A stretch of DNA of 45,551 nucleotides, taken from NCBI GenBank assembly GCA_938030665.1, contig CALHHY010000018.1:1-45551 (forward strand), read 5' to 3'. Positions 1 through 45,551 of the stretch are shown piece by piece. A model generated the notes under the pieces. It made no database searches. It was not told the origin of the DNA and worked only from the letters and a program-made list of their open reading frames with translations. Positions within the stretch are counted from its first letter, which is position 1; each line of letters begins with the position of its first letter. This stretch comes from an uncultured Litoreibacter sp. GTDB taxonomy: Bacteria > Pseudomonadota > Alphaproteobacteria > Rhodobacterales > Rhodobacteraceae. A program made the translations under genes and the position numbers.

Positions 1-224
1 GAAAAGAGGGTGGAGCCGCGCGAGGCTTTCTTCTTCGCCACATAGGTCTTCTCCCACGCAAAATCCTCCTCCAGCGCCTCATAGGCGGGCGGGTTGCGCA
101 GGTAGACAAAGTCGCAGGCGTCACATGACGCCACCACCCACGCGTCGCGGGAATACGCCGCGATAGGCGTTGCTTGCTTGGCTTCGCAAAAGGGGCAGGG
201 GCGATATATGGGGGTTTGGAGCAC
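1..224 (-). CDS. Class I SAM-dependent methyltransferase, N-terminal part (runs off the window)
   Basis: An open minus-strand frame starts at a GTG (224-222), one base after the TAG of the upstream lipoprotein gene, so translation is probably coupled. About 74 residues are visible. They begin with a zinc-ribbon-like pair, PCPFC followed about 25 residues later by CDACDF, then FVYLRNPPAYEALEEDFAWE. I recall this N-terminus from Rhodobacterales proteins annotated as class I SAM-dependent methyltransferases, where it precedes the Rossmann domain. That catalytic domain lies outside the window, so the function is a family-level guess. The gene is third in an apparent sucC-lipoprotein-methyltransferase series. 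Confidence 0.55.
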   Translation of the reverse strand, partial: MLQTPIYRPCPFCEAKQATPIAAYSRDAWVVASCDACDFVYLRNPPAYEALEEDFAWEKTYVAKKKASRGSTLF

Positions 225-225
225 T

Positions 226-927
226 CTACTTTGCTCGGTAGTCCGGCCCGGAACAGGGTAGAAAAGCGCCGCTCCGACTGCCTGTGCTCACAATAGGGTC
301 ACACTCGATCGCATGCGTAATTTTTACTGCGGCCCCCGGCCGGTCTGGGAATAGACCTTCAATATCGTAAGCCACGTTTCTTTGAGGGTCATATGGCCCA
401 GACGGCCAAGTCTTGTAGGCGGCAATGTATATCCGATGTTTGTAAGGCGCTTTAACTGGCAATCGAGCAGGCTCAGTAAAGAACCGCCTCCATGCCCCAG
501 ACACATGATCCGACAAACCGTCGCCGAAGGCCGAATTCGGTTCGGCACGATGTTTCCGCGCCCAGACTGAGGCTAAAGAATAGGATTGCTCCGGGGTCAT
601 GCCCACCAGGCCGACGTAACAACTGCTGCCGTCCAGAAGCACGGACACACGATCACGGGGGTCGTCCACAATGATGCGTCGAAGTGTCCGCCCACGCCGA
701 ACTGTGAAATTTTCTTCCGTTACGATAAACCCGGCGCGCTTCAGCGCAGCGGTTGCTTCATCACGAGGAGATATATTCGTGCAGGCATCGACGGCCTTTC
801 GGGCCAAGGCCAAATCCGCAGCAGGGGCCGGTGTTTGGCTAACGAACTTTGTGTCCACAGGTGGGATGCCACAGCCAGCCAAAGAAGCGGTTGCAAGCAT
901 CGCAGCGAACCAAGCGCGAGCAATCAT
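226..927 (-). CDS. Hypothetical lipoprotein downstream of sucC
   Basis: This 233-residue protein has a lipoprotein signal: a short basic N-terminus, a hydrophobic core, and a lipobox LAGC with the acylated Cys at residue 19. It should therefore be anchored to the outer or inner membrane, facing the periplasm. The mature part has four further cysteines (near residues 49, 103, 209 and 226) that could form disulfides. I recognise no domain. The start lies 8 bases after the sucC stop and the gene ends 1 base before the methyltransferase GTG, so it looks like part of the sucC transcript. Nothing in the sequence links it to succinyl-CoA synthetase. Confidence 0.75.
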
Positions 928-935
928 GTCATCAC

Positions 936-2129
936 CTATCCCTTAACCGCCTTCACAATCTTCTGCGCGCCGTCTTTCAGGTCGTCAGCCGCAATAACGT
1001 CTACGTCGCTTTCATTGATGATGCGTTTGCCTTCCTCGACATTGGTGCCTTCAAGGCGAACAACCAGTGGCACCTTCAGGCCCACCTCTTTCACGGCTGA
1101 AACCACACCCTCGGCGATGACGTCGCAGCGCATGATGCCGCCGAAGATGTTGACGAGGATGCCTTTGACCTGCGGGTCGGAGGTGATGATCTTGAATGCC
1201 TCGGTCACCTTCTCCTTCGTGGCGCCGCCGCCCACGTCAAGGAAGTTGGCGGGCTCCGCCCCGTAAAGCTTGATGATGTCCATTGTGGCCATTGCCAGCC
1301 CTGCGCCGTTCACCATGCAGCCGATCTCGCCGTCCAGCGCGATGTAGTTGAGGTCGTATTTGGAGGCCGCAAGCTCCTTCGGGTCCTCCTCCGTCTCGTC
1401 GCGCAGTTGGGCGATGTCGGCGTGGCGGTAGACCGCGTTGCCGTCGAAACCCATCTTGGCATCGAGACATTTCAGGTCGCCGCTATCGGTGACGATCAGC
1501 GGGTTGATCTCCAGCATCTCCATGTCTTTTTCGAGGAACAGCTTGTAAAGCGTGCCCATCAGCCCGACGCATTGCTTGACCTGCCCGCCTTTCAGCCCCA
1601 GCGAAAACGCGATGCGGCGGCCGTGATAGGGCTGATACCCCGTGGCCGGATCAACGGAGAAGCTAACAATTTTCTCTGGCGTGGAGGCGGCGACCTCCTC
1701 GATATCCATGCCGCCCTCGGTAGAGCAGACGAAGGACACGCGCGACGTCTGGCGGTCCACAAGCAGGGCGAGGTAAAGCTCGGTCTCGATGCCGGAACCG
1801 TCTTCGATATAGATGCGGTTGACCTGTTTGCCGACGGGGCCGGTCTGATGCGTCACCAGCGTTCGGCCGAGCATCTTCTTGGCCTCAGTTGCGGCTTCCT
1901 CAACCGATTTGGCCAGACGCACACCGCCAGCTTCACCGGCGTCAGCTTCCTTGAACGAGCCTTTCCCGCGTCCGCCTGCGTGGATCTGCGCCTTGACCAC
2001 CCAAAGCGGTCCGTCAAGCTCGCCTGCGGCGGTTTTAGCTTCCTCGGCCTTCATGACGACGCGGCCGTCGGACACAGGCGCACCGTAGCTGCGCAGCAAG
2101 GCTTTGGCCTGATACTCATGGATGTTCAA
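936..2129 (-). CDS. sucC: Succinyl-CoA synthetase (ADP-forming) subunit beta
   Basis: Beta subunit of the TCA-cycle enzyme that interconverts succinyl-CoA and succinate with nucleotide phosphorylation. The N-terminal ATP-grasp part opens with [11 protein letters not shown] and contains [14 protein letters not shown]. The C-terminal CoA-ligase part contains [12 protein letters not shown] and [16 protein letters not shown] chose a TTG start at 2129: it gives the canonical NIHEYQAK start and 397 residues, and it lies 7 bases after a GAGGAG ribosome site. A GTG two codons upstream is too close to that site. sucD is not next in line; a lipoprotein and a methyltransferase gene follow instead. A double palindrome lies about 95 bases upstream of the start. 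Confidence 0.96.
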
Positions 2130-2222
2130 AGTCACTCTCCTCAAATGGGCGGTTGAGGCGATGTGACACAGGGTTTGGCGGTGGGGAAAGCGATTTTTGT
2201 TTGCGGGCTGCAAAAACCCGAC

Positions 2223-2259
2223 ATTTGTGATCACGGTCAGAAAAAGTGTGATCACAAAT
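2223..2259. promoter_or_regulatory. Double-palindrome operator upstream of sucC
   Basis: Two perfect inverted 12-base arms, ATTTGTGATCAC and GTGATCACAAAT, are separated by 13 bases. Each arm contains its own GTGATCAC palindrome, and the two TGATCA centres are 21 bases apart, two helical turns. The same design recurs at 9790-9822 before sdhC. This looks like a binding site for a dimer of dimers. The regulator is not identifiable from the window. It does not fit FNR (TTGAT-N4-ATCAA) or CRP (TGTGA-N6-TCACA) sites. Confidence 0.7.
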
Positions 2260-2314
2260 CGCCTGCGCTTTATCGAATCTTAAAAACGTCAATTATTACA
2301 GGCGAATTTAAGAA

Positions 2315-2343
2315 AAAGAGGCCCGCCTAAAGGGAGCCTCTTT
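2315..2343 (-). terminator. Rho-independent terminator of mdh
   Basis: An 8-bp stem (AAAGAGGC with GCCTCTTT) and a 13-base loop lie 24 bases past the mdh stop. On the minus strand the stem is followed by a T-rich run (CTTTTTCTTAAATT). It separates mdh from sucC, so sucC probably has its own promoter, consistent with the operator at 2223-2259. Confidence 0.75.
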
Positions 2344-2367
2344 CTAGTTCGAATATGAGTGCGGGAT

Positions 2368-3420
<1,053 letters not shown>

Positions 3421-3526
3421 CTACAGGGTGCCAGATGGTTCGCCTTGGTGAATTGTTTTAAAATTCCAACTAGTTATGTCTGGCGCGTCGAGGTTGTGAC
3501 GAGCAGAGCAAGGGCGAAAACAATTA

Positions 3527-3571
3527 TTGAACGTCGTTCAAATATAGCGTAAAAAATGTGAACGGCGTTCA
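3527..3571 (+). promoter_or_regulatory. Tandem TGAACG-N-CGTTCA palindromes before a membrane protein gene
   Basis: Two near-identical palindromes, TTGAACG-T-CGTTCAA (3527-3541) and TGAACG-G-CGTTCA (3559-3571), have centres 31 bases apart, three helical turns. The second ends 16 bases before the ATG at 3588, so a bound protein would block transcription or initiation. Odd-centred palindromes of this shape are typical of TetR-family repressors. No TetR gene is present in the window. The mdh start is 200 bases away in the other direction, so the target is probably the gene at 3588. Confidence 0.6.
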
Positions 3572-3587
3572 AATCGGGGATTCGGGA

Positions 3588-4775
3588 ATGACATATTTGG
3601 CAGATACAGGGCGGCTTGTAGCCGATGGTGTTTTGACCACCGCGCAAGCGCAAGAAATACGCGAGCGATCGCGGGAGCTTATGATGCAGCTGACCATCAA
3701 TCTGCTGCTGACTGGCGGTATCATCGCCGCGACCGCCGGTTTCATCGCTTGGCTGGCCGACCCTGTATCGGTCGCGATACTGGGCGGCACGGCATTTGTC
3801 AGCGGCATCGCCTTGTTGCGTATATTCCCGGACCGTTTCTCTATGTTTGGAAACGCCGCCGCATTAATTGGTGCGGGGTTGCTGATTGGCGGCGCGTCGG
3901 TCGAGTTGGCAACCAACTATGTAAGCGTCGCGCCATGGACCATGTCGGGCATCGGCGCGCTCATCGCTATGACCGGCCTGTGGTGTTTCCTGCGGCGTCG
4001 CACAGGACTGGGGTTCTTGATAGGATCGATCACCCTCATGGGCACCGCAATGCATCTTTTTGGGCTGGCGGCTTTTGAACTGGAAGGCTTTCTGGCGGCT
4101 GCGTATTTTCTGTACGCGGCGGCCATAATTTTCGGGGCAGGTATCCTTTTCGACCTGCGTTTCCTGAGCGCATTGGCAATCTTGCCCTTCGCACAAATGC
4201 TCGGCGCATCGACGAGTTACTGGCATGCTGCATATGCGTTCTACTCCCCTGAAGCGACGTTGAGCATCTGTCAGATGGGTGGCCTCGCCGCCGTGTTTCT
4301 GTGGCTTCGCAACGGGAGCCCGGACCGGATCGGGCGCCATCTAGGCGTTGCTGCCATACTTGCCTTTGTGGTCATGAATATGTGCTTCCTCGTTGGCAGC
4401 CTTTGGGGTGATGAGGTTGGCCGTCACATATGGGCGCCAAACTATTCTGACCGTGCGGCTTTGGGCATTGAAAAATACTCGGCCGCGCTTGAAGCCTACC
4501 GCGCAAACGCGATTACTATCAGCGCCGAGGTGTATTCTGTCGTCTGGCTGGTATTGCTGCTTGCCCTCATCGCGTTCTCCGCGATCAAGGTGCAGCGCGG
4601 ATTATTGAACGCCTCGCTGACATTTCTGGGCATCCACCTCTATACGCAGATGTTTGAAAGCTATGGTGAGCAGCCGCTTGCCTGGGCCTTGGGCGGTGTC
4701 GCGGCAATCCCGGCCGCTTGGGGATTGTTGCAAGTGAACCGTTGGATCAAAAGCCGCCAAGCTGTGCCCATCTAG
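3588..4775 (+). CDS. DUF2157-like multi-pass membrane protein
   Basis: A 395-residue inner-membrane protein. A soluble N-terminus of about 40 residues (MTYLADTGRLVADGVLTTAQAQEI) resembles the start of DUF2157 proteins, where a short helical region precedes the membrane part. About 10 hydrophobic segments follow. I chose the ATG at 3588, which has a GGGGA site 7 bases upstream. A GTG at 3558 in the same frame lies inside a palindrome and lacks a ribosome site. The function is unknown. The tandem operators upstream suggest ligand-controlled expression. Confidence 0.7.
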   Translation: MTYLADTGRLVADGVLTTAQAQEIRERSRELMMQLTINLLLTGGIIAATAGFIAWLADPVSVAILGGTAFVSGIALLRIFPDRFSMFGNAAALIGAGLLIGGASVELATNYVSVAPWTMSGIGALIAMTGLWCFLRRRTGLGFLIGSITLMGTAMHLFGLAAFELEGFLAAAYFLYAAAIIFGAGILFDLRFLSALAILPFAQMLGASTSYWHAAYAFYSPEATLSICQMGGLAAVFLWLRNGSPDRIGRHLGVAAILAFVVMNMCFLVGSLWGDEVGRHIWAPNYSDRAALGIEKYSAALEAYRANAITISAEVYSVVWLVLLLALIAFSAIKVQRGLLNASLTFLGIHLYTQMFESYGEQPLAWALGGVAAIPAAWGLLQVNRWIKSRQAVPI

Positions 4776-4816
4776 TACCTTGCGCCGGGCGCACGGACGA
4801 GGCAGAGCAGCCGGGC

Positions 4817-5569
4817 ATGGAATTTGACCTGACATTCATCCTGATTGCGGCCTTTTCCGCCTTTATCGCGGGCGTGGCCAAGGGCGGGTTTGGCGGCGGC
4901 GCGGCCTTCGTCGCCACCGTCATTCTGGCTTTGGTCGTGCCGCCGGCGGCCGCGTTGGGCATCATGCTGCCGCTACTTATGGTGGCTGACCTCGCCACCT
5001 TGCGCCCGTTCTGGAAGCAATGGGATCTGGAGGCCGCGAAGGCGATGATCTATGGCGGCGTTCCGGGCGTTTTGTTGGGGGTGGCACTTTATCGGGTAGC
5101 AAATGCCGACGCATTGCGGGTGTTGATCGGGGCGATCTCCTTGGCATTTGTTGCATTTCAGCTGGCGCGGAACCGCGGCTGGATCTCGCCGCCGCGACGA
5201 CAGATGGGCAAAGGGATGGGGCTGTTTGCAGGGTTGGTGGCAGGGTTCACCAGCTTTGTCAGCCATGCAGGCGGCCCGCCTGCCGCGATTTACTTGCTTA
5301 GCCGCGGGATCGACAAGACGACATATCAGGCCACAACCGTGCTGACCTTCTGGGCGATCAACGCGATGAAGGCGGTGCCCTATGCTTTTCTGGGGGTGTT
5401 CACTGCAGACACGTTCAAGGCCAACCTCATCATGGTCGGGCCGATTCTGCTGGGCTGCTGGGTAGGGGTCTATGCGCACCGGGCTTTGCCGGATCGCATA
5501 TTTTTCCTGATCACTTACGTTCTGCTGGTCGGGGCGGGCGGCAAGCTGATCTTTGACGGCTTAACCTAG
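4817..5569 (+). CDS. TSUP-family sulfite/anion permease
   Basis: A 250-residue integral membrane protein of the TauE/SafE (TSUP) family, whose characterised members export sulfite or organosulfur anions. The two repeat halves show the typical glycine-rich motifs: AGVAKGGFGGGAAF near the N-terminus and AGFTSFVSHAGGPPAAIYLL in the middle. The start MEFDLTFIL lies 41 bases after the previous stop, so the two genes are probably cotranscribed. It converges on the next gene, with a 6-bp CCTAGC/GCTAGG inverted repeat covering both stop codons. The substrate cannot be assigned. Confidence 0.85.
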   Translation: MEFDLTFILIAAFSAFIAGVAKGGFGGGAAFVATVILALVVPPAAALGIMLPLLMVADLATLRPFWKQWDLEAAKAMIYGGVPGVLLGVALYRVANADALRVLIGAISLAFVAFQLARNRGWISPPRRQMGKGMGLFAGLVAGFTSFVSHAGGPPAAIYLLSRGIDKTTYQATTVLTFWAINAMKAVPYAFLGVFTADTFKANLIMVGPILLGCWVGVYAHRALPDRIFFLITYVLLVGAGGKLIFDGLT

Positions 5570-5583
5570 CCGTCTTGCCGCCG

Positions 5584-5907
5584 CTAGGCCGGGTCGCCCA
5601 GTGATGCGGGCAGCGGCTCACGGATAGTTTCAAACGCGTGGCCGGCGGCGACCATGCAGGTGACGCCATTGGGGTGGGTCACCGTAATGGTCCAGGTCCC
5701 GGTTTCTTCGGAGGCGTGCATTTCGACAACAGAGTTATTTGCGCCCATGCCTATGCTGCGGCGGCTCTCGCCGAACTTGCTGGCGAGCCGCTCAATCACG
5801 CGTTCGCGTTCTGCGCAGCGGTTGTTTTGTTGTTGGGCGAGACCTGCTTGGGTGGCGGCCAGGACCGCGACAAAGCCCAGAGAAAGGGCGAGATACTGCT
5901 GTTTCAT
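5584..5907 (-). CDS. Small exported protein, function unknown
   Basis: A 107-residue protein with a Sec signal peptide (MKQQYLALSLGFVAVLAATQAGLAQ, probable cleavage after GLA). The mature part is QQQNNRCAERERVIERLASKFGESRRSIG, then a stretch predicted to be beta-rich (VVEMHASEETGTWTITVTHPNG) and a second cysteine in TCMVAAG. The C-ERE-VIERLASKFGE pattern is one I recall from small periplasmic alphaproteobacterial proteins of unknown role. The ATG at 5907 is preferred over an upstream in-frame start at 5970 because it exposes the signal peptide. Confidence 0.7.
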   Translation of the reverse strand: MKQQYLALSLGFVAVLAATQAGLAQQQNNRCAERERVIERLASKFGESRRSIGMGANNSVVEMHASEETGTWTITVTHPNGVTCMVAAGHAFETIREPLPASLGDPA

Positions 5908-6147
5908 GACTAAACCTTTTTGGTTGGGCGCCTGAGCGCCTTGTCGTTGCTTGCTCCAAATTATGAGCACGAGGCGTTTCGACGGCTCGTGATGGGATTA
6001 CATTTCCGGCGCTGCACGAGGCCGACAGGAAGACAGGTGCAACTGGTGGCAACATGGATACAAATTGCCAAAGAGGAGGTTAATGTTGCGAACGCGGCAC
6101 CAGTTTGTGATGCCCTATTTCAAAAAAAGTCGAATTACTTCGTCAAT

Positions 6148-6162
6148 TTTCTGCGCTGCAGC
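6148..6162 (+). promoter_or_regulatory. TTCTGCG-N2-GCAGC element upstream of mcl2-mch
   Basis: TTTCTGCGCTGCAGC lies 69 bases before the mcl2 start; its core CTGC-GCT-GCAG is an inverted repeat (6151-6161). The same TTCTGCG-N2-GCAGC string occurs upstream of ecm (21503-21513) and ccr (24439-24449), the other EMC pathway genes here. A weaker related string, GGCGCTTGCAGCG, follows at 6169. The 323-base stretch 5908-6230 holds no convincing gene; a 96-codon frame in it has atypical composition. Confidence 0.5.
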
Positions 6163-6230
6163 AGATCGGCGCTTGCAGCGATGGCTCTGCTGTGCTGGAT
6201 AACAAAATAACAAATTGAGGGACAATTCTT

Positions 6231-7079
6231 ATGCAACGTTACGCGAAGCCTTGCCGGTCCGTGCTCTATATTCCAGGCTCGAAGCCCCGCGCGCTTGACA
6301 AAGCACAGACCTTGCCGGTCGACGCGATCATCTTTGACCTTGAGGACGCCGTCTCTCCTGACGAGAAGGCGCCTGCGCGCGATACGCTGTCGGCGACACT
6401 CAACGGTTCTGATTTTGGTCCTCGGACCCGCCTCGTGCGGATCAACGGCTTTGACACGGCGTGGGGGGCAGATGATCTGGCGATGCTCAAGGACACAGCG
6501 CATGACGCCGTGCTGCTACCAAAAGTCGAAGATCCTGAAACCGTGGCCAAGGCCCGTTCCTCCCTGGGGCCGGACGCGAAAATCTGGGCAATGATGGAAA
6601 CCCCGAAAGGCATTTTGAACGCAGCCAACCTTGCCGCGCTGCCTGGCATGCAAGGGTTTGTGATGGGGACAAATGACCTGGCCAAGGAGCTGGGGTCGCG
6701 CACACGTGGGGCGATGCTGACGAGCCTTCAGCTTTGCCTGCTTGCGGCGCGCGCGGAGGGGCTCGTCTGCATCGACGGGGTTTACAACGCGTTCAAGGAC
6801 GAGGACGGGTTGCGCGCCGAATGTGAGGAGGGGCGCGACATGGGATTTGACGGCAAGACCCTGATCCATCCGGCGCAGGTGGGGGTGGCCAACGCGTTTT
6901 TCGGCCCTTCGCAGGAAGCGCTGTCGCTTGCCCGACGCCAGATCGACGCGTATGAGCAGGCGAAAGCCTCCGGCCAGGGGGTCGCGGTCGTGGATGGCCG
7001 GATCGTGGAAAACCTGCATGTTGAAACCGCAAATCGCCTTTTGGCGCAGGCGGAGGCGATTGCGCTATTGGAGGGCTGA
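6231..7079 (+). CDS. mcl2: (3S)-malyl-CoA thioesterase (HpcH/HpaI-like lyase family)
   Basis: A 282-residue TIM-barrel protein of the citrate-lyase-beta/HpcH family. RSVLYIPGSKPRALDKA starts the barrel. IIFDLEDAVSPDEK and METPKGILN carry the acidic metal-binding residues, and GTNDLAKELG is also conserved. Malyl-CoA lyases proper (Mcl1) are around 320 residues. The shorter length and the position beside mch favour the Mcl2 group, which hydrolyses (S)-malyl-CoA to malate and CoA in the last EMC step. A GAGGGA site lies 8 bases before the ATG. Assignment within the family (thioesterase versus citryl-CoA-lyase-like) is inference from size and context. Confidence 0.85.
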   Translation: MQRYAKPCRSVLYIPGSKPRALDKAQTLPVDAIIFDLEDAVSPDEKAPARDTLSATLNGSDFGPRTRLVRINGFDTAWGADDLAMLKDTAHDAVLLPKVEDPETVAKARSSLGPDAKIWAMMETPKGILNAANLAALPGMQGFVMGTNDLAKELGSRTRGAMLTSLQLCLLAARAEGLVCIDGVYNAFKDEDGLRAECEEGRDMGFDGKTLIHPAQVGVANAFFGPSQEALSLARRQIDAYEQAKASGQGVAVVDGRIVENLHVETANRLLAQAEAIALLEG

Positions 7080-7084
7080 CCCCG

Positions 7085-7654
7085 ATGACCGTTTTGATCT
7101 TAGGCGTGGTGCTTTGGGCCGTGGTCCATTTTTTCAAACGGCTCGCGCCAGCGTCCCGCGGGGCGATGACCGCGCGGATGGGTGAGGCCTCCAAAGGGGT
7201 GATCGCGCTGCTGCTGGTTCTCTCCGTCGTGTTGATGGTGCTGGGCTATCGCGCCGCTGACTTCACGTCCATCTGGAACCCGGCTGCGGGTATGACCCAT
7301 GCCAATAACCTGCTGATGCTGGTCGCGCTCTATATATATGGGGCAGGTGGGCCGAAGGGCAGCAAGGTCTGGCTGGGAACCAAGCTGCGCCACCCGCAAC
7401 TGGCCGGCTTCGCGCTTTGGGCCGTCGCGCATCTGCTGCCCAATGGCGATCTGGCTTCAATCTTGCTGTTTGGCGGGCTGCTGGTCTGGTCGCTTGCGCA
7501 GATGGCGTTGATCAACCGGGCGGAGGGGCCCTGGACGCCGCCTGCCCGTCGTCCGTTCAAATCCGAGGTCATTCTGGTGGTTATTACGCTGGTGCTCTAT
7601 GCGCTGATCGCGGCCGTCCACATGTGGCTCGGCAAAGTCCCATTCGGAGGTTAA
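7085..7654 (+). CDS. NnrU family membrane protein
   Basis: A 189-residue membrane protein with about five or six hydrophobic segments, matching the NnrU family in length and pattern (MTVLILGVVLWAVVHFFKRL, then NPAAGMTHANNLLMLVALYIYG and the cluster FALWAVAHLLPNGDLASILLFGGLLVWSL). The family name comes from a gene near denitrification loci, but no nitrogen-oxide gene is present here. It starts 5 bases after mcl2 and is followed after 4 bases by the next gene, so it belongs to the mcl2-mch operon. Its role there is unknown. Confidence 0.85.
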   Translation: MTVLILGVVLWAVVHFFKRLAPASRGAMTARMGEASKGVIALLLVLSVVLMVLGYRAADFTSIWNPAAGMTHANNLLMLVALYIYGAGGPKGSKVWLGTKLRHPQLAGFALWAVAHLLPNGDLASILLFGGLLVWSLAQMALINRAEGPWTPPARRPFKSEVILVVITLVLYALIAAVHMWLGKVPFGG

Positions 7655-7658
7655 CCCC

Positions 7659-7862
7659 ATGAAACTATACCGCTTCCTGAGCGAGGAGGACACATCCGCC
7701 TTCTGCCACAAGGTCACAGAGGCACTCAACAAAGGGTGGGAGCTTCACGGCTCCCCCACCCAGACCTGGGACCATGCGGCAGGTGTGATGCGCTGCGGGC
7801 AATCCGTCGTGAAAGAGGTCGAGGGCGCCTACACGCCCGCCACCAAGCTGGGCGCGCATTAA
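7659..7862 (+). CDS. DUF1737-containing small protein
   Basis: A 67-residue soluble protein. MKLYRFLSEEDTSAFCHKVTEALNKGWELHG matches the DUF1737 pattern, in which a short strand is followed by a helix and the conserved GWELHGSPT. It sits between nnrU and mch with gaps of 4 and 1 bases, so it is surely cotranscribed. The function of the family is unknown. It could be a small regulatory or assembly partner, but nothing in the sequence proves it. Confidence 0.85.
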   Translation: MKLYRFLSEEDTSAFCHKVTEALNKGWELHGSPTQTWDHAAGVMRCGQSVVKEVEGAYTPATKLGAH

Positions 7863-7863
7863 G

Positions 7864-8901
7864 ATGGGGACCAAGACCAATGCGGGCCGCTTCTTTGAAG
7901 ATTATGCTGTTGGCCAAGTCATCCATCACGGCGTGCCGCGTACCCTGTCGGGGGGCGAAAGGGCATTCTATCACGCGCTCTATCCCGCTCGCCACGCGCT
8001 CTATTCCTCTGACGCGTTCGCGCAGGGCTGCGGATTGCCTGCGGCACCCATGGATGACCTGATTGCATTTCACACGGTGTTTGGCAAAACGGTTCCTGAT
8101 GTCTCCCTCAATGCTGTGGCCAATCTGGGCTATGCGGAGGGGCGGTTCCTGAAGCCCGTGCACGCAGGCGACACGCTGGTCTCACGCTCCGAGGTGATAG
8201 GGGTCAAACAGAATTCCAACGGCAAGACCGGCGTTGTCTGGGTGCGCACGACGGGTGAGAACCAAAGGGGCGAGCCCGTCCTTTCCTATGTCCGGTGGGT
8301 GATGGTGCGCAAACGCGACCTCGATGCGCCTGCCCCTGACACTGTTGTACCGGAGCTTTCGGTAAGCGTGACGGTGGGTGATCTGGTGATCCCGCCGCGG
8401 TTGGATTTTAGCGACTACGACTTTGCCCAAGCCGGGGAAGCGCACCGGTTGGGGGACTATGCCATTGGCGAAAAGATCGATCATGTCGACGGCGTCACCA
8501 TTGAGGAGGCGGAGCATATGTTGGCTACCCGGCTGTGGCAGAACACGGCCAAGGTACATTTTGACGCGACGGTGCGCGAGGATGGCAAGCGGTTGATTTA
8601 TGGGGGGCATGTGATTTCCCTCGCGCGGGCGCTCAGCTTCAACGGGCTGGCAAATGCGCAGATGATTGTGGGCCTGAACGCGGGCGCGCATGCCAATCCG
8701 TGTTTCAGCGGCGATACCGTGAAGGCATGGTCGGAGGTGCTGGATGTGGCTGAGACAAATGCGCCGGGTGTGGGCGCCATACGGTTACGGCTGGTCGCGC
8801 GACGGGCTGGTGGTGACGCCTTTGCCTTGAAGGGTGCGGATGGCAGATACCTGCCGGATGTGCTGCTTGATCTCGATTACTGGGCGCTGATGCCTGTGTG
8901 A
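7864..8901 (+). CDS. mch: Mesaconyl-CoA hydratase (2-methylfumaryl-CoA hydratase)
   Basis: A 345-residue double hot-dog (MaoC-like) protein. FEDYAVGQVIHHGVPRTLSGGERAFYHALYP opens the N-terminal hot-dog, and the second hot-dog contains YGGHVISLARALSFNGLANA, the hydratase-type helix. Length and architecture match the Mch enzymes of the EMC pathway, which convert mesaconyl-CoA to beta-methylmalyl-CoA. The ATG lies 1 base after the DUF1737 stop. The operon link with mcl2 supports the assignment, because the two enzymes act on consecutive C5 and C4 acyl-CoA intermediates. Confidence 0.92.
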   Translation: MGTKTNAGRFFEDYAVGQVIHHGVPRTLSGGERAFYHALYPARHALYSSDAFAQGCGLPAAPMDDLIAFHTVFGKTVPDVSLNAVANLGYAEGRFLKPVHAGDTLVSRSEVIGVKQNSNGKTGVVWVRTTGENQRGEPVLSYVRWVMVRKRDLDAPAPDTVVPELSVSVTVGDLVIPPRLDFSDYDFAQAGEAHRLGDYAIGEKIDHVDGVTIEEAEHMLATRLWQNTAKVHFDATVREDGKRLIYGGHVISLARALSFNGLANAQMIVGLNAGAHANPCFSGDTVKAWSEVLDVAETNAPGVGAIRLRLVARRAGGDAFALKGADGRYLPDVLLDLDYWALMPV

Positions 8902-8951
8902 CGTTTTGACCTACACGTGCGGCTCCGCCGCGCGGGATGTTTTGCGCTCTT

Positions 8952-8968
8952 GGAGAGCTTCGCTCTCC
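8952..8968 (+). terminator. Hairpin downstream of mch
   Basis: A perfect 7-bp stem, GGAGAGC-TTC-GCTCTCC, lies 50 bases after the mch stop and is flanked by two copies of CCGCCGCGCGGG. There is no clean T-run, so it may act as a weak or factor-dependent terminator of the mcl2-mch operon. Confidence 0.4.
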
Positions 8969-9099
8969 GCCGCGCGGGCATCCTCTCAGAGTATTTTGAA
9001 GCAGTGATGACGCCTTGCAGCTGGGATTGATTTTCCCTGTTCTGGTCACGCCGCAAATTGTGACTGCGCAGGCGCGAAAAAACCGGCTAGGTTGCCGGG

Positions 9100-9795
9100 A
9101 TGCGATGGGTTTTTGGACTTTCAGTGGCGGCCTCAATCGGGCTTTCGGCGGACCGGGCAACAGCCTGCGACTTGGCATTGATCCTGGCTGTGGATGTGTC
9201 GGGGTCGGTGGATAATCAGGAGTATCAGATCCAGATGCAGGGTCTGGCCGAGGCACTGCGCGACGGGGCGATCTCAGAGGCGCTGGTGGTGCGGGAGGCG
9301 GCGGTGCAGGTCGTGCAATGGACAGGCACCGGGCGGCACCGGGTCTCAGTGCCCTGGACGCGGATCAAGGACTTTGACGATACGGACCGGCTGGCCGATG
9401 AGATCGAGAATGATCAACGTATTTGGCGCAATTTCTCCACCGCTTTGGGGGAGGCTGTGCGGTTTGCGCAGCGTTCCTTCGCCGAAGTGCCGGATTGCTT
9501 GCGGAGGGTGATTGATGTCTCTGGCGATGGTCGGTCCAACGAAGGGGTGCAGCCACCCACCCTGCATCGCTCGCTGATAGAGGACGGGATTGTGGTCAAT
9601 GGGCTTGCGATCGAGGCCTATGACAAGGGGTTGCTGAGCTATTTCCAGGACCATCTGATTGTGGGGCCGGGTGCCTTCGCGATGCGGGCGGCGGATTTTG
9701 AGGAGTACCCGGAGGCGATCCGAAACAAATTACTGCGTGAGATCACGCAGCAGGTCTCTTCGGTGGACCCAGCGCCTAAAAACAATCGTTTGTGA
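9100..9795 (+). CDS. DUF1194 / von Willebrand factor A-like exported protein
   Basis: A 231-residue protein with a signal peptide (MRWVFGLSVAASIGLSADRATA, cleaved before CDLALIL) and a VWA-type fold. ALILAVDVSGSVDNQEYQIQ carries the MIDAS DxSGS motif, and RRVIDVSGDGRSNEG resembles the later MIDAS region. This is the DUF1194 pattern, a periplasmic metal-dependent adhesion-like domain of unknown ligand. It stands alone between mch and sdhC. Its stop codon overlaps the operator at 9790-9822, so it is probably not part of the sdh transcript. Confidence 0.88.
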   Translation: MRWVFGLSVAASIGLSADRATACDLALILAVDVSGSVDNQEYQIQMQGLAEALRDGAISEALVVREAAVQVVQWTGTGRHRVSVPWTRIKDFDDTDRLADEIENDQRIWRNFSTALGEAVRFAQRSFAEVPDCLRRVIDVSGDGRSNEGVQPPTLHRSLIEDGIVVNGLAIEAYDKGLLSYFQDHLIVGPGAFAMRAADFEEYPEAIRNKLLREITQQVSSVDPAPKNNRL

Positions 9796-9822
9796 TCACG
9801 AGATAATTTACTGTGATCACAA
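9790..9822. promoter_or_regulatory. Double-palindrome operator upstream of sdhC
   Basis: TTGTGATCAC and its exact inverse GTGATCACAA are separated by 13 bases. The TGATCA centres are 21 bases apart, exactly as in the site before sucC (2223-2259). It lies 125 bases before the sdhC ATG and overlaps the stop codon of the preceding gene. The identical arms and phasing before two TCA operons argue for a common regulator of sucC and sdhCDAB. Confidence 0.72.
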
Positions 9823-9946
9823 TCTAGGGAATTCAATCGGATTGGTGACATATTTCCTGTCTATCCGCGCCACAACCGCGTGACTCTGCAACAGAATACT
9901 TTAGAAACGCAGGTGACATATCGTAGCCAACACGAAGGACGCGCTC

Positions 9947-10330
9947 ATGGCAGACGTCAACCGGGGAAACAGGCCGCTTTCTCCTCACCTCTCAATCTAT
10001 AGGCCACAGCTGACATCAATGACATCAATCCTGGTGCGCATCACCGGCAACGCCCTGCTAGTGGCGGCAATCCTGATTGTGTGGTGGTTTCTAGCGGCAA
10101 GCTACGGGCCGGAATATTTTTCCACGGCCGACGCGGTGCTGACCTCGTGGTTTGGCGATCTGATACTGTTTCTGTCGCTCTGGGCGGTATGGTATCATCT
10201 GTTTGGCGGCATTCGGCACCTGATCTGGGATAGCGGTCACGGATTCGAACTGGACGTGGCCGAAAAGATGGGCTGGGCGGTGATCGGCGGATCGCTTGTC
10301 ATGACCATCCTGACCGCAATCATCGTATAG
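9947..10330 (+). CDS. sdhC: Succinate dehydrogenase cytochrome b556 subunit
   Basis: A 127-residue membrane anchor of respiratory complex II, with three transmembrane helices. RPLSPHLSIYRPQLTSMTSILVRITGN is the SdhC signature near the quinone site, and HLFGGIRHLIWDSGHGF carries the heme-ligand histidine region. It begins the sdhC-sdhD-sdhA-sdhB operon, with 11 bases to sdhD. The operator at 9790-9822 lies upstream. Confidence 0.96.
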   Translation: MADVNRGNRPLSPHLSIYRPQLTSMTSILVRITGNALLVAAILIVWWFLAASYGPEYFSTADAVLTSWFGDLILFLSLWAVWYHLFGGIRHLIWDSGHGFELDVAEKMGWAVIGGSLVMTILTAIIV

Positions 10331-10341
10331 GGGCGCGCGAA

Positions 10342-10713
10342 ATGGCTTACATGACGGACCGCAAACGCGCCGCAGGGCTTGGGTCGGCAAAGTCGGGAAC
10401 CGCGCATCACTGGTCGATGATGATCAGCTCGGCCGGGCTGGCGGTGCTTATCCCGCTGTTTATCTTCACTTTCGGGCCGATCCTGGGGTCTTCCTACGAG
10501 GAGGTGATCGCCTATTTCGCCCGTCCTTTCCCGGCGATTGTCGCGGCCCTGACCATAGCTGCGTCAATGATGCACTTTAAAAGCGGTGTTCAGGTCCTGA
10601 TCGAGGACTATGTGCATGGGCTGGCGCGCAAGGTACTGATCATCGCGATGATCTGCCTGAGCTACGCCATCGCCGCCACCGGCATTTTCGCAATCGCGCG
10701 CATCGCCCTTTAA
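10342..10713 (+). CDS. sdhD: Succinate dehydrogenase hydrophobic membrane anchor subunit
   Basis: A 123-residue complex II anchor with three hydrophobic helices. GSAKSGTAHHWSMMISSAGLA is the N-terminal SdhD pattern, and MMHFKSGVQVLIEDYVHG carries the conserved histidines and the IEDYVHG motif that helps ligate heme b. An AGGGG site is 8 bases upstream of the ATG. sdhA follows after 15 bases. Confidence 0.95.
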   Translation: MAYMTDRKRAAGLGSAKSGTAHHWSMMISSAGLAVLIPLFIFTFGPILGSSYEEVIAYFARPFPAIVAALTIAASMMHFKSGVQVLIEDYVHGLARKVLIIAMICLSYAIAATGIFAIARIAL

Positions 10714-10728
10714 TTCGGAGCAAGAGAT

Positions 10729-12537
10729 ATGGCTGCTGAATACGATTATGAGACCCATGAATATGACGTCGTCGTGGTGGGTGCTGGCGGTGCTGGTCTG
10801 CGCGCTACGCTCGGCATGGCGGAGCAGGGGCTGCGCACGGCCTGCGTAACAAAGGTGTTCCCCACGCGCTCGCACACGGTTGCAGCGCAAGGCGGCATCG
10901 CGGCGAGCCTGGGCAATATGGGCCCCGACAGCTGGCAGTGGCATATGTATGACACGGTCAAGGGCTCTGACTGGTTGGGCGACACGGATGCGATGGAATA
11001 TCTCGCCCGCGAGGCGCCAAAGGCGGTCTACGAGCTGGAGCATTACGGCGTACCGTTCTCCCGCACCGAAGAGGGCAAAATTTACCAGCGCCCCTTTGGC
11101 GGTCATACGACCGAATATGGCGAAGGGCCGCCCGTGCAGCGCACCTGCGCCGCCGCCGACCGGACCGGCCACGCGATCCTGCATACGCTCTACGGCCAGT
11201 CGCTGAAGCAAAAGGCCGAGTTCTACATCGAATATTTCGCCATCGACCTGATCATGAGCGATGATGGCGTCTGCCAGGGCGTGCTTTGCTGGAAGCTCGA
11301 TGACGGCACATTGCACCTGTTCAGCGCCAAGATGGTGGTGCTGGCCACTGGCGGCTACGGTCGCGCCTATTTCAGCGCGACAAGCGCGCATACCTGCACC
11401 GGCGACGGTGGCGGGATGGTGGCGCGGGCGGGCCTGCCTTTGCAGGACATGGAGTTTGTGCAGTTTCACCCGACCGGCATTTACGGCGCGGGCTGCCTGA
11501 TCACCGAAGGCGCGCGGGGGGAAGGTGGTTACCTGACCAACTCGGAGGGCGAGCGGTTCATGGAACGCTATGCGCCGACCTATAAGGACCTGGCGTCCCG
11601 TGATGTGGTGTCGCGCTGCATGACGATGGAGATCCGCGAGGGCCGCGGCGTGGGCGAGAATGGCGACCATATTCACCTGCACCTCAACCACCTGCCACCC
11701 GAGACTTTGGCGCTGCGGTTGCCGGGCATTTCGGAAAGCGCACGCATCTTCGCGGGCGTCGACCTGACAAAGGAGCCGATCCCGGTGCTGCCGACGGTGC
11801 ACTATAATATGGGCGGCATTCCCACGAATTATTGGGGGGAGGTGCTAAGCCCCACCCAGGACGACCCCGACCGCGTCGCTCCGGGCCTGATGGCTGTGGG
11901 GGAGGCTGGGTGCGCTTCCGTTCATGGGGCCAACCGGCTTGGGTCTAACTCCCTCATTGACCTTGTGGTCTTTGGGCGCGCCGCTGCGATCCGTGCCGCG
12001 AAGGTGGTCGACCCCGAAGCGCCAAATCCTGGCATCAACAAGATGTCCATTCAGCGGGCGCTCGATCGCTTCGACGGGCTGCGTTACGCCAAAGGGCAGG
12101 TTCCCACGGCGGAGCTACGTCTTGAAATGCAGACCACGATGCAGCAGGACGCAGCCGTGTTCCGTACTGATAAGACGCTGGCCGAGGGTGTGGAGAAGAT
12201 GGACAATGTCGCCTCCAAACTGGACGACCTTGAAGTCTCCGACCGCAGCCTTGTGTGGAATTCCGACCTGATGGAAACGCTTGAGCTGGCTAACCTTATG
12301 CCAAATGCTGTGGCCACCGTGGTCAGCGCCGAGGCCCGTAAGGAAAGCCGGGGCGCACATGCGCATGAGGATTATCCCGACCGTGACGACAAGAACTGGC
12401 GCAAGCACTCACTGACCTGGTTCAAGGGCCATAAGGCGTCGCTCGGCTACCGCGGCGTGCATCTGGACCCGCTGACATCGCATAATGAGGGCGGGATTGA
12501 CCTGAAGAAGATCGCACCCAAAGCGCGGGTATATTGA
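10729..12537 (+). CDS. sdhA: Succinate dehydrogenase flavoprotein subunit
   Basis: A 602-residue catalytic subunit that oxidises succinate to fumarate with covalent FAD. The dinucleotide fold is [18 protein letters not shown]. The histidine in [16 protein letters not shown] is the expected site of covalent [25 protein letters not shown] and [10 protein letters not shown] are active-site signatures. The length equals the usual alphaproteobacterial SdhA. The TGA overlaps the ATG of a lipoprotein gene by one base (TGATG), so the operon continues without a break. Confidence 0.97.
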
Positions 12538-12806
12538 TGAAAAAGACCTTTCTCTTCATAGCACTACTGGCGGCTGGGTGTTCGAAACCGCCAGTTTTTT
12601 CAGCCGAAGAGGGTAAATTGGTCGCTCAGCGCTGTATCGAACAAACCGGGGCGCCGGGCGTATACTCGATCCAGCCGGGACGTGTGTCCGCCAGCAATAG
12701 CGACGACAACCTCCCGCGTGCGCGGGCAGTCGTGCGTTTGGGGGGCACCAAGGCGGGCGCTGCGCAGATCAACAGCTGTATTCAGCGGAAAGCGGCGGCG
12801 GTCTGA
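12537..12806 (+). CDS. Small lipoprotein 1 of the sdh operon
   Basis: An 89-residue protein: [15 protein letters not shown] is a textbook lipoprotein signal (acylated Cys 15). The mature domain has exactly two more cysteines, C33 in QRCIEQ and C81 in NSCIQRK, 48 residues apart. The same spacing is found in the next lipoprotein, suggesting related disulfide-closed domains. Its ATG overlaps the sdhA stop. The role is unknown; location between sdhA and sdhB suggests expression with complex II, perhaps as an envelope factor. A 6-bp GGCGAG/CTCGCC hairpin with a T6 loop follows at 12810-12835. Confidence 0.75.
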   Translation: MKKTFLFIALLAAGCSKPPVFSAEEGKLVAQRCIEQTGAPGVYSIQPGRVSASNSDDNLPRARAVVRLGGTKAGAAQINSCIQRKAAAV

Positions 12807-12855
12807 TTTGGCGAGTTTTTTGCACATATCTCGCCTGAGCCATCGACCTGCGTTG

Positions 12856-13155
12856 ATGCGTCTAGGCCTTCTTGGCCTCGCTCTGACCGTCGCGGCTTGC
12901 GCCCCCGTGCCCATGACGCCCGAGCGGGCAGAGCGGTTGTGCCGTGAAGACGCAGGCCTGGCGGATGGGGTACAAGGCCGCGTGGGTGTCGGCATCGGCA
13001 CTGGCGGCGGGCGCGCAAAAGGGTCAATTACTGTGACGGACCGCGTGTTCAACCCGCAATCCGAAGAAGACTTCCTGCGGGACTGCATCGACCGCCGGCT
13101 TGCGGGGGAACCTCAGCCCACCACATTCGGCATCACAGTGGGAGCCAGCACATGA
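12856..13155 (+). CDS. Small lipoprotein 2 of the sdh operon
   Basis: A 99-residue protein: MRLGLLGLALTVAAC is the lipoprotein signal (Cys 15). The mature part has two cysteines, C29 in RLCRED and C77 in RDCIDRR, again 48 residues apart, between which lies a glycine-rich strand region (GVGIGTGGGRAKGSITV). The C-terminal C-I-x-R-basic motif is shared with the preceding lipoprotein, so the two are probably distant paralogues. No good ribosome site precedes the ATG; a TTG just before it is in the same frame. Its TGA overlaps the next ATG by four bases. Confidence 0.7.
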   Translation: MRLGLLGLALTVAACAPVPMTPERAERLCREDAGLADGVQGRVGVGIGTGGGRAKGSITVTDRVFNPQSEEDFLRDCIDRRLAGEPQPTTFGITVGAST

Positions 13156-13469
13156 AATATGCAGCATTGCTTGCCGGCTTGATGGTCTTGGCGTCTTGCG
13201 GCGATGACGGGCTGGCCGACCAGCTTGCCCGTGATCAGGCGCGCAAAGCGGTAAACCCGGTCTTGTCCGAGCGGTTTCCCGGCGTGCCGCTGGAGCCTGC
13301 CAGCAATTGCGTCATCAACAACGCCTCGGCTTCCGAAATTTTCCAGCTCGCAAAGGCGGGCGCCACCACCGTGTCGCAAACTGATGTGGAGCTGATCGTG
13401 CAGATCGCCACGCGGCGCGAGACGATTGAATGTTTGCTCAAGGACGGCATCGCGCCGTTTCTGATCTAG
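13152..13469 (+). CDS. Small lipoprotein 3 of the sdh operon
   Basis: A 105-residue protein with signal MKYAALLAGLMVLASC (acylated Cys 16), then GDDGLADQLARDQARKAVNPVLSE, predicted helical. Two mature cysteines, C53 in SNCVIN and C94 in IECLLK, are 41 residues apart. The spacing and composition differ from the two preceding lipoproteins, so it is probably another family. The ATG overlaps the previous stop (ATGA), and sdhB follows after 9 bases, so translation is likely coupled through the whole block. I recognise no characterised homologue. Confidence 0.75.
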   Translation: MKYAALLAGLMVLASCGDDGLADQLARDQARKAVNPVLSERFPGVPLEPASNCVINNASASEIFQLAKAGATTVSQTDVELIVQIATRRETIECLLKDGIAPFLI

Positions 13470-13478
13470 GAGAGACCT

Positions 13479-14258
13479 ATGGTTCAACTGACCCTCCCCA
13501 AAAATTCCCGTATCACGACGGGCAAAACCTGGCCCAAGCCCGAGGGCGCGAAGAATGTGCGCAAGTTCCAGATCTACCGCTGGAACCCTGATGACGGTAA
13601 AAACCCGCAGGTCGACACCTATTTCGTCGATATGGATAAATGCGGGCCGATGGTCCTTGACGCGCTGATCAAGATCAAGAACGAGATTGACCCGACCCTG
13701 ACCTTCCGCCGCTCCTGCCGGGAGGGGATTTGCGGGTCCTGCGCAATGAATATCGACGGGATCAACACGCTGGCCTGCATCTATGGCATGGATGAGATCA
13801 AAGGCGACGTGAAGATCTACCCGCTACCCCATATGCCCGTGGTCAAGGACCTGATCCCGGACCTCACCCATTTCTACGCGCAGCATGCCTCCATCATGCC
13901 GTGGCTTGAGACTGCGACGAACCGCCCTCAGAAAGAATGGCGCCAGTCCATCGAGGATCGCAAAAAGCTCGACGGGCTGTACGAATGCGTGATGTGTGCC
14001 TCCTGCTCGACCTCGTGCCCAAGCTATTGGTGGAACGGCGACAAGTATCTCGGGCCAGCGGCGTTGCTGCATGCCTATCGCTGGATCATCGACAGCCGCG
14101 ATGAAGCCACGGGCGAACGGCTTGATCAGCTAGAAGACCCGTTCAAGCTGTATCGGTGCCACACGATTATGAACTGCACCAAGACCTGCCCCAAGGGGCT
14201 GAACCCCGCCAAGGCCATCGGCGCGATCAAGAAGATGATGGTGGAGCGGACGGTCTAG
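13479..14258 (+). CDS. sdhB: Succinate dehydrogenase iron-sulfur subunit
   Basis: A 259-residue electron-transfer subunit of complex II. The 2Fe-2S cluster motif is [16 protein letters not shown]. The 4Fe-4S and 3Fe-4S ligands are in [16 protein letters not shown] and [17 protein letters not shown]. The length is typical. An AGGAGA site sits just upstream of the ATG. It ends the operon, followed by a 12-bp palindrome at 14260 and a strong hairpin at 14298-14335. A fragment resembling its last codons appears at 15024-15052. Confidence 0.97.
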
Positions 14259-14297
14259 GTTGAACGTTCAAATGCCGGACAAGCCGCCGTTTTTGAG

Positions 14298-14335
14298 GTG
14301 CAGCGGCTGCTTTTGAGACCAAGCAGCCGCTGCAC
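14298..14335. terminator. 15-bp perfect hairpin between sdhB and a convergent lipoprotein gene
   Basis: GTGCAGCGGCTGCTT and AAGCAGCCGCTGCAC form a perfect 15-bp stem with an 8-base loop. It lies 39 bases past the sdhB stop and 19 bases past the stop of the convergent gene at 14355. Neither strand has a proper T-run after the stem, so it may work as a bidirectional or processing hairpin rather than a classical intrinsic terminator. Confidence 0.6.
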
Positions 14336-14354
14336 GGGTGTCGGAAAATCAAGC

Positions 14355-14678
14355 TTAAAGCGCGCTGGATTTGCCATCCTCAATGATCTGATCACTGGTG
14401 CCGCGTGCTTGCGGTAGTGGTGTCTCTGGCGTTCCTGCAGGTGCAGTTCCACGGAATTCGTCCGCGTTGCCACCTTCGTCCCGACAGTTGCTCGGAACAA
14501 TCACGTATGGGCAGTTGAGTGTGCGGCTTGGTGGTGCCTGTAGCACGACGGTTGGCTCAACCGCCACGATACTGCCATCTTTGGCAAGAATAGGGGTTTG
14601 TTCCGTCAGCACTGTTTCGGTCTGTGCGCAGGCCGAAAGCGCAAGCGCGACGGACATGGCTGTCACAATGGATTTCAT
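14355..14678 (-). CDS. Lipoprotein with CPx7CxDEG signature, copy 1
   Basis: A 107-residue lipoprotein: MKSIVTAMSVALALSAC ends in a lipobox. The mature region has NCPYVIVPSNCRDEGGN, two cysteines nine residues apart followed by DEG, and ends ARGTSDQIIEDGKSSAL. The gene at 15202 has the same length, cysteine spacing and tail, so the two are paralogues. I recognise no known family. The ATG at 14678 is chosen because it exposes the signal peptide; the frame is open further upstream. Confidence 0.7.
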   Translation of the reverse strand: MKSIVTAMSVALALSACAQTETVLTEQTPILAKDGSIVAVEPTVVLQAPPSRTLNCPYVIVPSNCRDEGGNADEFRGTAPAGTPETPLPQARGTSDQIIEDGKSSAL

Positions 14679-15001
14679 GGGGTTCTTCTTTCTCAGTTCA
14701 CTCGATACAAAAGCAAAGCCTCCAAGATCCCCACCAGCGGTCGCAGCAAACTTCGCTTCGACCAAGAGGCTTTACCGTTCAAGAAATACGGTATTTGAGC
14801 CAAATTTACGAGGTGTTGTGATGACAATGTGTGGAAACAGTTTGTTTTCGGTCATCATTGTGCCGTGAAAATGACGATTTCCTCCCGTCGCTGCCACAGG
14901 TTGCGTCTCTCGTCCGATCGTACAACCTATGGTCTTAGGCGCGTGGCACGGGTTCCAGGCATCTTCCCACAGTGAATAGATGTCGATAACAGCTGCAAAA
15001 C

Positions 15002-15127
15002 GATGATGACCGGCGCCAAGACCGCGCCAAAGCCATCGGCATTATCAAGAAGGCGAAGGTCGACAGGGCTGCATACGCAGCACGGTTCCGCCGAGCAAAT
15101 GACGAAGCCGCCGCATGTTCCATGTGA
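15002..15127 (+). pseudogene. Possible relic carrying an sdhB-like 3' fragment
   Basis: Bases 15024-15052 match the end of sdhB (14206-14234) at 24 of 29 positions, and both translate to AKAIGxIKK. The surrounding frame reads RAKAIGIIKKAKVDRAAYAA, runs to a stop at 15127, and is closed upstream by a TAA with no start codon. It lies in the 523-base stretch 14679-15201 between two paralogous lipoprotein genes, where I see no intact gene on either strand. A decayed duplication of the sdhB end is possible; chance similarity is not excluded. Confidence 0.25.
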
Positions 15128-15201
15128 CGGATTCGTTCGTTCTTGGTGGTCCGCTGTTAGCTGGTCATGAGCGGGCCTGGTTGAGCTACTTCAGTATTTA
15201 C

Positions 15202-15525
15202 TTAGGCGCTGATCTTACCGCTTCCGATGATTTCATCCCCAGTACCGCGTGTTGGTGCGGAAGGCTCTCTTGCCGGGGCAGGGTCAGGCGATGGTTCGCG
15301 GGAACTATCGCGGTTGCTCCCTTCATCTTCACAGCTAAACGGTTCAAGCAGGTCTGGGCAACGGCTCGCACGGTTCGGCGGCCTTTGAGCGCCGACGACC
15401 GGGTCGCTCAAGATAACGCTGCTATTTTTGGACTGAACTTCAGGTGGGTCAATCCGTATCGTCTGGGTTTTCTCGCAAGCCGCCAAACCGAGTGCGATGG
15501 ACAGGGTAATGATCAGTATTCTCAT
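15202..15525 (-). CDS. Lipoprotein with CPx7CxDEG signature, copy 2
   Basis: A 107-residue lipoprotein with signal MRILIITLSIALGLAAC. The mature part has RCPDLLEPFSCEDEGSN, then a proline/serine-rich linker and the tail TRGTGDEIIGSGKISA. It shares length, the C-x8-C-x-DEG-x-N signature and the RGTxDxIIxxGKxSA tail with the gene at 14355, but the middle has diverged strongly. A GGAGAGAAAGAG stretch precedes the ATG. The function is unknown. The 295-base stretch upstream contains a small ORF candidate and repeats described separately. Confidence 0.7.
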   Translation of the reverse strand: MRILIITLSIALGLAACEKTQTIRIDPPEVQSKNSSVILSDPVVGAQRPPNRASRCPDLLEPFSCEDEGSNRDSSREPSPDPAPAREPSAPTRGTGDEIIGSGKISA

Positions 15526-15567
15526 GATGTCTCTTTCTCTCCGACCTACTTGTTACTGGAGGAAAAC

Positions 15568-15642
15568 ATGTCATTCCGAACCGGCGTCCGCCGAAGGTTT
15601 GGCGGCAGCCAAGTCGTCCCCCTCCAGTTCACAATAAGTTGA
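15568..15642 (+). CDS. 24-codon small ORF with a strong ribosome site (speculative)
   Basis: GGAGGAAAAC directly precedes an ATG, an almost ideal ribosome site. The encoded peptide is 24 residues and basic (MSFRTGVRRRFGGSQVVPLQ and four more). The stop lies in the direct repeats at 15634-15663. It points toward the DUF1989 gene 180 bases downstream and could be a leader peptide, but composition gives no proof of coding. Confidence 0.2.
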   Translation: MSFRTGVRRRFGGSQVVPLQFTIS

Positions 15643-15675
15643 ATAAAGTTGATCATAAAGTTGTTTAGGTGATCA
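15634..15675. promoter_or_regulatory. Direct repeats and paired TGATCA sites upstream of the DUF1989 gene
   Basis: Three copies of ATAA(A)GTTG lie at 15634, 15643 and 15655, and two TGATCA palindromes (15650-15655 and 15670-15675) have centres 20 bases apart. The layout recalls the double operators before sucC and sdhC, but the arms lack the flanking TTGTG/CACAA and the phasing differs by one base. A separate regulator is as likely. Confidence 0.35.
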
Positions 15676-15820
15676 TAGTTAAAATGGCCTGTTAATGCCC
15701 CCATTCTGCCTGAAAACGGCCAGTTTCGGCAAAACGCCGCTGGCAGAGGAGGCCTTTTGTTAGCTAAGCCACTGAAGACACGTCAATTCAAAGGGACGAT
15801 CATGGTTAAGGAGGGGGCAA

Positions 15821-16660
15821 GTGAGACCTAGCGATGCCGATGCCAGACGAGCGGTTGAGCCCGTGGTGTGCTATCCGCCTAACACGTTGCCCGCACCCGA
15901 TCTGGCGCTCTACGTTCGCGCGCGGGCGGGTGCGCGTAAACTAGCAGAAACCACCGTGCCGCCGCGACAAGGCGCTTGTTTCGATGTGCCGGCCGGCCAT
16001 TTCTTCCGGATCACCTCGGTCGAAGGGCCGCAGGTCGGCGATCTCAACCTCTTCAACGCCCGTGACCTGTCTGAGCGGTTTTACTCCGGTAAGACCCGCG
16101 CTTTGCACGGCACCCATATCACGACCGGCGAGCGGATGTGGTCGAGCGTTCCCGCGCTCAGGCCGATGGCGACGGTCATCCATGATACGCTCCAGTGGTA
16201 CGGCATCGACGAGTTTGGCGGGTCGGTTCATGACGTGATCGGCACCCGTTGCGACCCCTATACGCATCATCTGTTGGCGGGCGGGCAATACCACCATTGC
16301 TGCCATTCCAATCTGACCCGCGCCTTGGCAGAGCACACGGGCCTGCCCCTTAACGAGGCAGAGCCATTGGTGCATGACGTCATGAATGTTTTCATGTGCA
16401 CCGGCTTCACCCGCGACACAGGGCAGTATTTCATGAAGGCCAGCCCGGTCAGGCCGGGGGATTATATTGAGCTCTTTGCCGAAATTGGCCTGATCGGCTG
16501 TCTCAGCGCCTGTCCAGGCGGCGATTGTTCCACGACTCATTCAAGCGATGTCGCCACTTGTTACCCGTTGCTGGTGGAGGTTTTCGCGCCAGAGCCCGGC
16601 GCCTTGGAGGGATGGTCGTCGCCGGAACCGAACGGCTATGATCGTAGCCACGGCGTCTGA
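15821..16660 (+). CDS. Urea carboxylase-associated (DUF1989) family protein
   Basis: A 279-residue cytosolic protein of the DUF1989 family. FDVPAGHFFRITSVEGPQVGDLNLFNARDLSERFYSGKTRALHGTHI is the family core, followed by a cluster of His and Cys residues (RCDPYTHHLL, YHHCCHSNL and later CLSACPGGDCST) that suggests metal binding. Members usually accompany urea carboxylase/allophanate hydrolase, which are absent here, so this is a solitary copy. The GTG start has a GGAGG site 6 bases upstream; an ATG further up runs into a stop. Confidence 0.85.
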   Translation: MRPSDADARRAVEPVVCYPPNTLPAPDLALYVRARAGARKLAETTVPPRQGACFDVPAGHFFRITSVEGPQVGDLNLFNARDLSERFYSGKTRALHGTHITTGERMWSSVPALRPMATVIHDTLQWYGIDEFGGSVHDVIGTRCDPYTHHLLAGGQYHHCCHSNLTRALAEHTGLPLNEAEPLVHDVMNVFMCTGFTRDTGQYFMKASPVRPGDYIELFAEIGLIGCLSACPGGDCSTTHSSDVATCYPLLVEVFAPEPGALEGWSSPEPNGYDRSHGV

Positions 16661-16672
16661 CCGACGCGCCTC

Positions 16673-17377
16673 CTAGCTGAAAGCGGCTTCCAGCGCGATT
16701 TCGACCATATCGCCAAAGCTCTTTTCCCGATCCTCTGAGGGCAGCGCTTCGCCGGTTTGCAGATGGTCTGACACGGTCAGGACCGCCAGCGCACGACGAC
16801 CATGGCGGGCTGCGAGGTTGTACAGCTCGGCCGCCTCCATCTCCACGGCGAGGATGCCGTGACGGGTCATCTGCTCGTTCAGATCGGGCCGCTCGTCATA
16901 GAACACGTCAGCTGAATAGATGCCGCCCACGTGGGTGGTAGCGCCTTTTCGGATCGCGGCCTTGTGCGCGGCCTCCAGCAGCGACCAATCGGCGCAGGGG
17001 GCAAAGTTCAGCTCCTTGAATATGCCGCTTGATGGTGTGGACAGCGTAGAGGAGGTCATCGCCAGGATCACATCCCGGATACCCACATTAGCCTGCATCC
17101 CCCCGCAGGAGCCGATACGGATCAAAGTCTTGGCGTCATAGTCGCGGATCAGCTCATTGACGTAAATCGACAGGCTTGGCATCCCCATGCCGGACCCATG
17201 GATCGTGACCCGGTTGCCCTGCCACATGCCGGTAAAGCCCAGCATGCCGCGCACTTCGTTGATCATTTTCACATCGGTCAAAAATGTCTCCGCCGCCCAT
17301 TTTGCGCGATAGGGATCGCCGGGCAAGAGAACGGTTTCGGCAATCTCTCCCGGTTTTGCGCCGATATGAATTGTCAT
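16673..17377 (-). CDS. deoD: DeoD-type purine-nucleoside phosphorylase
   Basis: A 234-residue enzyme that phosphorolyses purine (deoxy)nucleosides to base and (deoxy)ribose-1-phosphate. [14 protein letters not shown] carries phosphate-binding residues. [24 protein letters not shown] and [12 protein letters not shown] (catalytic Asp in SDH) are hexameric DeoD motifs. It converges on the DUF1989 gene and lies 44 bases downstream of the desaturase gene. The BMP-type importer at 32201-37233 may deliver nucleosides, but the two are far apart. Confidence 0.95.
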
Positions 17378-17421
17378 TGGGGGCTCCTGATTTTGCCTGG
17401 GTCTGGTCCAGCAGTGGCGAG

Positions 17422-18525
17422 TTATTCTGCGGGCTGCAACCCTTGCGCGCAGGCCCGACGCATTGCGCGTTCATCCGCGAAGGATATCATCTGCCGGCTG
17501 TCCTCATCCCAAAGCTGCATCCAGATACATTTGACGGAGGAGCGTAGCGTCATCTTGTAGGCCCCGCTCAGCAGCGGCTCGTTTTGCAGCACCTCAGGCA
17601 GCCGGTAGAAGGGGATGCGCGCATAAAGGTGGTGCACATGATGGATGCCCATATTCGCCGTCACCCACATCAGCGGTTTGGGCAGCACATATTGAGACGA
17701 AGAATGAAGCGCTTTCTGGTGGATGGTCCAGTCGGGCTGCCAATCGAATTGCGCCTCTTCAAACTGGTGCTGCACGTAGAAGGTCCACACCCCGGCGCTG
17801 GCACCTACCCAGACGGAGGGGAACCAGATCAGCCAAATCGCGGCCCAGCCCCCGTAAGCATAAAGCGCGGCCAATACACCGGTGATGGCCAGATTGGTCC
17901 CCATGGCCGAGCGCCAATATATCCAGCCTCTCTTCCACATCCCGAAAGGCAACCGGTGCTGAATGAAAAACAGCCAGACGGGGCCAATGACGAACAGGAA
18001 GAACGGGTTGCGGTAAATCTGATAGGCAACCCGGTGCCAGCCGGGCAGGGCGCGGTATTCGCGCACGGTAAAGGTATGCACCTCGCCGATGTCGCGGTCA
18101 TCCAGATTGCCGAGATTCTTGTGATGGTTGGCGTGCATCTTCCGCCACATATAATAAGGCGTCAGGGTTACGACCCCCAGAATACGGCCGAAACGGTCAT
18201 TGGCACGCGCCGATTTGAACAGAGCGCCATGGCCTACATCATGTTGCAGCAGGAACATGCGAATGGTGAAAACGCCGGTGACGAGTCCAAGGAACAGCGC
18301 CAGCGGGTAGCTGATGGTCAATGCCCAAAGGGCCACCATCCAGCTGAGGGTGAAGGGGATGACGGTCTGTGCGATCTCCCACCAGGTGCGGGCCGGGATC
18401 GGGTCCTTGTACTTTTTCAGCCGGCGCGCCAAAGCACGCGCGTCCTCGGCGCTGATATAGGCATAATCCGACTGTTTTCCGGCCGAAGGGCCGTCAGGCA
18501 ATGCGGGGCGTGGTGTCGGTTTCAT
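17422..18525 (-). CDS. Membrane fatty-acid desaturase
   Basis: A 367-residue di-iron membrane enzyme that inserts a double bond into acyl chains. All three histidine boxes are present: HDVGH, HANHH and HHVHH, with hydrophobic segments between the first two and the third. The order and spacing resemble delta-12/omega-6-type bacterial desaturases, but regiospecificity cannot be read from sequence. I prefer the ATG at 18525 ([12 protein letters not shown]); a GTG at 18564 adds 13 residues but has no ribosome site. Confidence 0.88.
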
Positions 18526-18877
18526 TCTCGGTCTCAAATAGGCCGGAACGTCGGCAAATGTCACAAAACAAACGGTGGGGAAAGCTCCCTAGACGCCCAG
18601 TTTATTCAGCCAATTTGCTGGTTGCAATGGCTACGCGTCGCGCTTTTTGGTGCGGTGGCTCTGAACGCCTTAGCTGTCTGGCCATGTAAAGTAACTGCCA
18701 CTTCTGCGTCTCGATTTATAGCACAGCATTAACCATGTCTAAATTTGACCTCCGAAAGATCACAATAAGCCATTGTATTAGGATATATTTTTTGGGAGAG
18801 CTTGTATTTGATCACGAGCGCGTGTCTAAGTGTTACTAGGGGGCATAGTTTTGGCAATCTGCGAGAGGTTGGGCCTG
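18526..18877. other. Divergent promoter region, no gene seen
   Basis: These 352 bases separate the divergent desaturase and rhodanese genes. AT-rich sequence near 18770-18800 (TATTAGGATATATTTTTTGG) could hold a promoter for the rhodanese gene, and a single TTGATCAC half-site stands at 18807. No convincing ORF, repeat or RNA was found. Confidence 0.4.
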
Positions 18878-19450
18878 GTGTCTTTCCGTTACTTTCTACT
18901 GATCCTATTTGCGGCCGGCGGGTTTGCGGGCCTGGCATTTGCTGGGGCTATGGGCGGCATCATTTCGTTGGGCGGAATTCCGGAGCGTAAGCAGACGCAA
19001 AGCTCCTACTACCTCACATCCGAACAGGTGCACGATATTTTGCAGGACGACCCGTCTATTCTGTTTATTGACGTGCGCACATACGAGGAAGTCGAAGCCA
19101 GCGGGCATCCGCATCCGGTCGATGCGATCGTGCCCTATCAGGTGCAATCAGAAATCTGGGACAGCGACCTGCAGGAATTTACTCTGGTTGAAAACGCGGC
19201 TTTCGTGACCAAAATACGCGCCCTTCTGAATGAGGCCGGTCGCAGCCAATATGACATGATTATTATTACCTGCGGGTCCGGGGTGCGCTCGGCCGCCGCA
19301 GCTAGAATGCTGGAAGACAGCGGTTTTAACAATGTGTGGCATATCCCTGACGGGTATGACGGCGACGACAAGCCTGGCCTGAATATCCAGAACGCCTGGA
19401 AAAACAAGGGCTTGCCATGGTCTGGCGACGTGTCAGCGGTCTTCTTCTAA
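18878..19450 (+). CDS. Membrane-anchored rhodanese-like protein
   Basis: About 190 residues. A hydrophobic N-terminus (MSFRYFLLILFAAGGFAGLAFAG) is followed by a rhodanese domain: ILFIDVRTYEEVEASGHPH, then the active-site loop IITCGSGVRSAAAARML with the catalytic Cys, and HIPDGYDGDDKPG. The domain should face the periplasm. The start is uncertain: GTG 18878 has GAGG 9 bases upstream, TTG 18851 has GGGGG 7 bases upstream, and GTG 18830 has none. It converges on ecm, 4 bases apart. The sulfur donor is unknown. Confidence 0.8.
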   Translation: MSFRYFLLILFAAGGFAGLAFAGAMGGIISLGGIPERKQTQSSYYLTSEQVHDILQDDPSILFIDVRTYEEVEASGHPHPVDAIVPYQVQSEIWDSDLQEFTLVENAAFVTKIRALLNEAGRSQYDMIIITCGSGVRSAAAARMLEDSGFNNVWHIPDGYDGDDKPGLNIQNAWKNKGLPWSGDVSAVFF

Positions 19451-19454
19451 AGCG

Positions 19455-21422
19455 CTATTCCGCAGCGATCCCTTGCGGGTCCACAAGCGTGACCAGATCA
19501 TCCATAATCCGGTTCAGCTCGAAATCCTTTGGGGTATAGACCTTGCTCACGCCCATGGCACGCAGGCGGTTGGCGTCCTCCTCCGGGATGATGCCGCCCA
19601 CCACGACTGGGATATGACCTAGGCCCGCCACATTCATCTTTGCCATCAGGTCGCGGATCAGCGGGATGTGGGAGCCGGACAAGATCGACAGCCCCACCAC
19701 ATGCGCCTGATCTTTCCGCGCGGCCTCGACGATCTCGTCCGGGGTCAGGCGGATGCCCTCATAGGTGATATCCATCCCGCAATCACGGGCGCGGGCGGCG
19801 ATCTGCTCTGCTCCGTTGGAATGCCCGTCCAGCCCCGGTTTGCCGACCAGGAATTTCAGCCGACGGCCCAGCTTGTCTGACACAGCATCGACGCGGCCCC
19901 TTATGTCTTCCAGCCCTTCCGTGCGGTTGGACGGGTTGCGCGACACGCCGGTCGGGCCCCGATATTGGCCGAAGGCCTGGCGCACCATGTCGCCCCATTC
20001 GCCCGTCGTGGCCCCTGCTTTTGCCGCCGCGATGGAGGCAGGCATGATGTTGCTGCCCGATTGCGCGGCGTTGCGCAGGTCTGCCAGTGCTTTGTCGACC
20101 GCCGTCTGGTCGCGGGCCTCCCTCCACGCGGCCAGACGGGCGATCTGGTCTGCCTCCGCATCGGCGTCAGCTACCATAATGGCCTCGTCGCCTGCGGTCA
20201 GCGGGCTTTCCTCATGCTGCTGGTACTTGTTCACGCCGACCACGACGGTGTCGCCGGCCTCGATTCCGGTGATCCGGTTGGCGTTGGATTCGACCAGCCG
20301 CGACTTCATGTATTCAATCGCCTCGTTCGCCCCGCCCATGGCGTCGATGGTCGCAAGCTCTGCCCGAGCACCGTCTTTCAGCGCCTCTACTTTGCGATCC
20401 ACCGCCGGGTTGCCGTCAAACAGGTCTTCATATTCCAGCAAATCCGTCTCGAAAGCCATGATCTGCTGCATCCTGAGCGACCATTGCTGGTCCCACGGCC
20501 GCGGCAGGCCGAGCGCTTCGTTCCAGGCGGGCAGCTGCACGGCGCGGGCGCGGGCGCGTTTGGAAAGGGTCACGGCCAGCATCTCGATCAGGATGCGGTA
20601 GACGTTGTTCTCAGGCTGCTGCTCCGTCAATCCGAGGGAGTTCACCTGAACCCCGTAGCGGAAGCGGCGGAATTTCGGGTCTTCGACTCCGTAGCGTTCC
20701 CGGCAAATCTCGTCCCAGAGGTCCACAAAGGCGCGCATTTTGCACATCTCAGTGACGAAGCGGATCCCGGCATTCACAAAGAAGGAGATACGGCCCACCA
20801 TGGCCGGAAAATGCTCCGCCGGGACTTTGCCCTTCAGGTCATCCAGTACCGCGGTGGCCGTGGCCAGGGCAAAGGCCAGCTCTTGCTCCGGCGTCGCGCC
20901 AGCCTCCTGGAGGTGGTAGGAACACACATTCATCGGGTTCCATTTCGGCAGATGCTCCCGCGTGTAGGCGGCGACGTCGGTGATCATCCGAAGTGAGGGG
21001 TGCGGCGGGCAGATATAGGTGCCGCGCGACAGGTATTCTTTGATGATGTCGTTCTGCACAGTGCCCTGCAGTGCTGTGATATCCGCACCCTGTTCTTCCG
21101 CCACGGCAATATAAAGCGCCAGCAGCCAGGGCGCCGTCGCGTTGATCGTCATCGATGTGTTCATGTGATCCAGTGGGATCTCGTCAAACAGGGTCCGCAT
21201 ATCACCCAGATGCGCGACGGGCACGCCGACCTTGCCAACCTCGCCCCGCGCCAGCTCATGGTCGCTGTCATAGCCGGTTTGTGTGGGCAGATCGAACGCC
21301 ACGGAAAGACCCGTCTGCCCCTTCGCAAGGTTCCCCTTGTAAAGCGCGTTGGAGGCGCGGGCGGTGGAATGGCCGGCATAGGTCCGAAACAGCCAGGGGC
21401 GGTCTTTTGGTGTCTCGGTCAT
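19455..21422 (-). CDS. ecm: Ethylmalonyl-CoA mutase (coenzyme B12-dependent)
   Basis: A 655-residue acyl-CoA mutase. The substrate barrel opens with DRPWLFRTYAGHSTARASNALY and contains GLSVAFDLPTQTGYDSD. The C-terminal cobalamin domain has the DxHxxG motif as DGHSNG (residues 532-537) and PVVVGGIIPEED. A single chain combining barrel and B12 domain of this length fits Ecm (formerly MeaA) rather than methylmalonyl-CoA mutase large subunits of about 710 residues. It converts ethylmalonyl-CoA to methylsuccinyl-CoA. ccr lies 3 kb away, and a shared motif precedes both genes. Confidence 0.92.
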   Translation of the reverse strand: MTETPKDRPWLFRTYAGHSTARASNALYKGNLAKGQTGLSVAFDLPTQTGYDSDHELARGEVGKVGVPVAHLGDMRTLFDEIPLDHMNTSMTINATAPWLLALYIAVAEEQGADITALQGTVQNDIIKEYLSRGTYICPPHPSLRMITDVAAYTREHLPKWNPMNVCSYHLQEAGATPEQELAFALATATAVLDDLKGKVPAEHFPAMVGRISFFVNAGIRFVTEMCKMRAFVDLWDEICRERYGVEDPKFRRFRYGVQVNSLGLTEQQPENNVYRILIEMLAVTLSKRARARAVQLPAWNEALGLPRPWDQQWSLRMQQIMAFETDLLEYEDLFDGNPAVDRKVEALKDGARAELATIDAMGGANEAIEYMKSRLVESNANRITGIEAGDTVVVGVNKYQQHEESPLTAGDEAIMVADADAEADQIARLAAWREARDQTAVDKALADLRNAAQSGSNIMPASIAAAKAGATTGEWGDMVRQAFGQYRGPTGVSRNPSNRTEGLEDIRGRVDAVSDKLGRRLKFLVGKPGLDGHSNGAEQIAARARDCGMDITYEGIRLTPDEIVEAARKDQAHVVGLSILSGSHIPLIRDLMAKMNVAGLGHIPVVVGGIIPEEDANRLRAMGVSKVYTPKDFELNRIMDDLVTLVDPQGIAAE

Positions 21423-21468
21423 GGCACTCTCCCGTGAATCGGTTCGGTAACTTTATTGCGTAGATGTT

Positions 21469-21513
21469 TAAATACGGGGAATATTATGCCAATGTCAATT
21501 CGCTGCGTCGCAG
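21469..21513 (-). promoter_or_regulatory. ecm promoter with adjacent TTCTGCG-N2-GCAGC element
   Basis: On the minus strand a consensus -35 TTGACA (21498-21493), an 18-base spacer and TATTTA (21474-21469) lie 47 bases upstream of the ecm ATG. Directly upstream of the -35 is TTTCTGCGACGCAGC; its core CTGC-GAC-GCAG is a palindrome at 21503-21513. A site touching the -35 is a typical activator position. The same element is upstream of mcl2 and ccr. Confidence 0.55.
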
Positions 21514-21537
21514 AAATTCAAGGGTGACAACACTGGG

Positions 21538-22473
21538 TCAGTCCAGCAACGCGGCCTCACCCAGGATGAGGTCTGCATCCGGGTCGCTGATCTCTTCCAG
21601 CTCGGCCAGCACCGCCTCCTGCGCGGATTGCGCCTGTCCGGCCACGGTACCCAATGTACGGCGGGCAATGTCGGCAACATCAGTGTCCAAATCATCGCGC
21701 CAGACAACGTAGGCGGGGTAGGGGAACCGCGGCGCGTCGGGGACCAGATGCAGGCGCCCCGCCTCAAGATACTGCTTGATATACCGCGCCGGCAGATAGG
21801 CCGCGTAGTGGCGCGTGACAATGAATTCTGCAGCCATCGCACCGAGGGAGAAGGTTAAACCGGGATTCGTCAGCTCCGGCAGTGCCATGGCATGGGCCTG
21901 CACAAATTCAGGACCCCAATCGACAAAAACATACCGTCCAGCCAGATCCAGCGTGGGGTCCGGCCATGAAGCCGCCAGCACGAGTGTGTCATCGCTGACC
22001 TGCGACACGCTCAACCCCGCGCGCAGCTGCGGGGTGTAGAGCAGCGCGGCCTGCACGATGCCTTCGACCAGAAACCGGGTAAGGCGGTCGGGCATCCCCA
22101 GCTCTGTCCGCAGGTTCAGGGTCGGGCTTTCGGCGCGCAGCGCATCAATCCAGCGAAATCCCAGTCGTGGCCAGAGAGAGTATTGCGCGCCAATGGTCAG
22201 GCTCTTGGTAAACCCCTCTGGGATAGCCACCTGCTGCCGCGCTTCTTCCCATAGTTTCAGCAAGCCAAGGGCATAACGCTCGAACTCCGCGCCCGCTGGT
22301 GTCAGTTCTGCCCCAGCTTTGGACCGGGTGAAGAGGGGACGGCCCAGACTGTCCTCCAACCGTTGCACCCTTAGGGAGACGGCAGATTGGGTAACAAACA
22401 AACGATCCGATGCGGCGACGAAGGAACCGCTAGCAGAGACTTCAAGAAATGTGCGGATCAGGGCAATGTCCAT
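21538..22473 (-). CDS. LysR-family transcriptional regulator (HdfR-like)
   Basis: A 311-residue regulator. The winged helix-turn-helix is at residues 1-60 (MDIALIRTFLEVSASGSFVAASDRL, then TQSAVSLRVQRLEDSLGRPLF), followed by a two-lobe effector domain from about residue 90. The start at 22473 gives the canonical LysR N-terminus; a longer frame to 22551 adds an unlikely leader. It lies directly upstream of ecm on the same strand, with the 115-base ecm promoter between, and divergently from the small lipoprotein at 22600. It could control ecm, but the motif there is not a clear T-N11-A LysR box. Confidence 0.88.
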   Translation of the reverse strand: MDIALIRTFLEVSASGSFVAASDRLFVTQSAVSLRVQRLEDSLGRPLFTRSKAGAELTPAGAEFERYALGLLKLWEEARQQVAIPEGFTKSLTIGAQYSLWPRLGFRWIDALRAESPTLNLRTELGMPDRLTRFLVEGIVQAALLYTPQLRAGLSVSQVSDDTLVLAASWPDPTLDLAGRYVFVDWGPEFVQAHAMALPELTNPGLTFSLGAMAAEFIVTRHYAAYLPARYIKQYLEAGRLHLVPDAPRFPYPAYVVWRDDLDTDVADIARRTLGTVAGQAQSAQEAVLAELEEISDPDADLILGEAALLD

Positions 22474-22599
22474 TCTGAATATATAAGCAATACTCGCTCT
22501 AAAGGCAATTATTATTCGTTTTTCTTGTTTGATGCGGGTGGCTATATCCACTTGCAGACATCAAGCGGATGTCCAACCGAGTTACGAAGGAATGTGATA

Positions 22600-22797
22600 A
22601 TGATGACCAAGAAAAACACCGCGATCGCCGCCCTCCTGGGTGCCGTTCTGGCCCTGTCTGCCTGTTCTACGAACCAGGTCGTGGACACCACGGTCGATGC
22701 GTCGGGCTTCGTCGTCAAAACGGCTGCCAAAGGCGCCGTGGGCGCCGGCAAGCTGGCGTTCAAAGGGGCCAAGAAAGTCGCAGGCGCCGGTCAGTAA
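22600..22797 (+). CDS. Entericidin-sized small lipoprotein
   Basis: A 65-residue lipoprotein with lipobox LSAC (MMTKKNTAIAALLGAVLALSAC). The mature peptide is only about 44 residues and has the repeated amphipathic pattern GFVVKTAAKGAVGAGKLAFKG followed by AKKVAGAG. Size and composition resemble entericidin-like lipoproteins, though the sequence is not clearly homologous. Two adjacent ATGs (22600 and 22603) are possible; the first has AAGGA 8 bases upstream. A GC-rich stem-loop follows. Confidence 0.65.
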   Translation: MMTKKNTAIAALLGAVLALSACSTNQVVDTTVDASGFVVKTAAKGAVGAGKLAFKGAKKVAGAGQ

Positions 22798-22817
22798 CCT
22801 CCATTCCATCACGCAAG

Positions 22818-22938
22818 ATGCCTGGCGCAGCCGTCTGGTTGCGCCGGGACCACTCGCTCCGCCCCGGTGTGCGTCGTCCCGCGCGCCGGGGTTGGGGGGG
22901 CGACGGGCGCGGGGCGGGGACAAGAATGCGCCAGGCAT
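22818..22938. repeat. Long GC-rich inverted repeat
   Basis: ATGCCTGGCGCA (22818-22829) and its exact inverse TGCGCCAGGCAT (22927-22938) enclose 97 bases. The interior has further complementary blocks (TCCGCCCCG with CGGGGCGG, and CGTCG with CGACG), so the region can fold into one extended imperfect hairpin. It fills the gap between the small lipoprotein and the acyltransferase gene. It could be a structured RNA, a terminator or a REP-like element. Confidence 0.5.
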
Positions 22939-22972
22939 TTACCCCGCCTCAATTCCCTGCCACTCTGCCTCT

Positions 22973-24340
22973 ATGTTTCAAACCGTTGAGCTGCCCATCT
23001 GGGCGTTGATCCTGATGGGCCTTCTGGCCGCGGTGACCGCTGCCTCTCACCTGCTTTTCCCGTCCGTCCGCTGGTTCTTTCGCCGCCGGGCGGAGCGTGT
23101 CGTGGCGCGCCTCAACACTCGGCTGAAACGCCCGATCCAGCCCTTCAAGCTGGCGCAGCGGCACGACATGATCCAGGACGTCCTTTATGACCCGGACGTG
23201 ATCCGCGCGGTCAACGACTATGCACAGAAACAGGGCATCCCCGACAATGTAGCTTTTGAAACGGCACAAAGATATGCGCGCGAGATCGTCCCCTCCTTCA
23301 GCGCGACGATCTATTTCGGCTGGGGCACGCGTCTGGCCAAGTGGCTGTCGCGCGGGCTGTACCGGGTGCGGGTGGTCGGCCAAAACCACGACCTGATCGA
23401 GGGGATCGATCCAGAAGCCACAGTCGTCTACATAATCAACCACCGTTCCAACATGGATTATGTGCTGGTCACCTATCTGGCCGCTGGCGACACATCGCTG
23501 TCTTATGCGGTTGGGGAATGGGCGCGGGGCTGGCCGCTCAGGCCGTTGATCAAGATGATGGGCGGCTATTTCATCCGGCGCAAATCGCTCAACCCGCTTT
23601 ATCGCCGCGTGCTCGCCCGTTACGTGCAGCTATCCACGCGCGAGGGGGTGGCGCAGGCCGTTTTCCCAGAGGGCGGGCTGTCGCGCACCGGCGCTTTGGG
23701 CGATCCGAAACTGGGGCTGATCAGCTACATCATAGACGGGTTCAACCCCGAGACCTCCCGCGATGTGGTCTTCGTTCCCATCGGGCTGAACTATGACCGC
23801 GTGTTGGAGGACCGTGTGCTGGTCGCTGCCGCAGGCGACCGTCGCACGCAGTTCAAATTTCGCATGATCACCGTGTTTCGCTATGTCGGCCGTCACATCT
23901 GGCAACGGTTGACGGGCAAGTTCCACCGGCTGGGTTTCGCTGCCGTGGCCTATGGCACGCCGCTGTCGCTGCGTGAATTTCTCAGCAGTGCGCGCGACGA
24001 CGTGGCTGAGGACCTGGGGGCCGAGGTTATGGCGCGGGTCGCAAAATCTGTGCCCGTGCTGCCCGTGCCGATCATAGCCACCCATTTGCAAGAGGCGGGT
24101 GGCGTCTTGGCGCGAACCACGTTGGAAGAGCGTTTCGAGGCCGAGGTTACTCGACTGCAGAACCAGCAGGTCAATGTCTGCCTGCCGCCATCCGGCCCCA
24201 GAAAGGGCTTCGACGCGGCGTTGCGTCTGCTGGAGGCGCGGGGGATGGTTGCCCAGGAAGCGGGGCAGGTGCGTCTGACCGGCAAGTTTGATGATTTGAT
24301 CCCCTACTACGCGAAATCGGTGGCTCAATTTCTAATCTGA
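22973..24340 (+). CDS. Glycerol-3-phosphate / lysophosphatidate-type acyltransferase
   Basis: A 455-residue membrane-associated acyltransferase of the PlsB/PlsC superfamily. A hydrophobic N-terminal segment (PIWALILMGLLAAVTAASHLLF) precedes the catalytic domain. Motif I is NHRSNMDYV around residues 156-164 (catalytic His and Asp), and FPEGGLSRTG around 230 is the FPEG block. It would acylate glycerol-3-phosphate or a lysophospholipid in membrane lipid synthesis; which of these is not decidable. The ATG at 22973 follows the inverted repeat. ccr starts 134 bases downstream. Confidence 0.85.
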   Translation: MFQTVELPIWALILMGLLAAVTAASHLLFPSVRWFFRRRAERVVARLNTRLKRPIQPFKLAQRHDMIQDVLYDPDVIRAVNDYAQKQGIPDNVAFETAQRYAREIVPSFSATIYFGWGTRLAKWLSRGLYRVRVVGQNHDLIEGIDPEATVVYIINHRSNMDYVLVTYLAAGDTSLSYAVGEWARGWPLRPLIKMMGGYFIRRKSLNPLYRRVLARYVQLSTREGVAQAVFPEGGLSRTGALGDPKLGLISYIIDGFNPETSRDVVFVPIGLNYDRVLEDRVLVAAAGDRRTQFKFRMITVFRYVGRHIWQRLTGKFHRLGFAAVAYGTPLSLREFLSSARDDVAEDLGAEVMARVAKSVPVLPVPIIATHLQEAGGVLARTTLEERFEAEVTRLQNQQVNVCLPPSGPRKGFDAALRLLEARGMVAQEAGQVRLTGKFDDLIPYYAKSVAQFLI

Positions 24341-24420
24341 TTCTAGCACGACATAAAATTACAAAAACGAACTGTTTCTGGTTGTAATATTGCTTTGACC
24401 TTTGTAGATCGTCTTTATTG

Positions 24421-24452
24421 GCGACGCAGCATTTGATTCTGCGAGGCAGCAT
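24421..24452 (+). promoter_or_regulatory. Direct repeat GCGA(C/G)GCAGCAT upstream of ccr
   Basis: GCGACGCAGCAT (24421-24432) and GCGAGGCAGCAT (24441-24452) are two 12-base copies with one mismatch, exactly 20 bases apart. The second lies in TTCTGCGAGGCAGC, the same element as upstream of ecm and mcl2. The pair ends 21 bases before the ccr ATG. A possible -35 (TTGACC, about 24395) lies upstream, so here the sites would cover the transcription start, a repressor-like placement. Confidence 0.5.
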
Positions 24453-24473
24453 GAGAAAGTAAGGAATTCAACG

Positions 24474-25766
24474 ATGGCCCTGGATACGCGAGACCCCGTT
24501 ATGCAATATGATGCCCCGATCAAAGACCTCTATGAGGTTGGTGAAATCCCCCCTCTGGGCCATGTGCCAAAGCAAATGTACGCCTGGGCCATCCGCCGCG
24601 AACGCCATGGCGAGCCTGAACAGGCCTTCATGTCCGAGATTGTTGACGTCAAGCAACCCGACAGCCATGAGGTTGTCGTCTTGGTGATGGCCGCCGGGGT
24701 GAATTATAACGGCGTCTGGGCAGGCCTCGGTGTGCCGCTCAGCCCGTTTGATGTGCATGGGGAACCCTATCATATCGCAGGCTCCGATGCGTCGGGCATC
24801 GTCTGGGCCGTGGGCGACAAGGTCACGCGCTGGAAGGTCGGCGACGAGGTTGTGATCCATTGCAACCAGGATGATGGCGATGACGAGCATTGCAATGGCG
24901 GCGACCCGATGTTCTCGAACTCGCAGCGCATTTGGGGCTACGAGACGCCGGACGGCTCCTTCGCGCAGTTCACGACCGTGCAAAGCCAGCAGCTGATGCC
25001 GCGCCCGCAGCACCTGAGCTGGGAGGAAAGTGCGTGCTACACGCTGACGCTGGCCACGGCCTACCGGATGCTGTTCGGCCACCACCCGCATGAGCTGAAG
25101 CCCGGCCAGAACGTTCTGGTCTGGGGCGCGTCGGGCGGTCTTGGGTCCTACGCGATCCAGCTGGCCAACACCGCTGGCGCGAATGCGATTGGCGTGATTT
25201 CGGACGAAAGCAAGCGTGACTTCGTCATGGGGCTGGGCGCCAAGGGCGTGCTCAACCGGAAGGATTTCAACTGCTGGGGGCAGATGCCTACGGTGAACTC
25301 GCCCGAATACAAGGAATGGTTCGGCGAGGTGCGCAAGTTCGGCAAGGCCATCTGGGACATCACCGGCAAGGGCAACAATGTCGATATGGTGTTCGAGCAT
25401 CCGGGCGAGGCAACCATGGCGGCCTCGGTCTTTGTTTGTAAGAAAGGCGGGATGGTCGTGATCTGCGCCGGCACCACGGGCTACAACCTGACAATGGATG
25501 CGCGGTATCTTTGGATGCATCAAAAGCGCGTGCAAGGCTCGCATTTTGCGCATCTCAAGCAGGCCGCCGCCGCCAACCAGCTGATGGTGGAGCGCCGGCT
25601 GGACCCTTGCATGTCCGAGGTTTTCCCCTGGAACGAGATCCCGCAGGCCCATACCAAAATGCTGAGAAACGAGCATAAGCCGGGCAATATGGCGGTGCTT
25701 GTCACCGCGCCGCGCACGGGTCTTAGCACGTTCGAAGACACGCTTGAGGCAAGCCGTCAAGCATAG
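24474..25766 (+). CDS. ccr: Crotonyl-CoA carboxylase/reductase
   Basis: A 430-residue medium-chain reductase that carboxylates crotonyl-CoA to ethylmalonyl-CoA with NADPH and CO2, the signature step of the EMC pathway. VKQPDSHEVVVLVMAAGVNYNGVWAGLG starts the substrate domain. VLVWGASGGLGSYAIQLA is the NADPH-binding fold (about residues 207-224). DEHCNGGDPMFSNSQRIWGYETPDGSFAQF is characteristic of Ccr compared with simple quinone reductases. The length matches Rhodobacter-type Ccr. It is transcribed alone and closed by a strong terminator. Confidence 0.96.
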   Translation: MALDTRDPVMQYDAPIKDLYEVGEIPPLGHVPKQMYAWAIRRERHGEPEQAFMSEIVDVKQPDSHEVVVLVMAAGVNYNGVWAGLGVPLSPFDVHGEPYHIAGSDASGIVWAVGDKVTRWKVGDEVVIHCNQDDGDDEHCNGGDPMFSNSQRIWGYETPDGSFAQFTTVQSQQLMPRPQHLSWEESACYTLTLATAYRMLFGHHPHELKPGQNVLVWGASGGLGSYAIQLANTAGANAIGVISDESKRDFVMGLGAKGVLNRKDFNCWGQMPTVNSPEYKEWFGEVRKFGKAIWDITGKGNNVDMVFEHPGEATMAASVFVCKKGGMVVICAGTTGYNLTMDARYLWMHQKRVQGSHFAHLKQAAAANQLMVERRLDPCMSEVFPWNEIPQAHTKMLRNEHKPGNMAVLVTAPRTGLSTFEDTLEASRQA

Positions 25767-25795
25767 CTTCCCGCACTTGACGAATCCAATTTGAA

Positions 25796-25835
25796 CCCTC
25801 GCGAATCAAGCGATTTGCGGGGGCTTTTTCTTTTT
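25796..25835 (+). terminator. Strong intrinsic terminator of ccr
   Basis: A 12-bp stem (CCCTCGCGAATC with GATTTGCGGGGG, allowing two G-U pairs) with loop AAGC is followed by CTTTTTCTTTTT. It lies 30 bases past the ccr stop and isolates ccr from the quorum-sensing genes. Confidence 0.9.
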
Positions 25836-25862
25836 AAAACAGGGGTATTGAGTGGGAACAAC

Positions 25863-25878
25863 ACCTTAGAAATAAGGT
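25863..25878. promoter_or_regulatory. Palindrome ACCTTA-GAAA-TAAGGT upstream of the luxR operon
   Basis: A perfect 16-base inverted repeat with ACCT...AGGT ends lies 105 bases before the small ORF that precedes luxR. LuxR-family boxes are dyads of 16 to 20 bases, so autoregulation is possible. The centre does not match a known lux box. Confidence 0.35.
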
Positions 25879-25982
25879 CCCTCACCATAAATGGCGAAGG
25901 AGAATCCGCGAATTTATTTGCGAACCGGTTTTGGCGTATTCTTATTTTAACGATTGATTAACTCTTCAAAAGGACACTCATT

Positions 25983-26195
25983 ATGACAAATGACTGGATC
26001 ATCGACGTATTGACCGACCTGCGTAAGTTTACCGCCTCCAACTCGATGGAGCATCTTTCAGACCGGTTAGACGAGACGATCCAACTCGCCATGCATGAGC
26101 TCAACGCGGTCCATGTCATGGGAACTGCAGGGATGAATGAGTGTGAACAAAGCCATCGACATGCAGAAAGAGCTTTCACAGGCGACAACGCTTGA
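25983..26195 (+). CDS. Small protein encoded upstream of and overlapping luxR
   Basis: A 70-residue frame with an AAGGA site 8 bases before its ATG. The first 45 residues (MTNDWIIDVLTDLRKFTASN, then SMEHLSDRLDETIQLAMHELNAV) look like a compact two-helix protein and resemble short uncharacterised proteins I recall from Rhodobacterales genomes. The last 20 residues overlap the luxR start in another frame, so luxR translation is probably coupled to it. No function is known. It could modulate LuxR level or be a partner of it. Confidence 0.6.
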   Translation: MTNDWIIDVLTDLRKFTASNSMEHLSDRLDETIQLAMHELNAVHVMGTAGMNECEQSHRHAERAFTGDNA

Positions 26196-26853
26196 GGAGC
26201 TGCAGCGTGCAACGGAAGCCATCCGGGATGAATACCGCGTCGATCATGTCGTCTATCACTGGGTCAACAGCGTCGGTGAGCGATTTGGATGCGGCACCTA
26301 CAGCACCGAATGGATCGACCGTTATCTCGAAAAAGATTACCTCTATAATGATCCGGTCATCCTTGGATGCTTTTACCGCTTCGACCCGGTCAATTGGAAA
26401 CAGCTGGATTGGAGCAGCAAAGGTGCCCGAGAGATGCTGCGCGACGCCATGGATCATGGCGTCGGACCACAGGGTTTCTCAATCCCTATAAGGGGTCCGA
26501 AAGGGCAATACGCAGTCTTCACCCTCGCAGACGGCCGGAATGATCAGGATTGGCAGGACCTGATCGAAGCAAGACGCAAAGACCTGATCCTGGTGTCACA
26601 TGCGTTCAACCGAAAAGCGCTCGAACTTGAAGAAGGTGTCTTTAATCTGCAATCGGCCCAGCTATCGCCGCGCGAACGCAGCACCCTGACCCTGCTGGCC
26701 AAAGGCAACAACCGCGCGCAGGCGGCCAAGGAGCTGGATATCTCTGAGAACACCCTGCGCGTCTACGTCGAATCCGCCCGTCACAAGCTGGGCGCATTGA
26801 ACACCACCCACGCGGTCGCGCGGGCCTTGGCAGACGGACAAATCGTTGTCTGA
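26137..26853 (+). CDS. LuxR-type autoinducer-binding transcriptional regulator
   Basis: A 238-residue quorum-sensing regulator. The N-terminal acyl-homoserine-lactone domain (about residues 10-165) shows YHWVNS, YLYNDPVI, NWKQLDW and GFSIPIRGPKGQYAVFTL, with the Trp/Tyr/Asp residues typical of ligand binding. The C-terminal LuxR helix-turn-helix (about 177-235) contains LSPRERSTLTLLAKGNN and DISENTLRVYVESARHKLGA. The start is ambiguous: ATG 26137 has GGGA only 3 bases away, while GTG 26143 has it 7 bases away. The cognate synthase follows at 26957. Confidence 0.93.
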   Translation: MSVNKAIDMQKELSQATTLEELQRATEAIRDEYRVDHVVYHWVNSVGERFGCGTYSTEWIDRYLEKDYLYNDPVILGCFYRFDPVNWKQLDWSSKGAREMLRDAMDHGVGPQGFSIPIRGPKGQYAVFTLADGRNDQDWQDLIEARRKDLILVSHAFNRKALELEEGVFNLQSAQLSPRERSTLTLLAKGNNRAQAAKELDISENTLRVYVESARHKLGALNTTHAVARALADGQIVV

Positions 26854-26886
26854 TCGATTCGTTTGTTAACGGATCGTGACGGCGTC

Positions 26887-26904
26887 GGCATGGCAATTCA
26901 TGCC
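26887..26904. promoter_or_regulatory. 18-base palindrome between luxR and luxI
   Basis: GGCATG-GCAATT-CATGCC is a perfect 6-bp dyad with a 6-base spacer, 52 bases before the luxI ATG in the 103-base luxR-luxI gap. Position and 18-base size suit a lux/tra-type box for autoinduced luxI expression, but the match to known consensus is weak. Confidence 0.4.
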
Positions 26905-26956
26905 TTACTTACCAGTTTTGTAGACCTTTCTCCCCACACACCAGGGAGACCACGCC

Positions 26957-27610
26957 ATGCTTCGCTTTATCTACGCCAACGACCTGAACGCCTACCCGCT
27001 TCTTAAAGACACCATGTTCAAACACCGCGCCATCCAATTCCGCGACCGGCTGGAATGGGATGTCACCGTGGATGAGAACGGCCATGAACGCGACGAATAT
27101 GACGCCATCAACCCGCTTTACGTGATTTGGGAGCGGGAAGACGGCACGCATGGCGGTTCGATGCGGTTTCTGCCCACGACGGGTGACACAATGGTGCATG
27201 ATCACTTCGCAGACCTCATTGAGGGCAGCGATATCCGCAGCCCGCTGATTTGGGAATGTACCCGGTTCTGTCTCGCGCCTGACGCTGACCGCCGCGTCAC
27301 CGCCGCGCTTGTGTTGGGTGCCGCTGAGTTGATGGAGAATTTTGAACTGATGCAATTTGTGGGCGTTTTCGATCCGCGCATGGAGCGCATCTACAGCCTG
27401 CTGGGCGTCTGCCCTGACGTAATTGGCCGTGCCGGTGAGGGCGCTGAAGAGATCGGGGTCGGTCTGTGGGGTTTTGACGAGACTGCCCGTCCGAAAGTGC
27501 AGGCCCGCGCGAAACTGACCAAGGCCCAGGCAGAGCTTTGGTTCCGCATGTCCTTCAACACCCAATACGCGGCCGTCGCCGAAGAGCAGTATTTGCAAGC
27601 CTGCGCCTGA
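26957..27610 (+). CDS. Acyl-homoserine-lactone synthase (LuxI family)
   Basis: A 217-residue enzyme that makes N-acyl-homoserine lactones from S-adenosylmethionine and acyl-carrier protein. The invariant residues are in place: R24, F28 and W34 in HRAIQFRDRLEWDV, the Asp pair at D46 and D49, R in GGSMRFLP, and E and R in WECTRFCL. The protein is of the longer roseobacter kind. It pairs with the luxR gene just upstream, so the two probably form a cognate circuit. The acyl chain cannot be predicted. Confidence 0.95.
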   Translation: MLRFIYANDLNAYPLLKDTMFKHRAIQFRDRLEWDVTVDENGHERDEYDAINPLYVIWEREDGTHGGSMRFLPTTGDTMVHDHFADLIEGSDIRSPLIWECTRFCLAPDADRRVTAALVLGAAELMENFELMQFVGVFDPRMERIYSLLGVCPDVIGRAGEGAEEIGVGLWGFDETARPKVQARAKLTKAQAELWFRMSFNTQYAAVAEEQYLQACA

Positions 27611-27664
27611 TTTCAGGCCGGTTTCTCGCTGGCGGCGGGCTTGGCGCTTGGGTAGTCTGCCCGC

Positions 27665-29206
27665 ATGTCTCAGCCCGCCACCATCACCTATTCCGACGAT
27701 CAGGCCGAGGCTTATGATGCGGTGGCCGATCTGCTGGGACGGGCAGGGGTCGACATCACCTCCGGCGACACGATGCCTTTGCAGGAAAATCGCGATCAGG
27801 TGATGGCCATCGTCGGCAAGGCGGGATCGGGCAAGACGCTGCTTTTGTCCGAACTTGTGAAGGCGGTGATCGCATCCGGCGTCGATCTGGTCTCAGGCGA
27901 TTATGAGGGCAAGGCGCGCAAGGACCGCCGGACCTTGGCCGTGCTGGCCCCAACCAACAAAGCCGCCAGCGTTTTGCGCAACCGCGGCGTGCCGGCCACC
28001 ACCATCCACCGCATCCTCTATACGCCGCTATACGATCCTGATTACGAGCTGATTGCCGATTGGCTGGCAGGCCAGGGCGACCGCCCGGAGGTTGAGGGGC
28101 TGGCCGATGCCGCACTTGACCGGGCCAAGACCTTCTATGACGCGCATAAATCCATCCCCGGCGCGCTGGCTGCTGCGGGGCTGCGCGGGTCTGACTTCAT
28201 TCAGGGCTGGAAACGCCGCGAGGACCCGCTTGATATCGGTTTCGTCGACGAAAGCTCCATGCTTGATGACAAGCAATTCGACGACCTGCGGGAAATCTTC
28301 TCGACACTGGTCCTGTTTGGCGATCCGGCTCAGCTTGCGCCCGTCGGCTCCAACGGGGACATGGTGTTTGACACGCTGAAAGATGGCCGCCGGTTGGAGC
28401 TGTCCCGCGTGCACCGCCAAGACGCGGGCAATCCGATCCTCGATCTGGCCCACGCACTTGCCGACCCTGAGGTCGATTTCTACCGCTTTGAGACCCTTGT
28501 GCGCGAAGCGGCCCAAAAAGACGACCGGGTCGTTTTCGCCGAACGGGTGGAGGCCGACCTGATGGCCCGTTCCCCCGTTCTGGTCTGGCGCAACGCGACC
28601 CGGATCCGGCTGATCCAGGCCTGGCGCGGGGCCTATGGGGCCACGGTTGACACGCTGCTGCCGGGGGAACCGCTGATCTGCGACGGGATCGAGCTGCCCG
28701 TCAAACATCGCAAGAAGCGCATCGATCTGGAAGCGCGTGGCCTCGTGAAGGGGGCGCAGGTGATCTATATGGGGCCGGGCAAGAAGCCCGGTTTCTCCAA
28801 GCTGCATGTGATTGGGGCGGAAGACCCGCAGGTCTCCGCCGCGTCGATCATCAAAATCGAGGCCCCTGACGAGGAAGAGCCGTTCATCCCTTTCGCCGCC
28901 CGGATGGGCGCGGCCTTTCTGCACGGGGCTGCGGTGACGATCCACAAGGCGCAAGGCTCGCAATGGGACACGGTGCAGGTCTTCGCCCCGGACCTTTACG
29001 CAGCCGCCCGATCAGGCCGGTCGGAGGCGGGGCAGCCCGTGTGGAAGCGGCTTGCCTATGTGGCGATCACGCGCGCCGAAAACCGGCTGCTCTGGGTGAC
29101 CCGGAACAGGCTCAGCCGCCCTGCGGGCGCGCTTGAGACCAGCGACCTGACCCGCATCGCGCCTGCGCCCCTGACCTTGGAACCCCAGCAAGAGCTGGAC
29201 GGCTAG
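27665..29206 (+). CDS. RecD-like ATP-dependent DNA helicase
   Basis: A 513-residue superfamily 1B helicase. Walker A is GKAGSGKT (residues 51-58), followed by VLAPTNKAASVLRNRGVPATTIHRILY (motif Ia), FVDESSMLDDKQF (Walker B/motif II), LFGDPAQLAPVGSNG (motif III), and at the C-terminus AVTIHKAQGSQWDTV and YVAITRAENRLLWVT (motifs V and VI). This is the compact RecD2/Pif1-like plan without the N-terminal RecD extension. It acts 5'-3' in family members. It follows luxI after 54 bases, and a functional link is not evident. Confidence 0.9.
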   Translation: MSQPATITYSDDQAEAYDAVADLLGRAGVDITSGDTMPLQENRDQVMAIVGKAGSGKTLLLSELVKAVIASGVDLVSGDYEGKARKDRRTLAVLAPTNKAASVLRNRGVPATTIHRILYTPLYDPDYELIADWLAGQGDRPEVEGLADAALDRAKTFYDAHKSIPGALAAAGLRGSDFIQGWKRREDPLDIGFVDESSMLDDKQFDDLREIFSTLVLFGDPAQLAPVGSNGDMVFDTLKDGRRLELSRVHRQDAGNPILDLAHALADPEVDFYRFETLVREAAQKDDRVVFAERVEADLMARSPVLVWRNATRIRLIQAWRGAYGATVDTLLPGEPLICDGIELPVKHRKKRIDLEARGLVKGAQVIYMGPGKKPGFSKLHVIGAEDPQVSAASIIKIEAPDEEEPFIPFAARMGAAFLHGAAVTIHKAQGSQWDTVQVFAPDLYAAARSGRSEAGQPVWKRLAYVAITRAENRLLWVTRNRLSRPAGALETSDLTRIAPAPLTLEPQQELDG

Positions 29207-29216
29207 CGCGCGCCTG

Positions 29217-30059
29217 CTATTGCGGGCCCGACGTATCGCCCGGGCAGTAGCGTGGCCCGTGTGCCTGAAGCTGGTAAACCTTGCTGATCGGGGTGCCACT
29301 GGTGCTTTGGCTCAGATGCTCCTGCATCTCCAGGCAGCGCGCCGAGGTGGGCCCCGCTGCGGGCAGCCGTATCACTTGTTTCAAGCTCTCGAAAAGCGGC
29401 ACGCTGAGCGACAGGCCGTCACTGCGGATGCCGCGAAACAGATCTGACCAGATCACGACACCCTTGGTGCGATCAAACAAGCTGGCGGATACCTCCCACA
29501 ACGGGCCGTCGGTGCGTGCGGTGCCGGAGAGCACAAAACGGGTGTTCAGACTTTCCCCAAGCTGGCCGGCATAGGCGGGTTGCGACATGGCACGGCTGGC
29601 CGCGCTGGGCTCGATGACGAAAAGCGGGAGGTGCCGCGCAAGCCCGTGCGCCAGATCGCGGGACAGCAAATCACGTGTGGCCACGTCTCCGTCGTCTGAA
29701 AGCACCACCAGCGTCAGGCCGCGCAGCTCTGGTAGCGGAAGCGGGCGCGAGGCGGGCAGGGAAAATAGGGAGGCTGCGACCAGTCCCGCCGCCGCCAGGA
29801 AAGCCAGTGTCGGTAAGGTCCTGCCGGGTCTTGGCAAGGTGGCGCCGGAGACCTCACCATCCATCCTGCGCAACAGCTCGATTTTGCTGGAGACCTCAAG
29901 CTTGCGATAGATGTTGTTGATATGGGTGCGCACGGTTGCGGGCGCGATATGCAGGTCATCGGCAATCTGTCGATATGTCTGCCCGCTCGTATAGGCGCGC
30001 GCCACTTGCAGCTCGCGCCGGCTCATTGTGGATGGCGCTTCCGGCCTAGAGGTCAACAT
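29217..30059 (-). CDS. Membrane-anchored LuxR-HTH regulator with a TolB-like periplasmic domain
   Basis: About 280 residues. A LuxR/GerE helix-turn-helix is at the N-terminus (SRRELQVARAYTSGQTYRQI, then ADDLHIAPATVRTHINNIYRKL). One transmembrane helix (about 80-100, TLAFLAAAGLVAASLFSLPA) follows, then an outside domain. That domain (RDLLSRDLAHGLARHLPLFV, LGESLNTRFVLSGTA, FDRTKGVVIWSDLF) resembles the TolB-like/FlgO-like domain attached to CadC-type regulators and adenylate cyclases. It looks like a one-component membrane sensor. The start is uncertain (30059, 30026 or a TTG at 30101). It converges with the helicase gene. Confidence 0.72.
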   Translation of the reverse strand: MLTSRPEAPSTMSRRELQVARAYTSGQTYRQIADDLHIAPATVRTHINNIYRKLEVSSKIELLRRMDGEVSGATLPRPGRTLPTLAFLAAAGLVAASLFSLPASRPLPLPELRGLTLVVLSDDGDVATRDLLSRDLAHGLARHLPLFVIEPSAASRAMSQPAYAGQLGESLNTRFVLSGTARTDGPLWEVSASLFDRTKGVVIWSDLFRGIRSDGLSLSVPLFESLKQVIRLPAAGPTSARCLEMQEHLSQSTSGTPISKVYQLQAHGPRYCPGDTSGPQ

Positions 30060-30246
30060 CCCACCGCCAAATTTATCAATCAATATAGGGCAGATTACCA
30101 AAAATACGTCAGATGCAGTAGCGATTTTACGCGATCTGGCGGATCGGCAGTGGGCCGGTACAGGGGCAAGCTGGGATCATGCTTGTGACGCCCTCTTCCA
30201 GCGATCACCAGCTGATGCCCGCCAGCAGGTAGAATGTCATGGTTAA
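30028..30246 (+). pseudogene. Possible DUF982-like small ORF or remnant
   Basis: A 72-codon frame whose second half, DAVAILRDLADRQWAGTGAS followed by WDHACDAL and ADARQQ, resembles the helical DUF982 pattern (A..iL.dLw...G..w..A..aL.....AR) of small alphaproteobacterial proteins. The start overlaps the opposite LuxR-HTH gene and has no ribosome site, and the domain ends early, so it may be a remnant. The rest of the 348-base stretch 30060-30407 shows no gene. Confidence 0.25.
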
Positions 30247-30407
30247 ACAGTGTGCATGGTGCGGCATCGAACGCCCGGTTTGGGGGCCGAATTAACGGCA
30301 GAACCTCACATCGGGGCGGGTGGGCCCGCCGTATTGCGGCACCCGCCTATGGACCGCTTCGATGGGGAATCCGGCCCTCGTCGAAGCGGTTCAACCTGTG
30401 GGTGTGA

Positions 30408-31166
30408 CTAGAAGCGCAGGTAGCGGAAGAACGCCGACGCCAGCCAGCCTGCCGCAATCGCGATGGCCAGCGACAGGATGCCGTAGACCAGCGGTTGGTT
30501 ATGGGCCAGATCATATATCCAGCGTTCGATCCCGACCTTTCGCACATCGATGAAGGTGGCAAGCCGCCCGACGACCTGCCCCTCGCGCGTCAGGAAAATG
30601 CGCATCGGATAGACGCCTTCCACCAAATTGGCGGGCATGTTCAGCGTGGTCGAAAACAGCGTCTGGTCAAACAGCCGGACGCTGCCTTCGTTTTGTTGAT
30701 ACAGCTCATTCTTCTCCCGCAGCCGGATCAGGGCCTCGGTAAAGGCGCCGGCATCCTCGATCTCTGGCGGGGCCCCCACGGCATAGATCGCGCGCTCTAT
30801 CGAGATTTGGAAACGCAGGTCTTCCTGCGCGGCCAGCACCTCGTCCAAGGGGCCGGTCGTGGCAACGGCGTAAAAGCTGGGCGCTTTTGCCACCTCCACC
30901 GCTTCTGTGTTGACCCAGATGCCCAGCCGCTTGTTTTTCTTGCGGACGGTGACGGCCTCGTTCGGGCCGGAGATCGCGATGATCACATCCACCGGGGCCA
31001 GGTCGGGCTGTACGGTGTCGCCCTTGATGGCGCCGTAAATCAGAATGTCCGAGCCGTCGAAATTCGCCGTGATCTCCACATTGCGCTGCGACAGGTCCGC
31101 GACCAGTTTTTGCGCCTGTGCAGCCACCGGCATCCAAAGCAGCAGAAGGATCAGGAGGGCCCGCAT
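30408..31166 (-). CDS. TIGR02186 family membrane protein
   Basis: A 252-residue protein with signal peptide MRALLILLLLWMPVAAQAQ, a periplasmic domain predicted as beta-rich (KLVADLSQRNVEITANFDGS, then DILIYGAIKG) and a C-terminal membrane helix (about 227-247, PLVYGILSLAIAIAAGWLASAFF). This is the TIGR02186 arrangement. Its ATG overlaps the stop of the TSUP permease by one base, the usual pairing for this family, so the two are probably a transport unit. A longer reading frame to 31736 only shadows the permease gene. Confidence 0.88.
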   Translation of the reverse strand: MRALLILLLLWMPVAAQAQKLVADLSQRNVEITANFDGSDILIYGAIKGDTVQPDLAPVDVIIAISGPNEAVTVRKKNKRLGIWVNTEAVEVAKAPSFYAVATTGPLDEVLAAQEDLRFQISIERAIYAVGAPPEIEDAGAFTEALIRLREKNELYQQNEGSVRLFDQTLFSTTLNMPANLVEGVYPMRIFLTREGQVVGRLATFIDVRKVGIERWIYDLAHNQPLVYGILSLAIAIAAGWLASAFFRYLRF

Positions 31167-32083
31167 CAATGCGATCCTCCGACACCGATGGAGTACAGCT
31201 CCGATGGCATGATCAGCAGGTCCAGCGCCAGCTTGCCGCAGACCGCCAGCACCATCAGCGACAGCAGGATGCGCAGCTGTTCGGCCTTGAGCCGCGCGCC
31301 GATGCGCGTGCCGATCTGCGCGCCAATCACGCCACCCACCAGCAGCAGGACGGCAAGCGCCATATCGACCGTGTAGTTTGTCGTGGCGTGCATCAGCGTG
31401 GTGAAACCGGTCACAAAAATGATCTGAAACAGCGAGGTGCCGACCACGACCTTGGTGGGCATGCCCAGCAGGTAGATCATCGCAGGCACCATGATGAAGC
31501 CGCCGCCGACCCCCATGATCGCGGCCAACACGCCCACGAAAAGGCCCACAAGCAGCGGCGGAATGACGGAGATATAAAGCCCGCTCGTGCGGAATTTCAT
31601 CTTGAAAGGCAGCGCATGCACCAGCCCGTGTTTCTTGCGTTGCGGCGCCTTGCCAGGCGTTTTTGAGCGGCGGATCGCCTTCAGGCTCTCGAAGAACATC
31701 AGCCCGCCGATGATCCCCAGAAAGACCACGTAGCAAAGCTTGACCAGCAAATCGACCTGTCCCAGCTCGCGCAGGGCGGCAAAGACCTGCACCCCGATGG
31801 CGGCCCCGACCAGCCCGCCGATCAGCAGCACCGTACCCATCCGCAGATCGACCGATTTCCGTCTGAGATGCGCCAGCACGCCCGAGAAGGAAGAGGCCAC
31901 GATCTGGTTTGCCTCCGTCGCCACAGCGACCGCAGGGGGGATGCCGATGAAGAAAAGAAGCGGCGTCATCAGGAAGCCGCCGCCGACGCCAAACATGCCC
32001 GACAGGATGCCCACAAGCCCGCCCAGTCCCAACAGCAGGAACGCATTGACCGACACCTCGGCTATGGGCAGGTAGATATGCAT
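31166..32083 (-). CDS. TSUP-family permease paired with TIGR02186
   Basis: A 305-residue membrane permease of the TauE/SafE family, larger than the one at 4817. The duplicated glycine motifs are clear: GLVGILSGMFGVGGGFLMTPLLFF in the first half and GVLAAIMGVGGGFIMVPAMIYLLG in the second. A basic cytoplasmic loop (RRSKTPGKAPQRKKHG) separates the halves. Members export sulfite, sulfoacetate or related anions. The tight coupling to the TIGR02186 gene suggests that protein assists transport in the periplasm. The substrate is unknown. Confidence 0.9.
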   Translation of the reverse strand: MHIYLPIAEVSVNAFLLLGLGGLVGILSGMFGVGGGFLMTPLLFFIGIPPAVAVATEANQIVASSFSGVLAHLRRKSVDLRMGTVLLIGGLVGAAIGVQVFAALRELGQVDLLVKLCYVVFLGIIGGLMFFESLKAIRRSKTPGKAPQRKKHGLVHALPFKMKFRTSGLYISVIPPLLVGLFVGVLAAIMGVGGGFIMVPAMIYLLGMPTKVVVGTSLFQIIFVTGFTTLMHATTNYTVDMALAVLLLVGGVIGAQIGTRIGARLKAEQLRILLSLMVLAVCGKLALDLLIMPSELYSIGVGGSH

Positions 32084-32131
32084 GAACCTCCCTTAGACCC
32101 GTCCAGTTGACGGGGGCAATGTCAATTTATA

Positions 32132-32184
32132 GGTCCAGTTGCCATTTGTTGCTGCGCCGCAGCGAAGCGTGGCAAACTGGGACC
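32132..32184. repeat. Nested inverted repeat between the importer operon and the TSUP gene
   Basis: GGTCCAGTTGCCA (32132-32144) pairs with TGGCAAACTGGGACC (32170-32184) with two single-base bulges, and inside it GCTGC-GCC-GCAGC forms a tight hairpin. It sits 17 bases past the stop of the permease gene at 32201. It may end the importer transcript, although no T-run follows on the minus strand. Confidence 0.5.
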
Positions 32185-32200
32185 GAATTAACCCAAACGG

Positions 32201-33169
32201 TTAACGCTCTTTGACGTAGGGCTCCCCACCCGCGCGCGGCGGGACGGCTTTGCCGACGAAACCGGCAAGGATGACGACGGTCATGATATAGGGCAGGGCG
32301 CTCAGCAATTGCGCCTGCACCTTGAAGCCCAGGACCGCCTCGATCACGTCAGGGCGTGATTCCAGCGCGCCAAACAGACCGAAAAGAAGGCAAGCGCCAA
32401 GCGCATACCACGGCCGCCATTTCGCGAAAATCAGCGCGGCCAGTGCGATGAACCCGCGCCCCGCGCTCATGTCCTTCACAAAGCCCGCGTTCAGCCCCGT
32501 TGACAGATAGGCCCCCGCAATCCCGCATAGCAGCCCGCAGATGCCAACCGCTGCAAAGCGCAGCCCCACCACCGACACGCCGGCCGTGTCGACGGCGGCC
32601 GGGTTTTCACCCACGGCGCGCAGGCGCAGCCCGAAGCGCGTGCGAAACAGCACATACCAGGTCATCGGCACACACAGCAGCGCGACATAGACCAGGATCG
32701 AATGGCCAGAGATGACATCTGCGTAAAACGGCCCCAGGACCGGCACGGCGCGCAGGCTTTCGGCGAAGGGCAGGGCGAGTTCTTCAAACCTGCCCGCGCC
32801 GATCAGGGCGGGGGTCCGCCCGCCTTGCCCGAACCAGCTTTGCGCGACAAGCACGGCAAGCCCCGCAGCCAGAAAGTTGATCGCAACGCCCGAGATCAGC
32901 TGGTTGCCCCGGAATGTGATGGAGGCGACGCCATGCAGCGCCGACAGCGCCAGCGAGGCGCCGATGCCCGCAAAAAGTCCCAGCCAGACAGAGCCCGACA
33001 CCGCAGCCACTGCGGCAGACATGAAGGCCGCAGCCAGTATCTTGCCCTCAAGGCCAATGTCGAAAATCCCCGCCCGCTCCGAGAACAGACCTGCAAGGCA
33101 GGCCAGCAGCAGCGGTGTGGCGAGCCGCAGGGTGGAGTCGAAGATTTGCAGCAGCGTGGCGTAGTCCAT
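32201..33169 (-). CDS. BMP-type ABC importer permease 2 (NupQ-like)
   Basis: A 322-residue permease of the branched-chain-like/BPD_transp_2 class. MDYATLLQIFDSTLRLATPLLLACLAGLFSERAGIFDIGLEGKIL has the conserved ERaGi.niGlEG motif, and FRTRFGLRLRAVGENPAAVDTAG is the cytoplasmic coupling loop. It forms the channel with the permease just upstream. The ATG at 33169 is 4 bases after that gene's stop. Orthologues import nucleosides or related compounds with a BMP lipoprotein/binding protein. Confidence 0.9.
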   Translation of the reverse strand: MDYATLLQIFDSTLRLATPLLLACLAGLFSERAGIFDIGLEGKILAAAFMSAAVAAVSGSVWLGLFAGIGASLALSALHGVASITFRGNQLISGVAINFLAAGLAVLVAQSWFGQGGRTPALIGAGRFEELALPFAESLRAVPVLGPFYADVISGHSILVYVALLCVPMTWYVLFRTRFGLRLRAVGENPAAVDTAGVSVVGLRFAAVGICGLLCGIAGAYLSTGLNAGFVKDMSAGRGFIALAALIFAKWRPWYALGACLLFGLFGALESRPDVIEAVLGFKVQAQLLSALPYIMTVVILAGFVGKAVPPRAGGEPYVKER

Positions 33170-33173
33170 GGCT

Positions 33174-34268
33174 CTAGCCCTCCCGCTTCTTGAAGGAGAG
33201 GAACATGCGCTCCACGGGGGCACGGACCATCCCGTCAAGCGCGCCCGTGAATAGGATCACAAGCGCCTGAATGACGATCACCAGATCGCGCGGGATCGAG
33301 GTCCAAAGCGCAAGCTCCGCCCCGCCTTGATAGAGGAAGCCAAAAAGGATGGAGGCCAGCAGCACGCCAAACGGATGGCTGCGCCCCATCAGCGCCACGG
33401 CGATGCCGATAAAACCGGCCCCCTCGACGGAGTTCAGCACAAGCCGCTCCGCCTCGCCCATGACGTTGTTAATGGCCATCAGCCCGGCCAGCCCGCCAGA
33501 GATCGCCATGGTGATCATGATGATCTTCACAGACGAGATACCCGCATATTGCGCAGCCTGCTCAGACTTGCCAAAGGCGCGCAACTGGTAGCCGAAGCGG
33601 GTGCGCCAGATCAGGAAATAAACCGCGACGCAGGCCAGCAGCGCGATGATCAGCGTCACATTGGCAGGCGTGCGTTCCGCGAAGGGGATGCCGATGCCGT
33701 TCAATATGTCGCTGATCGTGGGCAGATGCGTGGGCTCAGGGAATTTGGCGGAGGCCGGGTCCATCTGACCCGCCGGGCGCAGCAGGTTCACCAGCACGTA
33801 GTTCAGCAGCGATGCCGCGATGAAATTGAACATGATCGTCGTGATCACGATGTGGCTGCCACGTTTGGCCTGCAGATAGGCGGGCACTATCGCCCAAAGC
33901 GCGCCAAAAAGCGCCGCCCCGAAGGAGGCCGCGACCAGCGCAATCGTCCAATGCGGCCAGGGCAGCATCAGGCAGACAAGGGCGACACCCAAGCCCCCCA
34001 AGGCGGCCTGCCCCTCCCCGCCAATGTTGAACAGCGCGGCATGGAAGGCCACCGCGACGGCCAGCCCCGTGAAGATAAAGTTGGTCGCATAGTAAAGCGT
34101 GAAGCCCCAGCCGTAGCTGGACCCCAAAGCGCCGTCGATCATCAGGCTGACGGCCTCCACCGGGTCCTCGCCGATGGCCAGGATCACCAGCCCCGAGATC
34201 AGGAAGGCGAGAAGCAGGTTGATCAGCGGGATCAAAACGATATCGGCCCATTTCGGCATGGCTTGCAT
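33174..34268 (-). CDS. BMP-type ABC importer permease 1 (NupP-like)
   Basis: A 364-residue permease with about ten membrane helices. FHAALFNIGGEGQAALGGLG is the conserved motif, and WRTRFGYQLRAFGKSEQAAQYAGIS is the coupling loop. The first ATG (34268) immediately follows the ATPase stop (TAGATG). A second ATG three codons later is possible. The longer of the two permeases, as is usual for NupP-like partners. Confidence 0.9.
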   Translation of the reverse strand: MQAMPKWADIVLIPLINLLLAFLISGLVILAIGEDPVEAVSLMIDGALGSSYGWGFTLYYATNFIFTGLAVAVAFHAALFNIGGEGQAALGGLGVALVCLMLPWPHWTIALVAASFGAALFGALWAIVPAYLQAKRGSHIVITTIMFNFIAASLLNYVLVNLLRPAGQMDPASAKFPEPTHLPTISDILNGIGIPFAERTPANVTLIIALLACVAVYFLIWRTRFGYQLRAFGKSEQAAQYAGISSVKIIMITMAISGGLAGLMAINNVMGEAERLVLNSVEGAGFIGIAVALMGRSHPFGVLLASILFGFLYQGGAELALWTSIPRDLVIVIQALVILFTGALDGMVRAPVERMFLSFKKREG

Positions 34269-35825
34269 CTACGCTATCTCCTCGGCGGGGGCCTGCGACG
34301 CGCCAGTCATCCCGGCCATCATCAGCCCCAGCTCTTTCTCGTCGGTCTCATGGGGCAGCCGTTCGCCCATGATCTGGCCGTCAAAGATCACCGCGATCCG
34401 GTCAGAGAGGGACAGGATTTCCTCCAGCTCGACGGATACCAGCAGGATCGCTTTGCCCGCGTCACGCAGCTCCACAATGCGCTGGTGGATAAACTCGATG
34501 GCGCCGATATCCACGCCGCGCGTAGGTTGGCCGACCAGTAGCAGGTCGGGGTTGCGCTCGATCTCTCGCGCCAGCACGATCTTTTGCTGATTGCCGCCGG
34601 AGAAGCTTTTCGCCTCCAGCGCGGGGTTATTGGGGCGCACGTCAAAGCGGTCGAACTTGCCCGCCGCGTCTTCCTTGATTGCGCCCTGATCCATCAGCGC
34701 GCCAGTGTTGAAGCGGTCGTCATGGTGGTAGCCGAAGGCCACGTTTTCCCAGGCCTTGAAATCCATGATCAGGCCTGAGCGCTGCCGGTCCTCGGGCACA
34801 TGCGCAATCCCGCGTTCCCGCCGCGACCGCGCGTCAGACAGCTTGCCCGTCAGGTCCAGCGGCTGGCCGTTGACCTCGATCTCGCCGGTGGCGGTCTGGA
34901 TGCCGCCCAGCACGTCCAAAAGCTCCGACTGGCCGTTGCCCGCGACGCCCGCGATGCCCAGAATTTCGCCCGCCCGCACATTCAACGACACGCCTTTCAA
35001 CCGCTTGACGCCCTTGTCGTCCGTTACCTCAAGGTTGCGCACGTCCAGAATGGTTTTGCCGGGTTGCGCGGGCACCTTGTCGACGCGCAACAGCACTTTG
35101 CGGCCCACCATCAGCTCTGCCAGTTCCTGCGGCGAGGTCTCGGAGGTTTTGACCGTTGCGGTCATTTCGCCGCGTCGCATGACGGAGACCGTGTCGGTCA
35201 CCTCCATGATCTCGCGCAGCTTGTGGGTGATCAGGATGATCGTCTTGCCCTGCGCCTTCAGCCCCTCAAGGATGCGGAACAGGTGGTCGGCCTCGGCAGG
35301 GGTCAGCACGCCGGTCGGCTCGTCCAGGATCAGGATATCGGCCTTGCGGTAGAGCGCTTTGAGGATCTCCACCCGCTGTTGCATGCCCACACCGATACTC
35401 TCGATCCGCGCGTCGGGGTCGACATTCAGCTCGTAATCAGCGGCCAACCGCGTCAACTCCTTGCGGGCCTTGCCGAGCGAGGTGGACAGCCGCATGCCTT
35501 CCTCCGCCCCCAGCACCACGTTCTCAAGGACAGTGAAGTTTTCGACCAGTTTGAAATGCTGGAACACCATCCCGATACCCGCGGCAATCGCCGCCTGGCT
35601 GTCAGGGATCGCGGTCTTTTTGCCGGCGATGAAGACGTCGCCCTTATCGGCCTTGTAGAAGCCATAGAGGATCGACATCAGCGTGGATTTGCCCGCGCCA
35701 TTCTCCCCGATGATGCCGTGGATGGTGCCGGGCATCACCCGGATGGAGATGTCCTTGTTGGCCTGCACCGGGCCAAAAGCCTTGGAGATGCCTTTCAGCT
35801 CAATCGCGGGGGCCGTGTCGGTCAT
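34269..35825 (-). CDS. BMP-type ABC importer ATPase (two ATP-binding domains)
   Basis: A 518-residue duplicated ATPase like NupO/RbsA. The first domain has GENGAGKST (Walker A), a degenerate signature in the ESIGVGMQQRVEILKAL region and ILILDEPTGVLT (Walker B). The second has GVAGNGQSELLDVL in place of a classical Walker A, SFSGGNQQKIVLAREI (signature) and LLVGQPTRGVDIG. The degenerate second P-loop is usual in this family. The ATG at 35825 overlaps the stop of the preceding gene by one base. Confidence 0.92.
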   Translation of the reverse strand: MTDTAPAIELKGISKAFGPVQANKDISIRVMPGTIHGIIGENGAGKSTLMSILYGFYKADKGDVFIAGKKTAIPDSQAAIAAGIGMVFQHFKLVENFTVLENVVLGAEEGMRLSTSLGKARKELTRLAADYELNVDPDARIESIGVGMQQRVEILKALYRKADILILDEPTGVLTPAEADHLFRILEGLKAQGKTIILITHKLREIMEVTDTVSVMRRGEMTATVKTSETSPQELAELMVGRKVLLRVDKVPAQPGKTILDVRNLEVTDDKGVKRLKGVSLNVRAGEILGIAGVAGNGQSELLDVLGGIQTATGEIEVNGQPLDLTGKLSDARSRRERGIAHVPEDRQRSGLIMDFKAWENVAFGYHHDDRFNTGALMDQGAIKEDAAGKFDRFDVRPNNPALEAKSFSGGNQQKIVLAREIERNPDLLLVGQPTRGVDIGAIEFIHQRIVELRDAGKAILLVSVELEEILSLSDRIAVIFDGQIMGERLPHETDEKELGLMMAGMTGASQAPAEEIA

Positions 35826-36166
35826 CAACCCTCTCCCATACCGGTGAAACCCACCAGCCGCGTGATCCGGCCATCGGCATCAAGATCGGCGAAATACTGG
35901 CCGCGCATCATTGGGTTGCCGTCTTTAAGGAAATCGACCGTCGCCCGCGCATGCCCGTGATGCTCGGATATCTCGACGACCTGCGCGCCGCCGCCCGGCA
36001 TATGCTGGGAAAACTGCGCAACATATTGGGCAAGGTCATCGGCACCTGTGACAGGCTCAGGCGTGTTCGGGTCGGCGTAATAGACCGCATCGGTGACCGC
36101 AGCTTTCACGGCCGCGTTGTCCGCGTCGGCCCAGGCCGCAAAAAATGTCTCAATTGAATGTGTCAT
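35825..36166 (-). CDS. NTF2-like (SnoaL-type) small protein in the importer operon
   Basis: A 113-residue protein with the NTF2-like alpha+beta cone: MTHSIETFFAAWADADNAAVKAAVTDAVYYADPNTPEPVTG is the N-terminal helical part with the usual first-strand DPN. AQVVEISEHHGHARATVDFL and RGQYFADLDADGRITRLVGF form the sheet. Such proteins are enzymes or ligand-binding proteins; no active site is obvious. It sits between the binding-protein gene and the ATPase, overlapping the ATPase start, so it is translationally coupled to the importer and may act on the imported compound. Confidence 0.8.
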   Translation of the reverse strand: MTHSIETFFAAWADADNAAVKAAVTDAVYYADPNTPEPVTGADDLAQYVAQFSQHMPGGGAQVVEISEHHGHARATVDFLKDGNPMMRGQYFADLDADGRITRLVGFTGMGEG

Positions 36167-36184
36167 CGCGCCCCCCGCAAAGCC

Positions 36185-36218
36185 AAAAAAGGGCCACGCC
36201 TGTGATCAGGCATGGCCC
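36185..36218 (-). terminator. Terminator or attenuator between the binding-protein gene and the rest of the operon
   Basis: On the minus strand a 12-bp stem (GGGCCATGCCTG with CAGGCGTGGCCC, one U-G pair) with loop ATCA is followed by TTTTTT. It lies 20 bases past the BMP stop and 19 before the next ATG. Partial termination here would give more binding protein than membrane components. Confidence 0.88.
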
Positions 36219-36237
36219 CGTATCTTACGTCAGCGCT

Positions 36238-37233
36238 TTAGAAATTCAGCGCAGGGCAGCTTTCGTCGGACATGTAGTCATGCACGGTGATCTCGCCGTC
36301 GATGATCTTGGCCGCAATCGCGTCAACAGTGGCCTGCATGTCGGCAGAGACCAGTTCCGCGTTGTTTTCGTCCATCGCGTAGCCCACGCCCTCAGCCGCG
36401 AGGTTCAGCACTTTGACGCCGCCGGGCTGCTCGGTGCCTGCGGTGAAGGCGTCATAGACGGCCACGTCCACGCGCTTCATCATCGAGGTCAGAACTTTGC
36501 CGGGGTGCATGCCGTTCTGGTTGCTGTCCACGCCGATCGACAGCGCGCCTGCGTCTGCTGCGGCCTGCAACACGCCCACGCCGGTGCCACCAGCGGCCGC
36601 GTAAACCACGTCAGCGCCCTGGCTGATCTGCGCCTTGGTCAGCTCGCCGCCCTTTACGGGGTCGTTCCAGGCTGCAGGCGTCGTGCCGGTCATATTGGCG
36701 ATGACTTTGGTGTCCGGGTTCGCCGCTTTCGCGCCTTGCGCGTAGCCACAGGCGAAGCGGCGGATCAGCGGAATGTCCATGCCACCGATGAAGCCCACAG
36801 TGTTGTTCTTGGAGGCCTGCGCCGCCATGTAGCCCACCAGGTAGGAGCCTTCATGCTCGGTAAACACGACGGAGGTGACGTTTGGCTGGTCAACAACCAT
36901 GTCGATGATCACGAAATCCGTGTCAGGGTAGTCCGGTGCGACCTCACCCAGGACGGAGCCGAAGGCAAAACCGGTCATCACAACAGGGTTGGAGCCGGTC
37001 TCGGCCAGACGGCGCAAGGCTTGCTCCCGCTGTGCTTCGGACTGCATCTCGATCTCGCGGTAGGAGCCGCCGGTTTCCTCTGCCCATTTCTTGGCACCGT
37101 TAAAGGCGGCCTCGTTGAACGATTTGTCGAATTTGCCGCCAAGGTCGAAGACGATGGCAGGGTCGGCAAGGGCGGCGCCCGCAGTCAGGGCCAGCGATGC
37201 AGCGGCACCAAGCAAAGATTTCATGAGGGTCAT
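36238..37233 (-). CDS. BMP family ABC transporter substrate-binding protein
   Basis: A 331-residue periplasmic binding protein with a cleavable signal peptide (MKSLLGAAASLALTAGAALA, cut before DPAIVFDLGGKFDKSFNEAA). IVFDLGGKFDKSFNE, AFGSVLGEVAPDYPDT and GFIGGMDIPLIRRFACGY are BMP/PnrA-like motifs. It lacks a lipobox. The ligand is probably a nucleoside or a purine-like compound by family, but is not proven. It leads the importer operon and is followed by a terminator-like hairpin. The 243 bases upstream hold a GGGCC-TGTC-GGCCC hairpin and no gene. Confidence 0.92.
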   Translation of the reverse strand: MTLMKSLLGAAASLALTAGAALADPAIVFDLGGKFDKSFNEAAFNGAKKWAEETGGSYREIEMQSEAQREQALRRLAETGSNPVVMTGFAFGSVLGEVAPDYPDTDFVIIDMVVDQPNVTSVVFTEHEGSYLVGYMAAQASKNNTVGFIGGMDIPLIRRFACGYAQGAKAANPDTKVIANMTGTTPAAWNDPVKGGELTKAQISQGADVVYAAAGGTGVGVLQAAADAGALSIGVDSNQNGMHPGKVLTSMMKRVDVAVYDAFTAGTEQPGGVKVLNLAAEGVGYAMDENNAELVSADMQATVDAIAAKIIDGEITVHDYMSDESCPALNF

Positions 37234-37476
37234 TCGTGGTCTCCCAGATTTTGGATGAGCCGGTTTCCCGGTCCGGGCTTATCAGCGCCCGTCTGTTAAA
37301 TGCGCAGGGCCTGTCGGCCCACATAGGGCTGCATTAAGGGCCAATGCCGGGGGGAGGGCAACCGATTCTTGCCCCGTGCCGCCCCACTGCAGCAGGGGGG
37401 TGGTACGGTCATTTGCATAACGCCAGGTCAGTTGCCCGTTTTTTGAGCAGCGCAGAAATGCGGGATGGAATCGGGG

Positions 37477-37881
37477 TTAATCAGCGGCAAACCGGTGTCT
37501 GAGAACCAGCCCGTCCGTGCCGTCAAAATACCCTTTGCGTGTCCCGACCTCTTCAAAGCCCATATCGGCGTAAAGCGCCCGCGCGGCCGTGTTGTCGGCG
37601 GCAACCTCCAGAAAGCTTTGCTGGCCGCCCATAAGTGCCACGCGATGCAAAAACGCCTCGACCAGCATCCTGCCCGTTCCCTGACGCCGCGCCTCGGGCG
37701 GGACGGCCAGCGTCAAAAGCTCCGCCTCGCCTGCCGCACAGCGCCCGACCAGAAAGCCTCCCGCCTGCTTGAGCAGAAACACATGCGGCAGGCCCAGGAT
37801 TTTGTCGAATTCGTCCGCGGTCCAGGGGCGGGGCTTTGTGAAGCAACGCGCATGCAGCCGGGCCAGCGCCGCGGATGTCAT
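37477..37881 (-). CDS. rimI: GNAT acetyltransferase, RimI-like
   Basis: A 134-residue N-acetyltransferase. LTLAVPPEARRQGTGRMLVEAFL is the acetyl-CoA motif A (Q/RxxGxG), and FLEVAADNTAARALYADMGFEEVGTRKGYF is motif B. Similarity and the position after tsaB suggest RimI, which acetylates the N-terminus of ribosomal protein S18. Its ATG overlaps the tsaB stop (ATGA). Confidence 0.85.
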   Translation of the reverse strand: MTSAALARLHARCFTKPRPWTADEFDKILGLPHVFLLKQAGGFLVGRCAAGEAELLTLAVPPEARRQGTGRMLVEAFLHRVALMGGQQSFLEVAADNTAARALYADMGFEEVGTRKGYFDGTDGLVLRHRFAAD

Positions 37882-38522
37882 GGCAGGATGACGGGCGCCG
37901 GGTCGCGCGGCGGGGCCGCATCGGGGGCGCGCAGGTAATAGGGCGCGGGCCGCGCATCAGGGGGGCCGGATTGCGCCGCACTGAACCGCGCAACGGCAGA
38001 TGCGGGGGCGAAGGCGGCAGGGGCGTGGCGCAACCCCAGATGCGCCGCAACCTCGTCTGATCGGTGCCCCACACAGGTAAAACCCGGGCCGGGGGCGGGG
38101 ATGTCGGGAAGCTCAGACAACAGCGGTTCAGTCGCGCGCTGAGCGGTGATCTGCGACAGGTAAAGCGCGCCCCTTGGGGCCTCCAGACTGGCCAGGATCG
38201 GCAGCGGGGCACCCACGCTCAGCGCCTCGAACAGGGTCACGCCGCGGGCGGGGATGCCCAGGGCAAGGCTCAGCCCGCGTATGGCAGAAACGGCGATACG
38301 GATGCCGGTAAAATTGCCCGGTCCGGTGCCAACTGCCAGCGCGGCAAGGTCGGCGTAGCTGCAGCCCGCGTCGGCCAATGTCTCTTCCAGCAGCGGCATC
38401 AGCGCTTCGGCCTGCCCTTTGCGCATCTCTTCATGGCGCGCGGCGAGGACTTGCGCGCCGTCAAACACCGCCATGCCGCAATAGGGGCCGGAGGTATCAA
38501 GGCCAAGCGTCAGCTCAGCCAT
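37878..38522 (-). CDS. tsaB: tRNA threonylcarbamoyladenosine biosynthesis protein TsaB
   Basis: A 214-residue ASKHA-fold protein that partners TsaD in making t6A37 in tRNA. GLDTSGPYCGMAVFDG is the N-terminal nucleotide-binding loop, and ALAVGTGPGNFTGIRIAVSAIRGLSLAL is the TsaB signature. The alanine/proline-rich C-terminus (SGPPDARPAPYYLRAPDAAP) is variable in the family. It overlaps the GFA-family gene by 8 bases and rimI by 4, an operon order common in Rhodobacterales. Confidence 0.93.
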   Translation of the reverse strand: MAELTLGLDTSGPYCGMAVFDGAQVLAARHEEMRKGQAEALMPLLEETLADAGCSYADLAALAVGTGPGNFTGIRIAVSAIRGLSLALGIPARGVTLFEALSVGAPLPILASLEAPRGALYLSQITAQRATEPLLSELPDIPAPGPGFTCVGHRSDEVAAHLGLRHAPAAFAPASAVARFSAAQSGPPDARPAPYYLRAPDAAPPRDPAPVILP

Positions 38523-38934
38523 GTCGGGCCGCGTTCAGGGCATCGCGCCCCGTCCCGTTTGATCCAGGCAGCCCATCCGCCGGCACCCAGTCATGGCGCC
38601 GGTCAGCGAAGCAGTGAAAGCCGGGGGCCAAACCCGTCGTGTCCTCGATCACGCCAAAGGGAACCCAGGATTGGTCCGGCACATAGTCAAACCGCGCCAG
38701 CAAGGGGGAGCCGCAATCGTCGCAGTTCCAGCGGGCCACACCTTCGGCGAAGGAACGCGCGGGCCCCATATCGCTGAGCCCTGCAACATCTTCGTCGGAA
38801 AAAGCCGCAAACACAGCCGCGGCAGCCCCGGTCCAGCGGCGGCAATCGTCGCAATGGCAATAGATCACCTGCAGCGGTTCAGCGGTGAAGGCCAGCCGGG
38901 ACTGCCCGCAATAGCACCGGGCCGAACGCGCCAT
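38515..38934 (-). CDS. GFA / CENP-V family zinc protein
   Basis: A 139-residue protein of the GFA (glutathione-dependent formaldehyde-activating) family. Zinc-binding cysteines are in RCYCGQSRL, YCHCDDCRRWTGA and WNCDDCGSPL, the usual Mss4-like arrangement. Most members have not been shown to act on formaldehyde. It overlaps tsaB by 8 bases and nfuA by 1, so it is embedded in that operon. Confidence 0.88.
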   Translation of the reverse strand: MARSARCYCGQSRLAFTAEPLQVIYCHCDDCRRWTGAAAAVFAAFSDEDVAGLSDMGPARSFAEGVARWNCDDCGSPLLARFDYVPDQSWVPFGVIEDTTGLAPGFHCFADRRHDWVPADGLPGSNGTGRDALNAARHG

Positions 38935-39491
38935 CAGGCCGCGACGGGGCGGACTTCCAGCACTTCGGGGATGTAATGCCGCAGCAGGTTCTCGATCCCC
39001 ATTTTCAACGTCAGGGTGGAGGAGGGGCAGCCAGCGCAGGCGCCCTGCATGTGCAGATAAACGACCCCACGGTCAAAGCCGTGGAAGGTGATGTCGCCAC
39101 CATCCTGCGCGACGGCCGGGCGCACGCGGGTGTCCAGCAATTCCTTGATCTGACCCACGATCTCGCCGTCTTCGCCGGTATGCTCCGCGTGGCCGGAGGA
39201 CGCCTCGCCTTCGACAGCCTTCGCGCCGGATTGGTAATGCTCCATGATCGCGCCCAGAATAGCGGGCTTGATGTGGTCCCACTCCACCGTTTCGGCCTTG
39301 GTCACGGTAACGAAATCAAGCCCCATAAACACGCCGGTCACGCCGTCGACCGCAAAGATGCGGGTCGCCAAGGGGGAGCTGTCCGCCGTGTCGGGCGCCG
39401 GGAAGTCCGCCGTGCCGACCTCCAGAACCGATTGGCCGGGCAGGAATTTCAGCGTTGCCGGGTTTGGCGTGGATTCAGTCTGAATGAACAT
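38934..39491 (-). CDS. NfuA-type iron-sulfur cluster carrier
   Basis: A 185-residue scaffold/carrier protein. The N-terminal Nfu domain starts MFIQTESTPNPATLKFLPG, and the C-terminal NifU domain contains the cluster-binding CxxC in GACAGCPSSTLTLKMGIENL. This is the Nfu1-like arrangement that transfers 4Fe-4S clusters to enzymes such as lipoyl synthase or complex II. It leads the nfuA-GFA-tsaB-rimI operon. Confidence 0.93.
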   Translation of the reverse strand: MFIQTESTPNPATLKFLPGQSVLEVGTADFPAPDTADSSPLATRIFAVDGVTGVFMGLDFVTVTKAETVEWDHIKPAILGAIMEHYQSGAKAVEGEASSGHAEHTGEDGEIVGQIKELLDTRVRPAVAQDGGDITFHGFDRGVVYLHMQGACAGCPSSTLTLKMGIENLLRHYIPEVLEVRPVAA

Positions 39492-39614
39492 GGCAGCCCA
39501 CCTTTGCTACGGCCCCGCGAGGCCCAGTGTTTTTGTCAGGTTTAATATGCGGACGCGCTGGCCAAAGGTCAAGAGTTTAGAATGGTTCTAAGAGGCTGCA
39601 CTCGGGACACCTGA

Positions 39615-41090
39615 TTACCTAACCAGTGCGACGGCTGCTTCAACGTCGCCCTTCGCAATGGCATCTTGCAGCGCTTTCACAGTCGCTGCATCAATCCAGT
39701 TCGGCAGATCGCGAGTGAACAAAGCACCCCCCAAATCTGCGTACCTGGCCGCCAAATCCTCAGCAGCTTCTTCCAAAGCGGCGCTTTCAAGCTCTGCAAT
39801 ATCGTCTCTAAACGTAATTCTGAATGCATCAAGGTCTGCGATCAGTCTTTCGTCGCGGACGAGCAATACATGCGCTAAACCCAAAGCAGGATGAAGGGTC
39901 GCTGTCGCCCTCGTGGCGTTCATCTGCCGCCGGTTGTTGGGGGCGGAGTTGAAGGACAAAGACAATGTCTGACTGACAAACGCCCTTCCTTCCGGGGACG
40001 CCAATTCTTTTGCTAGGTCGCTGAGGGGCAATTTCGGGAGGAAGAAGAAGCTCAGTATGTCTTCAAGTGTTTCGTCTGCGATCTTTCTGGCATCGGCTTC
40101 CTGAAAGAGGCGTCGAAGGACCTGGCGTTGGTCGGGTGCGTCCCAGTAGCCAAACGCGAACAATTCCCAGACATCTGCATTTGTTGGATTATCGTCGAGG
40201 TGCGCCAAGAATTGGCCAAAGCGCTCAGGATTCGGGTCCGCTTTGTGAAGCAGATATAATAAGCCCGCGCGATACAGTGGATCAGTCGCCTTTTCGGCTG
40301 CGTCGACGACAAGATCGCGTGTGGTGGGGGACGCCTGTGCCAACTCAATCAGCTTCTCCATCGACTGGTTTTGCCAAATGGCGTCGTCGCCTTCGCGGAT
40401 ATTTTTGAGCAGGGTAAAGGTTTCTGGCGCACGCAATTGTTCCTGAAGGTCAGCTAGTCGCTGCTCCCGGTCCTTGACCTCTATATCGAGTGCCTCGAGC
40501 CGACTGGCCATATGTTCACGCAACTCGTCCAGCTGCGACGTTAGCCTGGACTTTTCGGTGATAAAATTTCGACGCTCGCGATCAAGCGCCAGATTTAGCG
40601 CGTCTTTTTCGGCGCTCAGCGCTCGGTCAAACCGGTCCTGTTGCGCGGCCAAGTCGGCGTCGAATTTCTTCTGAGTTTCCGATAACTCGACCTCAATTTC
40701 TGCCGCGCGGCTTTGGAGCTGTGCTTCGGCTTTTGCGACGTCGGTCCGTGCAAGTTCGAGTTCTAAGCGGGCTTCTTCAAGCTTTTGGTTTTCCGTGTTC
40801 AGGCGTTGCTGGGCCTGAGTGTTCTGGATCTCAAGCAAAGTCTTGTCGTTTTCGAGGCGCGACCTTTCGAGGTCCAAGAATTCAGAGCCTGTCCAGATTG
40901 CATAACCAAGTGAACCGGCTGCCAGAAGGGTTGGTCCCAAGACTCCCAAAAATGCGGGCCTGCGCCAGAGTGGGCGCTTCAGTTCGTCAATTTCGGCCAG
41001 CAGTTTTTTGCGCTCAAGCCCGTTCAGGCTGTTGTCGTCGGGCGCTGGTGGCGCTTCTGGGGCGGTCCCACTGTCAGACGTGAAGCTCAA
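39615..41090 (-). CDS. Membrane-anchored coiled-coil protein of unknown function
   Basis: A 491-residue protein. A basic, proline-rich N-terminus (about 1-45) is followed by one transmembrane helix (46-66, AFLGVLGPTLLAAGSLGYAIW). A long coiled coil comes next (about 72-222, rich in Leu/Glu/Arg/Gln), then a helical C-terminal domain (about 225-491) without recognised motifs. Its codon use is less GC-rich than its neighbours, suggesting later acquisition. The ATG overlaps the stop of the universal stress protein by four bases, so they are cotranscribed. Confidence 0.7.
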   Translation of the reverse strand: MSFTSDSGTAPEAPPAPDDNSLNGLERKKLLAEIDELKRPLWRRPAFLGVLGPTLLAAGSLGYAIWTGSEFLDLERSRLENDKTLLEIQNTQAQQRLNTENQKLEEARLELELARTDVAKAEAQLQSRAAEIEVELSETQKKFDADLAAQQDRFDRALSAEKDALNLALDRERRNFITEKSRLTSQLDELREHMASRLEALDIEVKDREQRLADLQEQLRAPETFTLLKNIREGDDAIWQNQSMEKLIELAQASPTTRDLVVDAAEKATDPLYRAGLLYLLHKADPNPERFGQFLAHLDDNPTNADVWELFAFGYWDAPDQRQVLRRLFQEADARKIADETLEDILSFFFLPKLPLSDLAKELASPEGRAFVSQTLSLSFNSAPNNRRQMNATRATATLHPALGLAHVLLVRDERLIADLDAFRITFRDDIAELESAALEEAAEDLAARYADLGGALFTRDLPNWIDAATVKALQDAIAKGDVEAAVALVR

Positions 41091-41539
41091 CTGATCGCCT
41101 CCAGCCGCTCCTTGCTCATATCGCCAGGCACGATGGTTATGGGTATAGGGAGGGAGCCGGAGTTGCGCGTCAGCTCTGTCACGAGCGGGCCGGGGCCGCC
41201 ATCGGTGCCCGCGCCCAGCACCAGCACGCCCACCTCCGCGTCGTCCTGCACCTGCGCCAGGATTTCGCGCACCGGTTCGCCCTCCCGGATGACAAGTTCA
41301 GGGTCGACGCCCTGCTTGTCGCGCATCCATTTGGCGAAGACTTCGAAATGGGCGTGGATACGGTCGCGGGCCTCCTCGCGCATGATCTCGCCCACGCCTA
41401 CCCAATGGTTGAACTCCTCAGGCGGGATGACGGCCAGTATCTCCACCCCTCCGCCGGTGCGGGCCGCGCGCATCGCCGCAAAGCGCATCGCGTTGAGACA
41501 TTCTTTGCTGTCATCCAGCACGACGAGGAATTTGCGCAT
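41087..41539 (-). CDS. Universal stress protein family protein
   Basis: A 150-residue UspA-fold protein. MRKFLVVLDDSKECLNAMRFAAMRAA is the first strand and helix, and VGVLVLGAGTDGGPGPLVTELTRNSGSLPIPITIVPG carries a phosphate-loop-like segment near the C-terminus. Nucleotide binding is possible. The start at 41539 gives the normal Usp N-terminus. It overlaps the coiled-coil gene and diverges from the histidine kinase 200 bases away. Confidence 0.88.
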   Translation of the reverse strand: MRKFLVVLDDSKECLNAMRFAAMRAARTGGGVEILAVIPPEEFNHWVGVGEIMREEARDRIHAHFEVFAKWMRDKQGVDPELVIREGEPVREILAQVQDDAEVGVLVLGAGTDGGPGPLVTELTRNSGSLPIPITIVPGDMSKERLEAIS

Positions 41540-41739
41540 CACGGGCCCTTCAATGCTTAAGCGAGCCTGAGCATGGCGGATCGCCTGTGGCAGCGCAACC
41601 GCCATTCAGGCGCGCGCGGCTAGTTGGAGCCCATCTGCGAAGCGGGAGCAGAGGACGGGTTGGCCATGCAAGAAAAATACGCCAAACTCTGGAAGCGCGA
41701 CAGGGTTAACGCCTTGCGGCAGCCGGAGAGGACGCACGT

Positions 41740-43725
41740 ATGGATGAGGATGACAAGGACACCGCAGCTTTCCTGAAAAAGGCGATCGAGGTCGTGCCGG
41801 GCGGCATCTACATCTATAATCAAAAGACCCAGTTAAACGAGTTTGCGAACCCTACCGGGTCCTCCCTGCTGGGCTATGAGGTCGAAGAGGCGCAGGCTTA
41901 CGGCGACGCCCTTCTAGCGACGCTCTGCCATCCCGACGACATCGAAGACCTCGTTGGCTATATGGATAGGATCAGGGCTGCCGCCGACGGCGAGGTGTTG
42001 GCGCAGGAGTACCGGATGCGCCACAAGGAGGGGCACTGGGTCTCCCTCGTGTCGCATGACAGGGTGTTTGAACGCGACGCCGACGGGTCGGTCCTGCGCC
42101 ACATCGGGATCGCCACCGACATCAGCAAGCAAAAGCAGGGGGAGGCCGCCGCAGAGGCCGCCCGTGACGAGCTGGAGACCATTTTCGACGCCGTCTCCAG
42201 TGGGTTGGTGGCCCTGGATAGGGACGGGGTGATCGTCAACATCAACTCTGAGGCGCGCCATATGTTGGGCGACATCTCGCAGGAGACTCCGTTCGCCTGG
42301 CCCAGCAATATCGCCTTTCTTGAGGCGGGCAGCCTGTCGCCGCTTGACGCTAGTGCTGACCCGGTGCGCCGCGCCATGGCCGGCCACAAGCTGAGCAAGG
42401 AGACCTGCCTGATGCGTCGCGGCACCGATGGCGAGGGGGAGCGCTACGTCCGCGTCAGCAGCGGCATGGTCGACCACCCGGCCAGCGGCGTCCACACGGT
42501 GCTGGTTATCGATGACGTCACGGGGGAGGAGCGCAACCGCCAGGTGCTGGAACGTAAAAGTCGGCTTGATGCGCTTGGTCAGCTGACGGGGGGCATCGCA
42601 CATGATTTCAACAACCTGCTGGCCGCGCTGCTCTATTCCGTGGAACTGGCGGGCCGCGCCGCCTCGGACGAAAAACGCGCCAGCTATCTGCAATCCGCCG
42701 CCAGCTCTATTGAACGGGGGCGCGCGCTGACGGCCCGCCTGTTGGCATTTGCTCGCAAGCAGCAGGGGCTGGCCTCGGTGAAGGTGACCCGCGACGTACT
42801 GTCCGAGTTTCAAGCCCTGATCCGCCCGATGCTGGAGGAGCAGATCGCGTTGGAGGTAGCCGCCGACCATGATGACCTGCGCCACTTTTGCGACCAGACG
42901 CAGCTCGAAACCGCGCTGATGAACCTTGTGCTGAATGCGCGCGACGCAATGATGCGAGCCGGAAAAGGGGACAAGGTCACCATCCGTGCCCGCCCCGTAC
43001 CCGCGCCGGATTACCGCTTGAACGAGGCGCATCAGGAAGAGGTCCCGCAGGACCGCCAAAAGGACGGGCCCAGCAACGCCTTCCGCTATGTGGAGATCAG
43101 CGTCTCCGATAACGGGCCGGGGATGGAGGAAGAGACACTCGCCCGCTGCACCGACCCATTCTTCACGACGAAAAGCAGCACATCCGGCACCGGGCTGGGG
43201 CTTGCCATTGTCTATGGCTTTGTGCGCCAGTCGGGCGGCAGCCTGAAGGTCTATTCAGAGCTGGGGATCGGGACCACGGTGCAGATGGTGGTGCCGCGCG
43301 GCGCGGAGACCGGCAAGCGGGAGGAGGCCGTGGCGAAGGAACACCCCCTACGGGGCAGCGGCCAACGCATCCTGCTGGTCGAGGATGAGCCGGAGCTGCT
43401 GGCGATGACGACCGATATCCTGGACGACCTGGGGTTTGAGGTGCTGCAAGCCAGCTCCGGCGCGCAGGCTCTGGAGATGACACAATCAGGTGTCGCGTTT
43501 GACCTGCTTTTTACCGATGTGGTGATGCCGGGCCAGCTTGGCGGGTTCGAACTGGCCCGCCGGGTGCGCGACCTGCGGCCCGATATGCCCGTGATCTACA
43601 GCTCCGGCTATACCGGGTTCACCGCGTCGGAGATGGGCGCCGTGCAGGCCCGGCTTTTGCAAAAACCTGCCCCGCCTGCTGAGTTGACCGAGGCCATCCT
43701 CAGCGCGATGGCGGAGGCCGGTTAG
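41740..43725 (+). CDS. Hybrid sensor histidine kinase with two PAS domains
   Basis: A 661-residue cytosolic kinase with no membrane helix. Two PAS-like domains (about 10-130 and 145-265) precede the HisKA motif LGQLTGGIAHDFNNLLAAL with the phosphorylated His 288. The ATPase domain shows the N box (MNLVLNARDAM), G1 (DNGPGM), F (FFTTK) and G2 (GTGLGLAI). A C-terminal receiver domain (about 543-658) has acidic residues E548/D549 and the phosphate-accepting Asp 593 in LFTDVVMPG. The IAHDFNNLL type is common among blue-light or general-stress kinases, but the PAS domains lack the NCRFLQG LOV motif. Confidence 0.92.
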   Translation: MDEDDKDTAAFLKKAIEVVPGGIYIYNQKTQLNEFANPTGSSLLGYEVEEAQAYGDALLATLCHPDDIEDLVGYMDRIRAAADGEVLAQEYRMRHKEGHWVSLVSHDRVFERDADGSVLRHIGIATDISKQKQGEAAAEAARDELETIFDAVSSGLVALDRDGVIVNINSEARHMLGDISQETPFAWPSNIAFLEAGSLSPLDASADPVRRAMAGHKLSKETCLMRRGTDGEGERYVRVSSGMVDHPASGVHTVLVIDDVTGEERNRQVLERKSRLDALGQLTGGIAHDFNNLLAALLYSVELAGRAASDEKRASYLQSAASSIERGRALTARLLAFARKQQGLASVKVTRDVLSEFQALIRPMLEEQIALEVAADHDDLRHFCDQTQLETALMNLVLNARDAMMRAGKGDKVTIRARPVPAPDYRLNEAHQEEVPQDRQKDGPSNAFRYVEISVSDNGPGMEEETLARCTDPFFTTKSSTSGTGLGLAIVYGFVRQSGGSLKVYSELGIGTTVQMVVPRGAETGKREEAVAKEHPLRGSGQRILLVEDEPELLAMTTDILDDLGFEVLQASSGAQALEMTQSGVAFDLLFTDVVMPGQLGGFELARRVRDLRPDMPVIYSSGYTGFTASEMGAVQARLLQKPAPPAELTEAILSAMAEAG

Positions 43726-43732
43726 CGCGAGC

Positions 43733-43778
43733 AAATCCTCTTGCGAGGATTTGGGCCCAGAGTTTCATTGAAACTCTG
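43733..43778. terminator. Two adjacent perfect hairpins after the histidine kinase gene
   Basis: AAATCCTC-TTGC-GAGGATTT (43733-43752) and CAGAGTTTCA-T-TGAAACTCTG (43758-43778) are perfect inverted repeats, five bases apart. The first starts 8 bases past the kinase stop, and the rhodanese gene converges from the other side. Probably a bidirectional terminator. Confidence 0.65.
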
Positions 43779-43798
43779 CCCGCCCGGTCTTTCTTGTT

Positions 43799-44176
43799 TC
43801 ACCCCGCTTCCATCGGGCCGCCGGCTTCCTTCCACTCGCTGATGCCGCCGATATTGGTGACATTGGTGAAGCCCATTTCCTTCAAGGTCTTGCCCGCAAG
43901 GGCCGCCTGACCGCCCGCGCCGCAGACCAGATAAAGCTCTGCGTCTTTGGTGAAGACCGGATTGTGAAACTTTTCCATCGTGTCGTCCGCCGCGAATTCG
44001 ATGAAGCCGCGCGGCACCCGGACCGCGCCCGCGATCGTGCCCGAATCCGCAATGGCGCTGCTGTCGCGCACATCTACAAACACCGCGCCGCTGCCATGTT
44101 TGGCCACGGCGTCCGCCCCCGGAATGCGGGTCACGGCGGCATTCGCGGCCTCTAGATAGTCCATTGCTGATTTCAT
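43799..44176 (-). CDS. Single-domain rhodanese
   Basis: A 125-residue sulfurtransferase-like protein. AVFVDVRDSSAIADSGTIAGAVRVPRGFIEF is the N-terminal half, and LYLVCGAGGQAALAGKTLKEMGFTNV carries the active-site loop starting with the catalytic Cys. IGGISEWKEAGGPM ends the fold. An AAGGAG site lies 8 bases before the ATG at 44176. It follows a tiny membrane peptide gene and the aminotransferase on the same strand. Confidence 0.9.
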   Translation of the reverse strand: MKSAMDYLEAANAAVTRIPGADAVAKHGSGAVFVDVRDSSAIADSGTIAGAVRVPRGFIEFAADDTMEKFHNPVFTKDAELYLVCGAGGQAALAGKTLKEMGFTNVTNIGGISEWKEAGGPMEAG

Positions 44177-44195
44177 TCTGTTTTCTCCTTCAGGT

Positions 44196-44279
44196 TCATT
44201 TGAGTGGGGCAAAAAGCGTGATGTAAGGAGCCACATAGCCCGCAAGCGACACCGCCAGCCAGAAGACCAGCCCGATCAC
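44196..44279 (-). CDS. 27-residue single-span membrane peptide
   Basis: A 27-codon frame starts at a GTG that overlaps the aminotransferase stop as GTGA, and ends 19 bases before the rhodanese start. The peptide MIGLVFWLAVSLAGYVAPYI plus seven more residues (ending in Lys) is one hydrophobic helix. The four-base overlap and the purely hydrophobic composition argue for a real gene, although a stretch this short can arise by chance. The role is unknown. Confidence 0.5.
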   Translation of the reverse strand: MIGLVFWLAVSLAGYVAPYITLFAPLK

Positions 44280-45145
44280 GCGGCACCTTCCGACAGTGCC
44301 CAGTCCCAATACATGTCGCGCACCTGTTTGGTGACGGGGCCATGCTGGTAATGGGTGCCGTCAAACTCGGTCACCGGGGTCACTTTCATCATATTGCCGG
44401 ACATGAACACCTCGTCGGCGGCGCGAAAATCGTCGAAGCTAAGCACCTCCTCATGCACGGCCAGGCCATTGTCGCGCAGGTTCTTGATGTGGCGCGCCCG
44501 CGTGATGCCTGCCAGAAAGGTGCCGTTGGGGACCGGCGTGAACACCTCCCCGTCGCGCACCATGAATATGTTGGCGGTTGCCGTCTCGGCCACATTGCCT
44601 AACGCGTCGGCCACCAGCGCGTTCCCGTAGCCTCTGCTGCGCGCCTCGACCAGCATGCGGGCGTTGTTGGGGTAAAGGCAGCCGGCCTTCGCATTGACCA
44701 CCGCGTCCTCGATCACGGGGCGGCGGAACCGGGTGGTGGTCAGCGTGGTGCCCGCGCCGGGCGGCGCCATCGGGATTTCCTCAAGGCAGATGGTGAAGCC
44801 GGTCGACCCCTCCTTCGGGGCCACGCCCAGATCGCCGCCATCCAGCGCCCAGTACATCGGCCGGATATAGACCTTGGCGTCTTTCGGGTAGAGCGCCAGC
44901 CCCTCCCGCACGGCCTCGACAATCTGCGCGGTTTCCATTGTCGGTGTGATCATCAACGCCGTGGCGGAGCGGTTGACCCGCGCGCAATGCGCCTCCAGAT
45001 CGGGCGTCAGACCATTCACAGCGCGCGCCCCATCAAAGACCGTTCCTCCCAGCCAGGAGCCGTGATCCGCCGCGCGCATAATCATGACGTCCTCGTCGTG
45101 CCAGCGGCCTTCAAAATAGGTTCTGATATTGGTGCCAGATGCCAT
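44276..45145 (-). CDS. Branched-chain (class IV) aminotransferase
   Basis: A 289-residue PLP enzyme of fold type IV. FEGRWHDEDVMIMRAADHGSWLGGTVFDGARAV is the N-terminal part, and VNAKAGCLYPNNARMLVEARSRGYGNALV contains the region around the PLP lysine. NVAETATANIFMVRDG and TRARHIKNL follow. This is the IlvE-type pattern, catalysing reversible transamination of branched-chain amino acids with 2-oxoglutarate, but D-amino-acid or aminodeoxychorismate specificity cannot be excluded. It overlaps the small peptide gene downstream. Confidence 0.88.
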   Translation of the reverse strand: MASGTNIRTYFEGRWHDEDVMIMRAADHGSWLGGTVFDGARAVNGLTPDLEAHCARVNRSATALMITPTMETAQIVEAVREGLALYPKDAKVYIRPMYWALDGGDLGVAPKEGSTGFTICLEEIPMAPPGAGTTLTTTRFRRPVIEDAVVNAKAGCLYPNNARMLVEARSRGYGNALVADALGNVAETATANIFMVRDGEVFTPVPNGTFLAGITRARHIKNLRDNGLAVHEEVLSFDDFRAADEVFMSGNMMKVTPVTEFDGTHYQHGPVTKQVRDMYWDWALSEGAA

Positions 45146-45155
45146 GCGGCCTCCT

Positions 45156-45386
45156 TCAAGTGGTGCTTTTGTAAATGCCTTCTGGCAGGTTCAGCGCGGC
45201 TGTCAGGTCGCGCAGCTGTTCGGGGGACAGGGTGATCTTGCTGATCCGGTCGGTGCGCGGATCCCATTGCTCTAACGTGATTTCAGCCGCAAATGCGCTG
45301 ACATTCACATCCTCGCGCAGTGGGCTTTCGCCCTCATCCACCAGCGTGATCACTGTGGCGTCAAATTCATGCTCTATCGTAAACAT
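45156..45386 (-). CDS. Small conserved-looking hypothetical protein
   Basis: About 76 residues from the ATG at 45386 (MFTIEHEFDATVITLVDEGESP), with the C-terminal part SKITLSPEQLRDLTAALNLPEGIY. The alternating hydrophobic strands and final helix suggest a compact alpha/beta domain. An in-frame ATG at 45416 could add 10 residues; neither has a clear ribosome site. It precedes the aminotransferase by 10 bases and is probably cotranscribed. I do not recognise a named family. Confidence 0.7.
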   Translation of the reverse strand: MFTIEHEFDATVITLVDEGESPLREDVNVSAFAAEITLEQWDPRTDRISKITLSPEQLRDLTAALNLPEGIYKSTT

Positions 45387-45513
45387 TTGCGCACTGTCAG
45401 ACTTTCGGCGGATCATTGCAAGATGCCGCGTCACTTGGGCGTGAACGGGGTGGCCCCGGCACGGTGGCATGTTATGCTGTGCTTTAGCTCAATTGCCGAT
45501 GAGGACCCGCACC

Positions 45514-45551
45514 ATGATCTTTCGACCCTTTGGCCTGCTGTGTGGTGCACT
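45514..45551 (+). CDS. Start of an exported or membrane protein (cut by the window end)
   Basis: An ATG at 45514 with GAGGA 9 bases upstream opens MIFRPFGLLCGAL, a basic then hydrophobic N-terminus like a signal peptide. An in-frame ATG at 45499 is an alternative. Too little is visible to name the product. Confidence 0.45.
   Translation, partial: MIFRPFGLLCGA

Follow-up and report, generated by a model that had tools for sequence, protein, structure and literature searches.

A predicted PhaR operator shared by ethylmalonyl-CoA pathway promoters in Rhodobacteraceae, by which acetate assimilation appears tied to stored PHB

The ethylmalonyl-CoA pathway is the acetate assimilation route of many marine, phototrophic and methylotrophic Alphaproteobacteria. 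The window (the whole stretch of DNA that was analysed, 45,551 nt) carries genes of this pathway and displays the following features; scores in bits at candidate operators derive from a matrix trained on ccr and ecm sites.

6149..6163, plus strand: predicted PhaR operator of the mcl2-nnrU-mch operon, TTCTGCGCTGCAGCA; exact pattern at 6149-6162; 19.6 bits
6231..7079, plus strand: mcl2, HpcH/HpaI family (Pfam PF03328), named from the adjoining mch and the gene table in PMC10370305
7085..7654, plus strand: nnrU-like gene within the mcl2-mch operon (Pfam PF07298)
7864..8901, plus strand: mch, mesaconyl-CoA hydratase (Pfam PF19315)
19455..21422, minus strand: ecm, ethylmalonyl-CoA mutase (Pfam PF01642 and PF02310)
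21447..21459, minus strand: box 2, a second conserved element (GCAA-N5-TTAC, more generally G-N-AA-N5-TT-R-C) lying between promoter and start codon of ecm
21493..21498, minus strand: -35-like hexamer TTGACA of ecm, from sequence
21501..21515, minus strand: predicted PhaR operator of ecm, TTCTGCGACGCAGCG; exact pattern at 21502-21515; 22.1 bits
21538..22551, minus strand: LysR-type gene between ecm and plsB (Pfam PF00126 and PF03466)
24382..24410, plus strand: promoter-like TTGTAA-N17-TAGATC of ccr, from sequence, with box 2-like GTAATATTGC at 24384-24393
24420..24430, plus strand: degenerate upstream partner of the ccr operator, GGCGACGCAGC, from sequence
24437..24451, plus strand: predicted PhaR operator in the ccr leader, TTCTGCGAGGCAGCA; exact pattern at 24437-24450; 15.9 bits
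24474..25766, plus strand: ccr, crotonyl-CoA carboxylase/reductase (NCBIfam TIGR01751, 613 bits against a cut-off of 379)
32150..32164, minus strand: fourth candidate operator, palindrome CTGCGCCGCAG; 20.7 bits; before a TauE/SafE-family gene (31166-32083, minus strand)

All 30 loci compared, the window among them, have the gene order mcl2-nnrU-mch, and the gene table for P. denitrificans (PMC10370305) lists mcl2 as malyl-CoA thioesterase. A homologue of ecm was present in 75 of the 80 ccr loci fetched; its only NCBIfam match was to methylmalonyl-CoA mutase, under the full-length cut-off, so that the name ecm rests on context.

When both strands of the window were searched, the pattern TTCTGCGNNGCAGC displayed exactly three exact matches, before mcl2-nnrU-mch, ecm and ccr. 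This bears out the initial annotation, which had proposed a shared element before three transcripts of the pathway; its start of the ccr site was off by one. As it had also described, the elements lie within about 100 bases of start codons (68, 79 and 23 bases from element end to start codon at mcl2, ecm and ccr, respectively) and the ecm element abuts a -35-like TTGACA. The palindrome CTGC-N3-GCAG is present at all three sites. By sequence, those of ecm and mcl2 also conform to the stricter YGCRNYGCR, from which the ccr site departs by one base. With two mismatches allowed, 12 matches were counted in the window against a mean of 9.4 in shuffles, 19 of 100 of which reached 12; inside the window, the exact pattern is therefore the only informative form. 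In the assembly to which the window belongs (3.19 Mb, 82 % complete), the exact pattern was found six times and its reversed control not at all. Three of the six are the promoters described here and the others lie within or at the edge of long ORFs.

Conservation at orthologous promoters, by which the initial annotation had wished its element to be judged, was observed at ccr, ecm and mcl2. Among 80 named ccr loci, YGCRNYGCR was found before ccr in 79 (the only miss being L114) and before ecm in 72 of 75, compared with 270 of 2000 random windows. The exact 12-base pattern was too strict as a family-wide probe because many relatives display GCGG instead of GCAG. At ecm, the nine-base core ended exactly five bases before TTGAC in 59 of the 75 loci, and box 2 preceded the gene in 67 of 75 cases, as opposed to 24 of 2000 random windows. 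The promoter pattern of ccr, with its 17-base spacing, recurred in 66 of 80 relatives. Loci L038, L045 and L098 each carry a pair of full cores before ccr, spaced by about 20 bases, and L037 carries the upstream one alone. At the level of the class Alphaproteobacteria, the core was present at ccr in 26 of 32 genomes, a sample made of 32 of the 33 other genomes with a Ccr match (G208, with a partial match, was left out) and with start codons guessed by script.

The matrix was built from 60 sites sampled from the 79 ccr and 72 ecm core-bearing loci, weak and duplicate sites being removed and phaP, mcl2 and mcl1 sites being kept out of training. Scores of at least 15 bits at 77 of 80 ccr and 71 of 75 ecm regions are partly due to construction, since the training sites came from these genes. 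At the same threshold the matrix fitted 22 out of 22 phaP promoters and 17 of the 19 mcl2 promoters of relatives (20 regions were fetched, of which 19 gave a match), against only five of 724 other upstream regions, or two of 361 mostly intergenic ones. The phaP promoters originated from 39 phaR loci, 22 of which displayed a phasin match in their flanks; the remaining 17 include all those with a divergent PhaR. Promoters of phaR carried the core in 27 of 39 cases, and mcl1 displayed the N3 core in nine of 30 loci only. A matrix scan of the window's own genome, in which 150 of 4834 candidates were scored and 40 places listed, gave weak E-values (best 0.13) and was consequently read as a candidate list only. 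Its top eight places include ecm, two phaP sites and mcl2, and mcl1 ranked 19th; the window's ccr site and the phaR site were absent from the 40 places listed. As many as 17 of 25 inspected places lay inside an ORF of at least 70 aa, which indicates that the matrix by itself is not specific.

Three observations make it very probable that the element is an operator for PhaR, a transcription factor that binds PHB and acts as repressor of phasin genes: its sequence, its occurrence at phaP and phaR as well, and the lack of it at ccr in genomes without phaR. According to the excerpted text of PMC12542648, PhaR of R. sphaeroides binds CTGCNNNGCAG and the core recognised by PhaR of S. meliloti is YGCRNYGCR. 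The own genome of the window encodes a PhaR (G000:C1:14900-15082; TIGR01848, 151.6 bits against a cut-off of 109.5; PF07879 and PF05233) near phaC and a phasin-like gene, with two cores surrounding the phasin promoter and a third upstream of phaR. The phasin-like gene gave a sub-threshold Pfam match (17.9 against 24.9 bits); three of ten homologues in relatives passed the threshold, and Phasin_2 was the best match for all ten.

The distribution of phaR points the same way. The core at ccr was absent or broken in six out of six phaR-less genomes (G003, G033, G090, G136, G149 and G214), a small set including incomplete genomes (G033, 74 %) and genomes with a distant Ccr only (G090, G136, 52 %), and was present in 125 of 133 genomes with phaR. 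The corresponding Fisher value of 3e-7 was computed from hand-summed counts; some species may occur in both the named and the unnamed set, and the two are phylogenetically non-independent. The status of phaR was looked up for 59 of the 80 named loci (9 + 50); the family sample held 136 genomes with ccr, of which 48 ccr upstream regions were checked (49 loci, G003 being counted twice). G149, the genome of L114, had been chosen for its miss of the core at ccr ahead of any information on its phaR. In G003 (a single contig, 100 % complete), no site was intact at ccr, ecm, mcl2 or mcl1; box 2 was retained at ccr and ecm. Among phaR-positive genomes, the core was missing at ccr in two of the family (G057 and G146, whose PhaR is 37 % identical to that of the window genome) and in five of 31 of the class, at mcl2 in G011 and at ecm in the genomes of L049 and L079.

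CcrR controls ccr in Methylobacterium, and a TetR-type regulator of this kind, which the initial annotation had named as well, or yet another protein, might bind an element that PhaR sites merely resemble. Some phaR-positive Alphaproteobacteria without the core at ccr would suit this reading; it is nevertheless unlikely, in view of the fit of the matrix to every phaP promoter and the absence of the core at ccr where phaR is absent. A single regulator common to the pathway genes, as the initial annotation had suggested, is likely, but the neighbouring LysR protein, one of its candidates, did not withstand comparison. The LysR gene adjoins ecm in the window, with its stop codon 22 bases from the ecm site. 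No homologue was detected, however, by tblastn (1e-15) in any of the 80 ccr loci, searched together with as much as 10 kb of flanking sequence, although 79 of them carry the core before ccr; the upstream region of the LysR gene itself displayed no site (-9.3 bits). Its control of the pathway through this element is hence very improbable. Equally hard to sustain is an RNA hairpin in the leader (CUGC-N3-GCRG) acting after transcription start: the ccr element does lie in the predicted leader and the frequent change of GCAG to GCGG preserves U-G pairing, but the ecm, mcl2 and phaP elements are located upstream of or around a -35-like box and hence probably outside the transcript. Chance in GC-rich DNA, with which the ordinary two-mismatch count in the window would agree, has a negligible probability given the conservation relative to random windows and the matrix controls.

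The protein binding CTGC-N3-GCAG at ccr, ecm and mcl2-nnrU-mch would accordingly be PhaR, whose gene lies elsewhere in the genome, next to phaC and phaP. With little PHB in the cell, PhaR would occupy its sites and ccr would be held down; overflow of acetyl-CoA into PHB would let the granules titrate PhaR off, opening the ethylmalonyl-CoA pathway and the phasin genes together. At ccr, the site closely follows the predicted -10, a position from which bound protein would obstruct RNA polymerase. The ecm and mcl2 sites are just upstream of the -35-like box, and there the effect could be repression or activation. Acetate assimilation in these bacteria hence appears tied to the amount of stored PHB. 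PHB synthesis and the ethylmalonyl-CoA pathway have their first two steps in common (excerpted text of PMC13357446), and a regulator reading PHB and acting on ccr, the next committed gene, would thus constitute a simple branch-point control.

Deletion of phaC1 in R. sphaeroides impairs growth on acetate, as reported in an excerpt of a citing paper (PMC13357446), and a phaC1 phaR deletion strain displayed a raised hydrogen yield on acetate, again as excerpted from a citing paper (PMC13063691); both phenotypes agree with the PhaR model. This model offers a reason for the poor growth of phaC mutants on acetate and an entry point for the engineering of PHB, hydrogen and methylotroph strains. A broader proposal, put forward tentatively and rather doubtful at present, is that PHB, acting via PhaR, may be what chiefly switches on acetyl-CoA assimilation throughout the Alphaproteobacteria. 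The granule would be the sensor, and the sign of PhaR action would depend on the promoter: a block at ccr, exerted from within the leader, and perhaps assistance at ecm and mcl2, where the site lies just before the -35. Through a variant of the site with a four-base spacer, such control may reach mcl1 and also, in P. denitrificans, the DNA separating the RamB boxes of the glyoxylate operon.

Known PhaR operators of Rhodobacteraceae (phaP, phaR) share the palindrome with the sites described here, with phaR in the same genome and phaP scores resembling those of the pathway sites. They differ in that the excerpted sources name phasin and phaR genes as the targets in R. sphaeroides and P. denitrificans, whereas the predicted sites described here lie at ccr, ecm and mcl2-nnrU-mch. 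A 2022 study of R. sphaeroides by Shimizu (doi 10.1128/aem.00507-22) links PhaR to acetate metabolism by its title; it may describe effects on this very pathway and may anticipate part of the present proposal. The AniA (PhaR) regulon of Sinorhizobium meliloti is alike in its YGCRNYGCR core and in PHB titration, and its targets lie in central carbon metabolism, e.g. gltA, ppdK and zwf (excerpted text of PMC12542648). Unlike the present set, its target table, as excerpted, names no ccr, and the terms "ethylmalonyl" and "crotonyl" are absent from the main text of that study (PMC12542648). RamB/ScfR of Paracoccus denitrificans likewise regulates acetyl-CoA assimilation in the same family of bacteria, but through two boxes 18 bases apart and with the glyoxylate cycle as its target (PMC10370305); the mechanism that upregulates the ethylmalonyl-CoA pathway in P. 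denitrificans was called enigmatic in 2023 (PMC10370305). RamB/ScfR was rejected as binder of the element since its boxes differ (oligos in PMC10370305), TTTGCAAA occurring in the window only at 43656. The fourth candidate operator scored at least 10 bits in 14 of the 41 relatives having the TauE/SafE-family gene.

The element that the initial annotation had described upstream of mcl2-mch, ecm and ccr, genes of the ethylmalonyl-CoA pathway, was real, and all three copies matched its pattern exactly. Built around a CTGC-N3-GCAG palindrome, they are predicted here to be operators of PhaR, the PHB-binding regulator. The copies before mcl2 and ecm also fit the stricter core YGCRNYGCR, from which the window's ccr copy deviates at one base. 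Genes were named by Pfam and NCBIfam, mcl2 and ecm partly from context.

6149-6162, + strand: predicted PhaR site before the operon mcl2-nnrU-mch, exact match
7085-7654, + strand: nnrU-like gene, flanked by mcl2 and mch in each of 30 loci, window counted
21447-21459, - strand: box 2, a second conserved element, at ecm (G-N-AA-N5-TT-R-C)
21502-21515, - strand: predicted PhaR site before ecm, exact match
21538-22551, - strand: LysR gene between ecm and plsB
24384-24393, + strand: box 2 at ccr, 2-base-spacer form
24437-24450, + strand: predicted PhaR site before ccr, exact match
L214 1503-1517 (G000:C59, same genome outside the window): mcl1 site, abutting TTGAAC in an ecm-like arrangement

The pattern occurred six times in the window's own genome (G000, 3.19 Mb, 82% complete) and its reversed control not once; half of the six matches were the mcl2, ecm and ccr promoters. 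At ccr of the window, a degenerate partner was located upstream of the predicted site.

Conservation at orthologous promoters, on which the initial annotation depended, was confirmed here. Across 80 named ccr loci, mostly from genera of Rhodobacteraceae, the 160 bases preceding the gene contained the core YGCRNYGCR at ccr in 79 of the loci and at ecm in 72 out of 75. Both rates are well above those of random stretches of equal length from these loci (270 of 2000) and of upstream regions after shuffling (76 of 1550). The predicted layout of the element at these promoters is fixed. At promoters of ccr, a TTGCAA-like box was separated from a TA-box by a spacer, which measured 17 bases in 66 of the 80 loci, and the core followed 22-29 bases past the TA-box in 61; this promoter pattern was not found in 11 of the 80. 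At ecm, TTGAC started exactly 5 bases past the core end in 59 out of 75 loci; at mcl2, 10 bases separated the operator from the next TTGNN in 13 out of 19. Because of these fixed spacings, the predicted PhaR site is placed within the predicted leader at ccr but just upstream of a -35-like box at ecm and mcl2. Upstream of ccr, loci L038, L045 and L098 displayed a pair of full cores spaced by about 20 bases, and L037 the upstream one only. The adjacent LysR gene, once proposed as a candidate regulator, was not borne out, a homologue being encountered in none of the 80 ccr loci; it is probably a lineage-specific insertion.

According to an excerpt of PMC12542648, R. sphaeroides PhaR binds CTGCNNNGCAG and the S. 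meliloti PhaR consensus contains the core YGCRNYGCR. The window's genome harbored phaR (PF07879, PF05233, TIGR01848), with phaC (TIGR01838) and a phasin-like gene nearby. The Phasin_2 match of the latter was below threshold (17.9 bits, cut-off 24.9); Phasin_2 was the top match in 10 out of 10 of its homologues, above the cut-off in three. Two cores surrounded the promoter of this gene and one was located upstream of phaR. A matrix trained on 60 ccr and ecm sites, no pha site included, gave scores of 15 bits or more at phaP in all 22 loci with a phasin match, at mcl2 in 17 out of 19, at mcl1 in five out of 30, and at five of the 724 other genes of the 80 loci. The core was found in 27 of 39 regions upstream of phaR. 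When the window's genome was scanned, its ccr and phaR sites were not among the matches listed.

Presence of the site largely followed presence of phaR, which was found (PF07879) in 144 out of 149 genomes of the family. Of the 80 loci, L114 alone lacked the core at ccr, and its genome (G149) had no phaR; the locus had been picked for the phaR search on account of that missing core. Eight other named genomes searched together with it displayed phaR, G003 again being without. Another 50 named genomes, in each of which ccr was preceded by the core, displayed phaR without exception. In the family sample, the core at ccr was displayed by 41 out of 44 phaR-positive (all except the window's own genome, G057 and G146) versus none of four phaR-less genomes. 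In the class sample, phaR was present in 31 of 32 ccr genomes, 26 of which displayed the core at ccr; the one phaR-less genome, G214, had none there. All samples summed, the core at ccr was found in 125 out of 133 phaR-positive versus none of six phaR-less genomes. In G003, complete and phaR-less, only the left half of the site remained at ccr, and no site was found at ecm, mcl2 or mcl1. Counting against joint absence, single promoters lacked the core in spite of phaR (mcl2 in G011, ecm in L049 and L079).

Box 2 (GCAA-N5-TTAC in the window) lies between the ecm promoter and start codon. The form G-N-AA-N5-TT-R-C was displayed by 67 out of 75 ecm and 23 out of 30 mcl1 loci (random windows, 24 of 2000), and the 2-base-spacer form at ccr in 40 out of 80 (random windows, 14 of 2000); none was found upstream of mcl2 in the window. 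It was intact at ccr and ecm in G003; L114 kept it at ecm and, with a 5-base spacer, also at ccr. Because it persisted beside the predicted PhaR site in these two phaR-less genomes, the loss there is specific to that predicted site, and box 2 is probably bound by another protein.

Among 30 mcl1 loci, that of the window's genome counted, the N3 core was found in nine and a form with a spacer of four bases (CTGC-N4-GCA, or the mirror of it) in 17. The latter form turned up in 9 of 900 shuffled versions of these regions and in 112 of 2000 random windows. Either form occurred in 21, and neither in the phaR-less G003 nor in eight others. CTGCGGATGCAC, situated between two RamB boxes in P. denitrificans glyoxylate promoter oligo 46 (PMC10370305), is a PhaR-like site with such a spacer.

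In the class sample, 31 of the 32 genomes came from families other than that of the window. In 25 of these 31, the core was located at most about 200 bases upstream of ccr, compared with 110 of 1600 shuffled controls. It often took the form of S. meliloti-type palindromes resembling TTTTGCATTGCAAAA. The PhaR-ccr link thus probably predates Rhodobacteraceae.

When PHB is absent, PhaR represses phasin genes, and granules take PhaR up (excerpt of PMC12542648). Acetoacetyl-CoA and 3-hydroxybutyryl-CoA are common to PHB synthesis and the ethylmalonyl-CoA pathway (excerpt of PMC13357446). PhaR bound in the ccr leader would block transcription, and PHB build-up would relieve this block. Two reports agree with this model: growth on acetate is impaired when R. 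sphaeroides lacks phaC1 (same excerpt), and a phaC1 phaR strain gives a higher hydrogen yield on acetate (excerpt of PMC13063691). At ecm and mcl2, PhaR could either repress or activate, since a position directly ahead of the -35 is compatible with both; one PhaR is reported as both repressor and activator (title of PMC12849132).

The operator type is already known, while its place at ccr, ecm and mcl2 and its class-wide reach at ccr appear to be new. No title or abstract start reporting PhaR sites at these three genes was found among the papers listed from open-licence PubMed Central. As Shimizu 2022, judging from its title, may already report a PhaR effect on the pathway in R. sphaeroides, no priority is claimed.

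A fourth palindrome (window 32150-32164) preceded a TauE/SafE-family gene (31166-32083, - strand). This gene was present in 41 of the 80 ccr loci, with a matrix score of at least 10 bits upstream in 14 of the 41, including L037. Further candidate sites in the window's genome, L199 (G000:C100:8695), L205 (G000:C12:8378) and L208 (G000:C91:9923), neighbored RNase E/G family, mercaptopyruvate sulfurtransferase and AlgH-like genes. Directly downstream of ccr (26137-27610, + strand), a luxR-type regulator gene was followed by an autoinducer synthase gene.
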